64,000 nucleotides of DNA from Macrocystis pyrifera (taxonomy: Eukaryota > Sar > Phaeophyceae > Laminariales > Laminariaceae), in the NCBI GenBank assembly GCA_031763025.1, contig JASSKH010000023.1, positions 6,785,501 to 6,849,500 of the forward strand, written 5' to 3'. This document shows, one piece after another, positions 1-64,000 of the stretch. The translations under genes were made by a program, and so were the position numbers. Under the pieces are notes generated by a model. It did no database searches, was not told where the DNA came from, and saw only the letters and a list, made by a program, of their open reading frames with translations. Position 1 is the first letter of the stretch. Each line of letters opens with the position of its first letter.

Positions 1-149
1 GCCGAATCATGGTCGAGGGTTACTTGCGAAGGCGCAAGCTCCGTCGGCGATCCTCTGCCTAGTAGTATAGGCGAGCTACGTAGCAGTCTGCCGCTAAAGC
101 CGCCGCCGCTGTCGCCATCGACACCGACGTTGACAGGAGCGAAGAGATA
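1..149 (-). CDS. Exon 2 (partial) of the unrecognised minus-strand gene
   Basis: The exon begins TAT CTC TTC GCT right after the acceptor TATTTTGCCAG. It is open to the window edge (49 codons plus two bases) and rich in Gly, Ser and Leu. Its phase 0 start matches the phase 0 end of exon 1. It could be longer; the edge truncates it. Confidence 0.45.
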
Positions 150-1911
150 CTGGCAAAATATAGACTTACTTAAATAGATATATTTCTCCCAAGCGTGCTC
201 GGTGGTACTCCCCCGCCATCTCAGAGCTCCCACTTGAACACCGCCACCTACTATTACTTGCCGACGAGAGCCATTTTTCCTGTTCGCTTCTTTTGTTTCA
301 TGTGCGTGCGTGTACCCAGAGCACGGCACACCGCGGGCGAGCCCGGCGCCGTCGCGGGCGTCAGCGGGCGCTGGCGGGTAGAAGGGGGGTTGGACGGAGC
401 GCGGTCGCCGTTTTCGTGGCTAGGCGTCGCGTGTCCATCGAGACATGAGGGAAGCATGAACGGGCCCTGTCTGACCTCCTGGTGTGGGGTTGGATATATT
501 ATGTTCGAGTCTATAAGGGTCGTCTTCGTTTGCAAAACAGTTTTCAAGCGGTGCTTATTCTGCAACCAAGCTGAAGTTCACAGAGAGAGCTCCACAGTCT
601 AAACTCCAACATTAGCGAGCTGGCGAACGAGGGACACGGCGAGCACGGGGTTCCACGCGAGGCGCGCCATGGTGCTCACTGTGACAAGAGAGAGCAAAGC
701 TTCACCCAGACCGAATCGGTGGCGAGGCGGTCACGAGAGGGGCGGACGGCGCACGAGGCTAAGAGAAGCTCTGCTGTTCGATTTTTTTGTTGTTGACCAG
801 CGCAAGGTGTTCCAATCAGGCGGGAGAAGGCAGCATCAGAGAGGGCGCGGATAGTTTTTATATTTTATAAGAAACTAAGAAAGCACGTCAGCTGTGAGTT
901 TAACCGATCGGCAGATCGGTCGATTCTCAACTTTGCAAGCTGCGTGAACCGCGCGCGTTTTCCATTATTTCCCTCGCGATTGACTACTGGCCAGAGACTC
1001 CCCTGGATGCCACCAGGGTCGACGAGACGATGATGTTTTTATATTCAAATTTTCGTTTTTTTTTTTTGTTTTCATTTTTTTGCGGCGGGTTGCCGTGCTG
1101 TGATTTCTCTTTCTCGAACATATCAAAAGAAGTATGTACTACCGGTACGTACATGCATGCGGCGTCCGGGTTGTTTTCTGGATGGAGCATGGAGCTCTTG
1201 GCATTTGCAAGTCGTCTGTTTGCACCTACATTTTTGCTCCGTCTGTTCCGTTCATTTTTTCCTCGCGAGCGAGTGCAGCGGGCGGTCGCTGCGCGAAACG
1301 TCTTGTAAATTACCTGGTAATACGTAGCAGTTCCGCATACCGGTACGAGTACAAGGTGCCTGATACAAGGCCAGACACAAGCACTTTGTTCGAATATCTG
1401 ATTGAAGTATGAGTTTGTAGGGACTCGTTCCAACTGCTTGTGCGTGTGTTGATAAGCATGATAATCGGTAACAGGTACCGGTACTCAGTTATGACCCGCC
1501 TTGAACGCCTACTATGATTAATAATTAATAGTACCTAGTACTATTATTGTGACACTGCTGAAAAAACTGAACGCATCGTCGCAGAGTAATATACCTGGTA
1601 TGTGTCTGCAACATGGATTGCTTGTCAAACCGTGGCTCAAAAATAAAGACGAACATCCAACAACCCAAAGTCATGGCAGCAGCAAAGGCAGCAGACGACG
1701 AGCCACATACCTTCGCAGCAGCGGAGGAGGGGGAGGAGGAGAAGGAGGAGGAGGATGAGGCACGCCCGGCGAGCTTCTTGGGGACCTCGCTGCCCAAGAT
1801 CTCCCTCCACCAAGCTCTGTGTCTCTTCATTTCGGGGTGCAGCATCGTGGTGCGACTCCCGAGCGCTATCACTGCTTCGCTCTCGCTCAGCGTAAACGTG
1901 GCGGCGGCCAT
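1..1911 (-). CDS. Unrecognised gene, 5' part (two exons, runs off left edge)
   Basis: Two exons on the minus strand join in phase. Exon 1 (1911 down to 1711) starts MAAATFTLSESEAV, continues through MLHPEMKRHRAWWREILG, and ends in a Ser-rich low-complexity tail before AAG|GTATGT. Exon 2 (149 down to the window edge) follows an acceptor TTTTGCCAG and stays open for 49 codons, including APVNVGVDGDSGGGFSGR. I chose the start because it is the methionine after which the charged, non-repetitive sequence begins; an upstream in-frame ATG would add 18 residues. I do not recognise the family and assign no function. The 1.56-kb intron holds a 1.1-kb dispersed repeat. The start codon faces the CBS start across about 320 bp. 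The exon calls rest on reading-frame continuity, splice consensus and matching phase 0. Confidence 0.55.
205..1310 (+). repeat. Dispersed repeat family A, single copy
   Basis: This block matches, in reverse orientation and over nearly its whole length, the tandem pair at 20.06-21.79 kb. Shared landmarks are ACCCAGAGCACGGCAC, GTGTCCATCGAGACA, CCGAATCGGTGGCGAGG, the stretch around ACATGCATGCGGCGTCCGGG, and GGAGCTCTTGGCATTTGCAA. Short ORFs inside shift frame between copies, so I do not call it coding. It lies inside the intron of the minus-strand gene. Confidence 0.75.
854..1045. mobile_element. Nested ~180-bp insertion with 11-bp direct repeats
   Basis: Relative to the two other copies of repeat A, this copy holds about 180 extra bases between two copies of GTTTTTATATT (854-864 and 1035-1045). 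The other copies run straight across this point. The direct repeats look like a target-site duplication, so the insert is a mobile element or retroposed fragment. It contains GGTCGATTCTC, which resembles a Pol III B box but lacks one T. No coding sequence was seen. Confidence 0.6.
1711..1911 (-). CDS. Exon 1 of the unrecognised minus-strand gene
   Basis: This exon has 67 codons in phase 0. Its donor reads AAG|GTATGT on the minus strand (donor at 1710-1705). The last third is a Ser/Ala run encoded by imperfect TCC repeats, so the exon end sits in low-complexity sequence. The opposite strand is also open here but shows only poly-Glu, which I take to be the shadow of the Ser run. Confidence 0.55.
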
Positions 1912-2231
1912 TGTCGCAGGGAATAAGCACCGACCACTCAGATCTCCTCTGTATGGACACAACAATGTTTACGCTTGCAACAGTGGTTGTCACGTTCGTT
2001 TTATAGCAGCGGTGGGCCTCCTGTTGAGACCCAGTGCTGCTGTAGGGACGAAGTTAGGTACCGTACCGAGACAGAGAGGAGAGACGAGACGAGCGAGAAG
2101 ATTAACGTAGAAAAGGGTTTTGTAAAACGTTGGGAAGCGATATTTGTTAGGACCTTTTTTCAACACGATTCAACAGCAACCGGACCAAAAGGACGAGCAG
2201 CAGCCACCACCATTAGCACAACACCTAGACG
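1912..2231. promoter_or_regulatory. Divergent promoter interval between the unknown gene and CBS
   Basis: The start codons of two oppositely oriented genes lie 320 bp apart, so both promoters and 5' untranslated regions should be in this interval. I see no TATA box at a convincing distance. The right half (about 2060-2230) is rich in GA and AC and free of the repeats that fill the introns. Individual binding sites cannot be assigned from sequence alone. Confidence 0.5.
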
Positions 2232-2492
2232 ATGAGTGACGTAGGGCGAAAACGCGGAGCAGGCGAGGAAGCGGAATGCTCTTCTCGTGATAGCAATAGA
2301 CCGTTTGGCGCTTCCGGCGTGTCCGGAGCCCTGACCTCGAGCTCAATAAGCTCCAAGAAGGCCAGGCAGCCTTGTGGACAGCAGGATGAAGCCAGGAGTA
2401 ATACTAGCTCCAGCAATGGGCATCCTTCAGCCATCATAGCGCCGCACTGCACCTACGGCACGAAAGATGCCAAGGACTGCCCCCACACCATG
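2232..2492 (+). CDS. CBS: CBS exon 1: N-terminal extension and putative haem-binding region
   Basis: This exon encodes residues 1-87 from the ATG at 2232 to ATG|GTGAGA. The first 65 residues are low-complexity (Ser, Gly, Arg) and carry no clear targeting signal. The end has Cys73 and His85 in [16 protein letters not shown]. Human CBS binds haem through Cys52 and His65. The His-to-PLP-Lys distance is 54 residues in both proteins, and Cys-to-Lys is 66 here versus 67. That supports both the exon assignment and the direct joining to exon 2. Confidence 0.8.
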
Positions 2493-5400
2493 GTGAGATT
2501 TTTTTGTTGCCAAATAGTCTCCTATCCAGGACGCTTGCTCCTCTCGCGGGCGCTTGCCCATGGCCTACAGACAGACCGCAGTAGCAACAGCTGCAACAGC
2601 CAGCAAGAGCAAGCTTTCGAAAAGTGGGTTAGAAAAAGCAAAAACCGCCGATTGAACTCGGTACTTTTTGGGGTTTGGGGGCCCTAAAACTGGCTTCTTT
2701 TTCGGCCTAATTTCAACTTGCAGGCCTCCCTGTGGTTGCGGCGACTTTGTGACGTCTGTCAGTATACTACTGTTTTTAACCAGCATAATGTTTGCGACGG
2801 CAGACTCGATAGCCTTCGAGCCACCCCCCGCGTGTAGCTCTGCATTGCCGCGGTAGGGCAGGTCAAGGCTCAGCTACTATTAATAGCTGTAGCGTTGTTC
2901 TTGCTCCGTCTATTCACTGCATGGCACAAACGAACTCATTTTTCGAATACAACATATATCCCTTTTCATCGCTGCGCATCCATCTCACACCTCACACCCT
3001 TGTTGTTCTGGTGTTGATGGCTTTTAGAACTGCAGTCCTGTTTTGGGGACAAACCGCTCAAATTGTAAGTAATTTGTCCCCAAAACGGGATTGCGGTCCT
3101 AACAGAGAATATGCGTACCGGTACCGCTTTTACGTATCTTAATCCGTACGTACGAGTGCAGCAACCTGGTACGATACTGGTGTTAGTTTTAGTGCCCCCA
3201 TGTTCCCATTATACGTTAGGGAATGCCAACTTCTTTCTTATTGTGGCCTGGGGTGTGTCATGGGCGCGTGCGCGAGTTTTTATAGGTTTACCTGGTATCT
3301 ATCAAAGCCCTAAAACCCTCAATTATATAAATATCTACAACAGCAGTAGCAGTAGGATTTCAGATTTCAGCTCCCTTTTTTAGTCATGGGTCACACAGCA
3401 GGGCAAATCGTCCGCAACGTTGAACGTTGAATGGGCGTCGACCGTTTCACTCACCTTCAACGTTGTCAGCTTTCTCCACTATTCACACAAACTTCAACTC
3501 GGTGTGCGTGCAAGTGCCCGGGAAGGTGAGCGTTTCGATCACCTTCACGGTGTCAGCTTGTTGGGAGTACGAGACGTTACGCGACCGTTACGCGTAACTG
3601 ACTTGTGTACGTAGAGACATCTGGCTTATTCTTCCGGGGGTATGTTTCGTATGTATCCGGAGGTGTCGCCGCAAAAATTACAAAATTACGCTTCATGTTT
3701 TTGTCCTTCTTTATTCAGTATTATACTCTCCACCTTTGGCACAAACTTGAACTCGTCATGCATGCAAAGGCCCGGCAAGGTGCGATGCAAAGGCGCAGAC
3801 GGAGCGCAGACCCTTTGATTGCGAGATGCGATGCTCATGCTCAGATACGAAGACACCTTTTCCCAAGCGCAGCAACAGACAGATCTGCAGTGGGCGGAAA
3901 TAGAAAAGAATCGCGTCCTCGTTCCCAGCGAGAGCAGCATATCGTACAAGCGAGTACGTGTAGCTCGTACCATATGCTGGAACGGAGTTTACTTCGTATA
4001 CTATTATTGATGGTAGTACCAGGATACCAGGTACTATACAACAGTGGTAACCGGTGTGACCGGTGTATCTGTAAGAGAAGGCGAAACAGGGCAAGCCACC
4101 GTGCTGAGCCACAGCTGCTGCTGCTGCTGCTGCTGCTACCCTCTACCATTCCTCCTATTTCCCGCCCTCTCACGCGCTTTAACTCAAAACACTCACGTAT
4201 CACACCATGCATCACACCACACACCGCCGTGTATCAATCACACCGCCGTGCCCCATCCCGAAATGTGCTCAATCGTCCCCAAAGCCCACTCACTTGAAGA
4301 TGGCGCTGACATCCGTTAAGCGCACAGCACGACGGACAGATCGTGATCTGCCTGGCGTAGATCGTACGGATCAGTGGGTAGGGACATGTGTAGTACATAT
4401 CCGTGGAACTTCGTCTGCCTTGATCTGTACGATTATCTGATATGTCCGCCGTGTGGAAGCTTGAGGCTTGCAAGAGCACGCGGCGAAGTTAGGCGATAGC
4501 TTTCGGAAGGAAGTTCGACCAGCGTGCACACTGGTTGCGTATCATATGACACCCTTGGCACTGCCTACGGGGAAAATATGCCATTGGTATTTATATACCG
4601 GTGCGGTACAGGAGACCGGTCTTGGTTTGGGCGCGTCAAAACCTATTTTGACTTGATCGTATTTTTTCCTAGCGTTGGGGGCGGGCTGTTCGCGAGAGAC
4701 TGGTCCTTTTGGCGACGTGGACACCTATTTTTGCCTGGTCAAAATGGTGGCGGGCTACTCGTAGTGAACCGGTCTTTTGGGGCGCGCCGAGATCTATGTG
4801 GCCTTACTACTATACTGTGTTTATCGTAGGGAGCGGGCTATTTGTAGGAGACCGATCTTTTTGGGCGAGAGGAAAGACGTACGAGTATATCTGGCCTTAC
4901 GATTATGGTTTGAACGTGTATGAGAGGCGGGCTATTTGTAGGAGGCCGGTCTTTTTGGGCATGTTTGAGACCTTTGTTGGCTTTACTGCTCTTAATACCA
5001 GGCATTTATTATGAAACAAGGATGACAACAGCCGTCGACAGACAGTCAACCAGCTGAGGGTTTATTTCCGGATCGCCCCCCCCCAAAAAAAGCAAAGACA
5101 CCACCAATCCTGGCATAAGCAAGCCTAGGGGGCGGGCTATTCGCAGAAGACCGGTCTTTTGGGGCGCGCCAAGATCTTCTTTCAGGCCTAACTAAACTGT
5201 TTTTTTTTAGCGCGGGGGACGGACTACTGGTATGATAGGAGACTCGGTCTTTTTGGGCGCGTCAAGCCCTCGTTGGCCGTGTTGTGTTGACTGTAGCGTT
5301 TAGGGGATGGGCTATCTTCAGGAGACGGATCCTTTTGGGTGCGTGAATACTGCTGTAGTTCTGCCTGATTGTAGTGGTTTTAGCTTATATAGGGGGCTGA

Positions 5401-8400
5401 CTATTCGTAGAGAGACCCATCTTTTTGGGCGCGTGGATACTCCTTTGACCTTATATGTTTTTGTACTGTTGTTAGCGGGCAATTCGTAAGAGTCGTCTTC
5501 AGGGCGCGTGAACACGTACGAGTGCCTTTATGTTGTTTTTTAGAGCAGGAGGCGGGCTATTCGTGGGATACCGGTCTTTCTGGGTACGCCAAGACTTTTG
5601 CTGGCCTCATCCCAGTGTTTTTAGCATAGGGAGCGGGCTATTTGTAGGAGACCGGTCTTTTTGGGCGTCCCTGTTGACGTTATTGTACTATTTTTAGTCT
5701 ACGGGGCGGGCTATTCGTAAGAAACCGGTCTTTTTTCGGGCGCGTCAAGACCTCTTTTGGCTTCATTATGCTGTTTGTTTGTTTTTGGCAGGGAGGGGAG
5801 TCAAGGGGTCAAAATCGCGGTCTCTTGCCCTCACATATGATACGTATCCGTATAGCATACCTGGTATTTGCTTTGGTACCGAGGGGGATCGTAGCAAGCT
5901 CCGATCTACAGCAGTATCAACGTATCCTTCCACGAAAAAAACGTAAAAAACCCGCGCCGCCGACACATTCCGTATATAACTTGCCAGTACCTGGCAGCTT
6001 ACACAGCTGGCTACGAATCTATCGAGCGATCAATCGATCGAAATCACAACTGATATGTAGTTGGTGGTTACCGGCGGAGGTTACCGGCAGAGTTGCTTTG
6101 TAGTTTGCACGTCTGCGTGAAACATACCACTCTGGGTGGAAATGTAAGCACCGTTTGGTGTTCATAATTACACCCCAACGGTGCTTACATTTTCGTCCTC
6201 ATTAGTAAAACGTGGTCGCCCTTTTTGAGCTGGAGGGTGATTTGATCCCGGAGACCGCGCTGCGCTGTCCAGCCGAAAAACTCCGGGTTTTTTGTTTTTC
6301 TCCCTTTTTTTCGCCGTGCCTTTCATCAACGTATATACAACTATTACGGGTGCCCATGTATGGTATTAATAGTTAGAACTCGCGATGGACACAAGAAACA
6401 TGTATCCATCCCCCTATGTTCGCAGGTGTAAGGCCGCAGTTGACGACAGCAGTTGCAAATGTTCCACCACCAGCGCGAGTTCCTACCTATAGCGAGAGGT
6501 GTCCCTATTCCAATCTTTCTATTTTCGGAACGAGATGCAGTAAATACTTGAAGCGCTCCCGAGTGGGGCCGAGCGGTTCCGGCCACAGAGAAGCCCGGCA
6601 GATGCAGTGCAACTTATGAAAAGGTTGAACGGCATCCCACTGCAAGAATTTTCCAAGTCTACCAGATGCTGTCTTTTTTCTCTCTTTTTTTTTTTAATTA
6701 CCAGCATCCCGCTGCAAGAATTTTCCGAGTCTTGTTCAAACCATTGTAGTGTTTGTACCCAAAACGTGCGCGCAACGTGTGAGGGATCTCGCGTAGACCT
6801 GCCCGCGCAGGCGAAGTTGCTTCTATTTACGGGGGACCACAGTAAATAGGACCAAATATTGTTAGTAAAAATAGGGAAATATGTAGGTTTTTGTGAGTAC
6901 CGTGGGTCCTATTTACTGTGCATAGACCTGCCCGCTCAGCGCCTATAGCGAGAGCCCTTCCGAGCACTCGACGACCCCGCGACACACCAACCAAGCGGCC
7001 CTCGGGTTAGAATTAGCGTTAGCGGTAGGGTTGGAGTTCCGGGAAGGGGTGGTGACGGCCGCCGTCAGCCGAGACCGAAGCAAATCTCACGGTCGTCGGG
7101 AACCGAAAGAAACTTGACGTAGTGATGTTCTCACATTACCTCATTTCGTAGAATTCTAGCCACCGTGGTCACAAACCAGGCTAAACATGTACGGTACCAA
7201 TCTGGGCGTAAATAGAAGGATCTCATGGTACTCGTGCTAATGTCTAAACGTTCCTCATATTTGAGCTCAGGGTGAGTGATACGGTCTGCAGACAGCAGCA
7301 GTCTCGTGACCAAAGCCCTCTGACCTCGTTGAAACGGCATCGTGTTATGCGGGATGTGATTTTCGCCTGCGGGGGGCAAATATACCGCGGCTGGTTACGA
7401 AGGGGGTTGAGGTCCGTCACAACAGCAGTGCCAAAACTACGCTGCCAGTACGTATTCCCAGTAACTCGCCAGATTCAGTATATATCTTGCCGGTACCAGT
7501 GTATACCTCGCCAGTACCGGTATATACCTCCCCAGTACCAGTATATACCTCGCCAGTGCCAGTATACCTGGTATACCTCAGAGTACGCTCTCAGGGTGCA
7601 CTCCACGGCGCGGTTGAGCGTCCCGCTGTCCCCCAGAATACTGAACTCACCCCCTGGGCACTTCATTGGTGTGCTGGTACGTTGCGCCTACCAGCAAGAA
7701 CAAACGGAAGTTGACCCCTTTCGTTTATTTTTGGCGCCTAGTCCGGCGTTACCCGTATTACATCACGCGGGATACAAAAAATCCCCTTGCACTATTTTTT
7801 CCTCCAAGCCAATTTCGGTCGACGACGAGGAAAGTACAAAAAAACCCCAGAGCGGATGTGTGTGTGTATGTCTGTGGAACTTATCTTGAAGGACGAGATT
7901 TTTCTCCCCCTTTTGCGTGTCCGTTGTGCGTCCGTATACGTAGACGTAGCTTCCCTTGTTTTGTGGAGAAAATCGGATCCGAAGGAGTCATGCTAAGAGT
8001 GTTTTTTTTTTCTGCATGGGGCGTGTTATCTTGCGGACCATACGGTATCGCTCTTCTTCTAGGATCGATGTCACCACCGATTGTGCCACGCCACCGCCTG
8101 TTTTCGGCCGCTTTGGTGGTGTGGGGGGTGGGAAGGGAGGGATACAGGAGAGGCTCCCCACGCTCTTGGCTCTTCTCTGGATCCCCCCGCCCTGGTCGGT
8201 GAAAACCCGATGTTGTCCGTCCCGGCATTGTTGGGAGGCGAATGTCTATGGTCATACGACTACGGCCATGCATGACATGAGTACAACCCCCCCTACCCCC
8301 CCCCATCGCCGCCCCCCACCCTCACCCCCCCGCCCCTTTCTACTCCCTCCCGCCTTCCACCTCTCCCGTGCGTGTCCACCCCAATCCCTGATACCTTGGC

Positions 8401-11400
8401 CCTGAATCGAAGATGCGGAAGGGTAGGGGAGACTCTCCACGCTTTTAGCTGCCTTCTCGACCCCCCCCTCTTCCCCTTGCCCTCACTCACCCCCCCCCTC
8501 GCCCCGCCTTCCACCTCTCGCACGCGTGTCCTTCCCAACCCCTGGTATCTCACCCTGATCCCAAGGCGGGGAGGCCTAAGAGGGGCAAGATTCTGGAGAA
8601 TGCGTTGGAGAAGGTGGGGGACACGCCGATGATTCGCATCAAGCACATCGCGTCGGAGGAAGGGCTAGAGTGCGAGCTGCTGGCCAAGTGCGAGTTTTTC
8701 AACGCGGGCGGGAGCATTAAGGTGCGCCGCGGGCTCCCGGTGTCCGCGACGTAGCGTTCAGGTCGTAGTAACTGCATCATTCAGTAGCCCTGTTGGGTAG
8801 TCTTTTGTTTCGTTATTTTTCGCCTTGTATCCCTTTTCGCCTTCTGCAAGTCTAGAAAATAAGTAAAATGTGTCGTTTTTTTTACGTGCGCAAGTGCCCG
8901 GTGTAGGGGAGGTCGTTGTGGCGGAAGTAATGCTCCACGCAGCGTTTAGCTGGAGAGCTATCACGTGTCGCAGCGTCAAGCTTTGTTTTCTGTTTCGTGA
9001 CTTGTTTCTCCCCCGCCGCCGCCGCCGCCACCGCCGCTGCCGTGCCGCCGCTGGCAGGATCGCATCGCCGTCCGTATGGTGGAGGATGCGGAGGCCACGG
9101 GGAGGATAAAGGTGAGCGCCGGGGTGCCGGCTGGTAGAGGTTCTTACCGTTTCAACTAACACGGGGTGTGCACCGGCTACTTACCTTAGCGCGCGCACGC
9201 TCTCGGTATTCGATGTTCGATACTCGAAATTTGATGTTTGATGTTCGTTAGTCGATGTTCGATGATGCGATTCTCGATGTGCGACGTTCGATATTCGATA
9301 TTGTGTGTAGCAACTTGCCTCAGTTGCTTTTTATTGTGTTTTTGCTCTCTGTTTCGAATTAGTTGCGTGCGTTGCTCCTTGTCTTTAGCATCGACTTCTC
9401 TCCGCGTTGAGCTGACAACCTTCGACAAGAGGGCCGATGGCCTAACGGGAGACCAAGCTGGCGACCCCGCTTCCCCCCCTCCCCGGTACACTGAAAAAAA
9501 TAATAATGGAAACCCACAGCCGATATGTGATAAGGATCAGCGCCTCCCGCGCCTTCGTGCTTTTGTTTTAATAGTGCTGGCCACAGAGACCACGGCAGGT
9601 CACCGCAACGAGTCATGATCGTGTTTTCGTGTTTCGTGTTATTTTCCAATTCGGATTTCCATTTCCCATGTTGCACTTTCCCGTTTTCCTTTTTTTTCCT
9701 TTTTCCCTTGTTGTATTTTCCCAGTTTCCCATTTTCCTTGTTCCGTCACTAGGTATTTCCAAGATTTTTCGCTCTTCATTTTTCCATTGGTCATTCTTGT
9801 CGTTTTGTCGATTTAATGTTGTTTCCGTGCTTCCTCTTCCATTGTTCACTTTTTCGTTTTCCCGTTTTTTTTTTCTTCTGTATGTTTGTTCTTGTGCAGC
9901 CGGGGGACACGTTGATCGAACCGACGTCGGGGAACACGGGCATAGGCCTGGCGCTAGCGTGCGCCATCAAGGGATACCGCTGCATTATCACGCTGCCGGA
10001 GAAGATGAGCACAGAGAAGGTGATCCGGGAGCATCAATACACGACGTACCGGCCGCCTCTCACAAGAAAAAGAAAAGTCCAGGAAGAAACTCACTCTAAT
10101 TTTTTCGGAGGCTGCTAATACTGAAGCTCTTATGTACAAGGCGGCATATAGCAATCAGAACCCACGATGGGCTCAAAAATCGTGTCTTACCCTGTTTTTT
10201 TTACACCATGATTGGCTCTGGTTATTATTCTCCCCGTCATAGTGTGGAACACAATTTGTTTTCCCAATGTGATGCCTAGTTTGGGGCAGTATGTTTTGTT
10301 ACGTTTAGAGGGCCGGCTGCTGTATGTGCTGTATGCTTGCATGGTACCATGGTTGGTGGGGCAGATTCAGCCTCCCCCCCCTGCTTTGCCTTCACTCCGC
10401 ACAAGGGGGATGATCGTATCACGTAGGGTGTGTATGGTGAGGCACCCACGAGGCAGTTACATCGCAACCCCATTGCTGTCTCTGGAAGTGGCTACACCAG
10501 AAATTAAGTCAATTCATTGATGCTGTCATCCATATGCAAGAAAATCAGCCTCTAAAGCGGTTCTTAGTAGGATGCAGCTCACTCTTCCATGCGACTGGCC
10601 CAACACCTCACGGCGCTTCGCGCTTGGTGCACGCAATGTCTGCCTGGTCGGTGAAAAGTCGACGTGCTCCGTCCCGGCATTGTAGGGATGCGAGGGTCTA
10701 TGGTCATATGACTACGGCCATGCACGATAATGAGTACACCCCCCCCTTGCTTTGCGTGTTTTGCTCTGCATGCTTTCCTTTGCATGCTTTGCTTTGCTTT
10801 CTTTGCTTTCTTTGCTTGCTTTGCTTGCTTTGCTTGCTTTGCTTGCTTTGCTTGCTTTGCTTTGCTTGCTTTGCTTGCTTTGCTTGCTCTACTTGCTCTA
10901 CTTGCTTTGCTTGCTTGGCTTGCCTCGCTTGCCTCGCTTGCTTGTCTTGCCTTGCCTTGCTTGCCTCGCTTGCCTTGCTTTGCCTACTTGCCTGCCTCGC
11001 TTGCCTTGCTTGCTGGCTGGCTGGCTGGCTGGCTGGGCAGGCTGACTCGTTGGCTTCGCTAACTGGCTGGCTTGCCTGTGTTTGTATATTAGGTTGTACA
11101 GCGTGCGATGTGCCGTGTCATAGCGTGCGATGTGTCATGATGTTGAATGTGCACATGTGCGGTGTTTGCGATGTCCGCGCTGGCGGGGCGTTGATCGGAC
11201 CTCAGGTGGATGTGCTGAAGGCTCTCGGGGCGGAGATTATTCGGACCCCGACGGAAGCCGCGTTTGACTCGCCCGAGTCGCACATCGGAGTAGCGCGCAG
11301 GCTGAACCAGGAGATCAGGAACTCGCACATCTTAGACCAGTGAGGATGGCGTCCTCCTTCTTTTAACGAAAAAAAAAAGAGTGTTTGGTCCAGCTTGGGC

Positions 11401-14400
11401 AGCATGGTTGATAGTTCACACCAACTCCTTGTTCACGTCTTGACCCCGAGAAAGTTCCGCGGCGGTCGGGGTTAGGCTTTTTTCCCCTACCTGTAGCATC
11501 GACAAAAGATGGTTGATAGACTACATTACTATTGTAGCTCCTCTTTTTTTTCTCAACTAAACGCGCTGCGAATCTCACCCCCCCCCCCCCTCTTCCGGCT
11601 TGAACTCCCCCTCCACCTCTTCAGGTACGCCAATGTTTCTAACCCCATGGCGCACTACGAAAACACGGCGGAGGAAATATTGGAGCAATGTGATGGGCGC
11701 GTGGACATGGTTGTGGTGGCGGCGGGTACCGGTGGAACGCTTACGGGAGTGGGGCGAAAACTCAAGGTAAAAGGCCACCTATCCCATTTTCATTGTGCTA
11801 AAGCTTTGTTGCGATAATCGGTCAGGGGGGCTTCATTGTGCCGCAAGTCTTCTTGCGATCATCGTTCAGGGAGGGGTTGTACTCCTATATCATGCATGGC
11901 CGTAGTCGAATGACCGTAATCGTTCAGGAGGTTCGTTTGTTGTGCTTGGTTTTGTTGCGATAAATCGTTCCGGGTGTGATTCCCGCCCGCTCCCAGATAG
12001 ATTTTTTTATTGTTCGGGCTTCTATGTATGCAAGTGGTCTCTTGGAGTCGGAGTTTCTGTCAAAGGAGGCGTTGTATTTAGAGGCTGGGGGGGGGGGGGT
12101 ATGCGAGTGGGGCGAAAAATCAAGGTATTTTTTCGAGTCGGAGTTGCTACCAAGAGAGACGATATTATATCTTGACGAGTTGCTACTGCACACGGCCGCC
12201 TAAGATATCATAATAATCTCTTTTGAGCTACTGTAGGATGTCGACATATTATTTTAAGGGTTTTGCCCAGTGTGGGACAGCACACCCTGTGCGAGATCGA
12301 TGTGGAACACCGCGAGCAACAGGGTCTACGGCATTATCATAAGGCTTGAACGGTGTACTTCCGGGACTACTAGTACGTTACTCCATAAATCTACGTAGAC
12401 CTGTCGTCAACTATTAACCTACACTGCGCGAATTCATCTGTTAGTTCCAAATCGTGGCCCCTCCGCCTTTGGAGCGAACCCCCAACCTTAGTACCATTAA
12501 CTCCCGAATGTGAAGGACCATTTGGATTCAATGTTAACAGCGTTTTGCGAAGAAATTGGTTGACCCCTGTTCGGTTAAATTTACTGTGGTCTGTTTACTT
12601 TAGGAGCATGACCCCAACCCAACACAAAACAATTACTTACGTAGGTTATGTACCTGGTATGTGGCATTTTGGCCACTTTTTGCCACAACCTTCACACAGA
12701 TGCTCCCAGTACCCGGGAGTGAAGTAAAAGTGTTTCCGAGAGAATACTTTCAGGTACCTCGTGTACTCGCAGTAGTTGGGCTCTGTGTGCTGCTGCGAAA
12801 TACTGCGAGTTCGCAGAAATACTGCGAGTTCGCAGAAATACTGCGAGTTCGCAGTGTTTTGAGATCCTTTGCTGCGAATACTGCCGCGCTTGCAGTATTT
12901 TCGGGGTTCAATACTGTGGAATACTGCTGTGATTCTAAGTATTTCAGGGGTCTATGTTGCGGGTACTGCCAAATACTGGCAGTATTTCGTCCGTTTGGTA
13001 CTCTGCGAGTACCCGGAGCACCAAAATACTCTCAATATGCGCTGTATACTCGGGAGTATGAAGTATGCTTCGACCATGTGTGCACCGTTTCGATTATTCC
13101 ATCCCCATTTTATTGCAGAGAGCACCCACAGATGGTCCGACGAGCGGGAGTTGGAGCAAGTTACTTTCGGGAAGGAGACTGGAGTACTTACAGCAGAGTA
13201 CTGGCAGCATTTTCGGGAGTATATAGCGCGAGTACTCGCAGTATTTACGGGTTCAGTCCTCTGAATACTCTGAGTACTCAAGTATTTTAGATGTTTGTAC
13301 TCCGGGTACTCGCTGTACTCGGGGCTCTCAACTGCTCATACTCCCAATACTCGCTGTCTTTTGGGCCTTCCTTACTGATATACTCCCAGTGCTCGCAGTA
13401 TCCAGGTCGCCAGTATTGCAATACTCTCAGTACTCGGAGTACGAGATGTGTTCAATACTCCGAGCAATACTGGGAGCATATTTGCAGACCTACACGAAGA
13501 TCCTTAAAATTTCGTGGGTATAGGAAGCAGACCGCAAGAAAACCCAACCGATTCGGCTTGAAACCCCCAATAATTCGCAAGCTTCTTGCGTACGTACCTA
13601 TAGATAGATGTACAGATAGTATCATACTGCTATTCACCGACGGATCGATCTTCGGCGTCCGACCCAAAACACGAGTCCTCGAGTAGGTTTAGCAAATCTG
13701 GAAGAAGGGATCTTTAGGGGTGTTTTTGACTTGAAAATTGCGTAGCGCGGTCTGCACTTCGGAATCGTCGTCTGCAATTAAGAAATTTCCTGGTTCGATG
13801 CAAACGCGGCGCGGCCGCGTTTCCGTTTTGGCTGCGGTTTGGGGTCAGGGTTAGGGTCAGGCTTAGGGTTATAGGGTTAGAGTCAGGGGTTAGGGGTTGG
13901 GTCTTCGCCCGTACCTTGATCCCAACAGGAACCAAAATACCTGAACAGCCTACCAACCCAAAGATCCCTTCTCCCAGATTTCTATAATAGGGGACCTCCA
14001 AAACATCTCGGAAATACGCATCACTCACGCTCGACGGCAGTTTTCAGAAAGCTTCCACGAGCGCAAGTTCCTACAGCGATGGACCATACTATTACGGGGG
14101 TCCATAGTTAACAGGACCTATGGTACACACAAAAACTTATATATTTACCTATTTTTACTAACAAAATTTGGTCCCATTAACTATGGACCCCCGTAATATT
14201 ATATAACAGTGATCCGGACCTCATACATACACAAAAACCTACCAGGTATGCATTTTTATTTCCCAGTAATTTTAATAAGTACATGTGGTCCTCATTACTC
14301 TATTCCCCCATACCCTATATCTTGAAAGGGGGGGGGGGGGGGGAGCAGGACCCAGGATAAACACAAAAACCTACTGGTATATATTTTTATTTCCCAGCAT

Positions 14401-14437
14401 TTTTAGTAAGTACATTTATTCCCCCGTGCCCTCTCTT

Positions 14438-14473
<36 letters not shown>

Positions 14474-17400
14474 GCAAGGTGGAAAGCTTGCTGTGACGGA
14501 CGGATAGATCAAAACACATATACCACGATCTATCTGTAGATCATCTATTAATAGCTGTTGATCATCTACTATTACGGGGGTCCATAGTTGATGGGACCAA
14601 ATTTTGTTAGTGAAAATAGGTAAATATATAGGTTTTTGTGTACACCATAGGTCCTATTAACTATGGACCCCCGTAATAGTCCGTCTAACGACAAAAATAT
14701 TTTCATCTGCCGTTATTAGATGTTGAAACAAGCAATACCCTCTATGCAGTATATTTGTAAAAGTAAAAAATAGATGGATGAAAAAAACAGCTGTGGGATG
14801 GAGCTTTTCGTCGAAGGTTGTCTTTTTAAGGTATATGTCATACTTCGGTCGCGTGTACTACGGGTTTTATGTGGTCTCTCTCATGCGGGAAGCACAGTTC
14901 CTATACGAGGAAGACAGAATCCGCTTGAGAGGCTGCAGACTTGAAGGAGTGGGTGCGCGTCTATATTTGGAAAGTAGTATGTATAGTGCAGACCCAACCC
15001 TGGAAGGGTTGTGCTATTCATGGGTTTTGTGTACGGGTCCCACCCGGCAACACGAGCAAGGACACACGTACAGATGAGGGGCACATCTGCCCTGAAGGTG
15101 TCTTGATCACGAAACTGGATCGGGGGCACATCTGCCCTGAAGGTGTCTTGATCACGAAACTGCTGTAGGAATCGGACGACTGTCCGAAGGTGAGAGAGCT
15201 CGCGTGAATCGGGGCGAAAACTCTCAAGGGAATTTTTGGAGTCGCTGTCGAGAGACTAGGTGTGCTGCTGAGGCGGAGGCGGCGGAGGGGAGAGGTAGAG
15301 GGGAAAAGCTTTCGCGAGCGGGGTTAAAGATCAAGGTGACTTGAGTTTGTTTTGCTATCAAGAGAGGCGGTATGTTTTTTGGAGGTGAAAGTGAGGGAGG
15401 CGGTCAGCGGACTTGGAAAGAGTGAGATTGGCAGGGGGGAGGCGTTACGCGTTACACCACTTGGAAACGAGGGGGGGGGGGGGGGGAGGGGTACACCGCT
15501 GACTGATACAATGAATTGCTGGGGTTTGTGTGTGTTGTTTTGCGTGTTTCGCGTGGCTTGACTGTACAGCCTGTTCTTGCTGCTTATCTGGATCTGACTC
15601 CTGCACATGTTGCACCGCGTGGCAGGAGAAATGCCCCGGCGTAATTGTGGTTGGCGTGGACCCTGTCGGCTCCGTCCTGGCCCTTCCCGAGAGCCTCAAC
15701 GATGAGGGTCGATTGTGTTCTTACAAGGTATGTAGGCGTGCATCGTGCCGAGGGGGGGGCGGTAGGTGGTATTGATGAGGAGCACGGGGAGGGGGGGTCG
15801 CTTTTTTTTACCTGATTGTGTATCGCTTGCTTTGTTTTGTTGTTGTTGTAAATTTACGAGCAAAACCAGAAGGAACACAAGAAAAACCGTACGTGTACAC
15901 ATCTATATCCGTAGAGAGACTCCTATGATCAGTGTGATCGGAATCGGCTACTACTACTCGTATATTTTTTTAACGGTTGTTTCGTCTGTTTTGGTTTGTT
16001 TTTGCGAAGAGCTGACACGGAATAAAAAACACCGTGCGTTCCAGGTAGAGGGCATCGGCTACGACTTCATCCCGACGGTACTAGACAGGGGCCTCGCCGA
16101 CATCTGGGTCAAGAGCAACGACAAGGTGACACCGCATACCGTAGCGCGCCCCAAAAATAGAACGTAAAATGCAAGCGGCGTTGCAGGAAGATTTCCGGAG
16201 AAGGCGTCAGCATGGGCGTTGGTGTTGGCGGTGGCGGTCGGTGGGTGGTTTTGGCGGCAGGGTAGCGTCAGCACTAGAGTTGGAGTTCTCGTTAGTGTTC
16301 GTAATGAGGCAGGGTCGGCGTTGGCGTTAGCGCTAGTGTCAGCAATGGTAGCGGCAGGGATAACGTTAGCATTGGCGTTAGCGGTAGCGGTAGCGGTAGC
16401 GGTAGCGGTAGCCGTAGCGATAGCGATAGCGTAGCGGTAGCGGTAGCGGTAGCGGTAGCGGTAGCGGTAGCGGTAGCGGTAGCGGTAGCGGTAGCGGTAG
16501 CGGTAGCGGTAGCGGTAGCGGTAGCGGTAGCGGTAGCGGTAGCGGTAGCGGTAGCGGTAGCGGTAGCGGTAGCGGTGCGGTAGCGCTAGCGATAGCCGTA
16601 GCGGTAGCGGTAGCGGTAGCGGTAGCGGTAGCGGTCGGTAGCGATCGGTAGCGGTCGGTAGCGGCCGGGGTGGCATTGGCGGTAGCGGTAACGGCAGCGA
16701 TTGGTAGCGGTCGGTAACGGTAGCAGTCGGTAGCGGCCGGTAACGGTAGCAGTCGGTAGCGGTAGCGGTAGCGGTAGCGGTAGCGGTAGCAGTCGGTAGC
16801 TGTAGCGCTAGCGATAGCCGTAGCGGTAGCGGTAGCGGTAGCGGTCGGTAGCGGCCGGGGTGGCATTAGCTGTAGCGGTAACGGCAGCGATCGGTAGCGG
16901 TAGCGGTAGCAGTCGGTAGCGGTAGCTGTAGCGGTAGCGGTAGCGGTAGCGGTAGCGGTAGCGGTAGCGAAGGCGATAGCGTTGTCGTTACGATCTTTCC
17001 TCGCGGATCAGCCCGCACATCATCTCAGTATCTCACCGCCAACCCCACCCCTACCCCCACCGCCCCAGGACTCGTTCATGATGTCGCGCCGGCTTATCCG
17101 TGAGGAAGGGCTGCTGTGTGGCGGCTCTGCCGGTGCGGCGGTCCACGCGGCCGTCGCCGAGGTTAAACGACACCGTCTCGGGCCGGGCAAGCGCTGTGTG
17201 GTGATACTGGCGGATTCGGTTCGCAATTACATGTCCAAGTACCTGAGCGACGAGTGGATGTACGAGCAGGGGTTCGTGGACGCGTGTTCGCAGGTGTGTT
17301 TTCTGTTGTTCGTCTGTATGTTGCGTGTGTGCCGTACGTGCTGTATGTGCTGCATGCGTTGTATGTGCTGTATGTGCTGCATGCGTTGTATGTGCCGTAT

Positions 17401-20400
17401 GTGCTACATGCGTTGTATGCGTTGTATGTGCTGTATGTGCTGCATGCGTTGTATGTGCCGTATGTGCTACATGCGTTGTATGTGCTGTATGTGCTGCATG
17501 CGTTGTATGTGCTGCATGCGTTGTATGTGCCGTATGTGCTACATGCGTTGTATGTGCTGTATGTGCTGCATGCGTTGTATGTGCCGTATGTGCTACATGC
17601 GTTGTATGTGCTGTATGTGCTGCATGCGTTGTATGTGCTGCATGCGTTGTATGTGCCGTATGTGCTACATGCGTTGTATGTGCTGTATGTGCTGCATGCG
17701 TTGTATGTGCCGTATGTGCTACATGCGTTGTATGCGTTGTATGTGCTACATGCGTTGTATGTGCTGTATGTGCTACATGCGTTGTATGTGCTGTATGTGC
17801 TACATGCGTTGTATGTGCTGCATGTGCTGTATGCGTGTGATGTGTGCGTTGTGTGTGTTGTACGTGGTTTGTGTTCTGTATGTGTTTGTTTTGTGGGGTA
17901 ATGTGTTGTATGTGTTGTATGTGCTGGGTGTGCTGGGTGGGTGGGTGGGTGGGTGGGTGGGTGGTGGGTGGATGTGTCGCACACGATGACTATACATTGT
18001 TAACTGTTTTTTGTCCATGCCGGCCCACGCACACCCATGGCAGTTGTGGACCTTTTTGTGCCAATTTCTTTTTTTTGGTCAAGTGTCCACAATACAGTAG
18101 GCATCGTTTGGGGTCGCAACGCCCTCCACCCCCCCCCCCCCCCCCCCACCCCACCCCCTTCCTCCCTTGCATTAATGCCAAAACCCTTGCTCCCTCGCCG
18201 GCTCTTAGTTTCCTGCCATGTCCCTCTCTTGACTGTAACGGTCCACATTCCCCGTTTCACGCCTCACCTTACCTCACCTCCCCTCCTCTGCCCCCCACCC
18301 CCAACCCGTTATTTTCTCCTTTCGTTTTTGTTGTTGCTGTTGCGCCCTCGGTTCTGGTTATTTTTCTTGTTATGTTTCTTGTTCTTGTTCATTTTCGTTG
18401 TTTGTGTTAATGCTTGTATTTTTCGGTGTGTGTGGGGGGGGGACAGTCGAGCGAACGGCTGGCAAGATCCTGGTGGGCGAACAAGAAGGTGTCGGAGCTG
18501 GAGCTGCAGACCCCGCTTACGGTCACCCCGAACGTCTCCATCCAGGTGAGCATCAGAGCATTCAAGAAATAGCGCCAACCACTTCTATAAAAGCAACAGG
18601 TCACGGCATTCAAGAAAATTTAGGAAAATACGTTGTTTTGGCTCGATATTTGCACGAAACGCGTGTATTATAGTACGACTCTGGACGGAATATAAAAAAC
18701 CGTTTCGTCCTCACGCCAATGCCTAAAAGTTCTTTATATTTTCGTCCGTGTGAGACAGCGGGTGCCACACCAACCACTTCTATTAAAAGCAATACTTTAC
18801 GACATTCAACAAGTGTAGGAAAATGCTTTTTTTGGCTCGGTATTTGCACGAAACACGTGTACATAATACCACTCTGGACGGAATATAAGAACCATTTCGT
18901 CTTCACTTACAATGCCTAAACGTTCCTTGTATTTTCGTCCATGTGAGAGAACGGGTGCCGTCGCCGCTGCCGCCGCCGCCGCCGCCGCCGCCGCTATGGT
19001 CGTACCTCGGTGGCTGTTGTATCGATGCGACCCAGTTCTGGTTTTCGATGGGTTTCATTAGTATATCTGTAGAACTACAACAGTACATGCGCGAAAGGAC
19101 GTAAGGAGTAGGAAGCTGTTAATATAGGCAGTTTTGCCCCCCCCGCCCCCGAGTTTTGCTGGAAAAAAAGGTAGTATACCTGGTAAGGTGTAGTCCAGGG
19201 TTCGACCCAAAAAAACGAAACTCGACGCCCCGCTTTCACTTCCCATTTCCCGAGACCCAGACAGGGGAGGGTATACTAAAACCAAGCATAACGACAAAAC
19301 AAAAAAAAATGAAGAAAAGTCGCTATTCGTAAATTGTCTAGAAATCCCAACGCACTTCGAGTGGTTTGTTCTTCGTTTTGACGCTGGGAAGAGTGTAGGT
19401 CGTTCTCTCTGCCAGTCTCGTTGATCTGGAGGAGAAATTTGCCCTCGGGACTTCTATATATTCAGTTCTGGTGGAGTTGAAAAATACGTCTCGGGCGACC
19501 GACTGAAAACCATCCAGTGAATCCTGGAGAGACACCAGAGGCTCTGTGGCGACAAACCCCGAGACGATTTAACACAGAAGAAGCTGTGCGGCGTCGATAG
19601 TCTGTTCGTTATGTGCTCCTTTTACAATAAATAAATCGTTTTGCGTTTGTTTGTTTGTTTGTTTTTTTTACTGCCTGCAATTTGTGTATATACTGGTAGA
19701 GGACAGACACACTCTGCCTCACGGAATAACGTCAACACAAAAATAGGAGGTTTTCGCAAGTGGCCTCGCGTACTGTAGGGGTGACGCTAGTGCCTACCGC
19801 TATACCGCCGACGCCGACGAAGTTAGCCCGTTTAGTACCGCAGTCCCGTTTTGGGGACAAATCACTTGGAATTAGACTGGTTTGTCCCCAAATCGGGACT
19901 GCGGTACTGAAGGGGTTAACGCCACCTACATTGGAAACCGATTTTTTTTCTCTGTTTCCCTTTTTTTTTTTGTATAGATCGGTCGCGACTGGTGGCGTGT
20001 TTGCTTGTGCTTGCTTGGTGATTGCGTTTATGTGTTTGTGTGTGTGTGGGTATATATATGCGAAGCGCTTCGCGTAGCGGGCGGTTCCGCCCCCCACGCT
20101 CGCTCACGAAGAAGAATTCAACGGAACAGATGGTCCAAACATTAGGTGCAAACAGGCGACTTGCAAATGCCAAGAGCTCCATGTTCCATCCACGAAAACA
20201 AAACCCGGACGCCGCATGCATGTACGTACAAACTGCTGTAGTTTTCATTTTTTCTTTTGATACGTACGAAAGGGAAAGCACAGCACGGCACAGCACGGCA
20301 AAAACAATGTAAATGAAAACGAAAATTTGAAAGAGAAAAAAAAAAAAAAAACTGTCTCCTCCGATGTATAGTAATTTCCCGCCGGATTGGAACACCATGC

Positions 20401-23400
20401 GCCGGTTGAAAACAAAATCGAACAGCAAAGGTTCTCTCAGGCTTGTACGCTGCCCGCCCCTGTCGCGACCACCTCGCCACCGATTCGGTCCCGGTAAAGC
20501 TTTCCTCCCTCTCTGCCCCAGTGAGCCCCGTCGCCCGCCTCGCGTTAAGCCCGGTGCTTACCGTGGCGTTCGCTCGCCAGCTCGGCAACGTTAGTGCTCA
20601 GACTACGATCCTCTCTCTCTGAAATTCCGCTTGGTCGTAAATAAGCACCGCTTGAACGATCTTTTGCGCCCCGAAACGACCCTTGTAGACTCGTACGTAA
20701 TATGTTCAACCCGACATCAGGAGGCCAGACCAAGTCCATTCATCCTTCCCTCGTGTCTCGATGCACACGCGACGCCTAGCCACGAAGACGACGACCGCGC
20801 TCCCTCCGACCCCCTCCCTACCCGCCAGCGCCCGCTGACACCCAAGGCTCGCCCGCGGTGCCGTGCCCATGGGCTCTGGGTACACGCACGCACACAGAAC
20901 AAAAAAACGAAAAAGCGCTACGCTTGCTCACGAGGAAGGATGGAACGGAAAGAGATGGTCCAGAGCAATAGTTGCAAATAGGCGACTTGCACCTGTCAAG
21001 AGCTCCATGCGCCATCCAGGAAAACAACCCGGATGCCGCATGCATGTACGTGTACACTTATTTTGATGTGCACGAAAAAGAGAGTACAGCACGGCACAGC
21101 ACCGCAAAAAAAACGAAGACGACGAATTTTTAACAACAAAACAGTCCCCGTCCCCTCCGATGTGATTTTTTCCCGCCGGACTGGAATACCTTGCGCCGGT
21201 AAAAACAAAATCGAGCAGCAGAGCTTCTCTTCAGCCTCGTACGCTGCCCGTCCCTCTCGCGACCACCTCGCCACCTATTGGTCCGGATGAAGCTTTCATC
21301 CCTCTTCGCCCTGGTGAGCCCCGTCGCCCGCCTCGCGTGAAGCCCGGTGCTCACCGTGGCCCTCGTTCGCCAGCTGGATATTGGTGCTCAGGCTGGAGAG
21401 ATCTCTCTTGGAACTTGAGCGTGGTCGCAAAAATAAGCACCGCCTGAAGGTTCTTTTGCGCACCCAAACGACCCTTACAGACTCGTACATTGTACGTTAA
21501 ACCGCGCGCCAGGAGGCCAGACAGAGTCCATTCATGCGTCCCTCGTGTCTCGATGCACACGCGATGCCTGGCCACGAAAACGGCGACCGCGCTCCTTCCA
21601 ACCCCCCCCCATCCCTACCCGCCAGCACCCTCCCGACACCCGAGATGGCGCCGTGCTCGCCCGCGGTGCCGTGCTCTGGGTACATGCACGCACACGAAAG
21701 AACAAAAAAAAAGAAGAGAAGATAACTCTCGCCGGCAAGTTATAGAAGGAGGCGGTGTCCAGGTGGGAGCTGTGAGAGGCGAGGGGAGCGGGCGCCGGGG
21801 CAGTATGAGGAAAATGATGTACTGTATGTAAGTTAAGTTTATATGTGTTTTTGTGTGTGTGTTCAATGTGTGTTCGTCGGTGTGTCTTGGAGTTTATGAA
21901 GAACGGGAAGACACGGGCCTTACTTTGTTTTAGCGGGGGCCGGGGGGGGAGGGGGGGGGGGGGGGGGGGGTAGGGATGCAGGAAACAACGAGGAAGAGCA
22001 ATTTTTCGTTCCTGTTTTTTTTTTTTTTTTTGACAATTGATAGACAGGAGGGGATGGGGGGATGCTGATTGGCTGTTCAGTCGGGGAGACGAACGGCGAC
22101 TTTCGAGGATGTTAGGACGGTTGGTTCCGCCTCCCCACAAGTGTACATTTGTGCCGGTTAAGTAGTAGTAGTGCCGGCTGCCCGCTGCAGTGCCCGTGAA
22201 GTCGCTTGGCGCAGGTGGGATGAACCAATGTGGCAGTGTGCGGAGTATACAGTGCCGGTTGGTTGCCGCTATTTATAGTGCCGGTATTGTTGGCTGGCGC
22301 CTATATACCGGCACTATAGATGGACCATTCCTGTGTTGATGCAGTTTTTCACTCTACACGGTCGGCGTTTTTTTTTTTTTTGGCGCTGAACCTCCCCCCC
22401 TCCCCTCCCCCCCCCCCCCCCCCCCCCCAATGAATTATGCACGGCAGGAGGCGATTGACATCCTGAAGAAGCAGGGGTACGACATGGTGCCAGTGGTGAG
22501 TGCTGCCACGTCCGCCGCTTATCTGGTGCAGGTGGCGAAAAATTACGCACTCCATGATGGCGATCGAATTCTAGTCGGGGGGTCTGTCACTGGTGTCCGT
22601 CTTGATTCTGTTTATTGCTTTATTTTTGGATGTTTCCGGAGTTCGTAGAGGCTGCCCCGAGGCGATGTGAGGACGGAGGGAGGAGGGCGTGGATGGACCA
22701 CCGCGGCGACAGTACTTGTAGTAACCAGAGAAAAGAGAAACACGTACGAAACAAGAATCGGTTGCATGTTTCTTGAGGCTCTGTTACATATCAGGTCGTA
22801 CCAGGTTAACTTTATGAACCCTGTGGTGTTTTGTACGATGGTTCTATGCATAGCGCTTTGAATATTTGGTGGCGCCGTTCGTCTGAGACAGAGAATACAC
22901 GGGGGGGGGGGGGGGGGCAACGACTCCATTGCTGAGGGTGAGGGGAGGAGCAGGAGAGGGGGAGGTGCGGTGGCGGCCTGCATGTTGTGTCATCGTCATC
23001 GCGCGGCTTGCAATAGGCACGCCTGTGCTCTTCACCCCCCACCATTTTCCCACCCTCACCCCCATCAACCTCCCCCTTACCCCCCCCCCCACGCCTATCT
23101 CTACCTCCGCTCCCACCACCACCCCCTCCCCCACCTCTACCTCCGCTCCAACCCTTATCGCCACCCCCATCCTTGCAAGCCACCTGTACCCTCACCACCA
23201 TACGCACTCCTTCCCTCCACCCTCGCTCCCGCCCAAATATCAACCTGGTACCAATTAAATTTTATCCATTTGGGTACTGTTGTTTATCGTTAGGCTGAGT
23301 TATATATTCATAATCGGTTTCATGATGCTTTCGACGGTAGGGATGCATGCGCCTACAACCATTTTTTGATGCTCCTTCCTTACTCGAGGAGCTGCTGCGT

Positions 23401-24350
23401 AACTCGCCCCCCCAAAAAAAAACGGAAATTTGATTGTAAAAAATGCGTACCATGCTTAACCGGAAGAAACATCGCATTATTGCATCGTATCATGGGGTGT
23501 AAAACGAAAAAATCCGGAAATAAAATGAAAGAAACTAGCGAAATTCAAACAGGGTTTGGGTTATATATCAAGGAGTCAGATTTTTTTTTGTCTCAAAATG
23601 TGCTTCCTCTATCGCATTTCGCATCATCATGCCACCCCCAGTCTCACCCCCCCCCCCTCCCCCACCCCCCAAAACGCCTGCTTGAGAGATTAAGGGCATC
23701 ACTTTTAGGCCGAAAACGTTTCTGGCTGACGGGGTTTCCTCAAGTGGAGAATTACCCCCCGGTATCGTTGACATTCCACTATTCTTTTGACAACAAAGGC
23801 ATGCCTCGTATACCTGAACACAGTCCATGGGATTGTTTATCGAGGTAATTACCCGTAATTTTTTCCGATGTCAATCAGGTTTTTTGGGGTGACGTATTAC
23901 TAATAGCATGGATCTCCCTCCAAGTGAATGAGGAAGAAACCTCATATTTTTTACGTGCTGACCTTACCTTACCGCCAGCTCGCGTCCCAACCCCCCCCCC
24001 CCCCCCCCCCACCCCGACCCTCACCCGCCCCCTCCACCCCTACCTCGATCCCTCACCCGTATACCCCCACCCCCGTCTCCGTGTCCGCCTCCGTACCATC
24101 GTGGGGCCTCGCGATCTCGTAGGTGTCGGACGACAACAAGATCAAGGGGGTGGTGACGGAGGGGAACCTGATGGCATGCCTCCTTAATGGCAGGGTGCAG
24201 CCGGAGGACGTGGTGGAGAGCGTCATGTACAAGCAGTTCAAGAAGGCAAGGGGGGCGGGGGGGGGGGGGGCGGGGGGCGGGAGGGACGTCCTTACTTGTT
24301 TTTTACCCTAGTAATTCGACGATTGACCACGCATCCCTTTCGAGACGGAT

Positions 24351-24393
<43 letters not shown>

Positions 24394-25387
24394 ACTCATT
24401 ATCGGGGGGGGGGGGGGGGGGGGGGTATACTCATTGCCAGAGGGGGGGGGGGGGGGGGGCGGGGGGCGTACTAGTTTGTTGCTTGCCTCAGTCATTTGAC
24501 CATATGGGGAGGAAGGGAGGAGGAGGGGGGAGTTCTCGGAATTCAGATATTTTGATGACTTAGTGTTGACAATCACCACGTCTATACCACCCCGCACCCT
24601 CACACCCACTGCCCCCCCTCGCGCTTCACCGCTTCGAGGAGCCTTGGAGTGATCAAGGCGCATATGATAGGATAATAGATGTTGGGTGTCGATATTTTTC
24701 GTACCCCCGTTGAATAGTACTGGTCCGGATGTGTGAGTGTGTCTTACTGTGCTGCTGCCGTACGTATGTATCATCTATCTGTACGTATGTATAAGCCTAC
24801 CTGTGGAAACATTTTACCTTCATGTCATCGGTAGAACCTGACCTCGCATATTTTTATATATTTATTTTCCCGCCGCGTGACTTGACGGGATGGGACGGAA
24901 CTTCACGGGATGGGATGGGATGGACTGCAACTGGACGTGACGGAATGGAATGGGACGGGACTTATGACGGAATGGAACTGGAATTTACGGGGTGGAAAAT
25001 TTTGGCGGAATCGAACGAACTTTCTCGGGATGGAACGTAACGGGATGAAACTTGACGGAATGGGACTAACTTTGATGGGGTGGAACTTGGCGGGATGGGA
25101 TGGACCTTGACGGGATGGGATGGACCTTGACTGGATGGGATGAAACTTGGATGGGACGGGATGTGCAGGTGAGCCTGCACACTCCGTTGGAAGAGCTCGC
25201 CCGCTGGTTCGACCGCGATCACTTCGCCCTGGTGTGCACGGAGCAGCGGTCCTACACGGGGGGCAACTACAGCACCGTCACGGTTATCACCGGAGTGGTG
25301 ACGCGGGTCGACCTCCTCAGCTTCATCGCCACCAAGGGCGGCGAGAGTCCCGTAACGAATGTGAGGAGAGGGCCCCTGGTTGGCTGA
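2232..25387 (+). CDS. CBS: Cystathionine beta-synthase, 13 exons over 23 kb
   Basis: The product is a PLP-dependent cytosolic enzyme condensing serine and homocysteine to cystathionine, the first step of transsulfuration. Exons: 2232-2492, 8566-8721, 9058-9111, 9900-10019, 11206-11339, 11625-11766, 15626-15727, 16045-16125, 17069-17293, 18447-18545, 22448-22495, 24123-24245, 25169-25387. They join without frame conflict to about 587 residues (human CBS has 551). The catalytic core (about 100-425) has FFNAGGSIK with the PLP lysine at 139, the [12 protein letters not shown] loop and [10 protein letters not shown]-terminal pair of CBS domains (about 440-580) keeps Asp470 and the VVTRVD motif (Thr560, Asp563), matching human SAM-site residues. 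The N-terminal CTYG...CPH resembles the haem site. The animal CxxC motif reads CPGV. The 3' end is uncertain: either a stop at 25385-25387, or a further splice at 25360|GTGAGG. Confidence 0.93.
3023..3104. mobile_element. MITE-2 copy (palindromic, CCGCAGTCCCGTTTTGGGGAC type)
   Basis: The left arm CAGTCCTGTTTTGGGGACAA and the right arm TTGTCCCCAAAACGGGATTG are near-perfect inverted repeats around a short centre. It matches the copies at 19.8, 33.9, 34.0 and 41.4 kb. It has no coding capacity and is presumably moved by a DNA transposase encoded elsewhere. Confidence 0.75.
4590..5775. repeat. Tandem array, 80-95-bp units (GCGGGCTATTCGTAGGAGACC type)
   Basis: About 13 diverged units share GGGCGGGCTATTCGTAGGAG, ACCGGTCTTTTTGGGCGCG and a tail like GGCCTTATTATACTG. 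Conserved cores fall near 4611, 4695, 4766, 4846, 4940, 5148, 5236, 5320, 5410, 5490, 5565, 5650 and 5725. Reading frames cross the units, but stops and frame changes argue against coding. It is related to the array at the right end of the window. Confidence 0.8.
6121..6205. repeat. Imperfect palindrome, family H
   Basis: GAAATGTAAGCACCGTTTGG pairs with CAACGGTGCTTACATTTTCG around a short loop. The edge TACCACTCTG is shared with elements at about 18.68, 18.87 and 55.39 kb, so this is a mobile palindrome family, not a terminator. Confidence 0.6.
6824..6921. mobile_element. MITE-1 copy, right arm truncated
   Basis: It starts TTTACGGGGGACCACAGTAA and shares the inner GGTTTTTGTG segment and the GGTCCTATTTACT arm with full copies. 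It lacks the terminal CCCCCGTAA. The flanks on both sides carry TAGACCTGCCCGC, a possible duplicated target. Confidence 0.6.
7486..7580. repeat. 21-bp minisatellite (CCAGTACCGGTATATACCTCG)
   Basis: About four to five units with small changes, containing the palindromic TACCGGTA core and ending in TACCTGGTA (7565-7573). The PVPVYTS-like translation is a by-product of the 21-bp period. Confidence 0.75.
8190..8300 (+). repeat. Repeat family S, 3' fragment
   Basis: It contains GGTCGGTGAAAACCCGA, the GACTACGGCCATGCATGA segment and GAGTACAACCCCCC leading into a C-rich tract. This is the right end of the longer copies at 10.4 and 50.5 kb. Confidence 0.65.
8566..8721 (+). CDS. CBS: CBS exon 2: start of catalytic core and PLP lysine
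   Basis: This exon encodes residues 88-139, including [19 protein letters not shown] and FFNAGGSIK, ending on the PLP-binding lysine before GTGCGC. I put the acceptor at CCCAAG (8565). This gives the same length between the His of the haem motif and KIL as in human CBS. An alternative acceptor at 8580 would shorten the exon by five residues. Confidence 0.9.
9058..9111 (+). CDS. CBS: CBS exon 3
   Basis: This is an 18-codon microexon encoding [18 protein letters not shown] (residues 140-157), directly continuing the lysine-containing motif. The acceptor is GGCAG at 9057, preceded by a CCG/CCGCC repeat; the donor is AAG|GTGAGC. Confidence 0.93.
9900..10019 (+). CDS. CBS: CBS exon 4: substrate-binding loop
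   Basis: This exon encodes 40 residues (158-197), including [20 protein letters not shown] and PEKMSTEK. The TSGNTG segment is the amino-acid carboxylate loop of this fold family. The acceptor follows a long T-rich tract (about 9630-9899) and ends TTGTGCAG; the donor is AAG|GTGATC. Confidence 0.95.
10385..10746 (+). repeat. Repeat family S copy
   Basis: It runs from CACTCCGCACAAGGGGGATG through GGATGCAGCTCAC and the CACGGCGCTTCGCGCTTGG segment to GACTACGGCCATGCACGATA and GAGTACACCCCCCC. It lacks the left poly(T)-containing end seen at 50.5 kb. It lies in CBS intron 4. Confidence 0.8.
10745..11060. repeat. TTTGCTTGC microsatellite grading into GGCT repeats
   Basis: A degenerate array of TTTGC/TTGC words followed by (GGCT)n near 11015-11035. 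All three frames are open as Leu/Cys/Ala-rich strings, the signature of a simple repeat. It ends about 145 bp before CBS exon 5. Confidence 0.9.
11206..11339 (+). CDS. CBS: CBS exon 5
   Basis: This exon encodes [20 protein letters not shown], then [16 protein letters not shown] and NSHILD, ending two bases into a Gln codon (CA|GTGAGG). It is the only phase 2 junction in the gene, and it is completed by the G at 11625. The acceptor (GGACCTCAG) lacks a pyrimidine tract and is preceded by a TTTGCTTGC satellite. Confidence 0.95.
11625..11766 (+). CDS. CBS: CBS exon 6: PLP phosphate loop
   Basis: This exon encodes [19 protein letters not shown] and [19 protein letters not shown] (residues 243-289). 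GTGGT binds the PLP phosphate in the family. The acceptor follows a C12 run and a C/T-rich stretch; the donor is AAG|GTAAAA. Confidence 0.95.
12790..13480. repeat. Degenerate satellite, AGTACTCGCAGTATT words
   Basis: It begins with near-perfect copies of a 19-bp unit around CTGCGAGTTCGCAGAAATA (12796-12860) and decays into scattered GAGTACTCGCAGTATT words. Many units are self-complementary (GAGTACTC), so it can fold into cruciforms. Confidence 0.8.
13838..13900. repeat. Interstitial telomere-like TTAGGG words
   Basis: Several GGGTTAGGG, GCTTAGGG and GGGGTTAGGGG words occur within 60 bp. Similar CCCTAACC words are at 43.09-43.15 kb and 56.69 kb. These are short and degenerate and do not mark a chromosome end. 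Confidence 0.5.
14090..14198. mobile_element. MITE-1 copy (109 bp, TA-flanked)
   Basis: The ends TATTACGGGGGTCCATAGTT and AACTATGGACCCCCGTAATA are perfect inverse complements. The middle has ACACAAAAACTTATATATTT. The outer TA dinucleotides fit the TA target duplication of Tc1/mariner (Stowaway-like) elements, but no transposase is present. Confidence 0.85.
14320..14472. repeat. Poly(G) tracts in a ~115-bp duplication
   Basis: Runs of 14 and about 33 G, each preceded by similar sequence (GTATATATTTTTATTTCCCAG type), so a segment of about 115 bp is duplicated with its G tract. There is no gene. Confidence 0.7.
14570..14678. mobile_element. MITE-1 copy (109 bp, TA-flanked)
   Basis: It has the same ends as the copy 480 bp upstream, in the opposite internal orientation (the GGTTTTTGTG side is on the right). 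The flanks contain GATCATCTA words of family G, so it probably inserted into a family G remnant. Confidence 0.85.
15626..15727 (+). CDS. CBS: CBS exon 7: former CxxC position
   Basis: This exon encodes [20 protein letters not shown] and [14 protein letters not shown] (residues 290-323). Human CBS has CPGC here, a redox-active disulfide pair; this protein keeps only the first Cys (292) and has Val295 in place of the second. The donor is AAG|GTATGT. Confidence 0.94.
16045..16125 (+). CDS. CBS: CBS exon 8
   Basis: This exon encodes [16 protein letters not shown] and [11 protein letters not shown] (residues 324-350), nearly identical in order to the animal enzyme. The acceptor is TTCCAG and the donor is AAG|GTGACA. 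The following intron is mostly a GGTAGC hexamer array. Confidence 0.95.
16376..16980. repeat. GGTAGC hexamer array
   Basis: About 600 bp of GGTAGC units. The first 200 bp are almost perfect, then come blocks with TCGGTAGC, GGCCGG and AACGGTAGC variants repeated at a higher order of roughly 60-100 bp. The Leu-Pro and Tyr-Arg translations are artefacts. It ends about 90 bp before CBS exon 9. Confidence 0.95.
17069..17293 (+). CDS. CBS: CBS exon 9: end of catalytic core
   Basis: This is the longest internal exon, 75 codons (residues 351-425), with [20 protein letters not shown], then [20 protein letters not shown] and [15 protein letters not shown] and the PDSVRNY-like segment are standard for CBS. 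The donor CAG|GTGTGT opens directly into a 27-bp-unit satellite (17.32-17.83 kb). Confidence 0.95.
17320..17830. repeat. 27-bp satellite with alternating variants
   Basis: The units TGCGTTGTATGTGCTGTATG and TGCGTTGTATGTGCCGTATG alternate, giving higher-order blocks of about 70-125 bp. All six frames stay open, so long Cys/Met/Arg or Tyr/Asn/Ala ORFs appear; they are not genes. It starts about 30 bp after the exon 9 donor and is followed by (GGGT)n at 17935-17965. Confidence 0.93.
18447..18545 (+). CDS. CBS: CBS exon 10: linker
   Basis: This exon encodes [20 protein letters not shown] and [13 protein letters not shown] (residues 426-458), the linker between the catalytic core and the regulatory CBS-domain pair. 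The double Trp matches the human linker. The donor is CAG|GTGAGC. Confidence 0.92.
18572..18966. repeat. Tandem duplication of ~197 bp containing family H palindromes
   Basis: Two copies begin CCAACCACTTCTAT(T)AAAAGCAA and share GGCTC(G)ATATTTGCACGAAA, CTCTGGACGGAATATAA and TATTTTCGTCC. Each has inverted-repeat arms (GGACGGAATATAA versus TTTTCGTCC). It ends in a (CCG)n run at 18964-18998. Confidence 0.8.
19822..19919. mobile_element. MITE-2 copy
   Basis: GTACCGCAGTCCCGTTTTGG pairs with CCAAATCGGGACTGCGGTAC. The outermost arms GTTAGCCCGTTTA and GAAGGGGTTAAC extend the inverted repeat. It has the same family ends as the copies at 33.9-34.1 and 41.4 kb. Confidence 0.85.
20060..21790 (-). repeat. 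Repeat family A, tandem dimer
   Basis: Two copies of about 850 bp lie head to tail on the minus strand. The junction is near 20910, where the 3' end of one unit (after AGCGCTTTTTCG) meets the internal TGTGCGTGCGTGTACCCAG segment of the next. Both match the single copy at 205-1310 but lack its nested insertion. The left end has the palindrome GCGAAGCGCTTCGCG near 20059. Confidence 0.8.
22448..22495 (+). CDS. CBS: CBS exon 11: first CBS domain, microexon
   Basis: This 16-codon exon encodes [16 protein letters not shown] (residues 459-474). Asp470 matches human Asp444, a residue of the SAM-binding regulatory site. The acceptor CGGCAG lies downstream of a long poly(C) tract; the donor is GTG|GTGAGT. 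Confidence 0.92.
22496..24122 (+). other. CBS intron 11 (1.63 kb)
   Basis: The sequence is mostly C-rich on the plus strand from 23.03 to 23.24 kb, with poly(G) at 22901-22917 and poly(C) at about 23990-24010 near the exon 12 acceptor. A 160-codon open frame (23366-23848) is not supported by homology that I recognise. No exon was seen. Confidence 0.7.
24123..24245 (+). CDS. CBS: CBS exon 12: first CBS domain end, GC donor
   Basis: This exon encodes [20 protein letters not shown] and [20 protein letters not shown] (residues 475-515 with a final K). Homology stops at AAGAAG and the next bases are GCAAGG, so the intron uses a GC rather than GT donor. No GT donor nearby keeps the frame and the conserved residues. 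Confidence 0.92.
24246..24480. repeat. Poly(G) tracts with GTACTCATT spacers after the GC donor
   Basis: G runs of about 41, 20 and 18 are separated by GTACTCATTATC and TATACTCATTGCCAGA. The spacers resemble the end of repeat family S (GTGTACTCATTATCATGCAT). The flanking GACCACGCATCCCTTTCGAG and TTGTTGCTTGCCTCAGTCAT recur at 62.70-62.76 kb. Confidence 0.8.
24880..25165. repeat. GGGATGGAACTTGACG array
   Basis: A degenerate 15-20-bp repeat of GGGATGGGATGGAACTTGAC words fills the end of CBS intron 12 and runs to within a few bases of the exon 13 acceptor, replacing any pyrimidine tract. Confidence 0.9.
25169..25387 (+). CDS. CBS: CBS exon 13: second CBS domain, 3' end uncertain
   Basis: This exon encodes [20 protein letters not shown] and ends the domain with [18 protein letters not shown]; Thr560 and Asp563 fit human SAM-contact positions. 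Reading on gives a stop TGA at 25385-25387. The sequence AAT|GTGAGG at 25360 is a good donor, in which case a short terminal exon downstream (for example near 25733, giving a three-codon end) would finish the gene. The acceptor is ATGTGCAG after a G-rich GGGATGG array with no pyrimidine tract. Confidence 0.85.
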   Translation: MSLHTPLEELARWFDRDHFALVCTEQRSYTGGNYSTVTVITGVVTRVDLLSFIATKGGESPVTNVRRGPLVG

Positions 25388-25805
25388 CCGACTGACGTGA
25401 CCGGTTGGCTGGCTGACTGATGAGTGGATGGACGGGTGGATGGGAAGGATGGATGTTTTTTGTTTTCGGGGGATAGGGGTTTGGCAGGGGGAGTTATTTT
25501 TTTCTCTTGTTTTCTGGTGGGGGGTTGCGGGGGGGGGCGTGAGTGTTGTACGGACTGAAAATTGGAGGGGAGGGGGGTAATTTGGGGATGTGTATGTGTG
25601 TTCCCCGCACAGAAGACGCACCCACCCACCTACGCGTCCCTTTCGACCCCCCCCCCTTGTCGTTGTCCCAGACTTAGACGCCGTGCGCCGTTTCTCCCTC
25701 CCCCCCCGCTGCTCGATAAACGTACCCACGCAGGCCATGCTGTAGACATGCGTACCTCCCCTGAAGCTCTTGCCGAAGGGCCTGCCCAAGGCTTTGTGGA
25801 GCTGT

Positions 25806-26480
25806 TACGACTGACAGACAGACAGACAGACAGACAGACCGATTGGTTGATTGCTTTGATCGGTTCGTTGATTTTGATTGGTTGGTTGGTGTGGGGGAGT
25901 CAGGGCGATTTGATTGGTTGGTCCATGTGGAGGAGGGAGGTCGGGAAGGGGCGTTTTCGTGTCGGACCGGGCTCTGCGCTACGCTGTGCCATGCAATGCC
26001 ACGCGACGGCTCCGGTTGCCGCCGCAGCAGCAGCGGTCGGCCATAATACTATGTGCACACAGCGGTATGTTATTTACCGTGCTCTGCACTGCCGTGCAGG
26101 CGCGGACGCGGTTTGGGTCCTCGGGACGATGACGACGACCGTCGATCTTGTTGTTGTCGTTGTTGCTGGGGTTGCTGGTGGTGTCGTTGATGCTACCCCT
26201 TTGTTTGAGAGGCTGCTTGATGCGCGCCATCCTATTCGCTGTCGATAGATGGATTGATCGACAGATGTAAAGGTCGATAGGTCGATAAAATCTACAGATC
26301 GACAGATCTGTAGGTTGATGGATCGATAGATCGGTTGATCGATTGGTCGATAGGTAGATAGGTCGATAAATCAATCAGATCGAATGATCGATGTATCGTT
26401 TGTATCTATCGTTAGTTCGGTCGATACATCGAAACATCGAAAAGGATCGATGGATCGATACATGTATGCATCGATCGATT
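25806..26480. repeat. Microsatellites: (GACA)n then GATCGATAG words
   Basis: (GACA)8 lies at 25808-25838. After an interval of less repetitive sequence, 26245-26480 is a degenerate array of GATCGATAG and ATCGACAG words. It is not coding. Confidence 0.8.
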
Positions 26481-26558
26481 GCTTTTAGCTCGCGGCAGGC
26501 TGCTGCTATAGCTGTAGAGTGCGTGTACGGGGCGGCTTCGGGGCGGGGGGGCGTCGGC

Positions 26559-26660
<102 letters not shown>

Positions 26661-27375
26661 TTGTGTGCCCCGCCGCCTCGCCTCGCCTCGTGTCTCGCCT
26701 CGTGTCTCTACCTCTTCCTCGGTATCTGCATCTGCAGATTGCAAGTAAGTGCAAGTACAACTGCATCGACCTCTACTTCGGAGGGGTTTTCTCATTATTT
26801 TTCTCTTTTTTTATTTCCTTGCGCGTGCGTGCGTGCGTGCGTGCGTGCGTGCATGCGTGTGCTCATGTAGCGCGCGCGTAGAAGTTTCTCTGCGCACGCG
26901 TCAGGTATATTTTCCTGAGCCCGCCCCGACTACGGCCATGCATGATATCGAGTACCCCCTTCCCCCCCAGGCCGACTACTGAGTACACCCCCCCCCCCCC
27001 CAGGCCGACATTGTCTGCGAAAACCCGACATGCTCCGTCCCGGCAAAGTAGGGATGCGAGGGTCTATATGCTCATACGATGATAACCATTCATGGCATGT
27101 GTACACTCCTCCCCCCCAGGCTTACCTATATGCACCGGGTAGGTAATGGGTAGGTATTGGGTAGTAGGGTAGGTAAGTAGGTAGGTACGTAGGCAGGTTG
27201 GGTGGATGTCTCTGTAGATTTGGGGCGGGAGGGGGAGGTTGATGGGCTGGCACTTGTGCAGTACGACGATGTGGTACGCGAGGCTCTTTTACGTACCTCC
27301 CTTATTGTCGGGGTTTCTTTTTGGAGAAGGGGAGGGGGCCTGTAGGTTGGACGGGCGGGGGGTAGGGGAGGGCGG

Positions 27376-27900
27376 GAGGTGTACTCATGTCATGCATGGC
27401 CGTAGTCGTATGAGCAAAGACCCTCGCCTCCCTACAACGCCGGGACGGAGTACGCCGGATTTTCGCCAACCAGGCGGAGACTGCTTACACCAAAAGGGCG
27501 AAGCGCCGTGAGGTGTTGGGCAAGTCGCATGAAGGGTGAGCTGCATCCTACTAAGAACCGCTTTCGAGGCGGACTTGCATATGGATGACAGCGTCAATGA
27601 ACTGATTTAATTTCTGGTGTGGCCACTTCCAGAGACAGCAATGAGTTTATAATGTAACAGCCTCGTGGGTGCCTTACCTTAGCACACACTACGTGACACG
27701 ATCATCCCCCTTGTGCGGAGTTAAGGTTCTCCGCGCAAAAAAAAAACGATCTAACTCGACCGACAGCCGTGGTTCGACCGCCAAAAAAAAAAAAAAAAAC
27801 TGTACCCTGGTTATCTATCTCACGCAGGCAGAGGCGAGTTTTACAGCGTCGTCGCCAACTGACGCCAACCCAACCTATATCTATGTACCAGGCATATAAT
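27376..27900 (-). repeat. Repeat family S, near full-length copy
   Basis: Read on the minus strand, it runs from a T-rich tract and TTGGCGGT through CACAAGGGGGATGATCGT, the GGTTCTTAGTAGGATGCAGC segment and CACGGCGCTTCGCCC to GACTACGGCCATGCATGACA and GAGTACACC. Its outer end has GCCTGGTACATAGATATAGG. It covers the same span as the 50.5-kb copy. Confidence 0.85.
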
Positions 27901-28189
27901 ATAGGGGAGGGGTCAGCGCTGGCGGTGATGCGGTACAGCGGTGCGGGGGCTCTTGGGTGCCTTGTTTTTCGTCCGAATTTGCTTTAGATGGAGAGAGTGG
28001 CGGGTCTGGGTTGGGAGGCGGGGGGGGCTGTGCTGGCGCTGGTGCGGTACGGTATTGGGATATTCGAGGCTCTGGCGTTTCTTATTTTTCGTCGGGGTTT
28101 GCTTTAGAGGGGCGGCGGGGGACAGAGAAGGGTGGGAGGAGGTCCCATATGTGTACCGTCGGCGGCATAGCGCAGTAAATCAAGGCTAA

Positions 28190-28320
28190 AAGCGTTGCCT
28201 TGACCAACGATGGAGATAAGATTCGTGCCGCACTGCGCACCGTCGCGTCGGGCGATCATCTTCTCTACGAACACCGTGACAGACGTATCATGTCACACTG
28301 TCGGCTGTTTTCGTGCAGGC
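28190..28320 (+). other. Possible stray exon or gene fragment
   Basis: After a TAA, a frame stays open for about 47 codons with balanced composition (IKAKSVALTNDGDKIRAALR, then TVASGDHLLYEHRDRR), unlike the repeat-derived ORFs nearby. No start or clear acceptor precedes it, and I do not recognise the family. It may be a fragment of a mobile element or chance. Confidence 0.2.
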
Positions 28321-28844
28321 GCGCGGCGGGCGGAAACCCCGGGAGGGGGCGGGGGTGGGGGGATGTTGTAACGTTGTAAAGCTGGATTTTCTTCACACAG
28401 CGATTGAACATATTTATATTTTTGTGTGTTGGTGTGAACGAACGGGCGTATTGGGTGTGTGGCAGGGGGGAGGGCCGTCGATTTCGTGTTGTGCTGCTGT
28501 TGCGTTGTTGCACCGCTTAATTTTTGTTGCACGCTGCATTCTTGCGTTGTGCTGTAGTTACACTGGCGTTTTTTTTTTTTGTTTCACGCACATTTTTTAT
28601 GGAATGATTTTTCGTTCTTCCCTTGTGTGCCTCCCCTTGCGGGGCCTTCTGTCGCCATCATTTGTTGCAGTGGCGGTGACGGCCGGTAGTAGTTTTTTTT
28701 TTAAGTGGTCGCTGGGTCCGGAGATTTGAGAGGGTGTGCGTAGCTCTTTTGGGTGAGCTGTGAGGGCAGCTCTTTTTGGGCGAGGATCATCTCCGCAATA
28801 ATGGGAGGACCACGCAAGAAAAGTGGTTGAACAATTTTAACATA

Positions 28845-28980
28845 TGGGACAGATCGATCTATCTATCTATAGATCATCTAGATCCTATCCTGCCGTTATG
28901 AAATGCTGTGCAGGAATACGAGCACAGATCAAACCCAGGAAACGTTTCTCCGATCACGCAGAGTATATATATATGCGGTT
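28845..28980 (+). repeat. Repeat family G copy
   Basis: It contains AGATCATCTAGATCC, CTGCCGTTATGAAATGCTG and ATCAAACCCAGGAAACG, in the same order as the copies at 39.7 and 41.1 kb. It runs directly into the LTR-like direct repeat. Confidence 0.65.
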
Positions 28981-29450
28981 TCCTGTTGTAACATCGCGTC
29001 GTACGTTAATTCGTATATAGTTTGGGATCAATGAGGCCTCCTGCTGCGACCAGCCGGAGACTCTCACCCAGGGTTACTACTCCCGCGTTGGTTGTCTAGC
29101 AATCAACGCGGCACCTCGTCGCAGAGAGTAGGTACCCCGGTAAAATAGACACTAACAAAACTGATGTCGTTGTCGACGGTACACCTCGCTACCAACAACG
29201 GGCGGGCGGGGTGGTCTGTTTTTTTCCTAGCCTCTTTCTACTTTGTCGTGCTGTTGTAGAGCTGCGATATCGCTCACGGAGTGATACTCAATCACTGTCT
29301 CCCCATACAACAAGGAGGCTTTCCCGAAAAGGGATCCACCCTGCTGGCGTCCCCTCTTTTCTGGTCCAGATTACTGTTGTAACATCGCGTCGTACGTTAA
29401 TTCGTAAATAGTTTGGGATCAATGAGGCCTCTCTCTGCTGCGGCATGAGA
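28980..29450. repeat. Direct repeat pair ~395 bp apart, LTR-like start
   Basis: About 65 bp beginning TGTTGTAACATCGCGTCGTA and ending GATCAATGAGGCCTC occurs at about 28985 and 29372 in direct orientation with few differences. The TGTTG start and spacing suggest remnants of a small LTR element, but no primer-binding site or coding region was recognised. Confidence 0.5.
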
Positions 29451-30253
29451 TCACACCCATACTTGTTGACCCTTCTCTTATCTCAATGTCGTCGCTCTTT
29501 TGATGCGTATCCTTTTTGCGGGTGCCTTCTATTCCTTATTGTCCCCAAACTTGTAGCCTAGCTGATTAGGGGTTCTGCTACCGTTGGTTGTTGTCCCGTG
29601 GGAACGTCGTGTACGATTTTCCAGACCCCTCTGACGGTGATACGCGCTGAGGTATGCGATCGCGGTGTGGTGCACCCGGAACGCGTTTACCTGGTTGTCG
29701 GCACGCGGTGTTGTAGCGTGTCTCCGTGCGGTTCTTCCGGAACTAACATACGCTTGTGTCGTGCTTGAGGGGCGACAAAGGCGGAGCGTTTATGTAGGTG
29801 GTCTCCCACACTATATTTTCTCAGATACCGCAGCCCGCCCCCCACCGTAGTTACCATACGCTTTCGTCTAACGAAGCACGCATAACGTCTGCCACAGTCG
29901 GCATGTTTTCTACGTTTCGCTTGGTCCTCGCCCCCTCATCCCATTTGTTCCAAAACTTTCAGATTTGGGGAAAAATGGGAACGAGAAACCTACTTCTCGG
30001 TGCCTCCGTGATAGGGTCACGAGCCATACACTGGCAGATCCCACCACGCTTGATACGGCACGATGTACAATTGTGTTTGTTATAGCAAGCAATTACAGAC
30101 ACCTGAGTTACGGTGCACCACTCACTACCGTGGGTTGCGATGTATTTGAAGCTAACGTAGGTTCGATGCGACCGTGACCAGACGCACCCGCCGAGAGACA
30201 TGGCGGACGTTCCTCCCAGCAACATGAGCCTACTGCTGTAGATCATAGAGGCG

Positions 30254-30495
30254 TTCTACGATAGAGGTTCACCCTAATTTTTCTGGGGCTCCTTCCTCAC
30301 GTAAGGAGCTCCATACCTCACGCGAAAACTGACTTCGGCAAAAATCAAATTGCATCCCGATGAATCATCTCATGGCCCAAGTCTAGAAAAACTTCATTTT
30401 TCGAAACAAGATTGGCATCATTCCGACGATTTGGGGTTAAGAAGCCCCGTCACTATGGAAAAAAATAGCGGAAATGTGCCACCTCTATCGTAGAA
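30254..30495. mobile_element. MITE-3 copy (242 bp)
   Basis: The terminal inverted repeats TTCTACGATAGAGGT and ACCTCTATCGTAGAA bound non-coding DNA. The interior, with AAGGAGCTCCATACCTCACG and ATTTTTCGAAACAAGA, matches the copy at 32.4 kb in direct orientation. Confidence 0.85.
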
Positions 30496-31270
30496 TGCGT
30501 CCATACAGGACGGAAAAATATATGCCTTGAAATATACATACTCTCCTATCAAGTGGGGATCGATGTTCTATCCGACCTGGGTGACAATTGATTCCCTGAC
30601 AGAATCACACATGCCCTGTGCACGCACGGAAGGTCTACTACAGCAGAAGCAGCCCCGTGGGTTCCCAGAACCGCTGTCTAAAATCGACTCGAAAAAAAAA
30701 AAATTGTGAGTGTTTTGTTTTTCGTTTTTTTTTTTTTTTTTTTCACATCCCATGTATTATCTTCGCCCTTTTCTTGCTCCTGCTCCCTCTGTTATGATGC
30801 TGCCTTGACTGAGGCTGAAAGCCCGGGAACTACCTGGGTTCAAGTATTGGGATCGTATTAGTAGTACTTGGGAGGCGTTTCGTAGATGGAAAACCAGGGC
30901 TTTTCCCAGCGAGGCACGAGCTCGGCTCTCAGTGTCCGCGTGCACGAAAGGAATAAAGCTGATATCGTAGCAAACAACACACGTGAGTACCAACGAGTAC
31001 CGACTTAATAGGCAAACCCGTCAAGGGATACAAAGTGTCCCGACCTTGATCTTAACACCTCCTGGTCGTGAATGAGATCCGGGGTCACATACAGAGCAGG
31101 CTCTTCTCCCCCCCTCCCCACTGCGGTATGTGCCTCGCCTTCTTTTCGCGTCGACTCGGGTCGAATTGTGCCTGCCCACGCTACAGTACGCGCTCGCGTG
31201 GCTGTTGGTGCCATTCGAGACTAAAAGCTCCACACAAGAGACTCGGAACTCTCGACCTCGACGTTAGCAT

Positions 31271-31379
31271 TATTACGGGGAACCATGGCAATCAGGACCC
31301 ATCATGCACACAAAAACCTGTATATTCCAGTGTTTTTGGTAACCATAGTTGGGCCTGATTAACACGTCCCCCCGTAATA
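31271..31379. mobile_element. MITE-1 copy
   Basis: It starts TATTACGGGGAACCATGG and ends CACGTCCCCCCGTAATAG, with internal ACACAAAAACCTGTATATT. More diverged than the 14-kb copies. Confidence 0.75.
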
Positions 31380-31722
31380 GTGTTCGAGGTTAACCACCAC
31401 ACCACCGGGGGACGACTATACTCTGTACAGATTTGCAATAAGGACCGTTTGGATATCTATTGACGTGGATATCCGAGCACATTTATTTGCGGGCAGAGTG
31501 GTTTTCCCTAAGCGCGGGATACTATAATACGTACTGTATCCAAATGATCCTTTTACATTTTCGGGCTGGGCGGTGTGAGCGCGGTCTTGTGCTTACATCT
31601 GGTACCTTGGATGGCGGGTTTTACTGATCGTATCACAACAAGCGGTGATATACGAAAACATACATACATCGCTGTCATGCTTTTTCGCACCTCGGACAGA
31701 CAAGGCAGATCATGACCTATCT

Positions 31723-31830
31723 ACTACGGAGGGCCATATTAAATAGGGCCTACGGTGCAAACAAAAACCTATACTTTTCCCTATTTTTACCAACAATATT
31801 TGGTCCTATATACTATGGTCTCCCGTAATA
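31723..31830. mobile_element. MITE-1 copy
   Basis: The left end ACTACGGAGGGCCATATTAA and right end ACTATGGTCTCCCGTAATA are diverged inverted repeats. It is inserted into a family G repeat, whose halves lie on both sides. TACCAGGTA follows at 31833. Confidence 0.75.
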
Positions 31831-31839
31831 TATACCAGG

Positions 31840-32060
31840 TATGTATCTATCTGATGTATCTACTGTAGATCATCTACTTCCTCACCTGCCGCTTTGAGTT
31901 TTCGTGCAGGATCTGCATCGTACAAGATCTAAACCAGGACACATACATGTATGTATGTGCTACTGCTGACCATGCAGATTATACGGCCCCCACGCGGTAA
32001 CATGAGCTATTATATGTGCAGTAGATCATACATATCACTGAAACTCTATCTGACCTGATA
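31840..32060 (+). repeat. Repeat family G copy (~200 bp)
   Basis: It carries GTAGATCATCTA, the CTGCCGCTTTGAG segment, AGGATCTGCATCGTA and CATGCAGATTATACGGC. Other copies lie at about 28.85, 33.80, 39.72 and 41.12 kb in the same order. It is AT-rich and non-coding. Confidence 0.7.
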
Positions 32061-32369
32061 GATCTACTGTAGATGCACGCTGTGGGAATCGACTACCAGG
32101 TATCTGTCAGAGATGTCATCGTGCTGTTTCAGCCCTTTTTCAGCCGCTTACCGGCCGTAGTGCCAACCGGGTTGGTTGCCTGTTACCCTCCTATGGTAGT
32201 ATCATGCAGCGAGCGTGCCGGGCACACACTCTGTCGACATTATTCCGCAGTGTACCCGGGTTCTCTACGTAGCCCTGTAGCTTCATACGTTGTGTGGCGG
32301 AAAGTGCAACCCGTGCCCCGTTAGACGCGAAACAAACAAACGAAAAAATGGGCAGAGAGTTCAGAGACG

Positions 32370-32629
32370 TTCTACGATAGAGATTCACCCTAAATTTTCT
32401 GAGGCTCCTTCCTCACTTAAGGAGCTCCATACCTCACCCGAAAACTGACATCGGAAAAAAAAAAAAAAAAAAAAAAAATATCAAATCGCATCCCGATGAA
32501 AAATCCCATGGCCCAGGTATACATAAACGGCATTTTTCGAAACAAGACTGGCATTCCGACGATTTTGGGTCAAGGAACCCCGTCATTCAGAAAACATTTT
32601 TGCGGAAATGTGCTACCTATATCGTAGAA
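32370..32629. mobile_element. MITE-3 copy (260 bp)
   Basis: Ends TTCTACGATAGAGAT and ATATCGTAGAA, with the same interior as the 30.3-kb copy but with a 20-base A tract added (about 32456-32479). The low divergence between copies suggests fairly recent spread. Confidence 0.85.
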
Positions 32630-33074
32630 ACGCGTCTTCAGTCATGGCTTTTCTTGCGGAACTTGTGTGTATTTGAGAGAAATGGCGTCATTCAGACCTA
32701 CAGGACAAAAAAAATAGTTTTGTGTTCCATCCAGAATAGAGACCGCAGAATTGTGTTCCGTCCTTCTTTCTTAGGGTTTCCCTTCGTATTCCCAGGAGGC
32801 CAGGAGGGTCAATACGTAGCCTTAGCTTAGCGATTTCGCCATTTGGCCCCCGAGGACGCGCGCCGCCGCTGGAAACAGAAGAGAACAGACAAAATGAAAA
32901 ACGGAGAAAAATGATATTCCCAGCATCACTGGACTGGTTCTTCACACTCACTCATCACCACTACACAATCAGTACTTTGCCCCATAAAAGTGTCGACAGG
33001 GGGGGGGTGGCGTAAGACCTACCCCCCCCACCCCCCGGTGGGGGGGGGCTGCCCCCGTCCCCCGCCTCCTCATA

Positions 33075-33345
33075 ATCCCACGCTGCCATCAATATGCGAG
33101 GAAGGACGCACAACAAGGTGCCCAAGTCAACCTCACAAGCGGTTAATATTACAGAGTAGTAGGACGCAGCTCGCGCTTCATGCGACTCGCCGGACACACC
33201 TCACGGCGCTTCGCGCTAGGTGCAAGCGATGTCTGCCAGCCTGGTCGGTGAAAACCCGACCTGCTCCGTCCCGGCATCGTATATATAGATGCGAGGGTCT
33301 ATGGTCCTACGACTATAGCCAAGCATGATATCGAGTACACCCCCC
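33075..33345 (+). repeat. Repeat family S copy, 5' truncated
   Basis: It runs from ATATGCGAGGAAGGA through AGTAGTAGGACGCAGCTCG, GGCGCTTCGCGC and GGTCGGTGAAAACCCGACC to GAGTACACCCCCCC. The middle differs from the other copies (TATATATAGATGCGAG). Confidence 0.75.
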
Positions 33346-33784
33346 CTCCGCTCCGTCCGGTGATATACCCGTTTTGCGTATATACCGTGGTATGAGCAGA
33401 AAGAAAGATGCTGGGTTAGGCGCCGGAAAAAAAGAAGAGAACAGACGCACAAATACCTGGCGCCAAAAGCCTTTCCCGAACAACTCCAAGCAAGTGTTCT
33501 TCTCGTTCACCCCCAACTGACTCACGAAGGCGACAATCAATAACTTATCACGACAACATTGGTACGGGCGGTGGGTGCTGAGAAACGTAATTAGCACCGC
33601 AGCGATCACGACTCGGCCTACAGTAATAGTTCCGACAACATTGTTGGCGATCCACGCTACAATAATAGCTTCTCACTCCATCGTCACTCCGAGAAACTTT
33701 CCACGGGTGCATGATCTCGGCGTTATATGGTGCAGGACTCCTCCTTCCACCCTTTCAATCCGAATTCTTCGCCATCACCTCTCG

Positions 33785-33935
33785 GACAGATAGATAGATC
33801 ACCATCTACTGCTGCTGGCAGATCATCTATGTACACCCCCCCCAAAAACCTGCTATGAGACGATGCTGCGCAGGATCTGTACCGTACAGATCGTTCCAAC
33901 CCAGAAAGTATATCCTACAGGTAGACCATGCTGAT
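33785..33935 (+). repeat. Repeat family G copy
   Basis: It carries GATAGATAGATCACCATCTA, TGCTATGAGACGATGCTGCG and AGGATCTGTACCGTACAGAT. It is followed immediately by a MITE-2 copy. Confidence 0.6.
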
Positions 33936-34043
33936 TTAACCCCTTCAGGATCGCAGTCCCGTTTTGGGGGGGAAAATCACTCAAATTCCAAGTTTTTTGT
34001 CCCAAAAACGGTACTGTAATATCTACTGCTGTAGAAGGGTTAA
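33936..34043. mobile_element. MITE-2 copy
   Basis: It starts TTAACCCCTTCAGGATCGCA and ends GTAGAAGGGTTAAC, with inner arms CAGTCCCGTTTTGGGG and CCCAAAAACGGTACTG. It lies next to, and shares TTAAC with, a second copy. Confidence 0.8.
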
Positions 34044-34137
34044 CCTCTCTAGTACCGCAGTCCCTATTTGGGGACAAACCACTCTAACTCCAAGTGATTT
34101 GTCCCCAAAACCGGACTGCGGTACTAAAAGGGTTTAA
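34040..34137. mobile_element. MITE-2 copy, adjacent
   Basis: TAGTACCGCAGTCCCTATTT pairs with AAAACCGGACTGCGGTACTA. The outer arms TTAACCTCTC and AAAAGGGTTTAA fit the family. The tandem arrangement may reflect insertion of one element beside another. Confidence 0.85.
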
Positions 34138-34338
34138 ACGGCTTCCGCCCGGCAAAGACGAGCTGTGGATCATGCACACCAGGGATGGATCCGTCCGCCC
34201 TTCTGAAAGATCTAGGTCCTCGAGTGCGAATCGATGATCTATCTGTCCGATGTTTGGGAATTTTCCTCTGGACGGGCCGTAGGGGATACAGGGTTAGGGT
34301 TTTTATGTTTATAGGGTTCTTGATACAACAACAGGTTT

Positions 34339-34341
34339 GCT

Positions 34342-34373
<32 letters not shown>

Positions 34374-34374
34374 C
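34339..34374. repeat. (TAG)n microsatellite
   Basis: About eleven TAG units. A family H-like inverted pair (AATTTTCCTCTGGAC... near 34258 and GATCCAAACGGTCC near 34439) surrounds it. Confidence 0.7.
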
Positions 34375-35184
34375 GTAGTGTTCTCGAGTCACGAGCCACT
34401 CTGCCCGGAGATAGAACGACCGTTTCTGGGATATTATTGGATCCAAACGGTCCTTTTATTTCGGGACAAAGAAGAGTTGCTGCAATTCAACCAATTTGTC
34501 GAGGCTGGGCAAAAGCCCCCAAGGCGCGCGCGGTGCCTATCCGGCGATGCCCCCTCCCGTCCCCCTTGTCTCCCCCCCCCTGTGTCTCCCGCACCGGACC
34601 CTTCAAACACAGGACAGATAGATCATATCCTAGTTCGCACATCGAACAGATCATATCCCAGTTCACAACATGGGACATATCAGATCAGATCCCCGTCCAA
34701 TGATCTAAATCATTGGAGGCAGCTAGATACCTGATTTATACGACCTGCAAGATGCACTGTAGATAATGTTTTTTTTTTTCCGGGTGGGATCTGAATGGCA
34801 CGGGCCTTGCGCACATGTTTCTCGCCGGGGGGGTGGGATCTGCGCGATACGGCTCTCGGCAAAACTTCTCCCCGACGAAAAATACACTGGTAGGATCTAG
34901 ACTACCCAGGTCGTGATCTGAGAGGTGTGTGGGACCTTCGCAGCAGTCTCCCCCCCCCCCCCCCCCGCACCTAAAAACGAAAACATAACGACGCTCTGTC
35001 CTCTTTTGTCCTTGATATAACGGTAGACGTATTCGATCTTTTATGCCCTGCAGGACGTTTTTTTTTTTTTTACGACGACACAAAATAAGAGAAACGAGCG
35101 CCATAGCACAGGCAGGTCATGTGGTTACAGGACACCGTAGAGAGGAAAAAAAAAAAAAAAAAAAAACGCCTCCTCGTCCATCAC

Positions 35185-35186
<2 letters not shown>

Positions 35187-35249
<63 letters not shown>
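35187..35249. repeat. Poly(C) tract, ~62 bp
   Basis: An uninterrupted C run following a 20-plus base A tract (35143-35166). The Pro/Gly ORFs over it are artefacts. Confidence 0.95.
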
Positions 35250-35250
<1 letters not shown>

Positions 35251-35566
35251 AAACCCCCACTCCCTCCCGCGCCCCCCCCAATCCGCCCCAACCCCATCCC
35301 AATCCGACCCCTCATTCCATCCTGTACCCCTCCCTCCCCTGTTCGCTCGCCCTCTTGAAAAAACCCACGTAAAAAATATATGTAGGAATACATTATGTGA
35401 AAGTTCCGAACGGGGTTTGCCCCGCTGCTGGTGCGTCGTCCGAGGAGGGGAGGCTAGACGAATCCGTGAGGGTCGCTCCGACGATCTGAAAATGAGGCAT
35501 TCGGGGGGTGGGGTAGAGGGAGGGAGGGAGGGGGAGGAAGGGAGGGAGGGAGGGAGAGAGGGAGCG

Positions 35567-35695
35567 TTAATGGCCGCCTTTACAAACAAGCCAGAGGCGA
35601 TGAAAGGAGGAGCGCGCGTGCCCACGTGTCGACGACGGGCGGGCGGGGGCATCCGCCACAGCCGCCACGGTCTCACCATGAGCGTCGCTCTTGCT
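35567..35695 (-). CDS. Flower/TVP18-like exon d (C-terminal tail), tentative
   Basis: Starting at AGC after TTGAGAG, it reads SKSDAHGETVAAVADAPARP, 22 more residues, then TAA. The upstream splice consensus is modest and an alternative open frame exists over the same DNA, so this exon is tentative. Confidence 0.4.
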   Translation of the reverse strand, partial: SKSDAHGETVAAVADAPARPSSTRGHARSSFHRLWLVCKGGH

Positions 35696-38600
35696 CTCTC
35701 AAGGTCATAACAAAAAAAAAAAAAAATACCAGGTACACACATATCCACTACCAAGAGCGGCCGGCCCGTCGCCGCACAGACTAAATAAAATACTCCGCAC
35801 GATGCAAAACGCGATTAGGGTGGTGGGGGGGGGGGGCGGGCAGGTGGGCTACGGTATGTCGTATAAGGCACGAGAGCGGAGAATGCGCCCTCTTACACAA
35901 AACACAAAACCACGCGGTCAAAAAAAAACGCGTTATCCATCAAGGAGGCCAGGCGATCGAGAAGAAAAAAATGTACCTTCACGTCAACACGGTGTATTAA
36001 CGTAAATGTAACCTAGATCATGTTGTCACCTGAGCGAAAACGTAGAGTATCGACGTCATAAGCAGCAGGATCCCCAGCAGAATCTAAATATAACATAGAT
36101 CAAGCGAAAAAGCGCAGAGGTGGCAGCGGCGGCAGACGAAGAGAGAGAGTTGGAAACGAGATGACAACAGTGGGCGTGGGGTTGGTGTTGGGCGTCAGGG
36201 TCGGCGTGGGTGTCAGGGTGGGCGCGGGGGTCGGGGTCGTGGGGAGGGGGGGGTAGAGGTGGCCGTCTGGGGCATAATATTGGAGGGGGGGGGTGTACTC
36301 ATTACTATCATGCATGGCCGTAGTCGTATGACCGTAGACCCTCGCATCCCTACAACGCAGGGACGGAGCACGCCGGGTTTCCACCGACCGGGCAGACATT
36401 GCTTGCACCAAGCGCGAAGCGCCGTGAGGTGTTGGGCGAGTCGCATGAAGGATGAGCTGCATCCTGCACTAAGTACCGCTTTTGAGGCGGCTTTTCTTAC
36501 ATACGAATGACAGCATCAATGAATCGATTTATTTTTTGGTGTGGCCTCTGCCAGAGACAGCACTGGGTATACTATGTAACTGCCTCGTGGGTGCCTTACC
36601 ATATACACACTACGTGATGCGATAATCCCCCTTGTGCGGAACCAAGGTTCTCCCCGCACAAAAACGATCTAACTCGACCGCCAGCCGTGGTGACCGCCAA
36701 AAGAAATAAACGGGGAGGGAGGGGGGGGCGAATGATGTCTTCTCGCGCGTTTCTCTTGATTTATCTACGCACGCCTAAAGGTGATATTTCTGAAGCAAAG
36801 GAGATGGTCAAACGAGACACCGCCACCGCCACCGCCGCCGCCGTCGCCGCCGCCACCGCGGCACATTTTTTCAGAACTGACAAGATAGCCAGCAAAGATA
36901 GCTAGCCAGCAACTTAACGAGTCAGCGATCCAGCAAGTGAGCCAGCAAGCAAGCCAACGGAGACAGGTGTAAACCAAAGTCAAAGCGACGGGACGGGACA
37001 CTCGCCCCCACCATCGTCCACCACCAACGCGACAACCGCTGCCCCGCCGCCGCCCCCGTCGCCGCTGCCGCTGTAATTATCTCGGAAACGGCCAGTAAGC
37101 CACCGGGCCAGCTAACCAGCAAGACAGCTGGACAGCGAGCGGGAGGCCTTGGGGTAGCGCCAATACCGCTGCCACCGCAATTATCTCGGGAGCGCCAGCT
37201 GGCCCATAACCAGCTATTTATAGCTAACTGGGCAGACAACAGCAGACATACAGCTCTCACAGCTACACACAAGACACACACAGACAAAGGCAGACAGACA
37301 AGACACAGACTAAAGACAGAGACAGACAGGTTGTCACACAGATACAGACTGACAGACAACTAGACAGGCAGACAGACAGACAGCAACACGAGACACAGAC
37401 AGGCAGACAGGCATACAGACAGCACACCGAGGTACATCACAACCAGACAGCAAGGCTGCAGGCCGCGAGCGAGCAGAAGGGAAGACGCGGGACTCTAGAG
37501 TCACCGGTACTTGCGCTCACGTTGATGCTTCCAGACCAGAGGCACAGAACGGCCAGGCCCAAGTCGAACACCGCCCGCACTGCCGGCATGCTGAACCTGA
37601 AGGTGTCGTTGAGAATATCCTCTAGTCGTCGGCAAGGCTGTCATGTCAATGGAGATGCCGATGTCAATGCCATCATCGCGAATGAGGCAGGGAACAAAGA
37701 ACCGTGGTATAGAGGAGGCGGTGGCAGGGGGGGGGGGGGGGGGAGGGGAGGGGTGTTAAATCTAGGTATCTGTCTAACAAGGATGGGAGCGGGTTCTGAC
37801 GTTTGACAACGGAGGAGCGGCGAGGGGAAGGGAAACACGGACCGCGTTCTGGAGGAGGCGGTGGGAGGGTGGGTATATCTCGGTGTCTGACAAGGAAGGG
37901 GAGGGGGGAAGGGGGGGGAGGGAGTGAAGGCAACAGCCATGGGCTGGCATCGGGTGGGAAAAATTGCACAGCACAGGGACATACACGGTGTAAGACTGCA
38001 GGTGCACCGTGGACGCACGCACACCCCTAGCAACCGAATCCCCACCATGCGGTGGTATGGTGGTAGCGCTTTTCGCATGGTCTGTTTTGCCATCCAAACC
38101 GGGATATAATTATGCATCGTGTCGATCACGTCGCATGTCAAAACCGCCGAGCGATCTCGGATCCCTCGATTAAATACAACCTTCCGACCCGCGCCCGAAG
38201 CCTCTCCTCGATGGATAGCACAACACCGGCAAGAGCACCAGCTCACAGCTCAAAGCAGGCGAGTCACGGAAAAAACATCGTGAAGCACAGCATAGCCCAG
38301 CATAGCCCAGCACACCACAAAAAACAACACAACACAGCACGACACAGCACGCAACACCACACTATACTTTCCCCAGGCCTCGCCTACACCCCCTCTGCCC
38401 TCACCCCCGCCCCACCCCTCTAGCAACGTACCCAACGCTTTCCGCTACGGCGATCGCTACCGTTACAGTTACCTCTACCGTTGCCATTATCAGTACCACC
38501 ACCTTTACCGCTACCGATACCTCTACAGTTACCTCTACCGCTACCGTTACTGCTACCGATACCGCTACCGATACCTCTACCGCTACCGCTACGACTACCG

Positions 38601-38864
38601 TTGCCGCCGCTACCGCCCCCACTACCACCGCCGTCATCTCCACCACCACAGTTACTGCGCCAACGTCATTATCGCTACCCTCACACGTACCCCTAGAAAC
38701 TTGTAGACCCAAGGCGTCTCGAAAGTGGCCAGCACCAGGGCCACCCCCAGCGCCAGAAATGCCCCCCAAAAAGAAAAGAAGACGAAGCCCAGCACCATGC
38801 ACCCAACCGCGCTCGCTGTGCAAATGCTTCCCCCGCGCTTTGCGTGGATGCCCCAGTCAGACTC
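35567..38864 (-). CDS. Flower/TVP18-like small membrane protein (first exon not found)
   Basis: Four minus-strand exons join in phase 0: 38864-38691, 37619-37521, 36083-36030 and 35695-35567. They encode a tetraspan-like protein with hydrophobic segments AVGCMVLGFVFFSFW, GAFLALGVALVLA, FDLGLAVLCLW and ILLGILLLMTSILYVFA, then a short hydrophilic tail ending in a stop at 35569-35567. FETPWVYKFLG after the second segment fits the conserved acidic-x-Pro signature of the Flower (Cg6151-P)/TVP18 family, vesicle or Golgi membrane proteins; FRFSMPAVRAVF matches the cytosolic loop before the third segment. COPI-associated proteins have a similar layout and are the main alternative. The N-terminal start lies upstream of 38864 and I could not place it. 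The last exon is the least certain. Confidence 0.55.
36030..36083 (-). CDS. Flower/TVP18-like exon c (TM4)
   Basis: An 18-codon microexon, ILLGILLLMTSILYVFAQ, between TATATTTAG and CAG|GTGACA. Length, phase and hydrophobicity fit the last membrane segment. It is short, so support comes mainly from context. Confidence 0.6.
36288..36706 (-). repeat. Repeat family S copy
   Basis: On the minus strand it runs from TTGGCGGTCACCACGGCTGG to GACTACGGCCATGCATGATA and GAGTACACCCCCCC. It lies in the intron between exons b and c of the membrane-protein gene. Its right flank lacks the poly(A/T) tract and outer end seen in the 27.4- and 50.5-kb copies. Confidence 0.8.
37521..37619 (-). CDS. Flower/TVP18-like exon b (TM3)
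   Basis: 33 codons: DILNDTFRFSMPAVRAVFDL, then GLAVLCLWSGSIN before AAC|GTGAGC. The acceptor is taken as CTAGAG, the only AG giving phase 0 with the open hydrophobic frame. Confidence 0.65.
38447..38690. repeat. Degenerate ACCGCT/ACCGTT hexamer array
   Basis: The same hexamer (GGTAGC on the other strand) as the 16.4-kb array, but diverged into GATACC, TTACCT and CTACCG words. It abuts the exon a donor. Confidence 0.8.
38691..38864 (-). CDS. Flower/TVP18-like exon a (TM1-TM2)
   Basis: 58 codons: ESDWGIHAKRGGSICTASAV, then two hydrophobic segments and FETPWVYKFLG. The acceptor is GTCTTGATAG and the donor is GGG|GTACGT. Directly beyond the donor the intron is a degenerate ACCGCT hexamer array. 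Glu49 of the exon is the candidate family acidic residue. Confidence 0.65.
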
Positions 38865-38970
38865 CTATCAAGACGACAGGAGGCGTTTTTAATGGGGGGG
38901 GGGGAGTGAGAGGGTTGAGGGGATGGGGGCGGTGAGGGGTTTCAAAAGGGAGATAAAGGAGGGATTTTGA

Positions 38971-39004
<34 letters not shown>
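38971..39004. repeat. Poly(G) tract, 34 bp
   Basis: An uninterrupted G run downstream of other G-rich sequence (38895-38970). Confidence 0.95.
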
Positions 39005-39006
<2 letters not shown>

Positions 39007-39714
39007 CAGCCATAGAAATGCTCAACCCGCGCTTTACACTGCTAGCATATACTGGCACTGGCAAGGCACTGCGAAAACTGAATACTGCTATACAGAAGTG
39101 ATCACGTATTTGTCGCGTGATATGCATCTGCCTCTCAGAATCTCTCTTCTCTCTTGTCTCATTTGTGTGTTTCGATTGCTTGTACAATAGTCTATGCCGG
39201 GAAAACTAAACCACTGTGTGGGGAACCCTAGTTGCGCAATGGGTGCAAAAATTAAACGCTGCACACCCATACGCTGATTCAAGTGCTTTTCGCTTTTTGC
39301 TGGTGGCCGATTGGTGGGAAACCCTAGATTTTGGTGGATTCAAGTCGGGGTGAGATCAGGATGCCAAGTGGTCCCTGCGGGCGGTTAATCATATGTCCAG
39401 GCTCAATTTGGAGGGCTCACGTCTGGGTGGGATCAGGTCGGGGGGGCGGCATCAGGGCGCCAAGCGGGAGCAGGGTGGAGGTGTGTAGAGCATAATTTGT
39501 ACACCCGGTGTTAAAACGAGGGCTCGTCAACTCCTGCGGCTAAAATCTAGACCGAGTTTCGCTTTCCTTGCTCGCCGTGCCTCGTCAAAACACGATACCC
39601 GCAGACAAGCTACGTATAGACTCCTTGTACCAATCGTTCCGTGACTACGGCCTAGCTTACTTGGAATCAACGACGACAAAAAACGAAAACAACAATACTC
39701 CACACGTTCGGCAG

Positions 39715-39895
39715 GTCACGATCTATCTGTTGATCATCTAGATCCTAATCTGCCGCTATGAGATGCTGCGCATGATCTGTAGAAGTACAGATCCAACCCA
39801 GGGGAAACACGTCCTGTATACGTACATCATGCAGATTATACGGCTCCCGCTCGGCGACATGAGCTAGATCATACAGATAATACAGATTCGGAATA
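39715..39895 (+). repeat. Repeat family G copy
   Basis: It carries TGATCATCTAGATCC, CTGCCGCTATGAGATGCTGC, GTACAGATCCAACCCAGG and CATGCAGATTATACGGCTC, followed by ATACAGAT words. It is the best-preserved copy with that at 41.1 kb. Confidence 0.75.
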
Positions 39896-40552
39896 GATGC
39901 CCTGAAATATCTAGAAAATCATCAAGTCGGAATGATCTGTATATGATCTGTTCCGTCTGTGGAACCTTTTCGTGACGACGGGCTAGATTGCATGATTTCG
40001 ACGACAACCATTGCACACGTCAAAAATATCACAATGGAGTGTTTGCGATTTTTTTTTTTTTTACTTTTACTTCTCTAAAAATTCTCCCGAGGTAAATTTT
40101 TGAGGTAAATTTCTGAAAAAACGGCCGGAAAAGACTTCAGCGAAGTAAGGATTTCAGCGAAAGTTACGGTAACTTTTGGCTCTCTGTTTCATTGGCCTAC
40201 ACGCACCGAGCATTATCCCGACGCAGAACGCAACTCAAATCTCGAAGGATCAAAACACCGAGCATCTTCCATGCCACCATGCTGCTACTCGTACACATCA
40301 CGACAACCGCTGGGAGCACAGAGGCTCGACAGGTGTAGCTTGAGTATAGCGCGCACGAGCGGCGTTGGATCGTGCCAGCGGGTCGCCGCCGCTGCTACGG
40401 TACACGCTTTCGCCCGCTTGGTGACGACGTGGAGGATGCGTCGTCCCAAAAAAGGACTCGTACTGTATTCACACTCGTACTCGTACTCGTGCTCGTAGAG
40501 AGCGCGACAGCATGACAGCTCGTGTATCATTTCGATTTCACCATACTACGGC

Positions 40553-40657
40553 CGCAGCAGCAGCAGCAGCAGCAGCAGCAGGCAGCAGCGGCAGCGGTGG
40601 CGGCGACGGCGGCGGCGGAGCGGAGCGCGCCGGCGCTGTGGCGTGCGTAGGCCGAGC

Positions 40658-40709
<52 letters not shown>

Positions 40710-40712
40710 CAA
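40553..40712. repeat. CAG microsatellites
   Basis: Two blocks, (CAG)8-10 at 40554-40583 and (CAG)17-18 at 40660-40712, separated by a GGC-rich stretch. They give poly-Ala or poly-Gln ORFs. A short coding exon is possible but not shown. Confidence 0.85.
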
Positions 40713-41114
40713 TCCAAAAATGGAAGCTGGTTGGTGCTGGTGCTTGCTGGTGCTGGTGCTGGTGCTGACGCTGTTTGTTTTTGTTGCTCGCGCTGCCCCT
40801 AGCTGCGTCTAGCGCCAGCTAGCTGCTATCGCTGCTTGTAGTCGTGGGATGGCTGTGGTGGCTTCGCGGTCAACTGTGCCGCCGAAACGTTGCTGGGCTG
40901 CCGTTGCTACTCGCACGCTGTTTTTTTGTTCACAGCGTTCGTTCTTTTTTTGTTTGCCGCGTTGCCTCACCTCCCCACTTCCCTTCTTATTTTCGGAGGC
41001 GTCGCCTGCAGGATTTGATTTACCTCACTCGCAAACACACCGAAATCAGGAAGGGAAGGAAATTCACTTTTTTTAGCGGAAGTAAAGTTTTTTTTTTTTT
41101 TACCTCTATCGCAA

Positions 41115-41320
41115 ACACTCTAATCTACAGATAGATCATCTACAGATAATCTAGATCCTCATCTGCCGTTATGAGATGCTGCATGATCTGCACAGTACAG
41201 ATCCCAACACAGCAAACGTTTGTCCCACAGCAGTACCAAGAGTAGAACATCAGGCAGGCTATACGTCTCCCACCCGGCAGCGTAAGCTAGATCATACAGA
41301 TCATACAGATCATACATATC
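41115..41320 (+). repeat. Repeat family G copy
   Basis: It carries AGATAATCTAGATCC, CATCTGCCGTTATGAGATGC, GTACAGATCCCAACACAGC and repeated GATCATACA words at the right end. It has the same order as the 39.7-kb copy. Confidence 0.75.
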
Positions 41321-41408
41321 AGGAATAAAACTATTGAGTACCGTGAAACATCTAGATGATGAAACAGGAATCGATCATCTGTCCGAGGTGTGAACTATCG
41401 GTGTGAAT

Positions 41409-41504
41409 GAACCCTTTCAGGACTGCAGTCCCATTTGGGGGACAAATTACTTGGAATGTGAGTTGTTAGTCCCGAAAATGGGACTACAGCTCTAAAAGGG
41501 TTAA
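41409..41504. mobile_element. MITE-2 copy
   Basis: GAACCCTTTCAGGACTGCAG pairs imperfectly with CTACAGCTCTAAAAGGGTTA. The inner arms are CCCATTTGGGGGACAAAT and the CCCGAAAATGGGA side. Confidence 0.8.
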
Positions 41505-43650
41505 GAGTGACGGCGCTGACCTTCTCTGCAGGTACACATGTTATCATACTCGTGCTCTGTGGGCGCAAATCGTTGCCTTTCTCGACGTAGTACGTGTACC
41601 TACAAGTAGAGTGTCGGGCCATCGAACGAGAGTCGAGTTTGATAAATGTCCCGATACTAAAACAAAAAAACTTCGTAATCGATACAATATCCAATATTTC
41701 ATGATGTACATCGAAGCTCTTGTTTTAGTGTCAGCATCAAAAACGCGCGAATGCCAGGGCATGGAGTGCAAAACACCTCCGACCGATCTATCGAAAGTTC
41801 GACGTTTCACATTCGTACGATATCCAACACTAACGTACATACGGTCCAAGATATGGCACACGATTTGCACGAGTTGTAAATTATCAATGTATCGATACGC
41901 GTGGAGGTTGGTGCGGGCGCGCGCCATTGCGCCATCGGAGTGGCGCGAGCAGGAAAGCAAAATCCCTCGTGCTGCTTGCTTGCTGTACGCAAAGATGCTC
42001 GCACGGGTGCACAGGAAACCGGTGTTCCTGGGGCGCGTTGGCAAAGCAACTTTTAGGCCCCAACATTCCAGTTTTACTGTACGGGAGCGGCCAGTCAAGG
42101 GTGCCTACCCCTTGTACAACACCACTACCTTGCACATGCGGAGATGGCATGCTGGGGAGAAGAGCGCTGCAGAAGAGAGACACGCGGCGGCTGCGACTGC
42201 AACACGGACCGCGGACACCAATGTACCCAGGGGTGGGGGCGGGGACGTGGACTGGGGCGGGGGCGGGGGGGGGGGGGGGGGGGGGCTCTGCTCAAACGCT
42301 TGCCGACTGAGCATGGCCTTCATCGTCATGATGCGTGCCTTCCTAGTGCCATAAGAAGCTAGTGCGGGCCCTCCCGGACTCTCTCGCCTGGCTCCAGTGC
42401 CTCCTTTTCGCTTTCCCCTTCTTCTCTTTCATTTCTCTTCCTCGCTTTTGTCTTTTTCTTTCCCTTTTCTCTTGTTCTTTCTTTGTCCTGTTTACGCTGC
42501 TCTTTGGCTTCGCATCCATTTCCTTTGCGCTCGTGTGTTTAGTACGCGTGTCAGACCTATTTTCTCCATGGGACTTGATTTGACCTCATTTGCTTTGATT
42601 TGATGTGTTTCATTTCATTTCACTTTTCTTTCTTTCGTTTCAGCTTGTTTCCGTTTCGTTTGGCTTTTCGTACGCCGCCCGATTGGATTAGGTGAAAAGG
42701 GGTATAAGTTGCAAATGATGTGCAAGGATTTGACTTTTTCCTGTATGATGTGCACAATGTGTTTCGCCCATGATGTGTACTCGTATCTGACTGTTTTTGG
42801 TATCATTTGATTCGACTCGTATCTATTTTCTCCTGAGGTATTCTTCCGATTCAGTTTTTGGAGACTGTCTCGGGACCATGGACTCAATATTTTGGACATG
42901 AGGATATGTGAGAACAACATAATGTGAGAACAACAACAACTCGTGTATATACGAGTATCATATTTTTGGTCAGGACATGAACTCGTCCAAAACCTTTTCG
43001 GGTCCGCACATGAACTGGTGCAACACCTTTTAGGTCAGCACGTAAAACTTACCTGGTATGTCGTTTGATCAATTTCTACCTTACACGTTGGTCCACACCC
43101 AACCCGACTCCAACCCTAACCTCGAAACCCTAACCCGAACCCCAACCCTTTGGAGGGCTTGAGGTCGACAAGGGCGGTCGCGCGGCTCCTCCGCCGCGTG
43201 TCCGTTGGTGTTTTTCATCGTTAATCTGGGCCGACCGAAAGGCCAGCCTCCATCAATCACACAGCAGTAGCAGCCGCAGCAGTGGTTGTTGCACCCATTT
43301 AAGTGCAAGCTGGTGTCCCTCAGGAGGTCACACCACGGTCTCGTACAATATGTTTTATTAAACTTCTACTACTGTCACCGATATGGTACGAGTTACAACA
43401 CGTACTGCTGTACCCGTATATACGAACGCAAGTTACGGCGGTATACCGGTCTAATTTCCACAAGCTGATATGCTCGACCAACAAACCATCGTACCCTTCG
43501 GCCTGCCCCGTCCTTGGGGTGGGCCGAGGAAGTCCGCAAGGATCTGCAACGGTCTAGCGACAGTCACACGAACATCGAGCTTCTGGCTGAGTAGAGAGGG
43601 TACCTTGCGCGGTCCGGCTGGTGGCCTGATCGCTTTAAGGACCGCGTGGG

Positions 43651-45063
43651 GTGGTGGTGATGTTTTTTCTTCTTAACCCCGACGCCAAGGAGTTCATCCC
43701 TCTGGCGGGACGGGTACATCACCACAGCAGAGAGCGCTACACGGGCAGTCGGGGGAGTGGAGAGGCTGGCCACAGCGTGGGTATGCATGCACGACAGGAA
43801 GGATGGGAATGTCGGCGTTGGCTGGGACGGCTGCACCCAGCCAACGGAAACCAAGGCGCGTACCGGGCTACGAAACGGAGAGCCATTTTCGCCATAGAGA
43901 AGAAAAAGAAACAAAAGAAGAAAAAAAGGAGGCGGGGACGAGCCTCACGTCGGCTGGCAAAGAAATCAGCACGCGAGGTTCGTAAGAGACAGAAGGAGGC
44001 ACTGGTCGCGGTAGCGACCTACAATGTGCGCACCCTGGCTGTAAAGGGGAAGAACGGGTACGGACATGACGAGAGTGTACTGGCGAAGGGACGGCAACTC
44101 GGCTGTGACTTCATTGGCCTGCAGGAAACCCGGAGGACCGGTAGCACGACGTTTCGTGCGGCAGGGTATCGCGTTTTCTGTTCAGGTCAGGAAACAACAG
44201 CTGCCAGGCAAGGGCTGTACGGAGTAGGTCTAGCTGTAAAGGAATCGTTGTGCAGTAAGGCCGTGTACACTCATCAGTTCATTGACGAGCGGCTTATGTC
44301 TATGCGCTTTGAGCTGGCTAGCAAATACGAGGCAGTTAATTTCGTCGTCGCGTATGCTCCAACTGATTGTACCAAAGACGTTGGACTGAAACGTAGCTTC
44401 TGGCAGAAGCTGGAGGACTTGGTGGAAAAGATCCCGACGAAAGAGTGTCTGTTTGTACTGATGGATGCCAACGCGCGAACTGGACAGAGGATGGAAGGGT
44501 GTGGTGATGATGAAAATAGAGTGCTTGGAGCATATGGGCGTGATGTTCGTAATGATAATGGCAGACGACTCCTGTCGTTCGCCACCAATTGCAAGTTAGC
44601 TCTCACCAACACGTTTTTCAGCACGCGCAAGGGTAGGATTTCGCATACACACAACGGCACCAGCCCGAGTGACCGTAAGCGGATCGACTACATCCTAACC
44701 CGTCAAGCCCATCGACCTAGAGTACAAGATGTTAAAGTCGTCCCACAGCCTCCTGCCCCAGCTAAGGCTGACTCAGACCACAACATCTTGTATGTCAAAG
44801 TCCGACTCAGTGGTCACTTTGCGTCCAACAGACAAATACGTAGACCGACAAAACGCCGAGAGTTCGACAGGCAGCTTTTTATGTCCGATGGAAAGTGTCG
44901 TGAACGAGTAGTCGCGAGGGTCATCTCCACTCTCAACCAGCCTAACCAGCCCCGTAATACGTCTGGCATGGTTGAGTTTTTCACTGCGGCTATTATTGAT
45001 GCGGTCGAAAAAGAGGTACCACCCCCCCTCTCCACGTCGCCACCGCAGACATGGATGGTGTGA
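43651..45063 (+). CDS. LINE endonuclease ORF (APE domain)
   Basis: The ORF has 470 codons. After a basic Lys/Arg-rich stretch, residues about 125-390 form an exonuclease-endonuclease-phosphatase domain: [15 protein letters not shown], then [11 protein letters not shown] (catalytic Glu), [28 protein letters not shown] and SDHNILYV (catalytic Asp-His pair). This enzyme nicks genomic DNA to prime reverse transcription. The ORF ends at TGA 45061-45063, where homology should continue into RT, so it is probably truncated by an indel. The true start is uncertain; upstream codons are also open. Confidence 0.85.
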
Positions 45064-47173
45064 GTCTGCCGAAACCGTGACCGCATTCATATTAGCATGG
45101 ACAGCGAGGGAGGATGCACGGCAATTCTTGCGTGCCCACCCCCAGAATAGAACCGCGTGGAAGACACTGAGATCTGCGTGTGCGAACCTGCAGAACGTGA
45201 TTGCCGCAGGACTGCATGCGTACTTCGAAGCGTACCTCGCTGAAACCGAACGACTACTAGCGAACAACGACCAGAGAGGCTTCTACAGGCACCTTAAGAG
45301 TACGGTAGGATTGGAAAGGACTAAAGCGAGAAGCGAACAGTTCATTAGGGACGAGGATGGCACGCTGTTGCGGGATAAGGTGCGAATTCGTGAACGGTGG
45401 GGGAGGTTTTACCACAAACTTTTGAACACGAAATCGCTTAAACTCGATTCCACGATCATCGACCTCTTGCCACCACGACCGCTTAAACTGTCGCTCGGAG
45501 ATGAACCATCCATGGACGAGATGACGGAAGCACTTAAGGGGATGTCAAACTGGAAAGCTGTCGGGCCAGATGGTCTCCCGGCCGAACTCCTGAAAATCGA
45601 CCACCCCGCATTCGCCCAGTGCTTTCACAACATCCTTGTCAATGTTTGGGTAACAGGAGAAGTCCCCCAGCAATGGAAAGACGCGATCATCAAGGTCCTT
45701 CACAAAAAGAAGGACCGAACTGATTGCAACAACTACAGAGGGATTTCGCTGGTTGCCCACGCAGGCAAAGTCTTGTTGAAAATCGTCGCGTCGCGCCTCA
45801 GCAACTACTGCGAGACCGAGGAATTACTCCCGGAGGAACAGTGCGGTTTCCGCCCCGCACGATCAACGATTGATATGTTGTTCGTCGTGCGCCGGTTGCA
45901 AGAGCTTGGAAGACAGAGGAAAATCCCCCTGTACTTGTGCTTCATCGATCTGCAGAAAGCGTACGACTCTGTCGACCGAGAGCTGTTATGGGAAGTACTC
46001 ACACGTTTTGGCGTACCAACCAAGATGCTGAGAATTATCCGTAATTTCCACGATGGCATGCGGGCTCGCGTGCGTACGGATGACGGCGAGCACTCGGAAT
46101 GGTTTGATGTCACGCAGGGGCTGCGGCAAGGCTGTGTGCTGTCACCGTTACTGTTCAACGTATTTTTCGCTGCTGCGTTGCACGTCGTACTAGTACGCTT
46201 TAGCCATGACGAAGCAATCGTAAGGGATTTGGTCCAACTTAGTGATGCTGGAGTAGTCGGGACGAAGGAGCAGGAGCCGTTGGCGTACGTGCGAAGGGCT
46301 GTATGGGGCATGTTGTACGCCGATGACGCAGGGATTGTCTCGAAGTCGGCTGAAGGGCTCGCGAAAATGATGACAGTCATCGTGACTGTCTTCGAAGCAG
46401 CAGGCCTTACGGTGTCGGAAAAGAAGACAGAGACTATGCTTCTACAAACGCCAGACCAGAAAACCCTCGCACCACCGCTCGTTATCGAAGCAGCAGGCCA
46501 GAGGTATAAGCAGACGGCCCAGTTATTGTACCTAGGCGGCGTTATCCACGAAAATGCTGACCTCTCGCTCGAAATCGACCGACGGATCCGTCTCATGCGA
46601 GCATGCCTCAAACGGTTCGGCCCGGAGCTGTATGATAGGACGACCGCCCCCCTTAGCCTGAAAGTCTGAATGCTGAAGGCCGAGGTGATTGAGACCCTGC
46701 TCCACGGGTGTGTGACGTGGACCCTCAGAGCGGAACACTTTGCCAAGCTTCGAACGGCTCACCACCAAGTCCTGTTGCGAGCCATTGGCTTCCAACGCCG
46801 ACTTCGTACTGACCATGCCACCCTCTCGTACGCGAAGGCCCTCAAGATGACACGTTGCGAGAGCATCGAAACGACCATCCGCAAACGGCGTCTCTTCTTC
46901 GCGGGGGGGGTGGCACGGCAAAGCAAGGATCGATTACCCAGCCGGGTGATGTTCGGGACGATTGCTGGTGGGGAGAACCCGAGACCTGGCGGACAGGTTA
47001 AGACTTGGCATAGATGCGTAGTCGAAGACCTTAGGGAGTTCCGCGCCACCGAAGGGTCAACGGAACTTGCTCCCTTGGTGTTTGGAGTTGAGACCGCACT
47101 GTGGCCCACTGCTGCAAAAAAGGCGGGGAAGTGGTACCGGGGATCCTGGAAGCAGCCGAACGGTTCATGGTGA
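44972..47173 (+). pseudogene. LINE reverse transcriptase, frame-shifted and with a nonsense codon
   Basis: The reverse-transcriptase frame runs from about 45060 (open from 44972) to TGA at 46667-46669, then on in the same frame to 47173. Conserved blocks: [79 protein letters not shown] and the catalytic LYADDAGIV. After the stop, MLKAEVIETLLHGCVTWTL and a basic tail follow. The stop sits at a position where relatives usually have Arg (KVRML-type), so it is probably a CGA to TGA change. No RNase H domain was recognised. Confidence 0.85.
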
Positions 47174-47639
47174 GGTGGCACGAGGCTGAGGCTGAGCTGA
47201 GCAGGCAGCGCCGCGCATACGCCGTGGGTGGTGTCCAAGGGAATGGGGGGAGGAGGGGCAACAAGAGGAGTAGCAGAAAACCCGACCAAGGGAATGCGGA
47301 GAGGGGGGGGAAGAGGAGTAGCAGGGAAACTGCAGTGGACGAAAGTAGGAAGGAGATGGCAGATAGGGTAGCCAGGTACCGGGCAGACTAAGAAGTAGAA
47401 CATGCCTATACTACTCGTACCACCAACTGGTGCAGCTGGTTCGAACGTCGTCTTCCTTTGTCTTCCTGTTGTTTTTGTTTATTTTTATTTCATTTTATTG
47501 TCTTCTTTGCGGTGACCCTATGTGATTTTCATTTCTCTTCCTTTCTCCGATTGATAAGCCTTATTGAAGGAGTCGTGTGGCGTGGGTGGATGACGAGCCT
47601 GCTCTGCTTGTTTCGTACTGTCTGACGCCGAGGGGCCGG

Positions 47640-47760
47640 GCATAGTTGACGAACGCTGGACGATGGTGGCAGACAGGGTAGCAAGGTACCAGGCGGGTCA
47701 GCAGGGAGACCCTGGCTGTGCTACTCGTACCATAAACTGCTGCCGCTACCTGGAGCATGC
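47640..47760 (+). repeat. Second copy of the LINE 3' tail
   Basis: GATGGTGGCAGACAGGGTAG, CAAGGTACCAGGCGGG and TACTCGTACCATAAACTGCT closely match the LINE tail at 47353-47440 (GATGGCAGATAGGGTAGCCA type). It may be a 5'-truncated second insertion or a duplicated tail. Confidence 0.65.
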
Positions 47761-49784
47761 CTTGTGCTTTGTTTGGTTTGACTGTTATTTTTCCCTTGGT
47801 TCTTAGTCTTACTCTGTTGACGACTAGTGGTGTTTTCTTCTTTTTCTTTTTTTTTCCAGCTCGTTCTTTTCAAGTGTCTGCCACGTCCCCTACGTGGGGG
47901 TACGATGGTTTGCTGCTATACTGAAGTATATACATATACCAGGTATATTTTAGTTTCTTTTTTTGTTTCTTTTCTCTTTCGAATTGTCTTTGTTTTTGTT
48001 TTTGTTTTTGTTTTTTCTCTTTGTTTCGTTTTTGTTTCTCTAGGTCATGGAATGTGTATGTCGTGCCTGTCGTACGCAGTATGATGACATGGCATTGCAT
48101 TACATACGTGGCAACGTAGTCTCTGTGGCGTAGCTTTGTGACCACAGAACTTGTATCTCTCTAGGTTTGAAGAATCGGCACGGACACTGGTTGTGCTGGA
48201 TGTCGACGCGTAGAAAGAACGGTTTAATGTGAAGAAAACAACAACAACAACACCACGGGGAGGGCGCAAACGCCAAGCGGTATATACATCTATGGGCAGA
48301 TCTCGACAAGACCTTGCCAACTCCGTCATTTTCGTTGTGTGTACCCCCTTTACGTACCAGAGGTACCTTAGCAGTTTCGGGGAAACTACGTACAAGTATT
48401 AAAATATTAATGGTCTCAGAAATTTGTCCCCTCAGGTGGGGTGCCGTCTCGCGCGTTATCTATATATACGACGCTGCTCTGTTTACGAGCAAGCGGGAGA
48501 TGGGGCATGTACACCCTGCTTCCAGCACGCACCCCTTGTATGTCGCACTGACCCGGGGTAGGTGTTTTTTTTTTTTTCAATTTTCGATGCAGCAGATACT
48601 TCTGATGCTGCAGCAGCTGTATATGACCTTAAAACTAGTCGTACTTGGAATACTCGGTTTCGCTGAGAAATCCACGCAAGACTGGAAAGCTGGGAAAGCT
48701 GGGAAGGATCGCCGGAGGCGTGCCCACGTACCCACGGGCGATGATGAGGGTGTTTGGGAACCCTTTTGCAGCACCGTATACAGAGTCAGTTTGTGCTATC
48801 CAGAATCGTGCTTCCGCACTGTGCAACACGTAAGCCAGGCGCCACCGGATGAGGGGCACCGGCGAGGACGCCGTGGTACGCAAAAACGGAGGCAGCATGT
48901 GCGTGTCGCTTCTACGCGTGGGCCTCTAGAGGTGGTCACGGTTGACGACTCCCGCCAAAAGCTAAGCTGACTTCGTGATGAAACAACAACAACAGATGTC
49001 GATTATGGAAACGGCAAATCGAACTGGCAAGCGACAATACGAGCTCACCATGAAGTGGAACTCCGGCATGGCTTTACCCTCTTCTTCAGCTAGTGTTTCG
49101 CTGTATGTTTCCTGCTCCTGGGTGTAACTAGAGCGAGATAAGAGGCGTAGAGATTGCTCGACAACTGGCTCTCAACCGCTGCAAAAGAACATCGAAATCC
49201 TCCCTACTATAATAACGCATCCCAAAAAACAACGAACTCCCATGAGGGCTGACAACTCAAAACCAAACTCAAAACTCTGTGGTGGGCCAGGCTTCGACAG
49301 GGTGGTTCAACATGAGGGTCACTCGTGCAAAGCAGTACCGAAGGCACCTCCGCTTCTTTCGGATCGTGTACGGCATTTCTGCACCTTATAAGGCAAGCTT
49401 GAGCAGGGAAAACCAGAGGTTGAATCCTATCATATGACGCAAGTCCACAGTCACCACGCCACCTGACGGCTGGCTCTCTTGACAACACTTGGTGTTGACT
49501 TGACAGTCCAGTCGTCCAGACTACTGTTGTACATCCAGTTTCGTGCTGGTTCATAACGAGTATGTTGCGAACGGTTACCAGCTACCAGGTACCTGGTAGT
49601 TGCTAAGTCTACCCTTTTGGTCGCTGCACATATGATAACAGTAGTGTCTCGGCAAGCTCGTTCGTACAGCAGCTTCCACAGACACCCAGTATCGAGCAGT
49701 AGAGATGTGAGCGTGATTGAAGCGAGGATCATCATGGGTGATGGGCTATGGGTCGACACGCCGCCTCTGTTTCGCCTGCTGTAG

Positions 49785-50125
49785 ACTTCTTTGTGTGGGG
49801 CGGCGCCCCTGGCAGGTTTTTGCTTCTGTGGGTTGGTGTGGAGGACACACTGAGGTGGGTTTGTGCCTCGGGTCTTCGCGGAACGGAGTGAGGGACCTCT
49901 GTTACCTTGAACTTGTGTGTAATGAGGCGGCGCAATCTAGGGGAAGGGGACAAGGTGCCGACGACGCCAATGTGGACCCCTGGCAGGTTCTCTCATGTGT
50001 GGGTTTAGTGTGGAGGACACAGGACACACCGAGGTGGGTTGGTGCCTCAGGTGTTCACGGAACGGAGTGAGGGACCTCTGGTGACCTTGAACTTGTGTGT
50101 AACGAGGCGGTACAGTCTAGGGGAA
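49785..50125. repeat. Tandem repeat, two units of ~175 bp
   Basis: The units share CCCCTGGCAGGTT, GTGGAGGACACA, CACGGAACGGAGTGAGGGAC and CCTTGAACTTGTGTGTAA, offset by about 171-178 bp. They are non-coding. Confidence 0.8.
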
Positions 50126-50294
50126 TAGGACCTGGTATGCACATTTTGTGGGTTTTCGTGACCAAGGGCTACCGTTACGTGCATGGATTATTGAAATGAG
50201 CCATGATACGAGTATGTACTCAGTGTGCAGACAGCGACAACAGCAACGACGACAAATATATCAACACATACCGGTAACATACCGGTACAAAAAC

Positions 50295-50492
50295 AATCAC
50301 CACCACCACCACCATCACTACCACAACCACCGTCCCCCCCACCGTCACCGCCCCACCACTACCAACGCCACCATCACCAACACCAACACCCCAACACCAA
50401 CACCCCCACCAATACCACCACCACCACCACCACCTCCGCCAACACCACAACTACCAACACCACCACCATCACCAATCCCCCCCCCCCCCCAC
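50295..50492. repeat. ACC/CCA microsatellite ending in poly(C)
   Basis: A degenerate CACCAC/CCAACACC array with a C run at the right end, adjoining the outer boundary of the family S copy. Confidence 0.85.
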
Positions 50493-50499
50493 CAAATTA

Positions 50500-51030
50500 T
50501 ATACCTGGTATATTTAGGTTGGGTTGGCGTCGGTTGGCAACGACGCTGTAAAACACGCCTCTCACTGCGTGAGCTAGACAGCCAAGGTACCTTTTTTTTT
50601 TTTTTTTTTTTTGGCGGTGACCACGGCTGGCGGTCAAGTTAGATAATTCTTGTGCGGGGAGAACCTTCACTCCGCACAAGGGGGATGATCGTATCACGTA
50701 GTGTGCATATGGTGAGGCACCCACGAGGCTGTTACATAGTACCCCTATTGCTGCCTCTGGAAGTGGCCACACCATAAATTTGACCAATTCATTGGTGCTG
50801 TCATCCATATGCAAGAAAATCCGCCTCTAAAGCGGTTTTTAGTAGGATGCAGCTCACCCTTCATGCGACTCGCCCAACACCTCACGGCGCTTCGCGCTTG
50901 GTGCAAGTAATGTCTGCCTGGTCGGTGAAAAACCGACATGCTCCGTCCCGGCATTGTAGGGATGCGAGGGTCTATGGTCATATGACTACGGCCATGCACG
51001 ATAATGAGTACACCCCCCCCCCCCCCCCCC
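50500..51030 (+). repeat. Repeat family S, longest copy (~520 bp)
   Basis: It starts near TATACCTGGTATATTTAGG, has a T22 tract and GGCGGTGACCACGGCTGG, then CACAAGGGGGATGATCGTAT, GGATGCAGCTCACCCTTCAT, CACGGCGCTTCGCGCTTGGT and GGTCGGTGAAAAACCGACA, and ends GAGTACACC plus C17. There are no open frames of note. Read in reverse it has a TGGCCGTAGTCG stretch resembling a Pol III A box, and an internal A tract. Confidence 0.85.
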
Positions 51031-51153
51031 CAAACAGCAGTAGCAACAACACCATCACCACCAACACCAACACCAACACGACCAATATCACCACCACCTC
51101 CGAATGTCGAGATTTCCCCCCAAATGTGCGCTGTTGATAACTTTGGGCAACAG

Positions 51154-51234
51154 GTAATTCTGGACGGGAACTTTATCCACGGCTGCATCTCGGCGAAGGT
51201 CGACATCCAGCAGCGGCTAGCCAGCGTCCTGCAG
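51154..51234 (+). CDS. UTP23: UTP23-like exon (PIN domain start)
   Basis: 27 codons: [20 protein letters not shown], then RLASVLQ, between GGGCAACAG and CAG|GTTTGA. It corresponds to the first PIN strand with its conserved Asp and the following helix. Phase 0 at both ends. Confidence 0.8.
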
Positions 51235-54200
51235 GTTTGATACCGTGTGTGCACTGCTGTAACAGTTGTTGTTGTTGTTGCTGCTGTTTTTGTTGATATT
51301 AGAGTGTCTGCGCATAATATTTTTGTTTATCAAGGATTTCCGTCGGAAAGGTAATCATAATCGAAAGCCTTTCGGCATGCGCATAATCGTAGACGAAAAA
51401 CAGCTAAATATTGGATTCTTATGTTTGAAAAAAAAAAACACTTGCGGCAGCGGCAGCACTTTTTTTTGTACCAAACGAGCCGAACACAACAAGAAGTCGT
51501 GCAAGCAGCAGCAGTACCCACCTGCAGCAGCAGCAGCAGCAGCAGCAGCTGCGGGAGCAGTAAGCAGCAGCAAGCACTAACAGGCAGAAGTGCGATCTAT
51601 CTTGCGCTCCTCGACACTCGCTGTGCAAGCAACGCCGCCACAACGAGAAGATCGCCCTCCTTCTTCGTCGTCCTCTCTGGCCGAAAAGGGGTCGAAGATC
51701 AGGGGCGTGGCGGCAAGTGTGCACGTGCTTGCAGCACCAGCACAGCGCCTGCGACAGCTCTTGCAGCAGCGCTTGCTTGAGGCAGCTCTCTCGCTTCCAG
51801 CAGCACTTGCTCGCAGCAGCGCTTGCTTGAGGCAGCTCTCTCGCTTCCAGCAGCGCTTGCTCGCAGCAGCGCTTGCTTGCAGCAGACCTTGCTTGTGTGC
51901 AGCAGCGCTCGCTTGCAGCAGCGCTTTTATTTGCAGCAGCGCCTACTCACCGCAGTGCTTGCTTATTGCCGCAGTGTTTCCAGCAACAACAGCACTTACT
52001 TGCAGCAGCAGCAGCAGCAGCAGCACACTATATGCAGTAGTAGCAGTAGTCGGTGACGTACAGCAGCAGCAGCAGCACCTACCTAATAGTACCTGCTGCC
52101 TGCTGCAGCCTTTGTATCAGCGGCAGCAATTCTTCTCGCAAAACCCCGCCGGTCAGCGGTAGCTGACACATGGTCCGAGGGTCCGAGGCCACTCTCGGGG
52201 CAAGCTTGGGCCAATCCAAAGCGTCCGGAGAGTTTTCGGCCAACAGAATGCAGCGGTCGAATCTCATATCATACAAATATGGCTCTAGTATAATATGCTA
52301 TCCAAAAATGCATAACTTCGTCATTTTTATGCAAATTTGATTAGGATATTTGATTAGTCGTCGGTAACGGGGGAATAGATAAGCAAAATTCGTAATATTC
52401 TTTCTTTTGCGCAGACACTCTATTGTTGCAATTTTTCTTGCTGTTGCCGCCGTTGTTGTATTGCGTTTCGCATTATGGCGTTACTTCTACCCACCAATGG
52501 CACCCGGGATCCAGCACGGCTCACCTCCTAGGGATAGGGACAACTTTTGTCATTTAAACGATTTTGAGGCGTTTCAGTCGATTTTCGTCCGCCTCAATGC
52601 CGGTCGAGCAACGTTTGCACAGCAAGATATAGGCGGTGTGTATGGTGTGGAGGCAAAGGACGACGGAACTATACTGCTACTACTACTAATGTGCTCTCAA
52701 GTGGTTGCAGGGGACACCCTGCTACTGTGACGCAGCTTTTGGGTCCATTATATACGTCAAATGAAATTGTGACGAGCTTGTCGATCCCAAATACCAACCG
52801 CGCAGCTCGAACAACAACAGAGACGGCGGTGCGTGGTGGTGGCGCAGGCAAATGGTGGCGGCAGCAGGCACATGTGTACTGCTGTCCTCTCGACTGGCTG
52901 TGAGAATTGCGCTGCTTCTCAGAACAACAGCAGAGGAGTACAGCATTTTTTTTTCTGGCGGCGGTTGTTGATCGTTGTGGTCGGTGTCGTTTGGATGGAG
53001 TTGGGATGTCATTCATGCTGTACATGCGCCCGCGCCCCCAGCTCTGCCTACTATCCATCCTCGGTGCTGCATCGTAGGCTCCGATACATGCAACTAGTCA
53101 TAAAGTACACCCCGGATGTGCCACCGTACGCGCATGATTTGGCCTGCTGCTGGCGTGCTGCTGGGCGCCTGCTGCTGCTGGAGGATGAATAGTTTTGTCT
53201 GGTGGTGGCAGTTGGTCGTTGATCGTTGTGGTGGGCGTGGTCAGGAGCCAGGATACATATATGGATACATAGATACATACATACGCCCGCACCCCAAGCT
53301 CTTCCTATCTATCCTCGATGATGCATCGTAGGCTCCGACACTTACAACTACAGGTACAGTAGCCAAGAGTACACCCCGGATGTGTCACCTCACGCAGTTT
53401 TGCCTGGTGGCAGTTAGTTGGTTGTTGATCGGTGGGGGCGTGTTTGGGAGTCGGGTTACATACATGCCCCCGCACACCAAGCTCTGCCTATCTATCCTCG
53501 ATGATGCGTCGTAGGCTCTAACACTTGCAACTACAGGTACAGTAGCCAAGAGTACACCGCGGATGTGCACCTCACGCGCTGGTTTGGCCTGTTATTATGC
53601 TGCTGGGCAACAGCAGGTGGCGGTTGTTGTTGTTGGTCGTCGTGGTGGGTGTGGTCGGGAGTCGGGATACATACATGCGCCCGCACGCCAAACTCTACCT
53701 ATCCATCCTCCGTGATGCATCGCAGGCCCCGATACAAGCCATAGAGTATACTGCGGATGTGCCACCTCACGCGCATGGTTTTGCCTGCTGCTGCTGCTGG
53801 GCGGCATGGCCGCGACGATGTACAACAGCCTGCTTGCTGTACTCGTAGCACGCTCAACACGATATATGTGCTCAGCAGCAGTTGTAACGGCACTGTTGGC
53901 CAATCACGGCCATTTTGTAAGTCATACGGTAAGTCATGGCTCTGCTTTGATTGGTGCAAGCTCGAAAAGTCTACTCTGTTTTTACGTTGTTTTTTGCTTG
54001 TAAGTCATAACTTTGCACCTATCCCTTGGCCCAGTGCCTCCAGCACGCCCAGGCTCGGTACTGGTACTTCTTGCTACGAGAGACAAAAAAATAATGTGGT
54101 GACAAAGTACCAAGCCCGTTTCACTTTCTTCAACATTCTCATTTTTTTCATATTAGCGTTCGTTCAAACCCACTTTAACACTGAATTCATGCCGTCTCCC

Positions 54201-57200
54201 TAGCCCAAACAAGAGCCCGACTCGAGCGAGGTTTTGTTCTAGATCTGGCTGGTCCAACGTACCAGGTATCTCTGAGGTAGCAGGTAGATTCGATTCGTAA
54301 CGCCGGCTTCGACCTACAACTCCTACGAACAGCGGTGGTATTGATGCTTGCTTGTGTGTCGAGGGGTAGAGTGCGTTCTCTACTGAAGTGTGTTTGCTGT
54401 GCAGCAGAGCTTACCATTTCTCACGAAAAGCCCCCCAATGTTCGTGTCTCGTCGGTCAAGCAGTGTTATCGTTAGGATTAGTGGTGGGGCTAATCCTCTT
54501 TGTCTCGCACGCAGGGTCCGTCGGTCTATACGTAGCGTTGAATGTGTCGCAAATTATTTTCTTCCTGGGCGTCTTCTGTGCAGCCTGTGTACGCTTCGTT
54601 GCGGTGACTTCTGTGGTGTGTACCTTTTTTGTGCGTTTGCTGTGTTGTGTGTATCGTCTACGTTGTTGTGCGCTTTAGTTGCATTGTGTTGTACTCCAGT
54701 AGTATAGCTTTTTTGCGCTTCAGCTGTGAAGTGTGCCTTCTTTGTGCATTGGTTGCACTTGTGCACCTTTTTAATTGTTATGCGTTGGCTGCGCTGTGTA
54801 CCTTTGTTGTTGTTGCCTACTGATGTGATGCTTGTGGTATGTCCCTTTTTTTCGCGGACTGCGATGTGTACCCTTTTCGTGCATCGGGCTGAGCTGCTGT
54901 GTACCGTTTTTGTACGTCGACTCTGCTTGCATGTATCTTTTTTATGCATCTGCTGTACTATTGCGTACCATTGACACAACTGTTTTGTTTGTGCTGACTG
55001 TACAGCTGTTACTTCGTGTTTTTTTCATCTTGACTGATGTTGCTGCTGGTGCTGCTGGTGCTGGAACCGGACGGTGTCGCCGCGTTTTTTTTTTTTTTTT
55101 TTTTTTAAATTTTTCAATCATGCGAATCCAAGGGGGCGTCGCTGCAGCTGTATGTCCCTCGGGCCGCCAGGGAGGAGCTCGAAGCGCTTGGGCCGGACTT
55201 CGAGGCCGCCTACAAGGTATGTCGCCGCCGACATCATGTGTGCTGCCCTGCCCCCCCCCCCCCCTCGTCCTTGCAACACGAGGGCTACATATCGTGCTGT
55301 GGTCAATAGGGCTGTGAGTTGGCTGACTATAAGTCCGCCGACTAAGTACTATTACGGGGGGGGCATAGTAATACATAGCAGTACATACCACTCTGTTCGT
55401 AAGCATAGGGACCGTTTGATTGAATATTAGTATTGAAAAGTTCCTTATATTTAGGGACAGAGTGGTGGTACCCGGTAGTAATCAGAACCCACAATGGACC
55501 CCAGAAACCAGGTATTTCCCTGCTGTACGTTCACGTATCATATTTGGTTTTTATTTTCCATGTTCCCGGGGAATAGTTGGCTACGCAGGGTCTGACGGTA
55601 AGTTGCGTGCGGTAATTTTCGCTGATTTCTGGAATCTTTGCATCTGTGACTGGCGCGTTGTTCTCGTGGCGCGACGTGTGCCCTCTTGTCGATGGAGTCT
55701 AAAAGTCGGTTAGTTGGCTTACTTCGCCACCCGGTTACGTTGGAACTCATAGCCGTGAAATGAGGCACGCCTTGCCCTTACTCACTGCCCTAGCGCTTGA
55801 AGCCAACTCACAGGTGTCCTGTAATATAAGAACCGTTTGGATATAATGTAAACCTATGAACGGTCCATGTATTTTCGGTACAGCGTGGTACCAAGCATCA
55901 GCCGCCGATGTACACGTACTTGTACGTACAGAAACCATATTTTATTTGATGCTATTGCTGTAAACCGATAAGAGTTCGCCCAATATACGCCAGGTATGCT
56001 TCAGCCTTACGCTCGTGCGCATGTATAGATCGTAAGAAAATACGAGAGCACCGCTAGACAGATGTCGAATGCTTTTTTCAGTAGAGCTTATACCACTTTT
56101 TCGACAAAATGGTTGTCACGCTCTGTGCACGAAACGAACAGGGTTCGTATCTCCAACCATTGTTTGATCGTGTTTGATTGGGTCAGCGATGGGGTTAGGG
56201 TAGGTCTTATTGGTCTTGTCACAGGGTGCGACACCCATTTTCTCGAGTAAAGCGGTAAGCCACCGTCAATATTTCGTAGGCTGCCTTTTTTTCTTGGAAA
56301 ACTTTCGTTGTTTCAAATCCACGATGACCTGCGGGGTGTGTATTATATCGATATAAGTGAGCCGCCTACTACTACGAACCACGCTGAATAAAACAGTAGA
56401 GGTTTGCACACTTGCTCGACAACTATGGTTGAAGCACGCTGTGCACGAAACAAAGGGACTAATGCCAGCCAATGGTTGATTGGGTCTAATTGGCTTGGGG
56501 TCAGGCTTAGGGTTAGTTGTGTTCGTACCGTACGCAGTGACACTCAGCCATAAATAGTGTCGAATAACTTCCCTCTGAAAAACACAATGTCACATATACG
56601 TGGTACAAAATTTGGAGAACGCCTGAATGTTTGCGTCACCTGCGTGTTATCACACTATTCTAGAGAAGGGTTGCTTAAAATTTTGCCATCACACCTAACC
56701 CTGACCCTACCGTTTCTCTGGACATCGACGTTTACACCAAATGTATGCATCCCTGATACATTTCTATAACGAAAACGGTCGTATCCAGTTCGCGATGGGA
56801 TACTGCCGGGGGCTTCCCTTGCCCCCAAACCGGGATCCAGAAGAGGGCGATGAGGAAACCCCGGAGGCAGACCCGGCCCGGGAAATTCTGGCGACGATCG
56901 GCCCCGACAACGCCGCCAAGTACCTGGTTGCGTCGCAGGTGCAAAACTATGTTTCGGATTTTTTTTGCGTATTTGTTTGTGTTTTAATCCTCACCCCCCC
57001 CTCCCTCTGTTTTTCCCTCTTCTTCATGGACCGACAGCTACGGTGTGCTGTCATTGTTGTGTTTTAACCAAGAGAGAGAGAGAATGTAGTCACTGTTTGG
57101 TCTCTTATATGAGCATCTATTGTATATTATATTCCCGGCCAGGGTGGTATGCTGTTATAACCCTTGCTGCAATAATGATCGCAAGGTGATCACAAGTTAG

Positions 57201-60200
57201 CTTGTCTCCAAAAATGTGGGTGCTAGCTCTACAAGGGGTGAAGGTCGGTAACACGAACAACGCTGACGCTAACGGTGCTAACGCCAACCAATACGATCGC
57301 GTTTACGCATATAATTCTAGCGCTAACAACGCTAACGCTTACGCCAGCAGCCCTATAGCTAAGACTAACATTTTCAACCCCAACTCGCATGCCCTATCGT
57401 TTAGGCTAACATTGTTACTGCCAGCGCTCACGCCCATAACCCTGTCGCTAAGGATAACATTGTCAACGCGGACGCTGACACCAACAACCCTATCGCTACG
57501 AAAGGATAACACTATCAACGCTAACGCTAACGCCCAAAACCCTGTCGCTAAGTCTAACATCATCAACGCTAACGCTAACACCAACAACCCTGTCGCTAGA
57601 GCTATCGTTTCAGCGCCAGCGCTCACGCCAACAACCCTATCGCTAAGGCTGACGTTTTTACCGCTAGCGTTAACGTCGACAATTTTAACGCCAACTACGC
57701 TAACGACAGCAACGCTATCGCCCGAAAACAACAACCCTATCGCTATGGCTAACCTTATCAACGCTAACGCTGTTGCCGACAACCCTATCGCCAAGGATAA
57801 CATTATCAACGCTAACGCTATCGCCAACAGCCCTGTCGCTAAGGATGACATTGTCAATGCTAACGCTGACACCAATAGCCCTACCGCTATGGTTGATATT
57901 GATCAACCATAACGCTATCGCCAAAAACCGTGTCGCTGGGGCTAACGTCTCAACACTAACGCTCACCCCCCAACAACCCTATCGCTAAGGCCGACGTTTT
58001 TACCTCTAGCGTTAACGTCAACAAATTCTAGCGCCAACTACGCTACGGCCAACAACGCTTTCGCCCGAAAACAACAACCCTATCGCTGCGACTCATCCTT
58101 ATCAACACTAACGCTATTGCCAACAACCCTGTCGCTAATGCTAACATTTTCAAAGCTAACGCTACCGCCAACATCCCCGTCGTTAAGGCGAACACCATCA
58201 GCGCTGAAGCTAGCGCACAATCTTATCGCCAGTAGCGCTACCGTCAAGCCACAACGTTAAAAGCTACGCCAACAACGCTGGTGGTTGAAAGAATGATGCG
58301 TGTCGAGGCTCTGTCTCCGGTGAAGGCAGAAGCAGACGTGTCACCAAAGTGTCTGTGAAGATCACCTGCGATGAAGAAGAAAATGGTTTGTTTGCAAAAG
58401 GCGCTTTGTGCGGTCATGGTGGAAAGAAGGTTGATCTGAGAGATCAAGAGACGATATTGAAGAGGAGAAGGAAGTGAAGAAGTGGAGAGAGATGAAGTGA
58501 TCGAATTGGGCGTAGCCATCACTTGATCATCTCGGGAAGGCGCACACACTACTCTCTGCGAGATGTTGGCCGACAGTCCGCCCGATGGCAACATCCCCTG
58601 ATGATTTTGGCGGCAGGCTAGATGCCCTGCTTTACTGTCAACGTCCCGATCGATAAACAAGTTGAACTTGTCATATGCCGAACAGCGAGGAGGAACTACT
58701 GAACGTGTAGTCTCGCCGCGTGCTGCGTTTGACGGAATAGCCAAACAAAGATACTCGTATACTCGTGTACGCGTGCGTAGTGAGTGTGCGTCAAATAAAT
58801 ACGCTCGGATCTCAACGTCCACACGCTAATAGTGCCAACCCCAAACGAGCCTATCTCTAAGGCTAAATAACGCCAACGGCAAAGCCAACGCCAGCAATGC
58901 TGACGTCAACAATGCTCACGTAGAGCTATCGCCAACAATCCTATCCTTAATTACCCTGTCGCTGCGGCTAACATCTGACAGCGCTAAACGCTATTCCCAA
59001 CAACACGCTGGCCCTAACGCCTACCACTATTGATATCAACGCCAACGATAGACGCGGGCTACATGATAGGGGAGACAACGTTTTGGCCAAAAAAAAAAAA
59101 AATGACTGGGCGGGGCGGGGGCTCCTCAGCTTGGGAACTCCCCCAAATATCGTTGGAATCCCATCTGCGTTTTATCGCAAAAAAATATTACTTGATAACC
59201 CCTTTTTGAACTCCTTGATAGCGACCAAGACACTGGTTGGTAACTTTTGGTGTTTTCAACCATCTACGAGCAGCGTGGGCGCCCAGCAGTATGGGTGGGA
59301 TCATGTTCAGCCCCTACCGTATAGAGAATCCTTGGTGATTGTAACTCGGACATGATTTTGTATCACATACCCCAATCACGCAGGTATCCATCGCTACCAT
59401 CACCACTTTTTTATTTGTCAATTTCACCCCCCCCCTGAACTCCCGAAAGGGTTTTGTTAACCTTGTAGGCCGTTTGGGATGTGTGTCTCGGGGCTTCGCT
59501 TGTCAAAAAGAAACTCGAAATCGGTTACTGGATGAGGTCATGGCATGGAGCTCCTCGGTTGAGGAACCTCAGTAAAATATTTTTGTGCTGACCTGTACCC
59601 GTATATGTCGTAACACGGGTGAACTCTACGTAACAACGCTAGCTAGGCCTAAAAACGCCAGCACTGACAACGCTTACACTGCCAACGCTGACCCTCACAA
59701 ACAGCGCTAGCGCTGACAACGCCATGGCTACCAACGCTAACACTACCAACGCTAACACCAAAAACGCTAACACCAACAACGCTAACACTATTAATAGCAT
59801 CACTGACACCACCAACGCCAACGCCACACTATCACACTCCCCCCCCCCCCCCCCTCCCGATTTTCGTCGCTTGTCTCCTCCGGCGTCTCGTACGGCGAAG
59901 GACGAGAAGCTGCGGGCGAAGCTGAGGCGGGTGCCGGGGTGCCCCCTGTCTTTGTTTCCCGCACGGTGCTGGTCATGGAGCAACCGTCCGGCAAGACCAA
60001 GGCAGACTTCGAGAAATCTGAGGTGAAAGAGTTGGTTGGTGGGTAGGTTGTTCGGTTGGTTGTTTGGTTGATATCATTTCTTGGATTTTGTTGGTTGGCA
60101 GGTGGTTGTCTGGTTGGTTGATTTAGTAGTATTACGGACGGACCAAATATTGTCAGTAAAACTAGGTAAATATATAGGTTTTTATGCATACCATAGGTCC

Positions 60201-62109
60201 TATTAACTATGGACCCCCGTAATATGGTTCCCCGTAATAGTACGTGGGTCTTGTATTTGGTTCGTTGGTATTGTCGGTTGAATTTTTGGTCGGTATTAAT
60301 TCGTGGGTCTGGTAAATGGTTTGGTTGGTTCTTTGGTTAGTTTCTTACACGTGGGTCTGGCAATTGGTTTGTTGGTTGGGAGGTTGGTTGGTTGGTATTA
60401 ATACATGAGTCTGGTATTACGGGTGGCCATAGCTAATAGGACCTACGGTACACACAAAAGCCTATATATTTACATATTTTTACTAGCGATATTTGGTCCT
60501 GTTTACTATGGTCCCCCCGTAATAGTTGGTCTGTTGGCTGGATGGCTGGCTGGTTGCTTGCTTAGGAGTGTTGGATATGTTGGCTGGTTTGTTGTTAATA
60601 GTTGATTGGTTGATTGGTTGTTGGTATTCATACGTGGGTGTGGTAGTACGGGGGTCCATAGTAAATAGGACCAAATATTTTCATAAAAAATAGGTAAATA
60701 TATAGGTTTTTATGTATGCCATAGGTCCTATTAACTATGAACCCCCGTAATAGTTGGATTGTTCGTTGTTAGTGGTTGGTTGGTTGGTTGGTTGTTTCGT
60801 GGTTGCTCGGTTGCTTGGTTGGTGGTAATACGTGGGTCTGGCAATCGGTTTGTTGGTTGGTAGTGATTGCTCGGTTGGTTCGATTGGTTGGTGTGTTGGT
60901 TGGTTGGTACGGTGGTTGTCTGGTGGGTTCCTTGGTGGGTTGGTTCATTGGTTGATTGATTGATTTGTGTTGTTGAGTTTTGCGGCAGGGTTGATTGTTT
61001 GACTTGTAGGTGGAATTGGTTGTTCGGTTAGTCGTTCGCTGTCCATGGCTCCCAAAGGGGTTACTTTATTTATTGACCAGGTTCATTTATCAAATTCTCA
61101 ATTCCTTCTTTTTTTCAATTTCTTGATTCCTTGATTCTTTATTTGTTGCCTGGTGTTTTATTATTTTGTGAATCTCCGAATTTCTTAATTTTTGTTCGGT
61201 GTCATTTTTTCCAGCGTAAGAAGGGCGTGGGCACAACCGAGGAAGAGGACAAAGTGCTACGAATACTCAAGCGAAGGGATCGGGAGGACCGGGAAAAGGA
61301 AAGGTGATACTCGTACGCGCTGGTACCTCGCGGCGTTGATGTAAGAACGAGAGATAACCACCCATCCATCCATCCATCCGTCCGTCCGTCCGTCCACCCC
61401 CCATCCATCCATCTATCCATCCATCCATTCATCCATCTATCAAGCCATTCATCCATCCATCCATCTCCAAAGGAAGAAAATCTGTGTGCAGTAGTGGATT
61501 AAAACTATATATATAACTCGAGATATGCGTGTCCCTGTCATCTCCGTGTACTTCTTTATGGGTGAGCGTTGAGCATTTACAGTGAGAGTGTTGCGGTCCC
61601 CCCCCCCCCCCCCCCCCCACTCCCCTCGCCCTCGTCGCCTCCCACCTCTCCTCGTCCCTCTCCCCACCACCTTGAATATTTTTCGCCCGGGCGGGTTTTT
61701 TTTGACCCCCACCCGCCTCTTGACCTCGACCCCCCCCCCCCCCCGCGATCCATCTCCGCCCCCCGCTCCCCGCCTAATTACATCGCCTAAAAAAAACGCC
61801 TCTCGTGTACCTACCGCCAGGGAATCGCAACCGCGCAAACGCTTGAAGAAGAAGGCTTCCGCTCCCAACCCACTGTCGTGCAGGCGGTCAAAGGGGGTTA
61901 GTGGTGGTGGTGGTGGTGGTGGTGGTGGTGGTGGCCCTGGCACTAAGGCCTCGAAAGGCCCGAAGGGTGCAGGGGCGGGGGCGGCCGGAGGGGATTCGAC
62001 AAAAGGCGGGAGTCGGTCGCGCAAGAAGCGAAAAAAGTCCGGTGGTGGTGGTGGTGGTGGTGGTGACGTCGGCGGTGGTGGCAAGGATGGGGAGAGAGCG
62101 AGCACGTAG
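51154..62109 (+). CDS. UTP23: UTP23-like PIN-domain rRNA-processing protein (first exon missing; one frameshift)
   Basis: UTP23 is a nucleolar PIN-domain protein of the small-subunit processome, needed for early 18S rRNA maturation and snR30/U17 release. Exons here: 51154-51234, 55133-55216, 56789-56938, 59901-60022, 61215-61303, 61821-62109. Family marks: VILDGNF at the first PIN acidic residue, REELEALG for the second, YLVASQ followed by D, then [10 protein letters not shown], and the diagnostic [11 protein letters not shown] near the end. The C-terminus is basic with poly-Gly runs. The usual N-terminal basic region before VILDG was not found upstream. Exon 59901-60022 reads conserved sequence in two frames, one base short. 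The zinc-finger residues typical of the family are mostly absent. Identification is firm; activity of this copy is less so. Confidence 0.8.
51505..52085. repeat. CAG/GCTTGC repeats in UTP23-like intron
   Basis: A (CAG)n block (51508-51548) is followed by ~48-bp units such as GCAGCAGCGCTTGCTTGAGG and further CAG blocks to 52077. It gives Gln, Ala or Leu ORFs that I reject as genes. Confidence 0.9.
52407..52730 (+). other. Unrecognised open frame with a hydrophobic N-terminal segment
   Basis: About 107 codons are open, with [20 protein letters not shown] (one membrane-like segment) and then [20 protein letters not shown]. It has no ATG start at its beginning; the frame follows TTTTGCGCAG, which could be an acceptor. 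No homology recognised. It lies inside a UTP23-like intron, so it is probably chance or a mobile-element remnant. Confidence 0.25.
53030..53800. repeat. Tandem repeat, four units of ~165-230 bp
   Basis: Each unit has CTCTGCCTATC or CTCTACCTATC, ATCCTCGATGATGCATCGTA, a GAGTACACCCCGGATGTG segment, GCCTGCTGCTG-like words and GTGGTGGGCGTGGTCGGGAG. Unit starts are near 53040, 53300, 53480 and 53690. Non-coding. Confidence 0.8.
54590..54975. repeat. Degenerate ~45-60-bp repeat, TGTGTACCTTTTTTGTGC words
   Basis: Loosely repeated GTGTACCTTTTTTGTGCGTT, TGCTGTGT and GCATCTGCTGT words form a diverged satellite. The Cys/Val/Leu-rich ORFs over it are by-products. Confidence 0.6.
55133..55216 (+). CDS. 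UTP23: UTP23-like exon (second acidic motif)
   Basis: 28 codons: [20 protein letters not shown], then [15 protein letters not shown] matches the ELETLG of the human protein. The acceptor is AATCCAAG after a 20-plus T tract; the donor is AAG|GTATGT. Confidence 0.85.
55386..55472. repeat. Family H palindrome
   Basis: The ends TACCACTCTGT and ACAGAGTGGTGGTA are inverted; the interior has GGGACCGTTTGATTG. A relative lies at about 55815-55893 (AAGAACCGTTTGGATATAAT, GTATTTTCGGTACAGCGTGG). An incomplete MITE-1 end (ACTATTACGGGGGGGGCATA) sits just upstream at 55349. Confidence 0.6.
56789..56938 (+). CDS. UTP23: UTP23-like exon (degenerate zinc-finger region, third acidic motif)
   Basis: 50 codons: [20 protein letters not shown], an acidic insert, then [16 protein letters not shown] before CAG|GTGCAA. 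Animal UTP23 has a C-x4-C-x-H cluster here; only one Cys remains. YLVASQ joins to D in the next exon, restoring the PIN motif. Confidence 0.85.
57235..58250. repeat. GCTAACGC/CCCTATCGCTAAGG satellite
   Basis: About 1 kb of degenerate units combining GCTAACGCTAACGCC, AACAACCCTATCGCT and AAGGCTAACATT. A longer block of roughly 360 bp (around 57605-57740 and 57950-58085, with TTTACCGCTAGCGTTAACG) is repeated, so the array has higher-order structure. The 236-codon ORF over it is an artefact. Related words return at 58.83-59.07 and 59.64-59.82 kb. Confidence 0.9.
58250..58830. other. Unique 580-bp segment between satellite blocks
   Basis: It is open on the minus strand for 192 codons (58822-58244) with balanced composition, for example [20 protein letters not shown] and [20 protein letters not shown]. 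No domain recognised. It could be an insertion in the satellite, a gene fragment or chance. Confidence 0.25.
59901..60022 (+). pseudogene. UTP23: UTP23-like exon with a one-base frameshift
   Basis: The first 13 codons ([13 protein letters not shown]) and the last part ([18 protein letters not shown], then [10 protein letters not shown]) both match the family but lie in different frames. The switch falls at GTGCCGGGGTGCC (G run 59936-59939). One extra G would make the exon 123 bp, restore phase 0 and give PGVPP, as in relatives. It is either a real mutation, an assembly error at a homopolymer, or programmed slippage. Confidence 0.8.
60130..60240. mobile_element. MITE-1 copy with doubled right end
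   Basis: It starts TATTACGGACGGACC and ends GGACCCCCGTAATA, followed by a second end GGTTCCCCGTAATAG. The left arm is shortened. Confidence 0.8.
60415..60524. mobile_element. MITE-1 copy
   Basis: Ends TATTACGGGTGGCCATAGCT and ACTATGGTCCCCCCGTAATA; interior ACACAAAAGCCTATATATTT. Opposite internal orientation to its two neighbours. Confidence 0.85.
60644..60753. mobile_element. MITE-1 copy
   Basis: Ends TAGTACGGGGGTCCATAGTA and AACTATGAACCCCCGTAATA. Interior GGTAAATATATAGGTTTTTA. Confidence 0.85.
61215..61303 (+). CDS. UTP23: UTP23-like exon (charged linker)
   Basis: 29 codons plus two bases: [20 protein letters not shown] and RDREDREKE, ending AG|GTGATA. It is a highly charged helix. Its phase 2 end matches the single G starting the last exon. 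Confidence 0.8.
61355..61470. repeat. (CATC)n/(CGTC)n microsatellite
   Basis: CATCCATCCATC and CGTCCGTCCGTC blocks just after the UTP23-like exon ending at 61303. The Trp/Met/Asp-rich ORFs on the minus strand are artefacts. Confidence 0.9.
61821..62109 (+). CDS. UTP23: UTP23-like last exon with poly-Gly runs
   Basis: It begins with G completing an Arg codon, then [28 protein letters not shown], Gly runs from GGT repeats (61897-61933 and 62040-62065), a basic SRSRKKRKK stretch, and TAG at 62107-62109. APNPLSC is the family signature. The Gly tracts use the same GGT microsatellite that continues in the 3' flank. Confidence 0.85.
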
Positions 62110-62800
62110 AAGGAGAGGGGGGTAGGTTGGTAATGGTGGCGGTGGAGGTGTTGGCGATGATGGTGCGGGTGGCGGGAGCAGTGGTGGTGATGGTGATGGT
62201 GATGGTGATGGTGGTGGTGGTGGCAGCGGCGGTGGCGGCGTGACACACTAGTGTTCCGCCCGGAGGCGGTATATGTGTCTGTCCGGACTTCGTGAGTCTA
62301 CATTCGTGATCTTAAGCTATTTCAACGTCTTGTCTTCGTTCGCGCCTGCCCCGACCGTTTTGCCGTGTATCGAGAGAGCACCGGGAAGCGGGGGGGGGGG
62401 GGGGGGGGGGGGGGGCACTGTTTTGTGCGCTTGCCCACGATTTGTGTGCCCATGGAATGATTTGTGTGTCATCGACATATTCGTGTGTATCCACGATGTC
62501 GTCCGTGTCATTAACGAAGAGCATGTCGCTTGCTCCTTTTTAGAGGCGTTGGGGTGGAGATAGGGCGAGGGAAGTAACAAGCGCGCAACGGGGAGCATTG
62601 CATTGATGTCGCTGATTGGCGGTGGTCAAAGATGCTATACGTACCTGGTACCAAGGACAACGAGTATATCAGTAGGGGGTCGGGGGGGGGGGGGGGTGTA
62701 CTCATTTGTTGCTTGCCTTAGTCATTTGACCATTGACCACGCATCTCTTTCGAGACAGTATCAGTAGGGGGGGGGGGGGGGGCGATTTTTTTTGGGCGCA
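62110..62800. other. 3' flank of UTP23-like gene: GGT/GAT repeats and poly(G) tracts
   Basis: GGTGGC and GGTGAT words (62.13-62.24 kb), then poly(G) at about 62390-62415 and 62683-62696. After the second comes GTGTACTCATTTGTTGCTTG, TCATTTGACCATTGACCACG and a third G run at 62768. This repeats the arrangement seen at 24.3-24.48 kb. No gene seen. Confidence 0.75.
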
Positions 62801-64000
62801 TGAAGGCGCTTTTTGGCCTTCTTATCCTGGTTTCAGTGTGGGGGGGGACGATCAGTCGAAAGGCGCCAAACCGCCGTCTCCTGGCACTATTGTGGTAAGA
62901 TTCAGGTATTAGTCTGTTGGTGAATGCTTAACCGAACGCCTACCCGAACCAAGCCTTCTAACACTCTCCCCCGCTGGAACGGACCGGATACACGGATCGA
63001 CGTGTCACCAACACGCGGTTCTAATTTCTGGCAAGGGTTACTTCGGGCAGAGTATTTTTCACCTTCGACATGGGGGAAGTTCAACTTTTCTTTCTAGAAA
63101 GGCTTAGTTTGGACTAGAGGGTGATGGGATTCGATGCCGCGACCCAAAACTCATGTCCTGCCGACGACGCCATTTGTTAAGGTTTTAGTCTGTTGGGTTG
63201 CTGGCGAAAGATTAGAACTTATCGCCTACCCAAACTGAGCCTTGTAATATTCCAAGGCATTACCATAGCACCGTTGATGGTGGTGGTGGTGATGGTGGTC
63301 GCGGGTTGGCGGGTCGGGCGGTGGTGGTGGATGTAGCTCGCTTCCCCTCTGCGTGCAAGGATACAGCCCCCCACCCTCGTAGGGACTGCGCGGTCTTCGC
63401 TGATACTCGCTATACACCCCCCTGCGCGCTAACAAATCCTCCCTCCCCTATGTACTTGAACGGGTTTGTTTGAAACGCTGCCGGCGTGTGTGTGGTGCCT
63501 CGTGGTGTGCCCGCGCTTGCTGCCACCCGCCGTACCCCTCCCCGAGAAAGTGCGCTAATGTTAATAGCAGGAGACGGGTCATTTTGGGTGCGTCAGGTGA
63601 CCTTGTTGTACTGGTTTTAGTGTAGGGTGCGATCAGTCGAGGGATTAAACCGCGGTCTCCCCGTTACGCTGTCACTATTAACATTTTCATGTAGGGGTAC
63701 GGTCAGTCAAGCGGACGAAACGCGGTCTCCCCGTCAAGGTCCGTTTTGGCCGAAAGACACTAGTTTTAGTATAAGGGTGCTGTCAGTCAAGCGGTCAAAA
63801 CGCGGTCTCCTCGTCAAGGCTTTGTTTGCCTTGTTGTGCTAACTTCAGTGTATGGGGGCGGTCAGTCAAGCAGTCAAAACGCAGTCTCCTCGTCATTTTT
63901 TTTGTTTGTCTCATTATGCCAGTTTCAGTGCATGGGGGTGGTCAGTCAAGCGGTCAAAAGGCGATCGTCCTTGTTAAGGCTCTTTAAGGCCAATGGCCTA
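62800..64000. repeat. Second array of ~80-bp units (GGTCAGTCAAGCGGTCAAAACG type)
   Basis: Units carry CAGTCAAGCGGTCAAAACGC, GGTCTCCTCGTCAAGG and GTTTTAGTGTAGGGG-like words at about 62840, 63630, 63700, 63785, 63860 and 63940, continuing to the window edge. The tail (GGCCTT, then CTGGTTTCAGTG) matches the tail of the 4.6-5.8-kb array. A separate direct repeat (TTAGTCTGTTGG, CGCCTACCC) lies at about 62911 and 63187. Confidence 0.75.

Follow-up and report, generated by a model that had tools for sequence, protein, structure and literature searches.

The abundant palindrome TACCWGGTA, a probable excision scar of a TA-targeting cut-and-paste transposon

The window, i.e. the whole stretch of 64,000 nt that was analysed, contained 19 sites of the palindromic 9-mer TACCWGGTA in a letter search, against about 0.5 expected. 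All 11 TACCTGGTA and all 8 TACCAGGTA positions given in the preliminary description were recovered (19/19); they are listed in Table 1 together with a minisatellite and a paralogous copy. The host appears to be a brown alga, judging from its cystathionine beta-synthase exons, which showed 89% identity to Ectocarpus and 76% to Tribonema, the next in rank. On this evidence a green-algal origin, which the base composition had initially suggested, was discarded.

Table 1. TACCWGGTA sites and associated features of the window
Feature	Position	Strand	Remark
Scar TACCTGGTA	1311..1319	+	
Scar TACCTGGTA	1592..1600	+	
Scar TACCTGGTA	3289..3297	+	
Scar TACCAGGTA	4025..4033	-	
Scar TACCTGGTA	5858..5866	+	
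Minisatellite of five units (fifth 28 bp, others 21 bp each)	7465..7576	+	units laid out by eye
Scar TACCTGGTA within 28-bp minisatellite unit	7565-7573	+	extra 7 bp CCTGGTA
Scar TACCTGGTA	12651..12659	+	
Scar TACCAGGTA within TTACGGGG repeat-family copy	14240..14248	-	absent from other family copies
TACTGGTA in paralogous copy	14372..14379	+	1 base shorter than scar
Scar TACCTGGTA	19177..19185	+	
Scar TACCAGGTA adjoining TTACGGGG repeat copy	31833..31841	-	
Scar TACCAGGTA	32094..32102	-	weak empty relative 41367-41391, 25 bp, 84%, E 0.03
Scar TACCAGGTA	35727..35735	-	
Scar TACCTGGTA	43050..43058	+	gapless empty relative 23937-23964, 28 bp, 86%
Scar TACCAGGTA	47937..47945	-	
Nested double scar TA-CCAGG-TA-CCTGG-TA	49583..49598	.	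joins sites 49583 (TACCAGGTA) and 49590 (TACCTGGTA)
Scar TACCTGGTA	50502..50510	+	
Scar TACCAGGTA	54260..54268	-	
Scar TACCTGGTA	62642..62650	+	

The over-representation claimed for the word was borne out at both scales. Markov simulations of the window (40 per order) gave means of 0.42-0.60 sites at orders 1-4, with a maximum of 3, and a mean of 2.27 with a maximum of 6 at order 5. When all 256 four-base arms flanking a single base were ranked in the window, TACC came out on top, with 20 sites of any centre against 0.85 expected; the centre was A or T in 19 of these and C in one. The genome-wide count that the preliminary description had proposed lay far above background, with 121,279 sites in 537 Mb against 2,421 of the reversed word, i.e. 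a 50-fold excess and on average one site per 4.4 kb. After masking of tandem repeats, 17 of the 18 remaining window sites were independent by their flanks and therefore do not form one repeat family, in agreement with the earlier claim that they are not copies of a single repeat; in a 264 kb sample, 51 of 80 sites were independent.

The flanks were not random. TAT had been noted beside the sites, and symmetrised flanks indeed carried an outward T at position 1 in 21/38 cases and at position 3 in 25/38. An outward pyrimidine occupied position 3 in 34 of the 38 window flanks, none of 2000 random TA sets being as extreme. At the 51 independent sites of the 264 kb sample, T stood at position 3 in 52/102 flanks and A/T at position 7 in 79/102. 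The context of TA was thus palindromic and AT-rich, as it is in the targets of SB, Bari and ZB. For the Tc1-like ZB the reported target is ATATATAT, which is similar to those of Sleeping Beauty and Bari (PMC7913693, in excerpt). The flank statistics indicate that the actual target is TA in a weak palindromic context and that TACCWGGTA itself is not, contrary to the suggestion that the word serves as a recombination or insertion target.

Filled and empty copies could be compared in several repeats. At L011:5952 the aligned repeat read GTGCAA-TACCTGG-TAACT, and four copies at 92-94% identity read GTGCAA-TAACT. A genome-wide search with this stretch yielded 40 scored copies among 122 candidates, 20 in the 167-170 bp range and 20 in the 162-164 bp range; the scoring used lengths only, and the query contained the insert. 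The minisatellite offered an internal comparison within one array, its 28-bp unit being equal to the 21-bp unit plus 7 bp CCTGGTA. The repeat copy at 14240 was filled relative to empty copies at 6828-6895, 14622-14642, 60452-60517 and 60646-60718, with small gaps next to the joint in these family alignments. Besides the 7-bp length difference, aligned copies showed TA changed to TA-CCWGG-TA, so that the insertion lies at TA and the TA is doubled. A 7-bp insertion of CCWGGTA at TA, giving TACCWGGTA, is well supported by these alignments, and the many unrelated contexts argue that it occurred many times.

Sites and controls were not clearly separated by automatic empty-site tests. In the window the emptied form was better at 2/19 sites against 9/188 controls, and the intact form at 2/19. 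In 264 kb, gapless empty relatives were found for 9/79 sites and 67/946 controls, and empty-only relatives for 4/79 and 23/946, respectively. A stricter test gave 5/79, among which at least three were double scars; with eight other TA..TA words it gave 0-9 sites.

Nested double scars numbered 5,620 genome-wide, compared with 0 for the control, and same-orientation doubles were in excess (3,602). A forecast for the classes of doubles failed, 1,409 being counted where about 2,200 had been predicted, and this speaks against the excision reading. With the reversed word assumed to be a fair background for the decay estimate, the genome-wide excess was 118,858 for exact and 119,969 for one-mismatch sites. 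As these two values were about equal, upkeep of the exact word against decay was not seen. Taken together, the nesting and the similar numbers of one-mismatch derivatives and exact copies make the TACCWGGTA sites look like decaying, neutrally drifting scars. The 50502 site has a paralogue at 27802-27912 (minus strand), 82% identical, in which the word is mutated to TGCCTGGTA; this scar is therefore probably old.

We infer from this analysis that a TA-targeting transposon was excised at these sites, and we put the probability that TACCWGGTA is the scar of such cut-and-paste excision, and not a conserved site, at roughly 0.7. The abundance of the word would then most likely reflect the arrival and later departure of a cut-and-paste transposon. 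The transposon would target and duplicate TA, its inverted-repeat ends would start with CCWGG, and its excision would leave 5-nt overhangs. Because CCWGG is palindromic except at its centre, the two overhangs would pair with each other in the manner of sticky ends. Repair of the A:A or T:T mismatch left in the middle would then fix A or T, yielding TACCAGGTA or TACCTGGTA; the scars would afterwards drift neutrally. This sticky-end logic, i.e. that of the Sleeping Beauty footprint plus two paired bases, would explain the uniformity of the scars, and the copy number would result from the 7-base scar being left repeatedly at TA sites. The number of scars is, however, very large for excision events, which counts against transposon excision. 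As to the agent, an undescribed TA-targeting transposon or domesticated transposase with self-complementary 5-nt overhangs, which made hundreds of thousands of cuts in and out of a brown-algal genome, left far more scars than surviving elements, is known only from those scars and was perhaps eliminated by a programmed or almost complete process, can be proposed only tentatively.

Comparison with known systems relied on partial texts of the cited papers. The excision footprint of Sleeping Beauty and Frog Prince is C(A/T)GTA (PMC3878927), and these elements share with the present sites the TA target, its duplication, a short palindromic remnant with an A/T centre and the palindromic AT-rich context (PMC3878927, PMC7913693). 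However, the remnant here comprises 5 bases against 3 in the TA-C(A/T)G-TA of Sleeping Beauty, and more than 120,000 exact copies occur here while no element or transposase was found. Footprints of 2-4 bp are quoted for Tc1/mariner (PMC7913693), and putative Stowaway footprints consist of TIR fragments between TA duplications, with 2-4 bp from one side and 1-2 bp from the other (PMC1925063); the remnant of 5 bp exceeds the range of the former but lies within the sums of 3-6 bp for the latter. Stowaway/Osmar, a plant mariner, resembles the present case in its TIR fragments between TAs and in that older footprints can receive a new insertion at their TA (PMC1925063), but its footprints vary in length and sequence, whereas here one sequence dominates. 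The organelle genomes of Volvox carteri contain short palindromic repeats of 10-100 nt, which are mostly organellar and in the plastid mostly have the core TCCCCTTTAGGGA (PMC2670323). These are likewise short palindromes dispersed in non-coding DNA, but differ in core and in host, the present one being brown-alga-like; a shared hairpin of 10-100 nt was not found here either, full sharing being restricted to the 9-mer with only a weak preference beyond it. Ectocarpus carries 17 Mariner-Tc1 families, whose almost 12,000 copies are mostly non-autonomous (PMC12477816), the likeness being that the carrier is a brown alga.

The element may now be rare, lost or of a type missed by the searches carried out. 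Neither the window nor the 264 kb sample yielded an element with inverted CCWGG ends in searches limited in size or mismatch, and an insertion scan between repeat copies found no TA..CCWGG element. Profile searches of the genome gave 0 matches both for Pfam DDE_3 (PF13358), the control of which matched in 3/14 genomes, and for Transposase_1 (PF01359), the control of which matched nowhere. Scans of viral contigs found neither the MITE end nor the LINE protein nor a double-scar pattern, and Rfam searches gave no match at the gathering score and a few below threshold. A 259-bp segment with CCTGG inverted ends (L020:663-921) turned out to consist of double scars, the DNA around them being present once in the genome. 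Inverted TACCAGGCTCTA(C/G)TGCGCA had 79 matches on each strand (at most one mismatch), and the 100 places listed recurred every ~11-16 kb in a set of contigs, with pairs mostly ~1.1 kb apart; it was rejected as an element end, its spacing resembling long tandem arrays, unlike a dispersed family. No report of TACCWGGTA as a scar was found in the literature, judged mostly from listings.

Abortive integration, in which the ends are joined to TA and the intermediate is undone, so that five terminal bases and a duplicated TA remain without a full element settling, is rather unlikely. It matches the scar structure and the target preference and would account for a great abundance of scars where elements are few or absent, but it also requires transposase activity, no transposase having been found in the two family searches, and the excerpts of the cited transposon literature do not mention it. 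We consider it unlikely that the 7-mer is a self-spreading micro-palindrome which some repair or polymerase process copies into further TA sites. The very high copy number, the nesting and the excess of same-orientation tandem doubles would be in keeping with such spread, and of the earlier proposals that of a footprint left by a very short mobile hairpin came closest, as a 7-bp insertion at TA is what was observed. The palindromic preference, however, reaches 7 bp into host DNA, as expected of a transposase, and the scar of a larger element is preferred over a mobile 7-mer. No enzyme recognising a mobile unit of 5-7 bp is known to us. The protein-binding site of the preliminary description, if taken as a conserved one, fits poorly with the nesting and with a decay that looks neutral. 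A selected site of a dimeric DNA-binding protein, i.e. a regulator, insulator or chromatin factor, would account for a palindrome with symmetric flank preference, but presence and absence differ by an exact 7-bp insertion, decayed copies are about as numerous as exact ones, and the copies are nested, overlapping and dense on average, making this very unlikely. Chance, composition or a single repeat family is refuted by the excess and independence counts given above and has a negligible probability, even if some sites do lie within repeats, e.g. the long ones of contig C1.

Studies of excision scars usually deal with a few at a time, while here one scar sequence occurs more than 120,000 times in 537 Mb. 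If the excision reading is true, word counting could reveal past transposon activity after loss of the element, scar decay could date that activity, and 100,000 natural events could measure target preference. Excision would also be a sizeable source of 7-bp insertions, affecting perhaps a quarter of a million loci. A self-complementary 5-nt overhang would be an unusual route to precise footprints, and the CCWGG ends would be a clue for locating the transposase.

Other words were also considered. TACCGGTA, described earlier as frequent, was indeed in excess in the window (7 sites, 1.1 expected), but it is probably separate from TACCWGGTA, since its flanks had no target-like pattern and its copy at 7515 is a point variant of a minisatellite; empty relatives were found in 0/22 cases. 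TACGAGTA is a doubtful scar candidate, being in excess but with flanks lacking such a pattern; empty relatives were found in 6/38 cases, four of them in CTCGTA repeats. TAGGNCCTA, with five sites in the window, was rejected as a second footprint, its sites belonging to the TTACGGGG repeat family. The TTACGGGG MITE with TA flanks is a parallel in the same genome. A parallel word in this genome, TATTAATA, had 31 independent sites against 4.9 expected, and an exact empty counterpart was present (L009:8572 versus L007:4951).

All 19 TACCWGGTA sites counted in the preliminary description were found at their positions in the window, and the claimed excess over chance held in Markov simulations (40 runs for each order), orders 1-4 giving means of 0.4-0.6 words with a maximum of 3 and order 5 a mean of 2.3 with a maximum of 6. 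TACCTGGTA is the reverse complement of TACCAGGTA, making them one sequence in two orientations, which occurred 11 times one way and 8 times the other. TACC ranked first by a wide margin among the 256 four-base arms around one base in the window (20 with any centre, 0.85 expected), and the word was sharply defined there, the exact form occurring 19 times and every single-base variant 0-3 times. Across the assembly searched (537,376,219 bases; the window is C204:6785501-6849500), TACCWGGTA occurred 121,279 times, versus 2,421 for the reversed word, used as background control.

There is good support for the word arising by insertion of 7 bp at TA. In the long repeats of contig C1, the filled copy at L011:5952 (L numbers denote stretches fetched from the same assembly) reads GTGCAA-TACCTGG-TAACT and four empty copies in L007, L008, L010 and L012, 92-94% identical to it, read GTGCAA-TAACT; a fifth copy, in L009 (81% identity), also lacked the 7 bp, but GA replaced TA. 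A genome search with the L011:5952 stretch, a query biased towards filled copies by the insert it contained, gave 40 scored copies among 122 candidates. By length alone, as counted from the table with the sequences themselves unseen, 20 copies measured 167-170 bp and 20 measured 162-164 bp, a gap of about 7 bp. A minisatellite in the window consists of four units of 21 bp and one of 28 bp with an additional CCTGGTA. Window site 14240 sits inside a repeat whose family members at 6828-6895, 14622-14642, 60452-60517 and 60646-60718 match the emptied sequence, with small gaps adjoining the joint in three of these four alignments; its closest relative (14361-14415) carries TACTGGTA. Sites 43050 and 32094 were weaker cases of empty relatives. 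The scar at 50502 is shared with 27802-27912 at 82% identity and is mutated in one of the two, so some scars are old.

The insertion claim rests on these inspected alignments. Speaking against it, automatic counts gave no clear distinction between sites and controls: the better score went to the emptied sequence at 2/19 window sites and at 9/188 control TA-N5-TA places, and to the intact sequence at 2/19 and 54/188, respectively. In 264 kb, comprising the window and 20 fetched stretches, gapless empty relatives were found for 9/79 sites and 67/946 controls, and empty relatives without an intact one for 4/79 and 23/946, again without clear separation. A stricter rule retained 5/79 sites, of which three or more were double scars that matched one another; among eight other TA..TA words it retained none for four and 4/37, 6/38, 5/33 and 9/98 for the rest.

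If TACCWGGTA takes the place of TA, its flanks represent the target. In the window, 34 of 38 flanks had a pyrimidine at outward position 3, a bias that 2000 random draws of 19 TA sites never reached. In the 264 kb, 51 of the 80 sites were independent; among their 102 flanks, position 3 was T in 52 against 29 expected, position 6 was T in 45 against 26.7, and position 7 was A or T in 79 against about 53. Left and right preferences agreed broadly once sites were oriented by the centre base, and no clear link between centre base and flank side was seen by eye in 47 single sites. The target is palindromic around TA, like those reported for Tc1-like transposons in PMC7913693, where ZB has ATATATAT and Sleeping Beauty and Bari are similar.

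Double scars would be expected where a second scar forms in a TA of the first. The double TACCWGGTACCWGGTA occurred 5,620 times in the genome and the control 0 times; CCAGG-TA-CCTGG accounted for 1,409, CCTGG-TA-CCAGG for 609 and same-orientation doubles, by subtraction, for 3,602. The ratio of the first two, 2.3, agrees with the T-over-A odds of about 2.3 at position 3 in the 264 kb. A prior forecast for the classes (about 2,200 and 2,810) missed, same-orientation doubles being in excess, perhaps because the 7-bp unit was later duplicated in tandem or because the choice of centre was not random. Genome places with at most one mismatch numbered 318,292 (control 79,465), and the control-subtracted excess was 118,858 for exact and 119,969 for one-mismatch sites. 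Provided that the reversed word serves as a fair background, roughly 239,000 scars carry no more than one change and drift in the manner of neutral DNA. Independent one-substitution sites in the 264 kb numbered 68. Of seven comparison words, six had 18-37, and CTACWGTAG, itself over-represented, had 82.

The most likely cause of the insertion is excision of a TA-targeting transposon, to which we assign a probability of about two in three. According to PMC3878927, the 3' overhangs of Tc1/mariner excision are 2-3 nt long, and C(A/T)GTA is what remains after Sleeping Beauty or Frog Prince; CC(A/T)GGTA has the same form, but with 5 nt. Both involve a duplicated TA, an AT-rich target that is palindromic, and a short remnant, likewise palindromic, centred on A or T. 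Remnants are quoted as 2-4 bp for the Tc1/mariner superfamily, and putative Stowaway footprints as summing to 3-6 bp. We infer both that the overhangs were 5 nt long and what the element was; overhangs from CCWGG ends would pair at 4/5 positions, so that repair would be precise and the scar uniform. Searches of the window and the 264 kb turned up no element ending in CCWGG, and those of the genome neither a DDE_3 domain nor, without a working control, a Transposase_1 domain, six-frame searches being limited by introns and decay. The scar appears to work like a Tc1/mariner footprint and is not classed as one, because neither element nor transposase was found. What surprises is the scale, one exact scar per about 4.4 kb on genome average without any element found.

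The excision reading of TACCWGGTA gains support from a similar case in this genome. The 109-bp TTACGGGG family is flanked by TA and is probably a TA-duplicating MITE; two copies gave only sub-threshold microRNA matches in Rfam. The palindrome TATTAATA, mostly in the form CTATTAATAG, was enriched (31 independent, 4.9 expected) and would be two bases of each MITE end between TAs. Its flanks are C and G (outward G 63%), C precedes TA in 5/10 of the MITE ends listed, and an exact empty counterpart was observed (L009:8572 versus L007:4951). TATTAATA fits as a scar left when the TTACGGGG MITE was excised from C-TA-G targets.

Positions of repeats and related features (window unless an L number is given)
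Feature	Position	Remarks
TTACGGGG MITE (109-bp inverted-repeat family, TA-TTACGGGGGTCCATAG...)	14090-14198, 14570-14678, 60140-60752, 6827-6902, 31271-31830	several copies
TATTAATA sites and exact empty counterpart	L009:8572, L007:4951, 6364, 14546, 59789, 60396	
Inverted repeats TTAACCC(C/T)TTCAG..CGCAGTCCC	19824-19920, 34017-34126, 41410-41504	TTAA-like ends
LINE	43639-46666	Exo_endo_phos + RVT_1 (endonuclease and reverse transcriptase frames)
GCGGTA/CCGCTA hexanucleotide arrays	16375-16969, 38442-38600	

The window also carries a cystathionine beta-synthase gene with exons between about 9 and 17.3 kb, whose product, from exons joined by eye, showed 89% identity to an Ectocarpus protein (96% of query) and 76% to Tribonema; the first hexanucleotide array directly precedes its last recognised exon. 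Relatives of the LINE included Ectocarpus proteins at 54-56% and many unnamed proteins. From these two matches the host is probably a brown alga other than the Ectocarpus of the matched record. The repeats with TTAA-like ends we take to be possibly a piggyBac-type MITE. Inverted TACCAGGCTCTA(C/G)TGCGCA was seen in long repeat units of contigs C1, C7, C8, C24, C149, C153 and C160; among the matches listed, units recur every 11-16 kb or so, with the inverted sequences mostly about 1.1 kb apart, and the longest open stretch among those listed for the examined parts was 181 codons. Also over-represented in the window and L005-L024 were CTACWGTAG (15 independent versus 1-3 for six other comparison words), TACGAGTA (30 versus 9.5 expected) and TACAGCAGTA (19 versus 1.5 expected).
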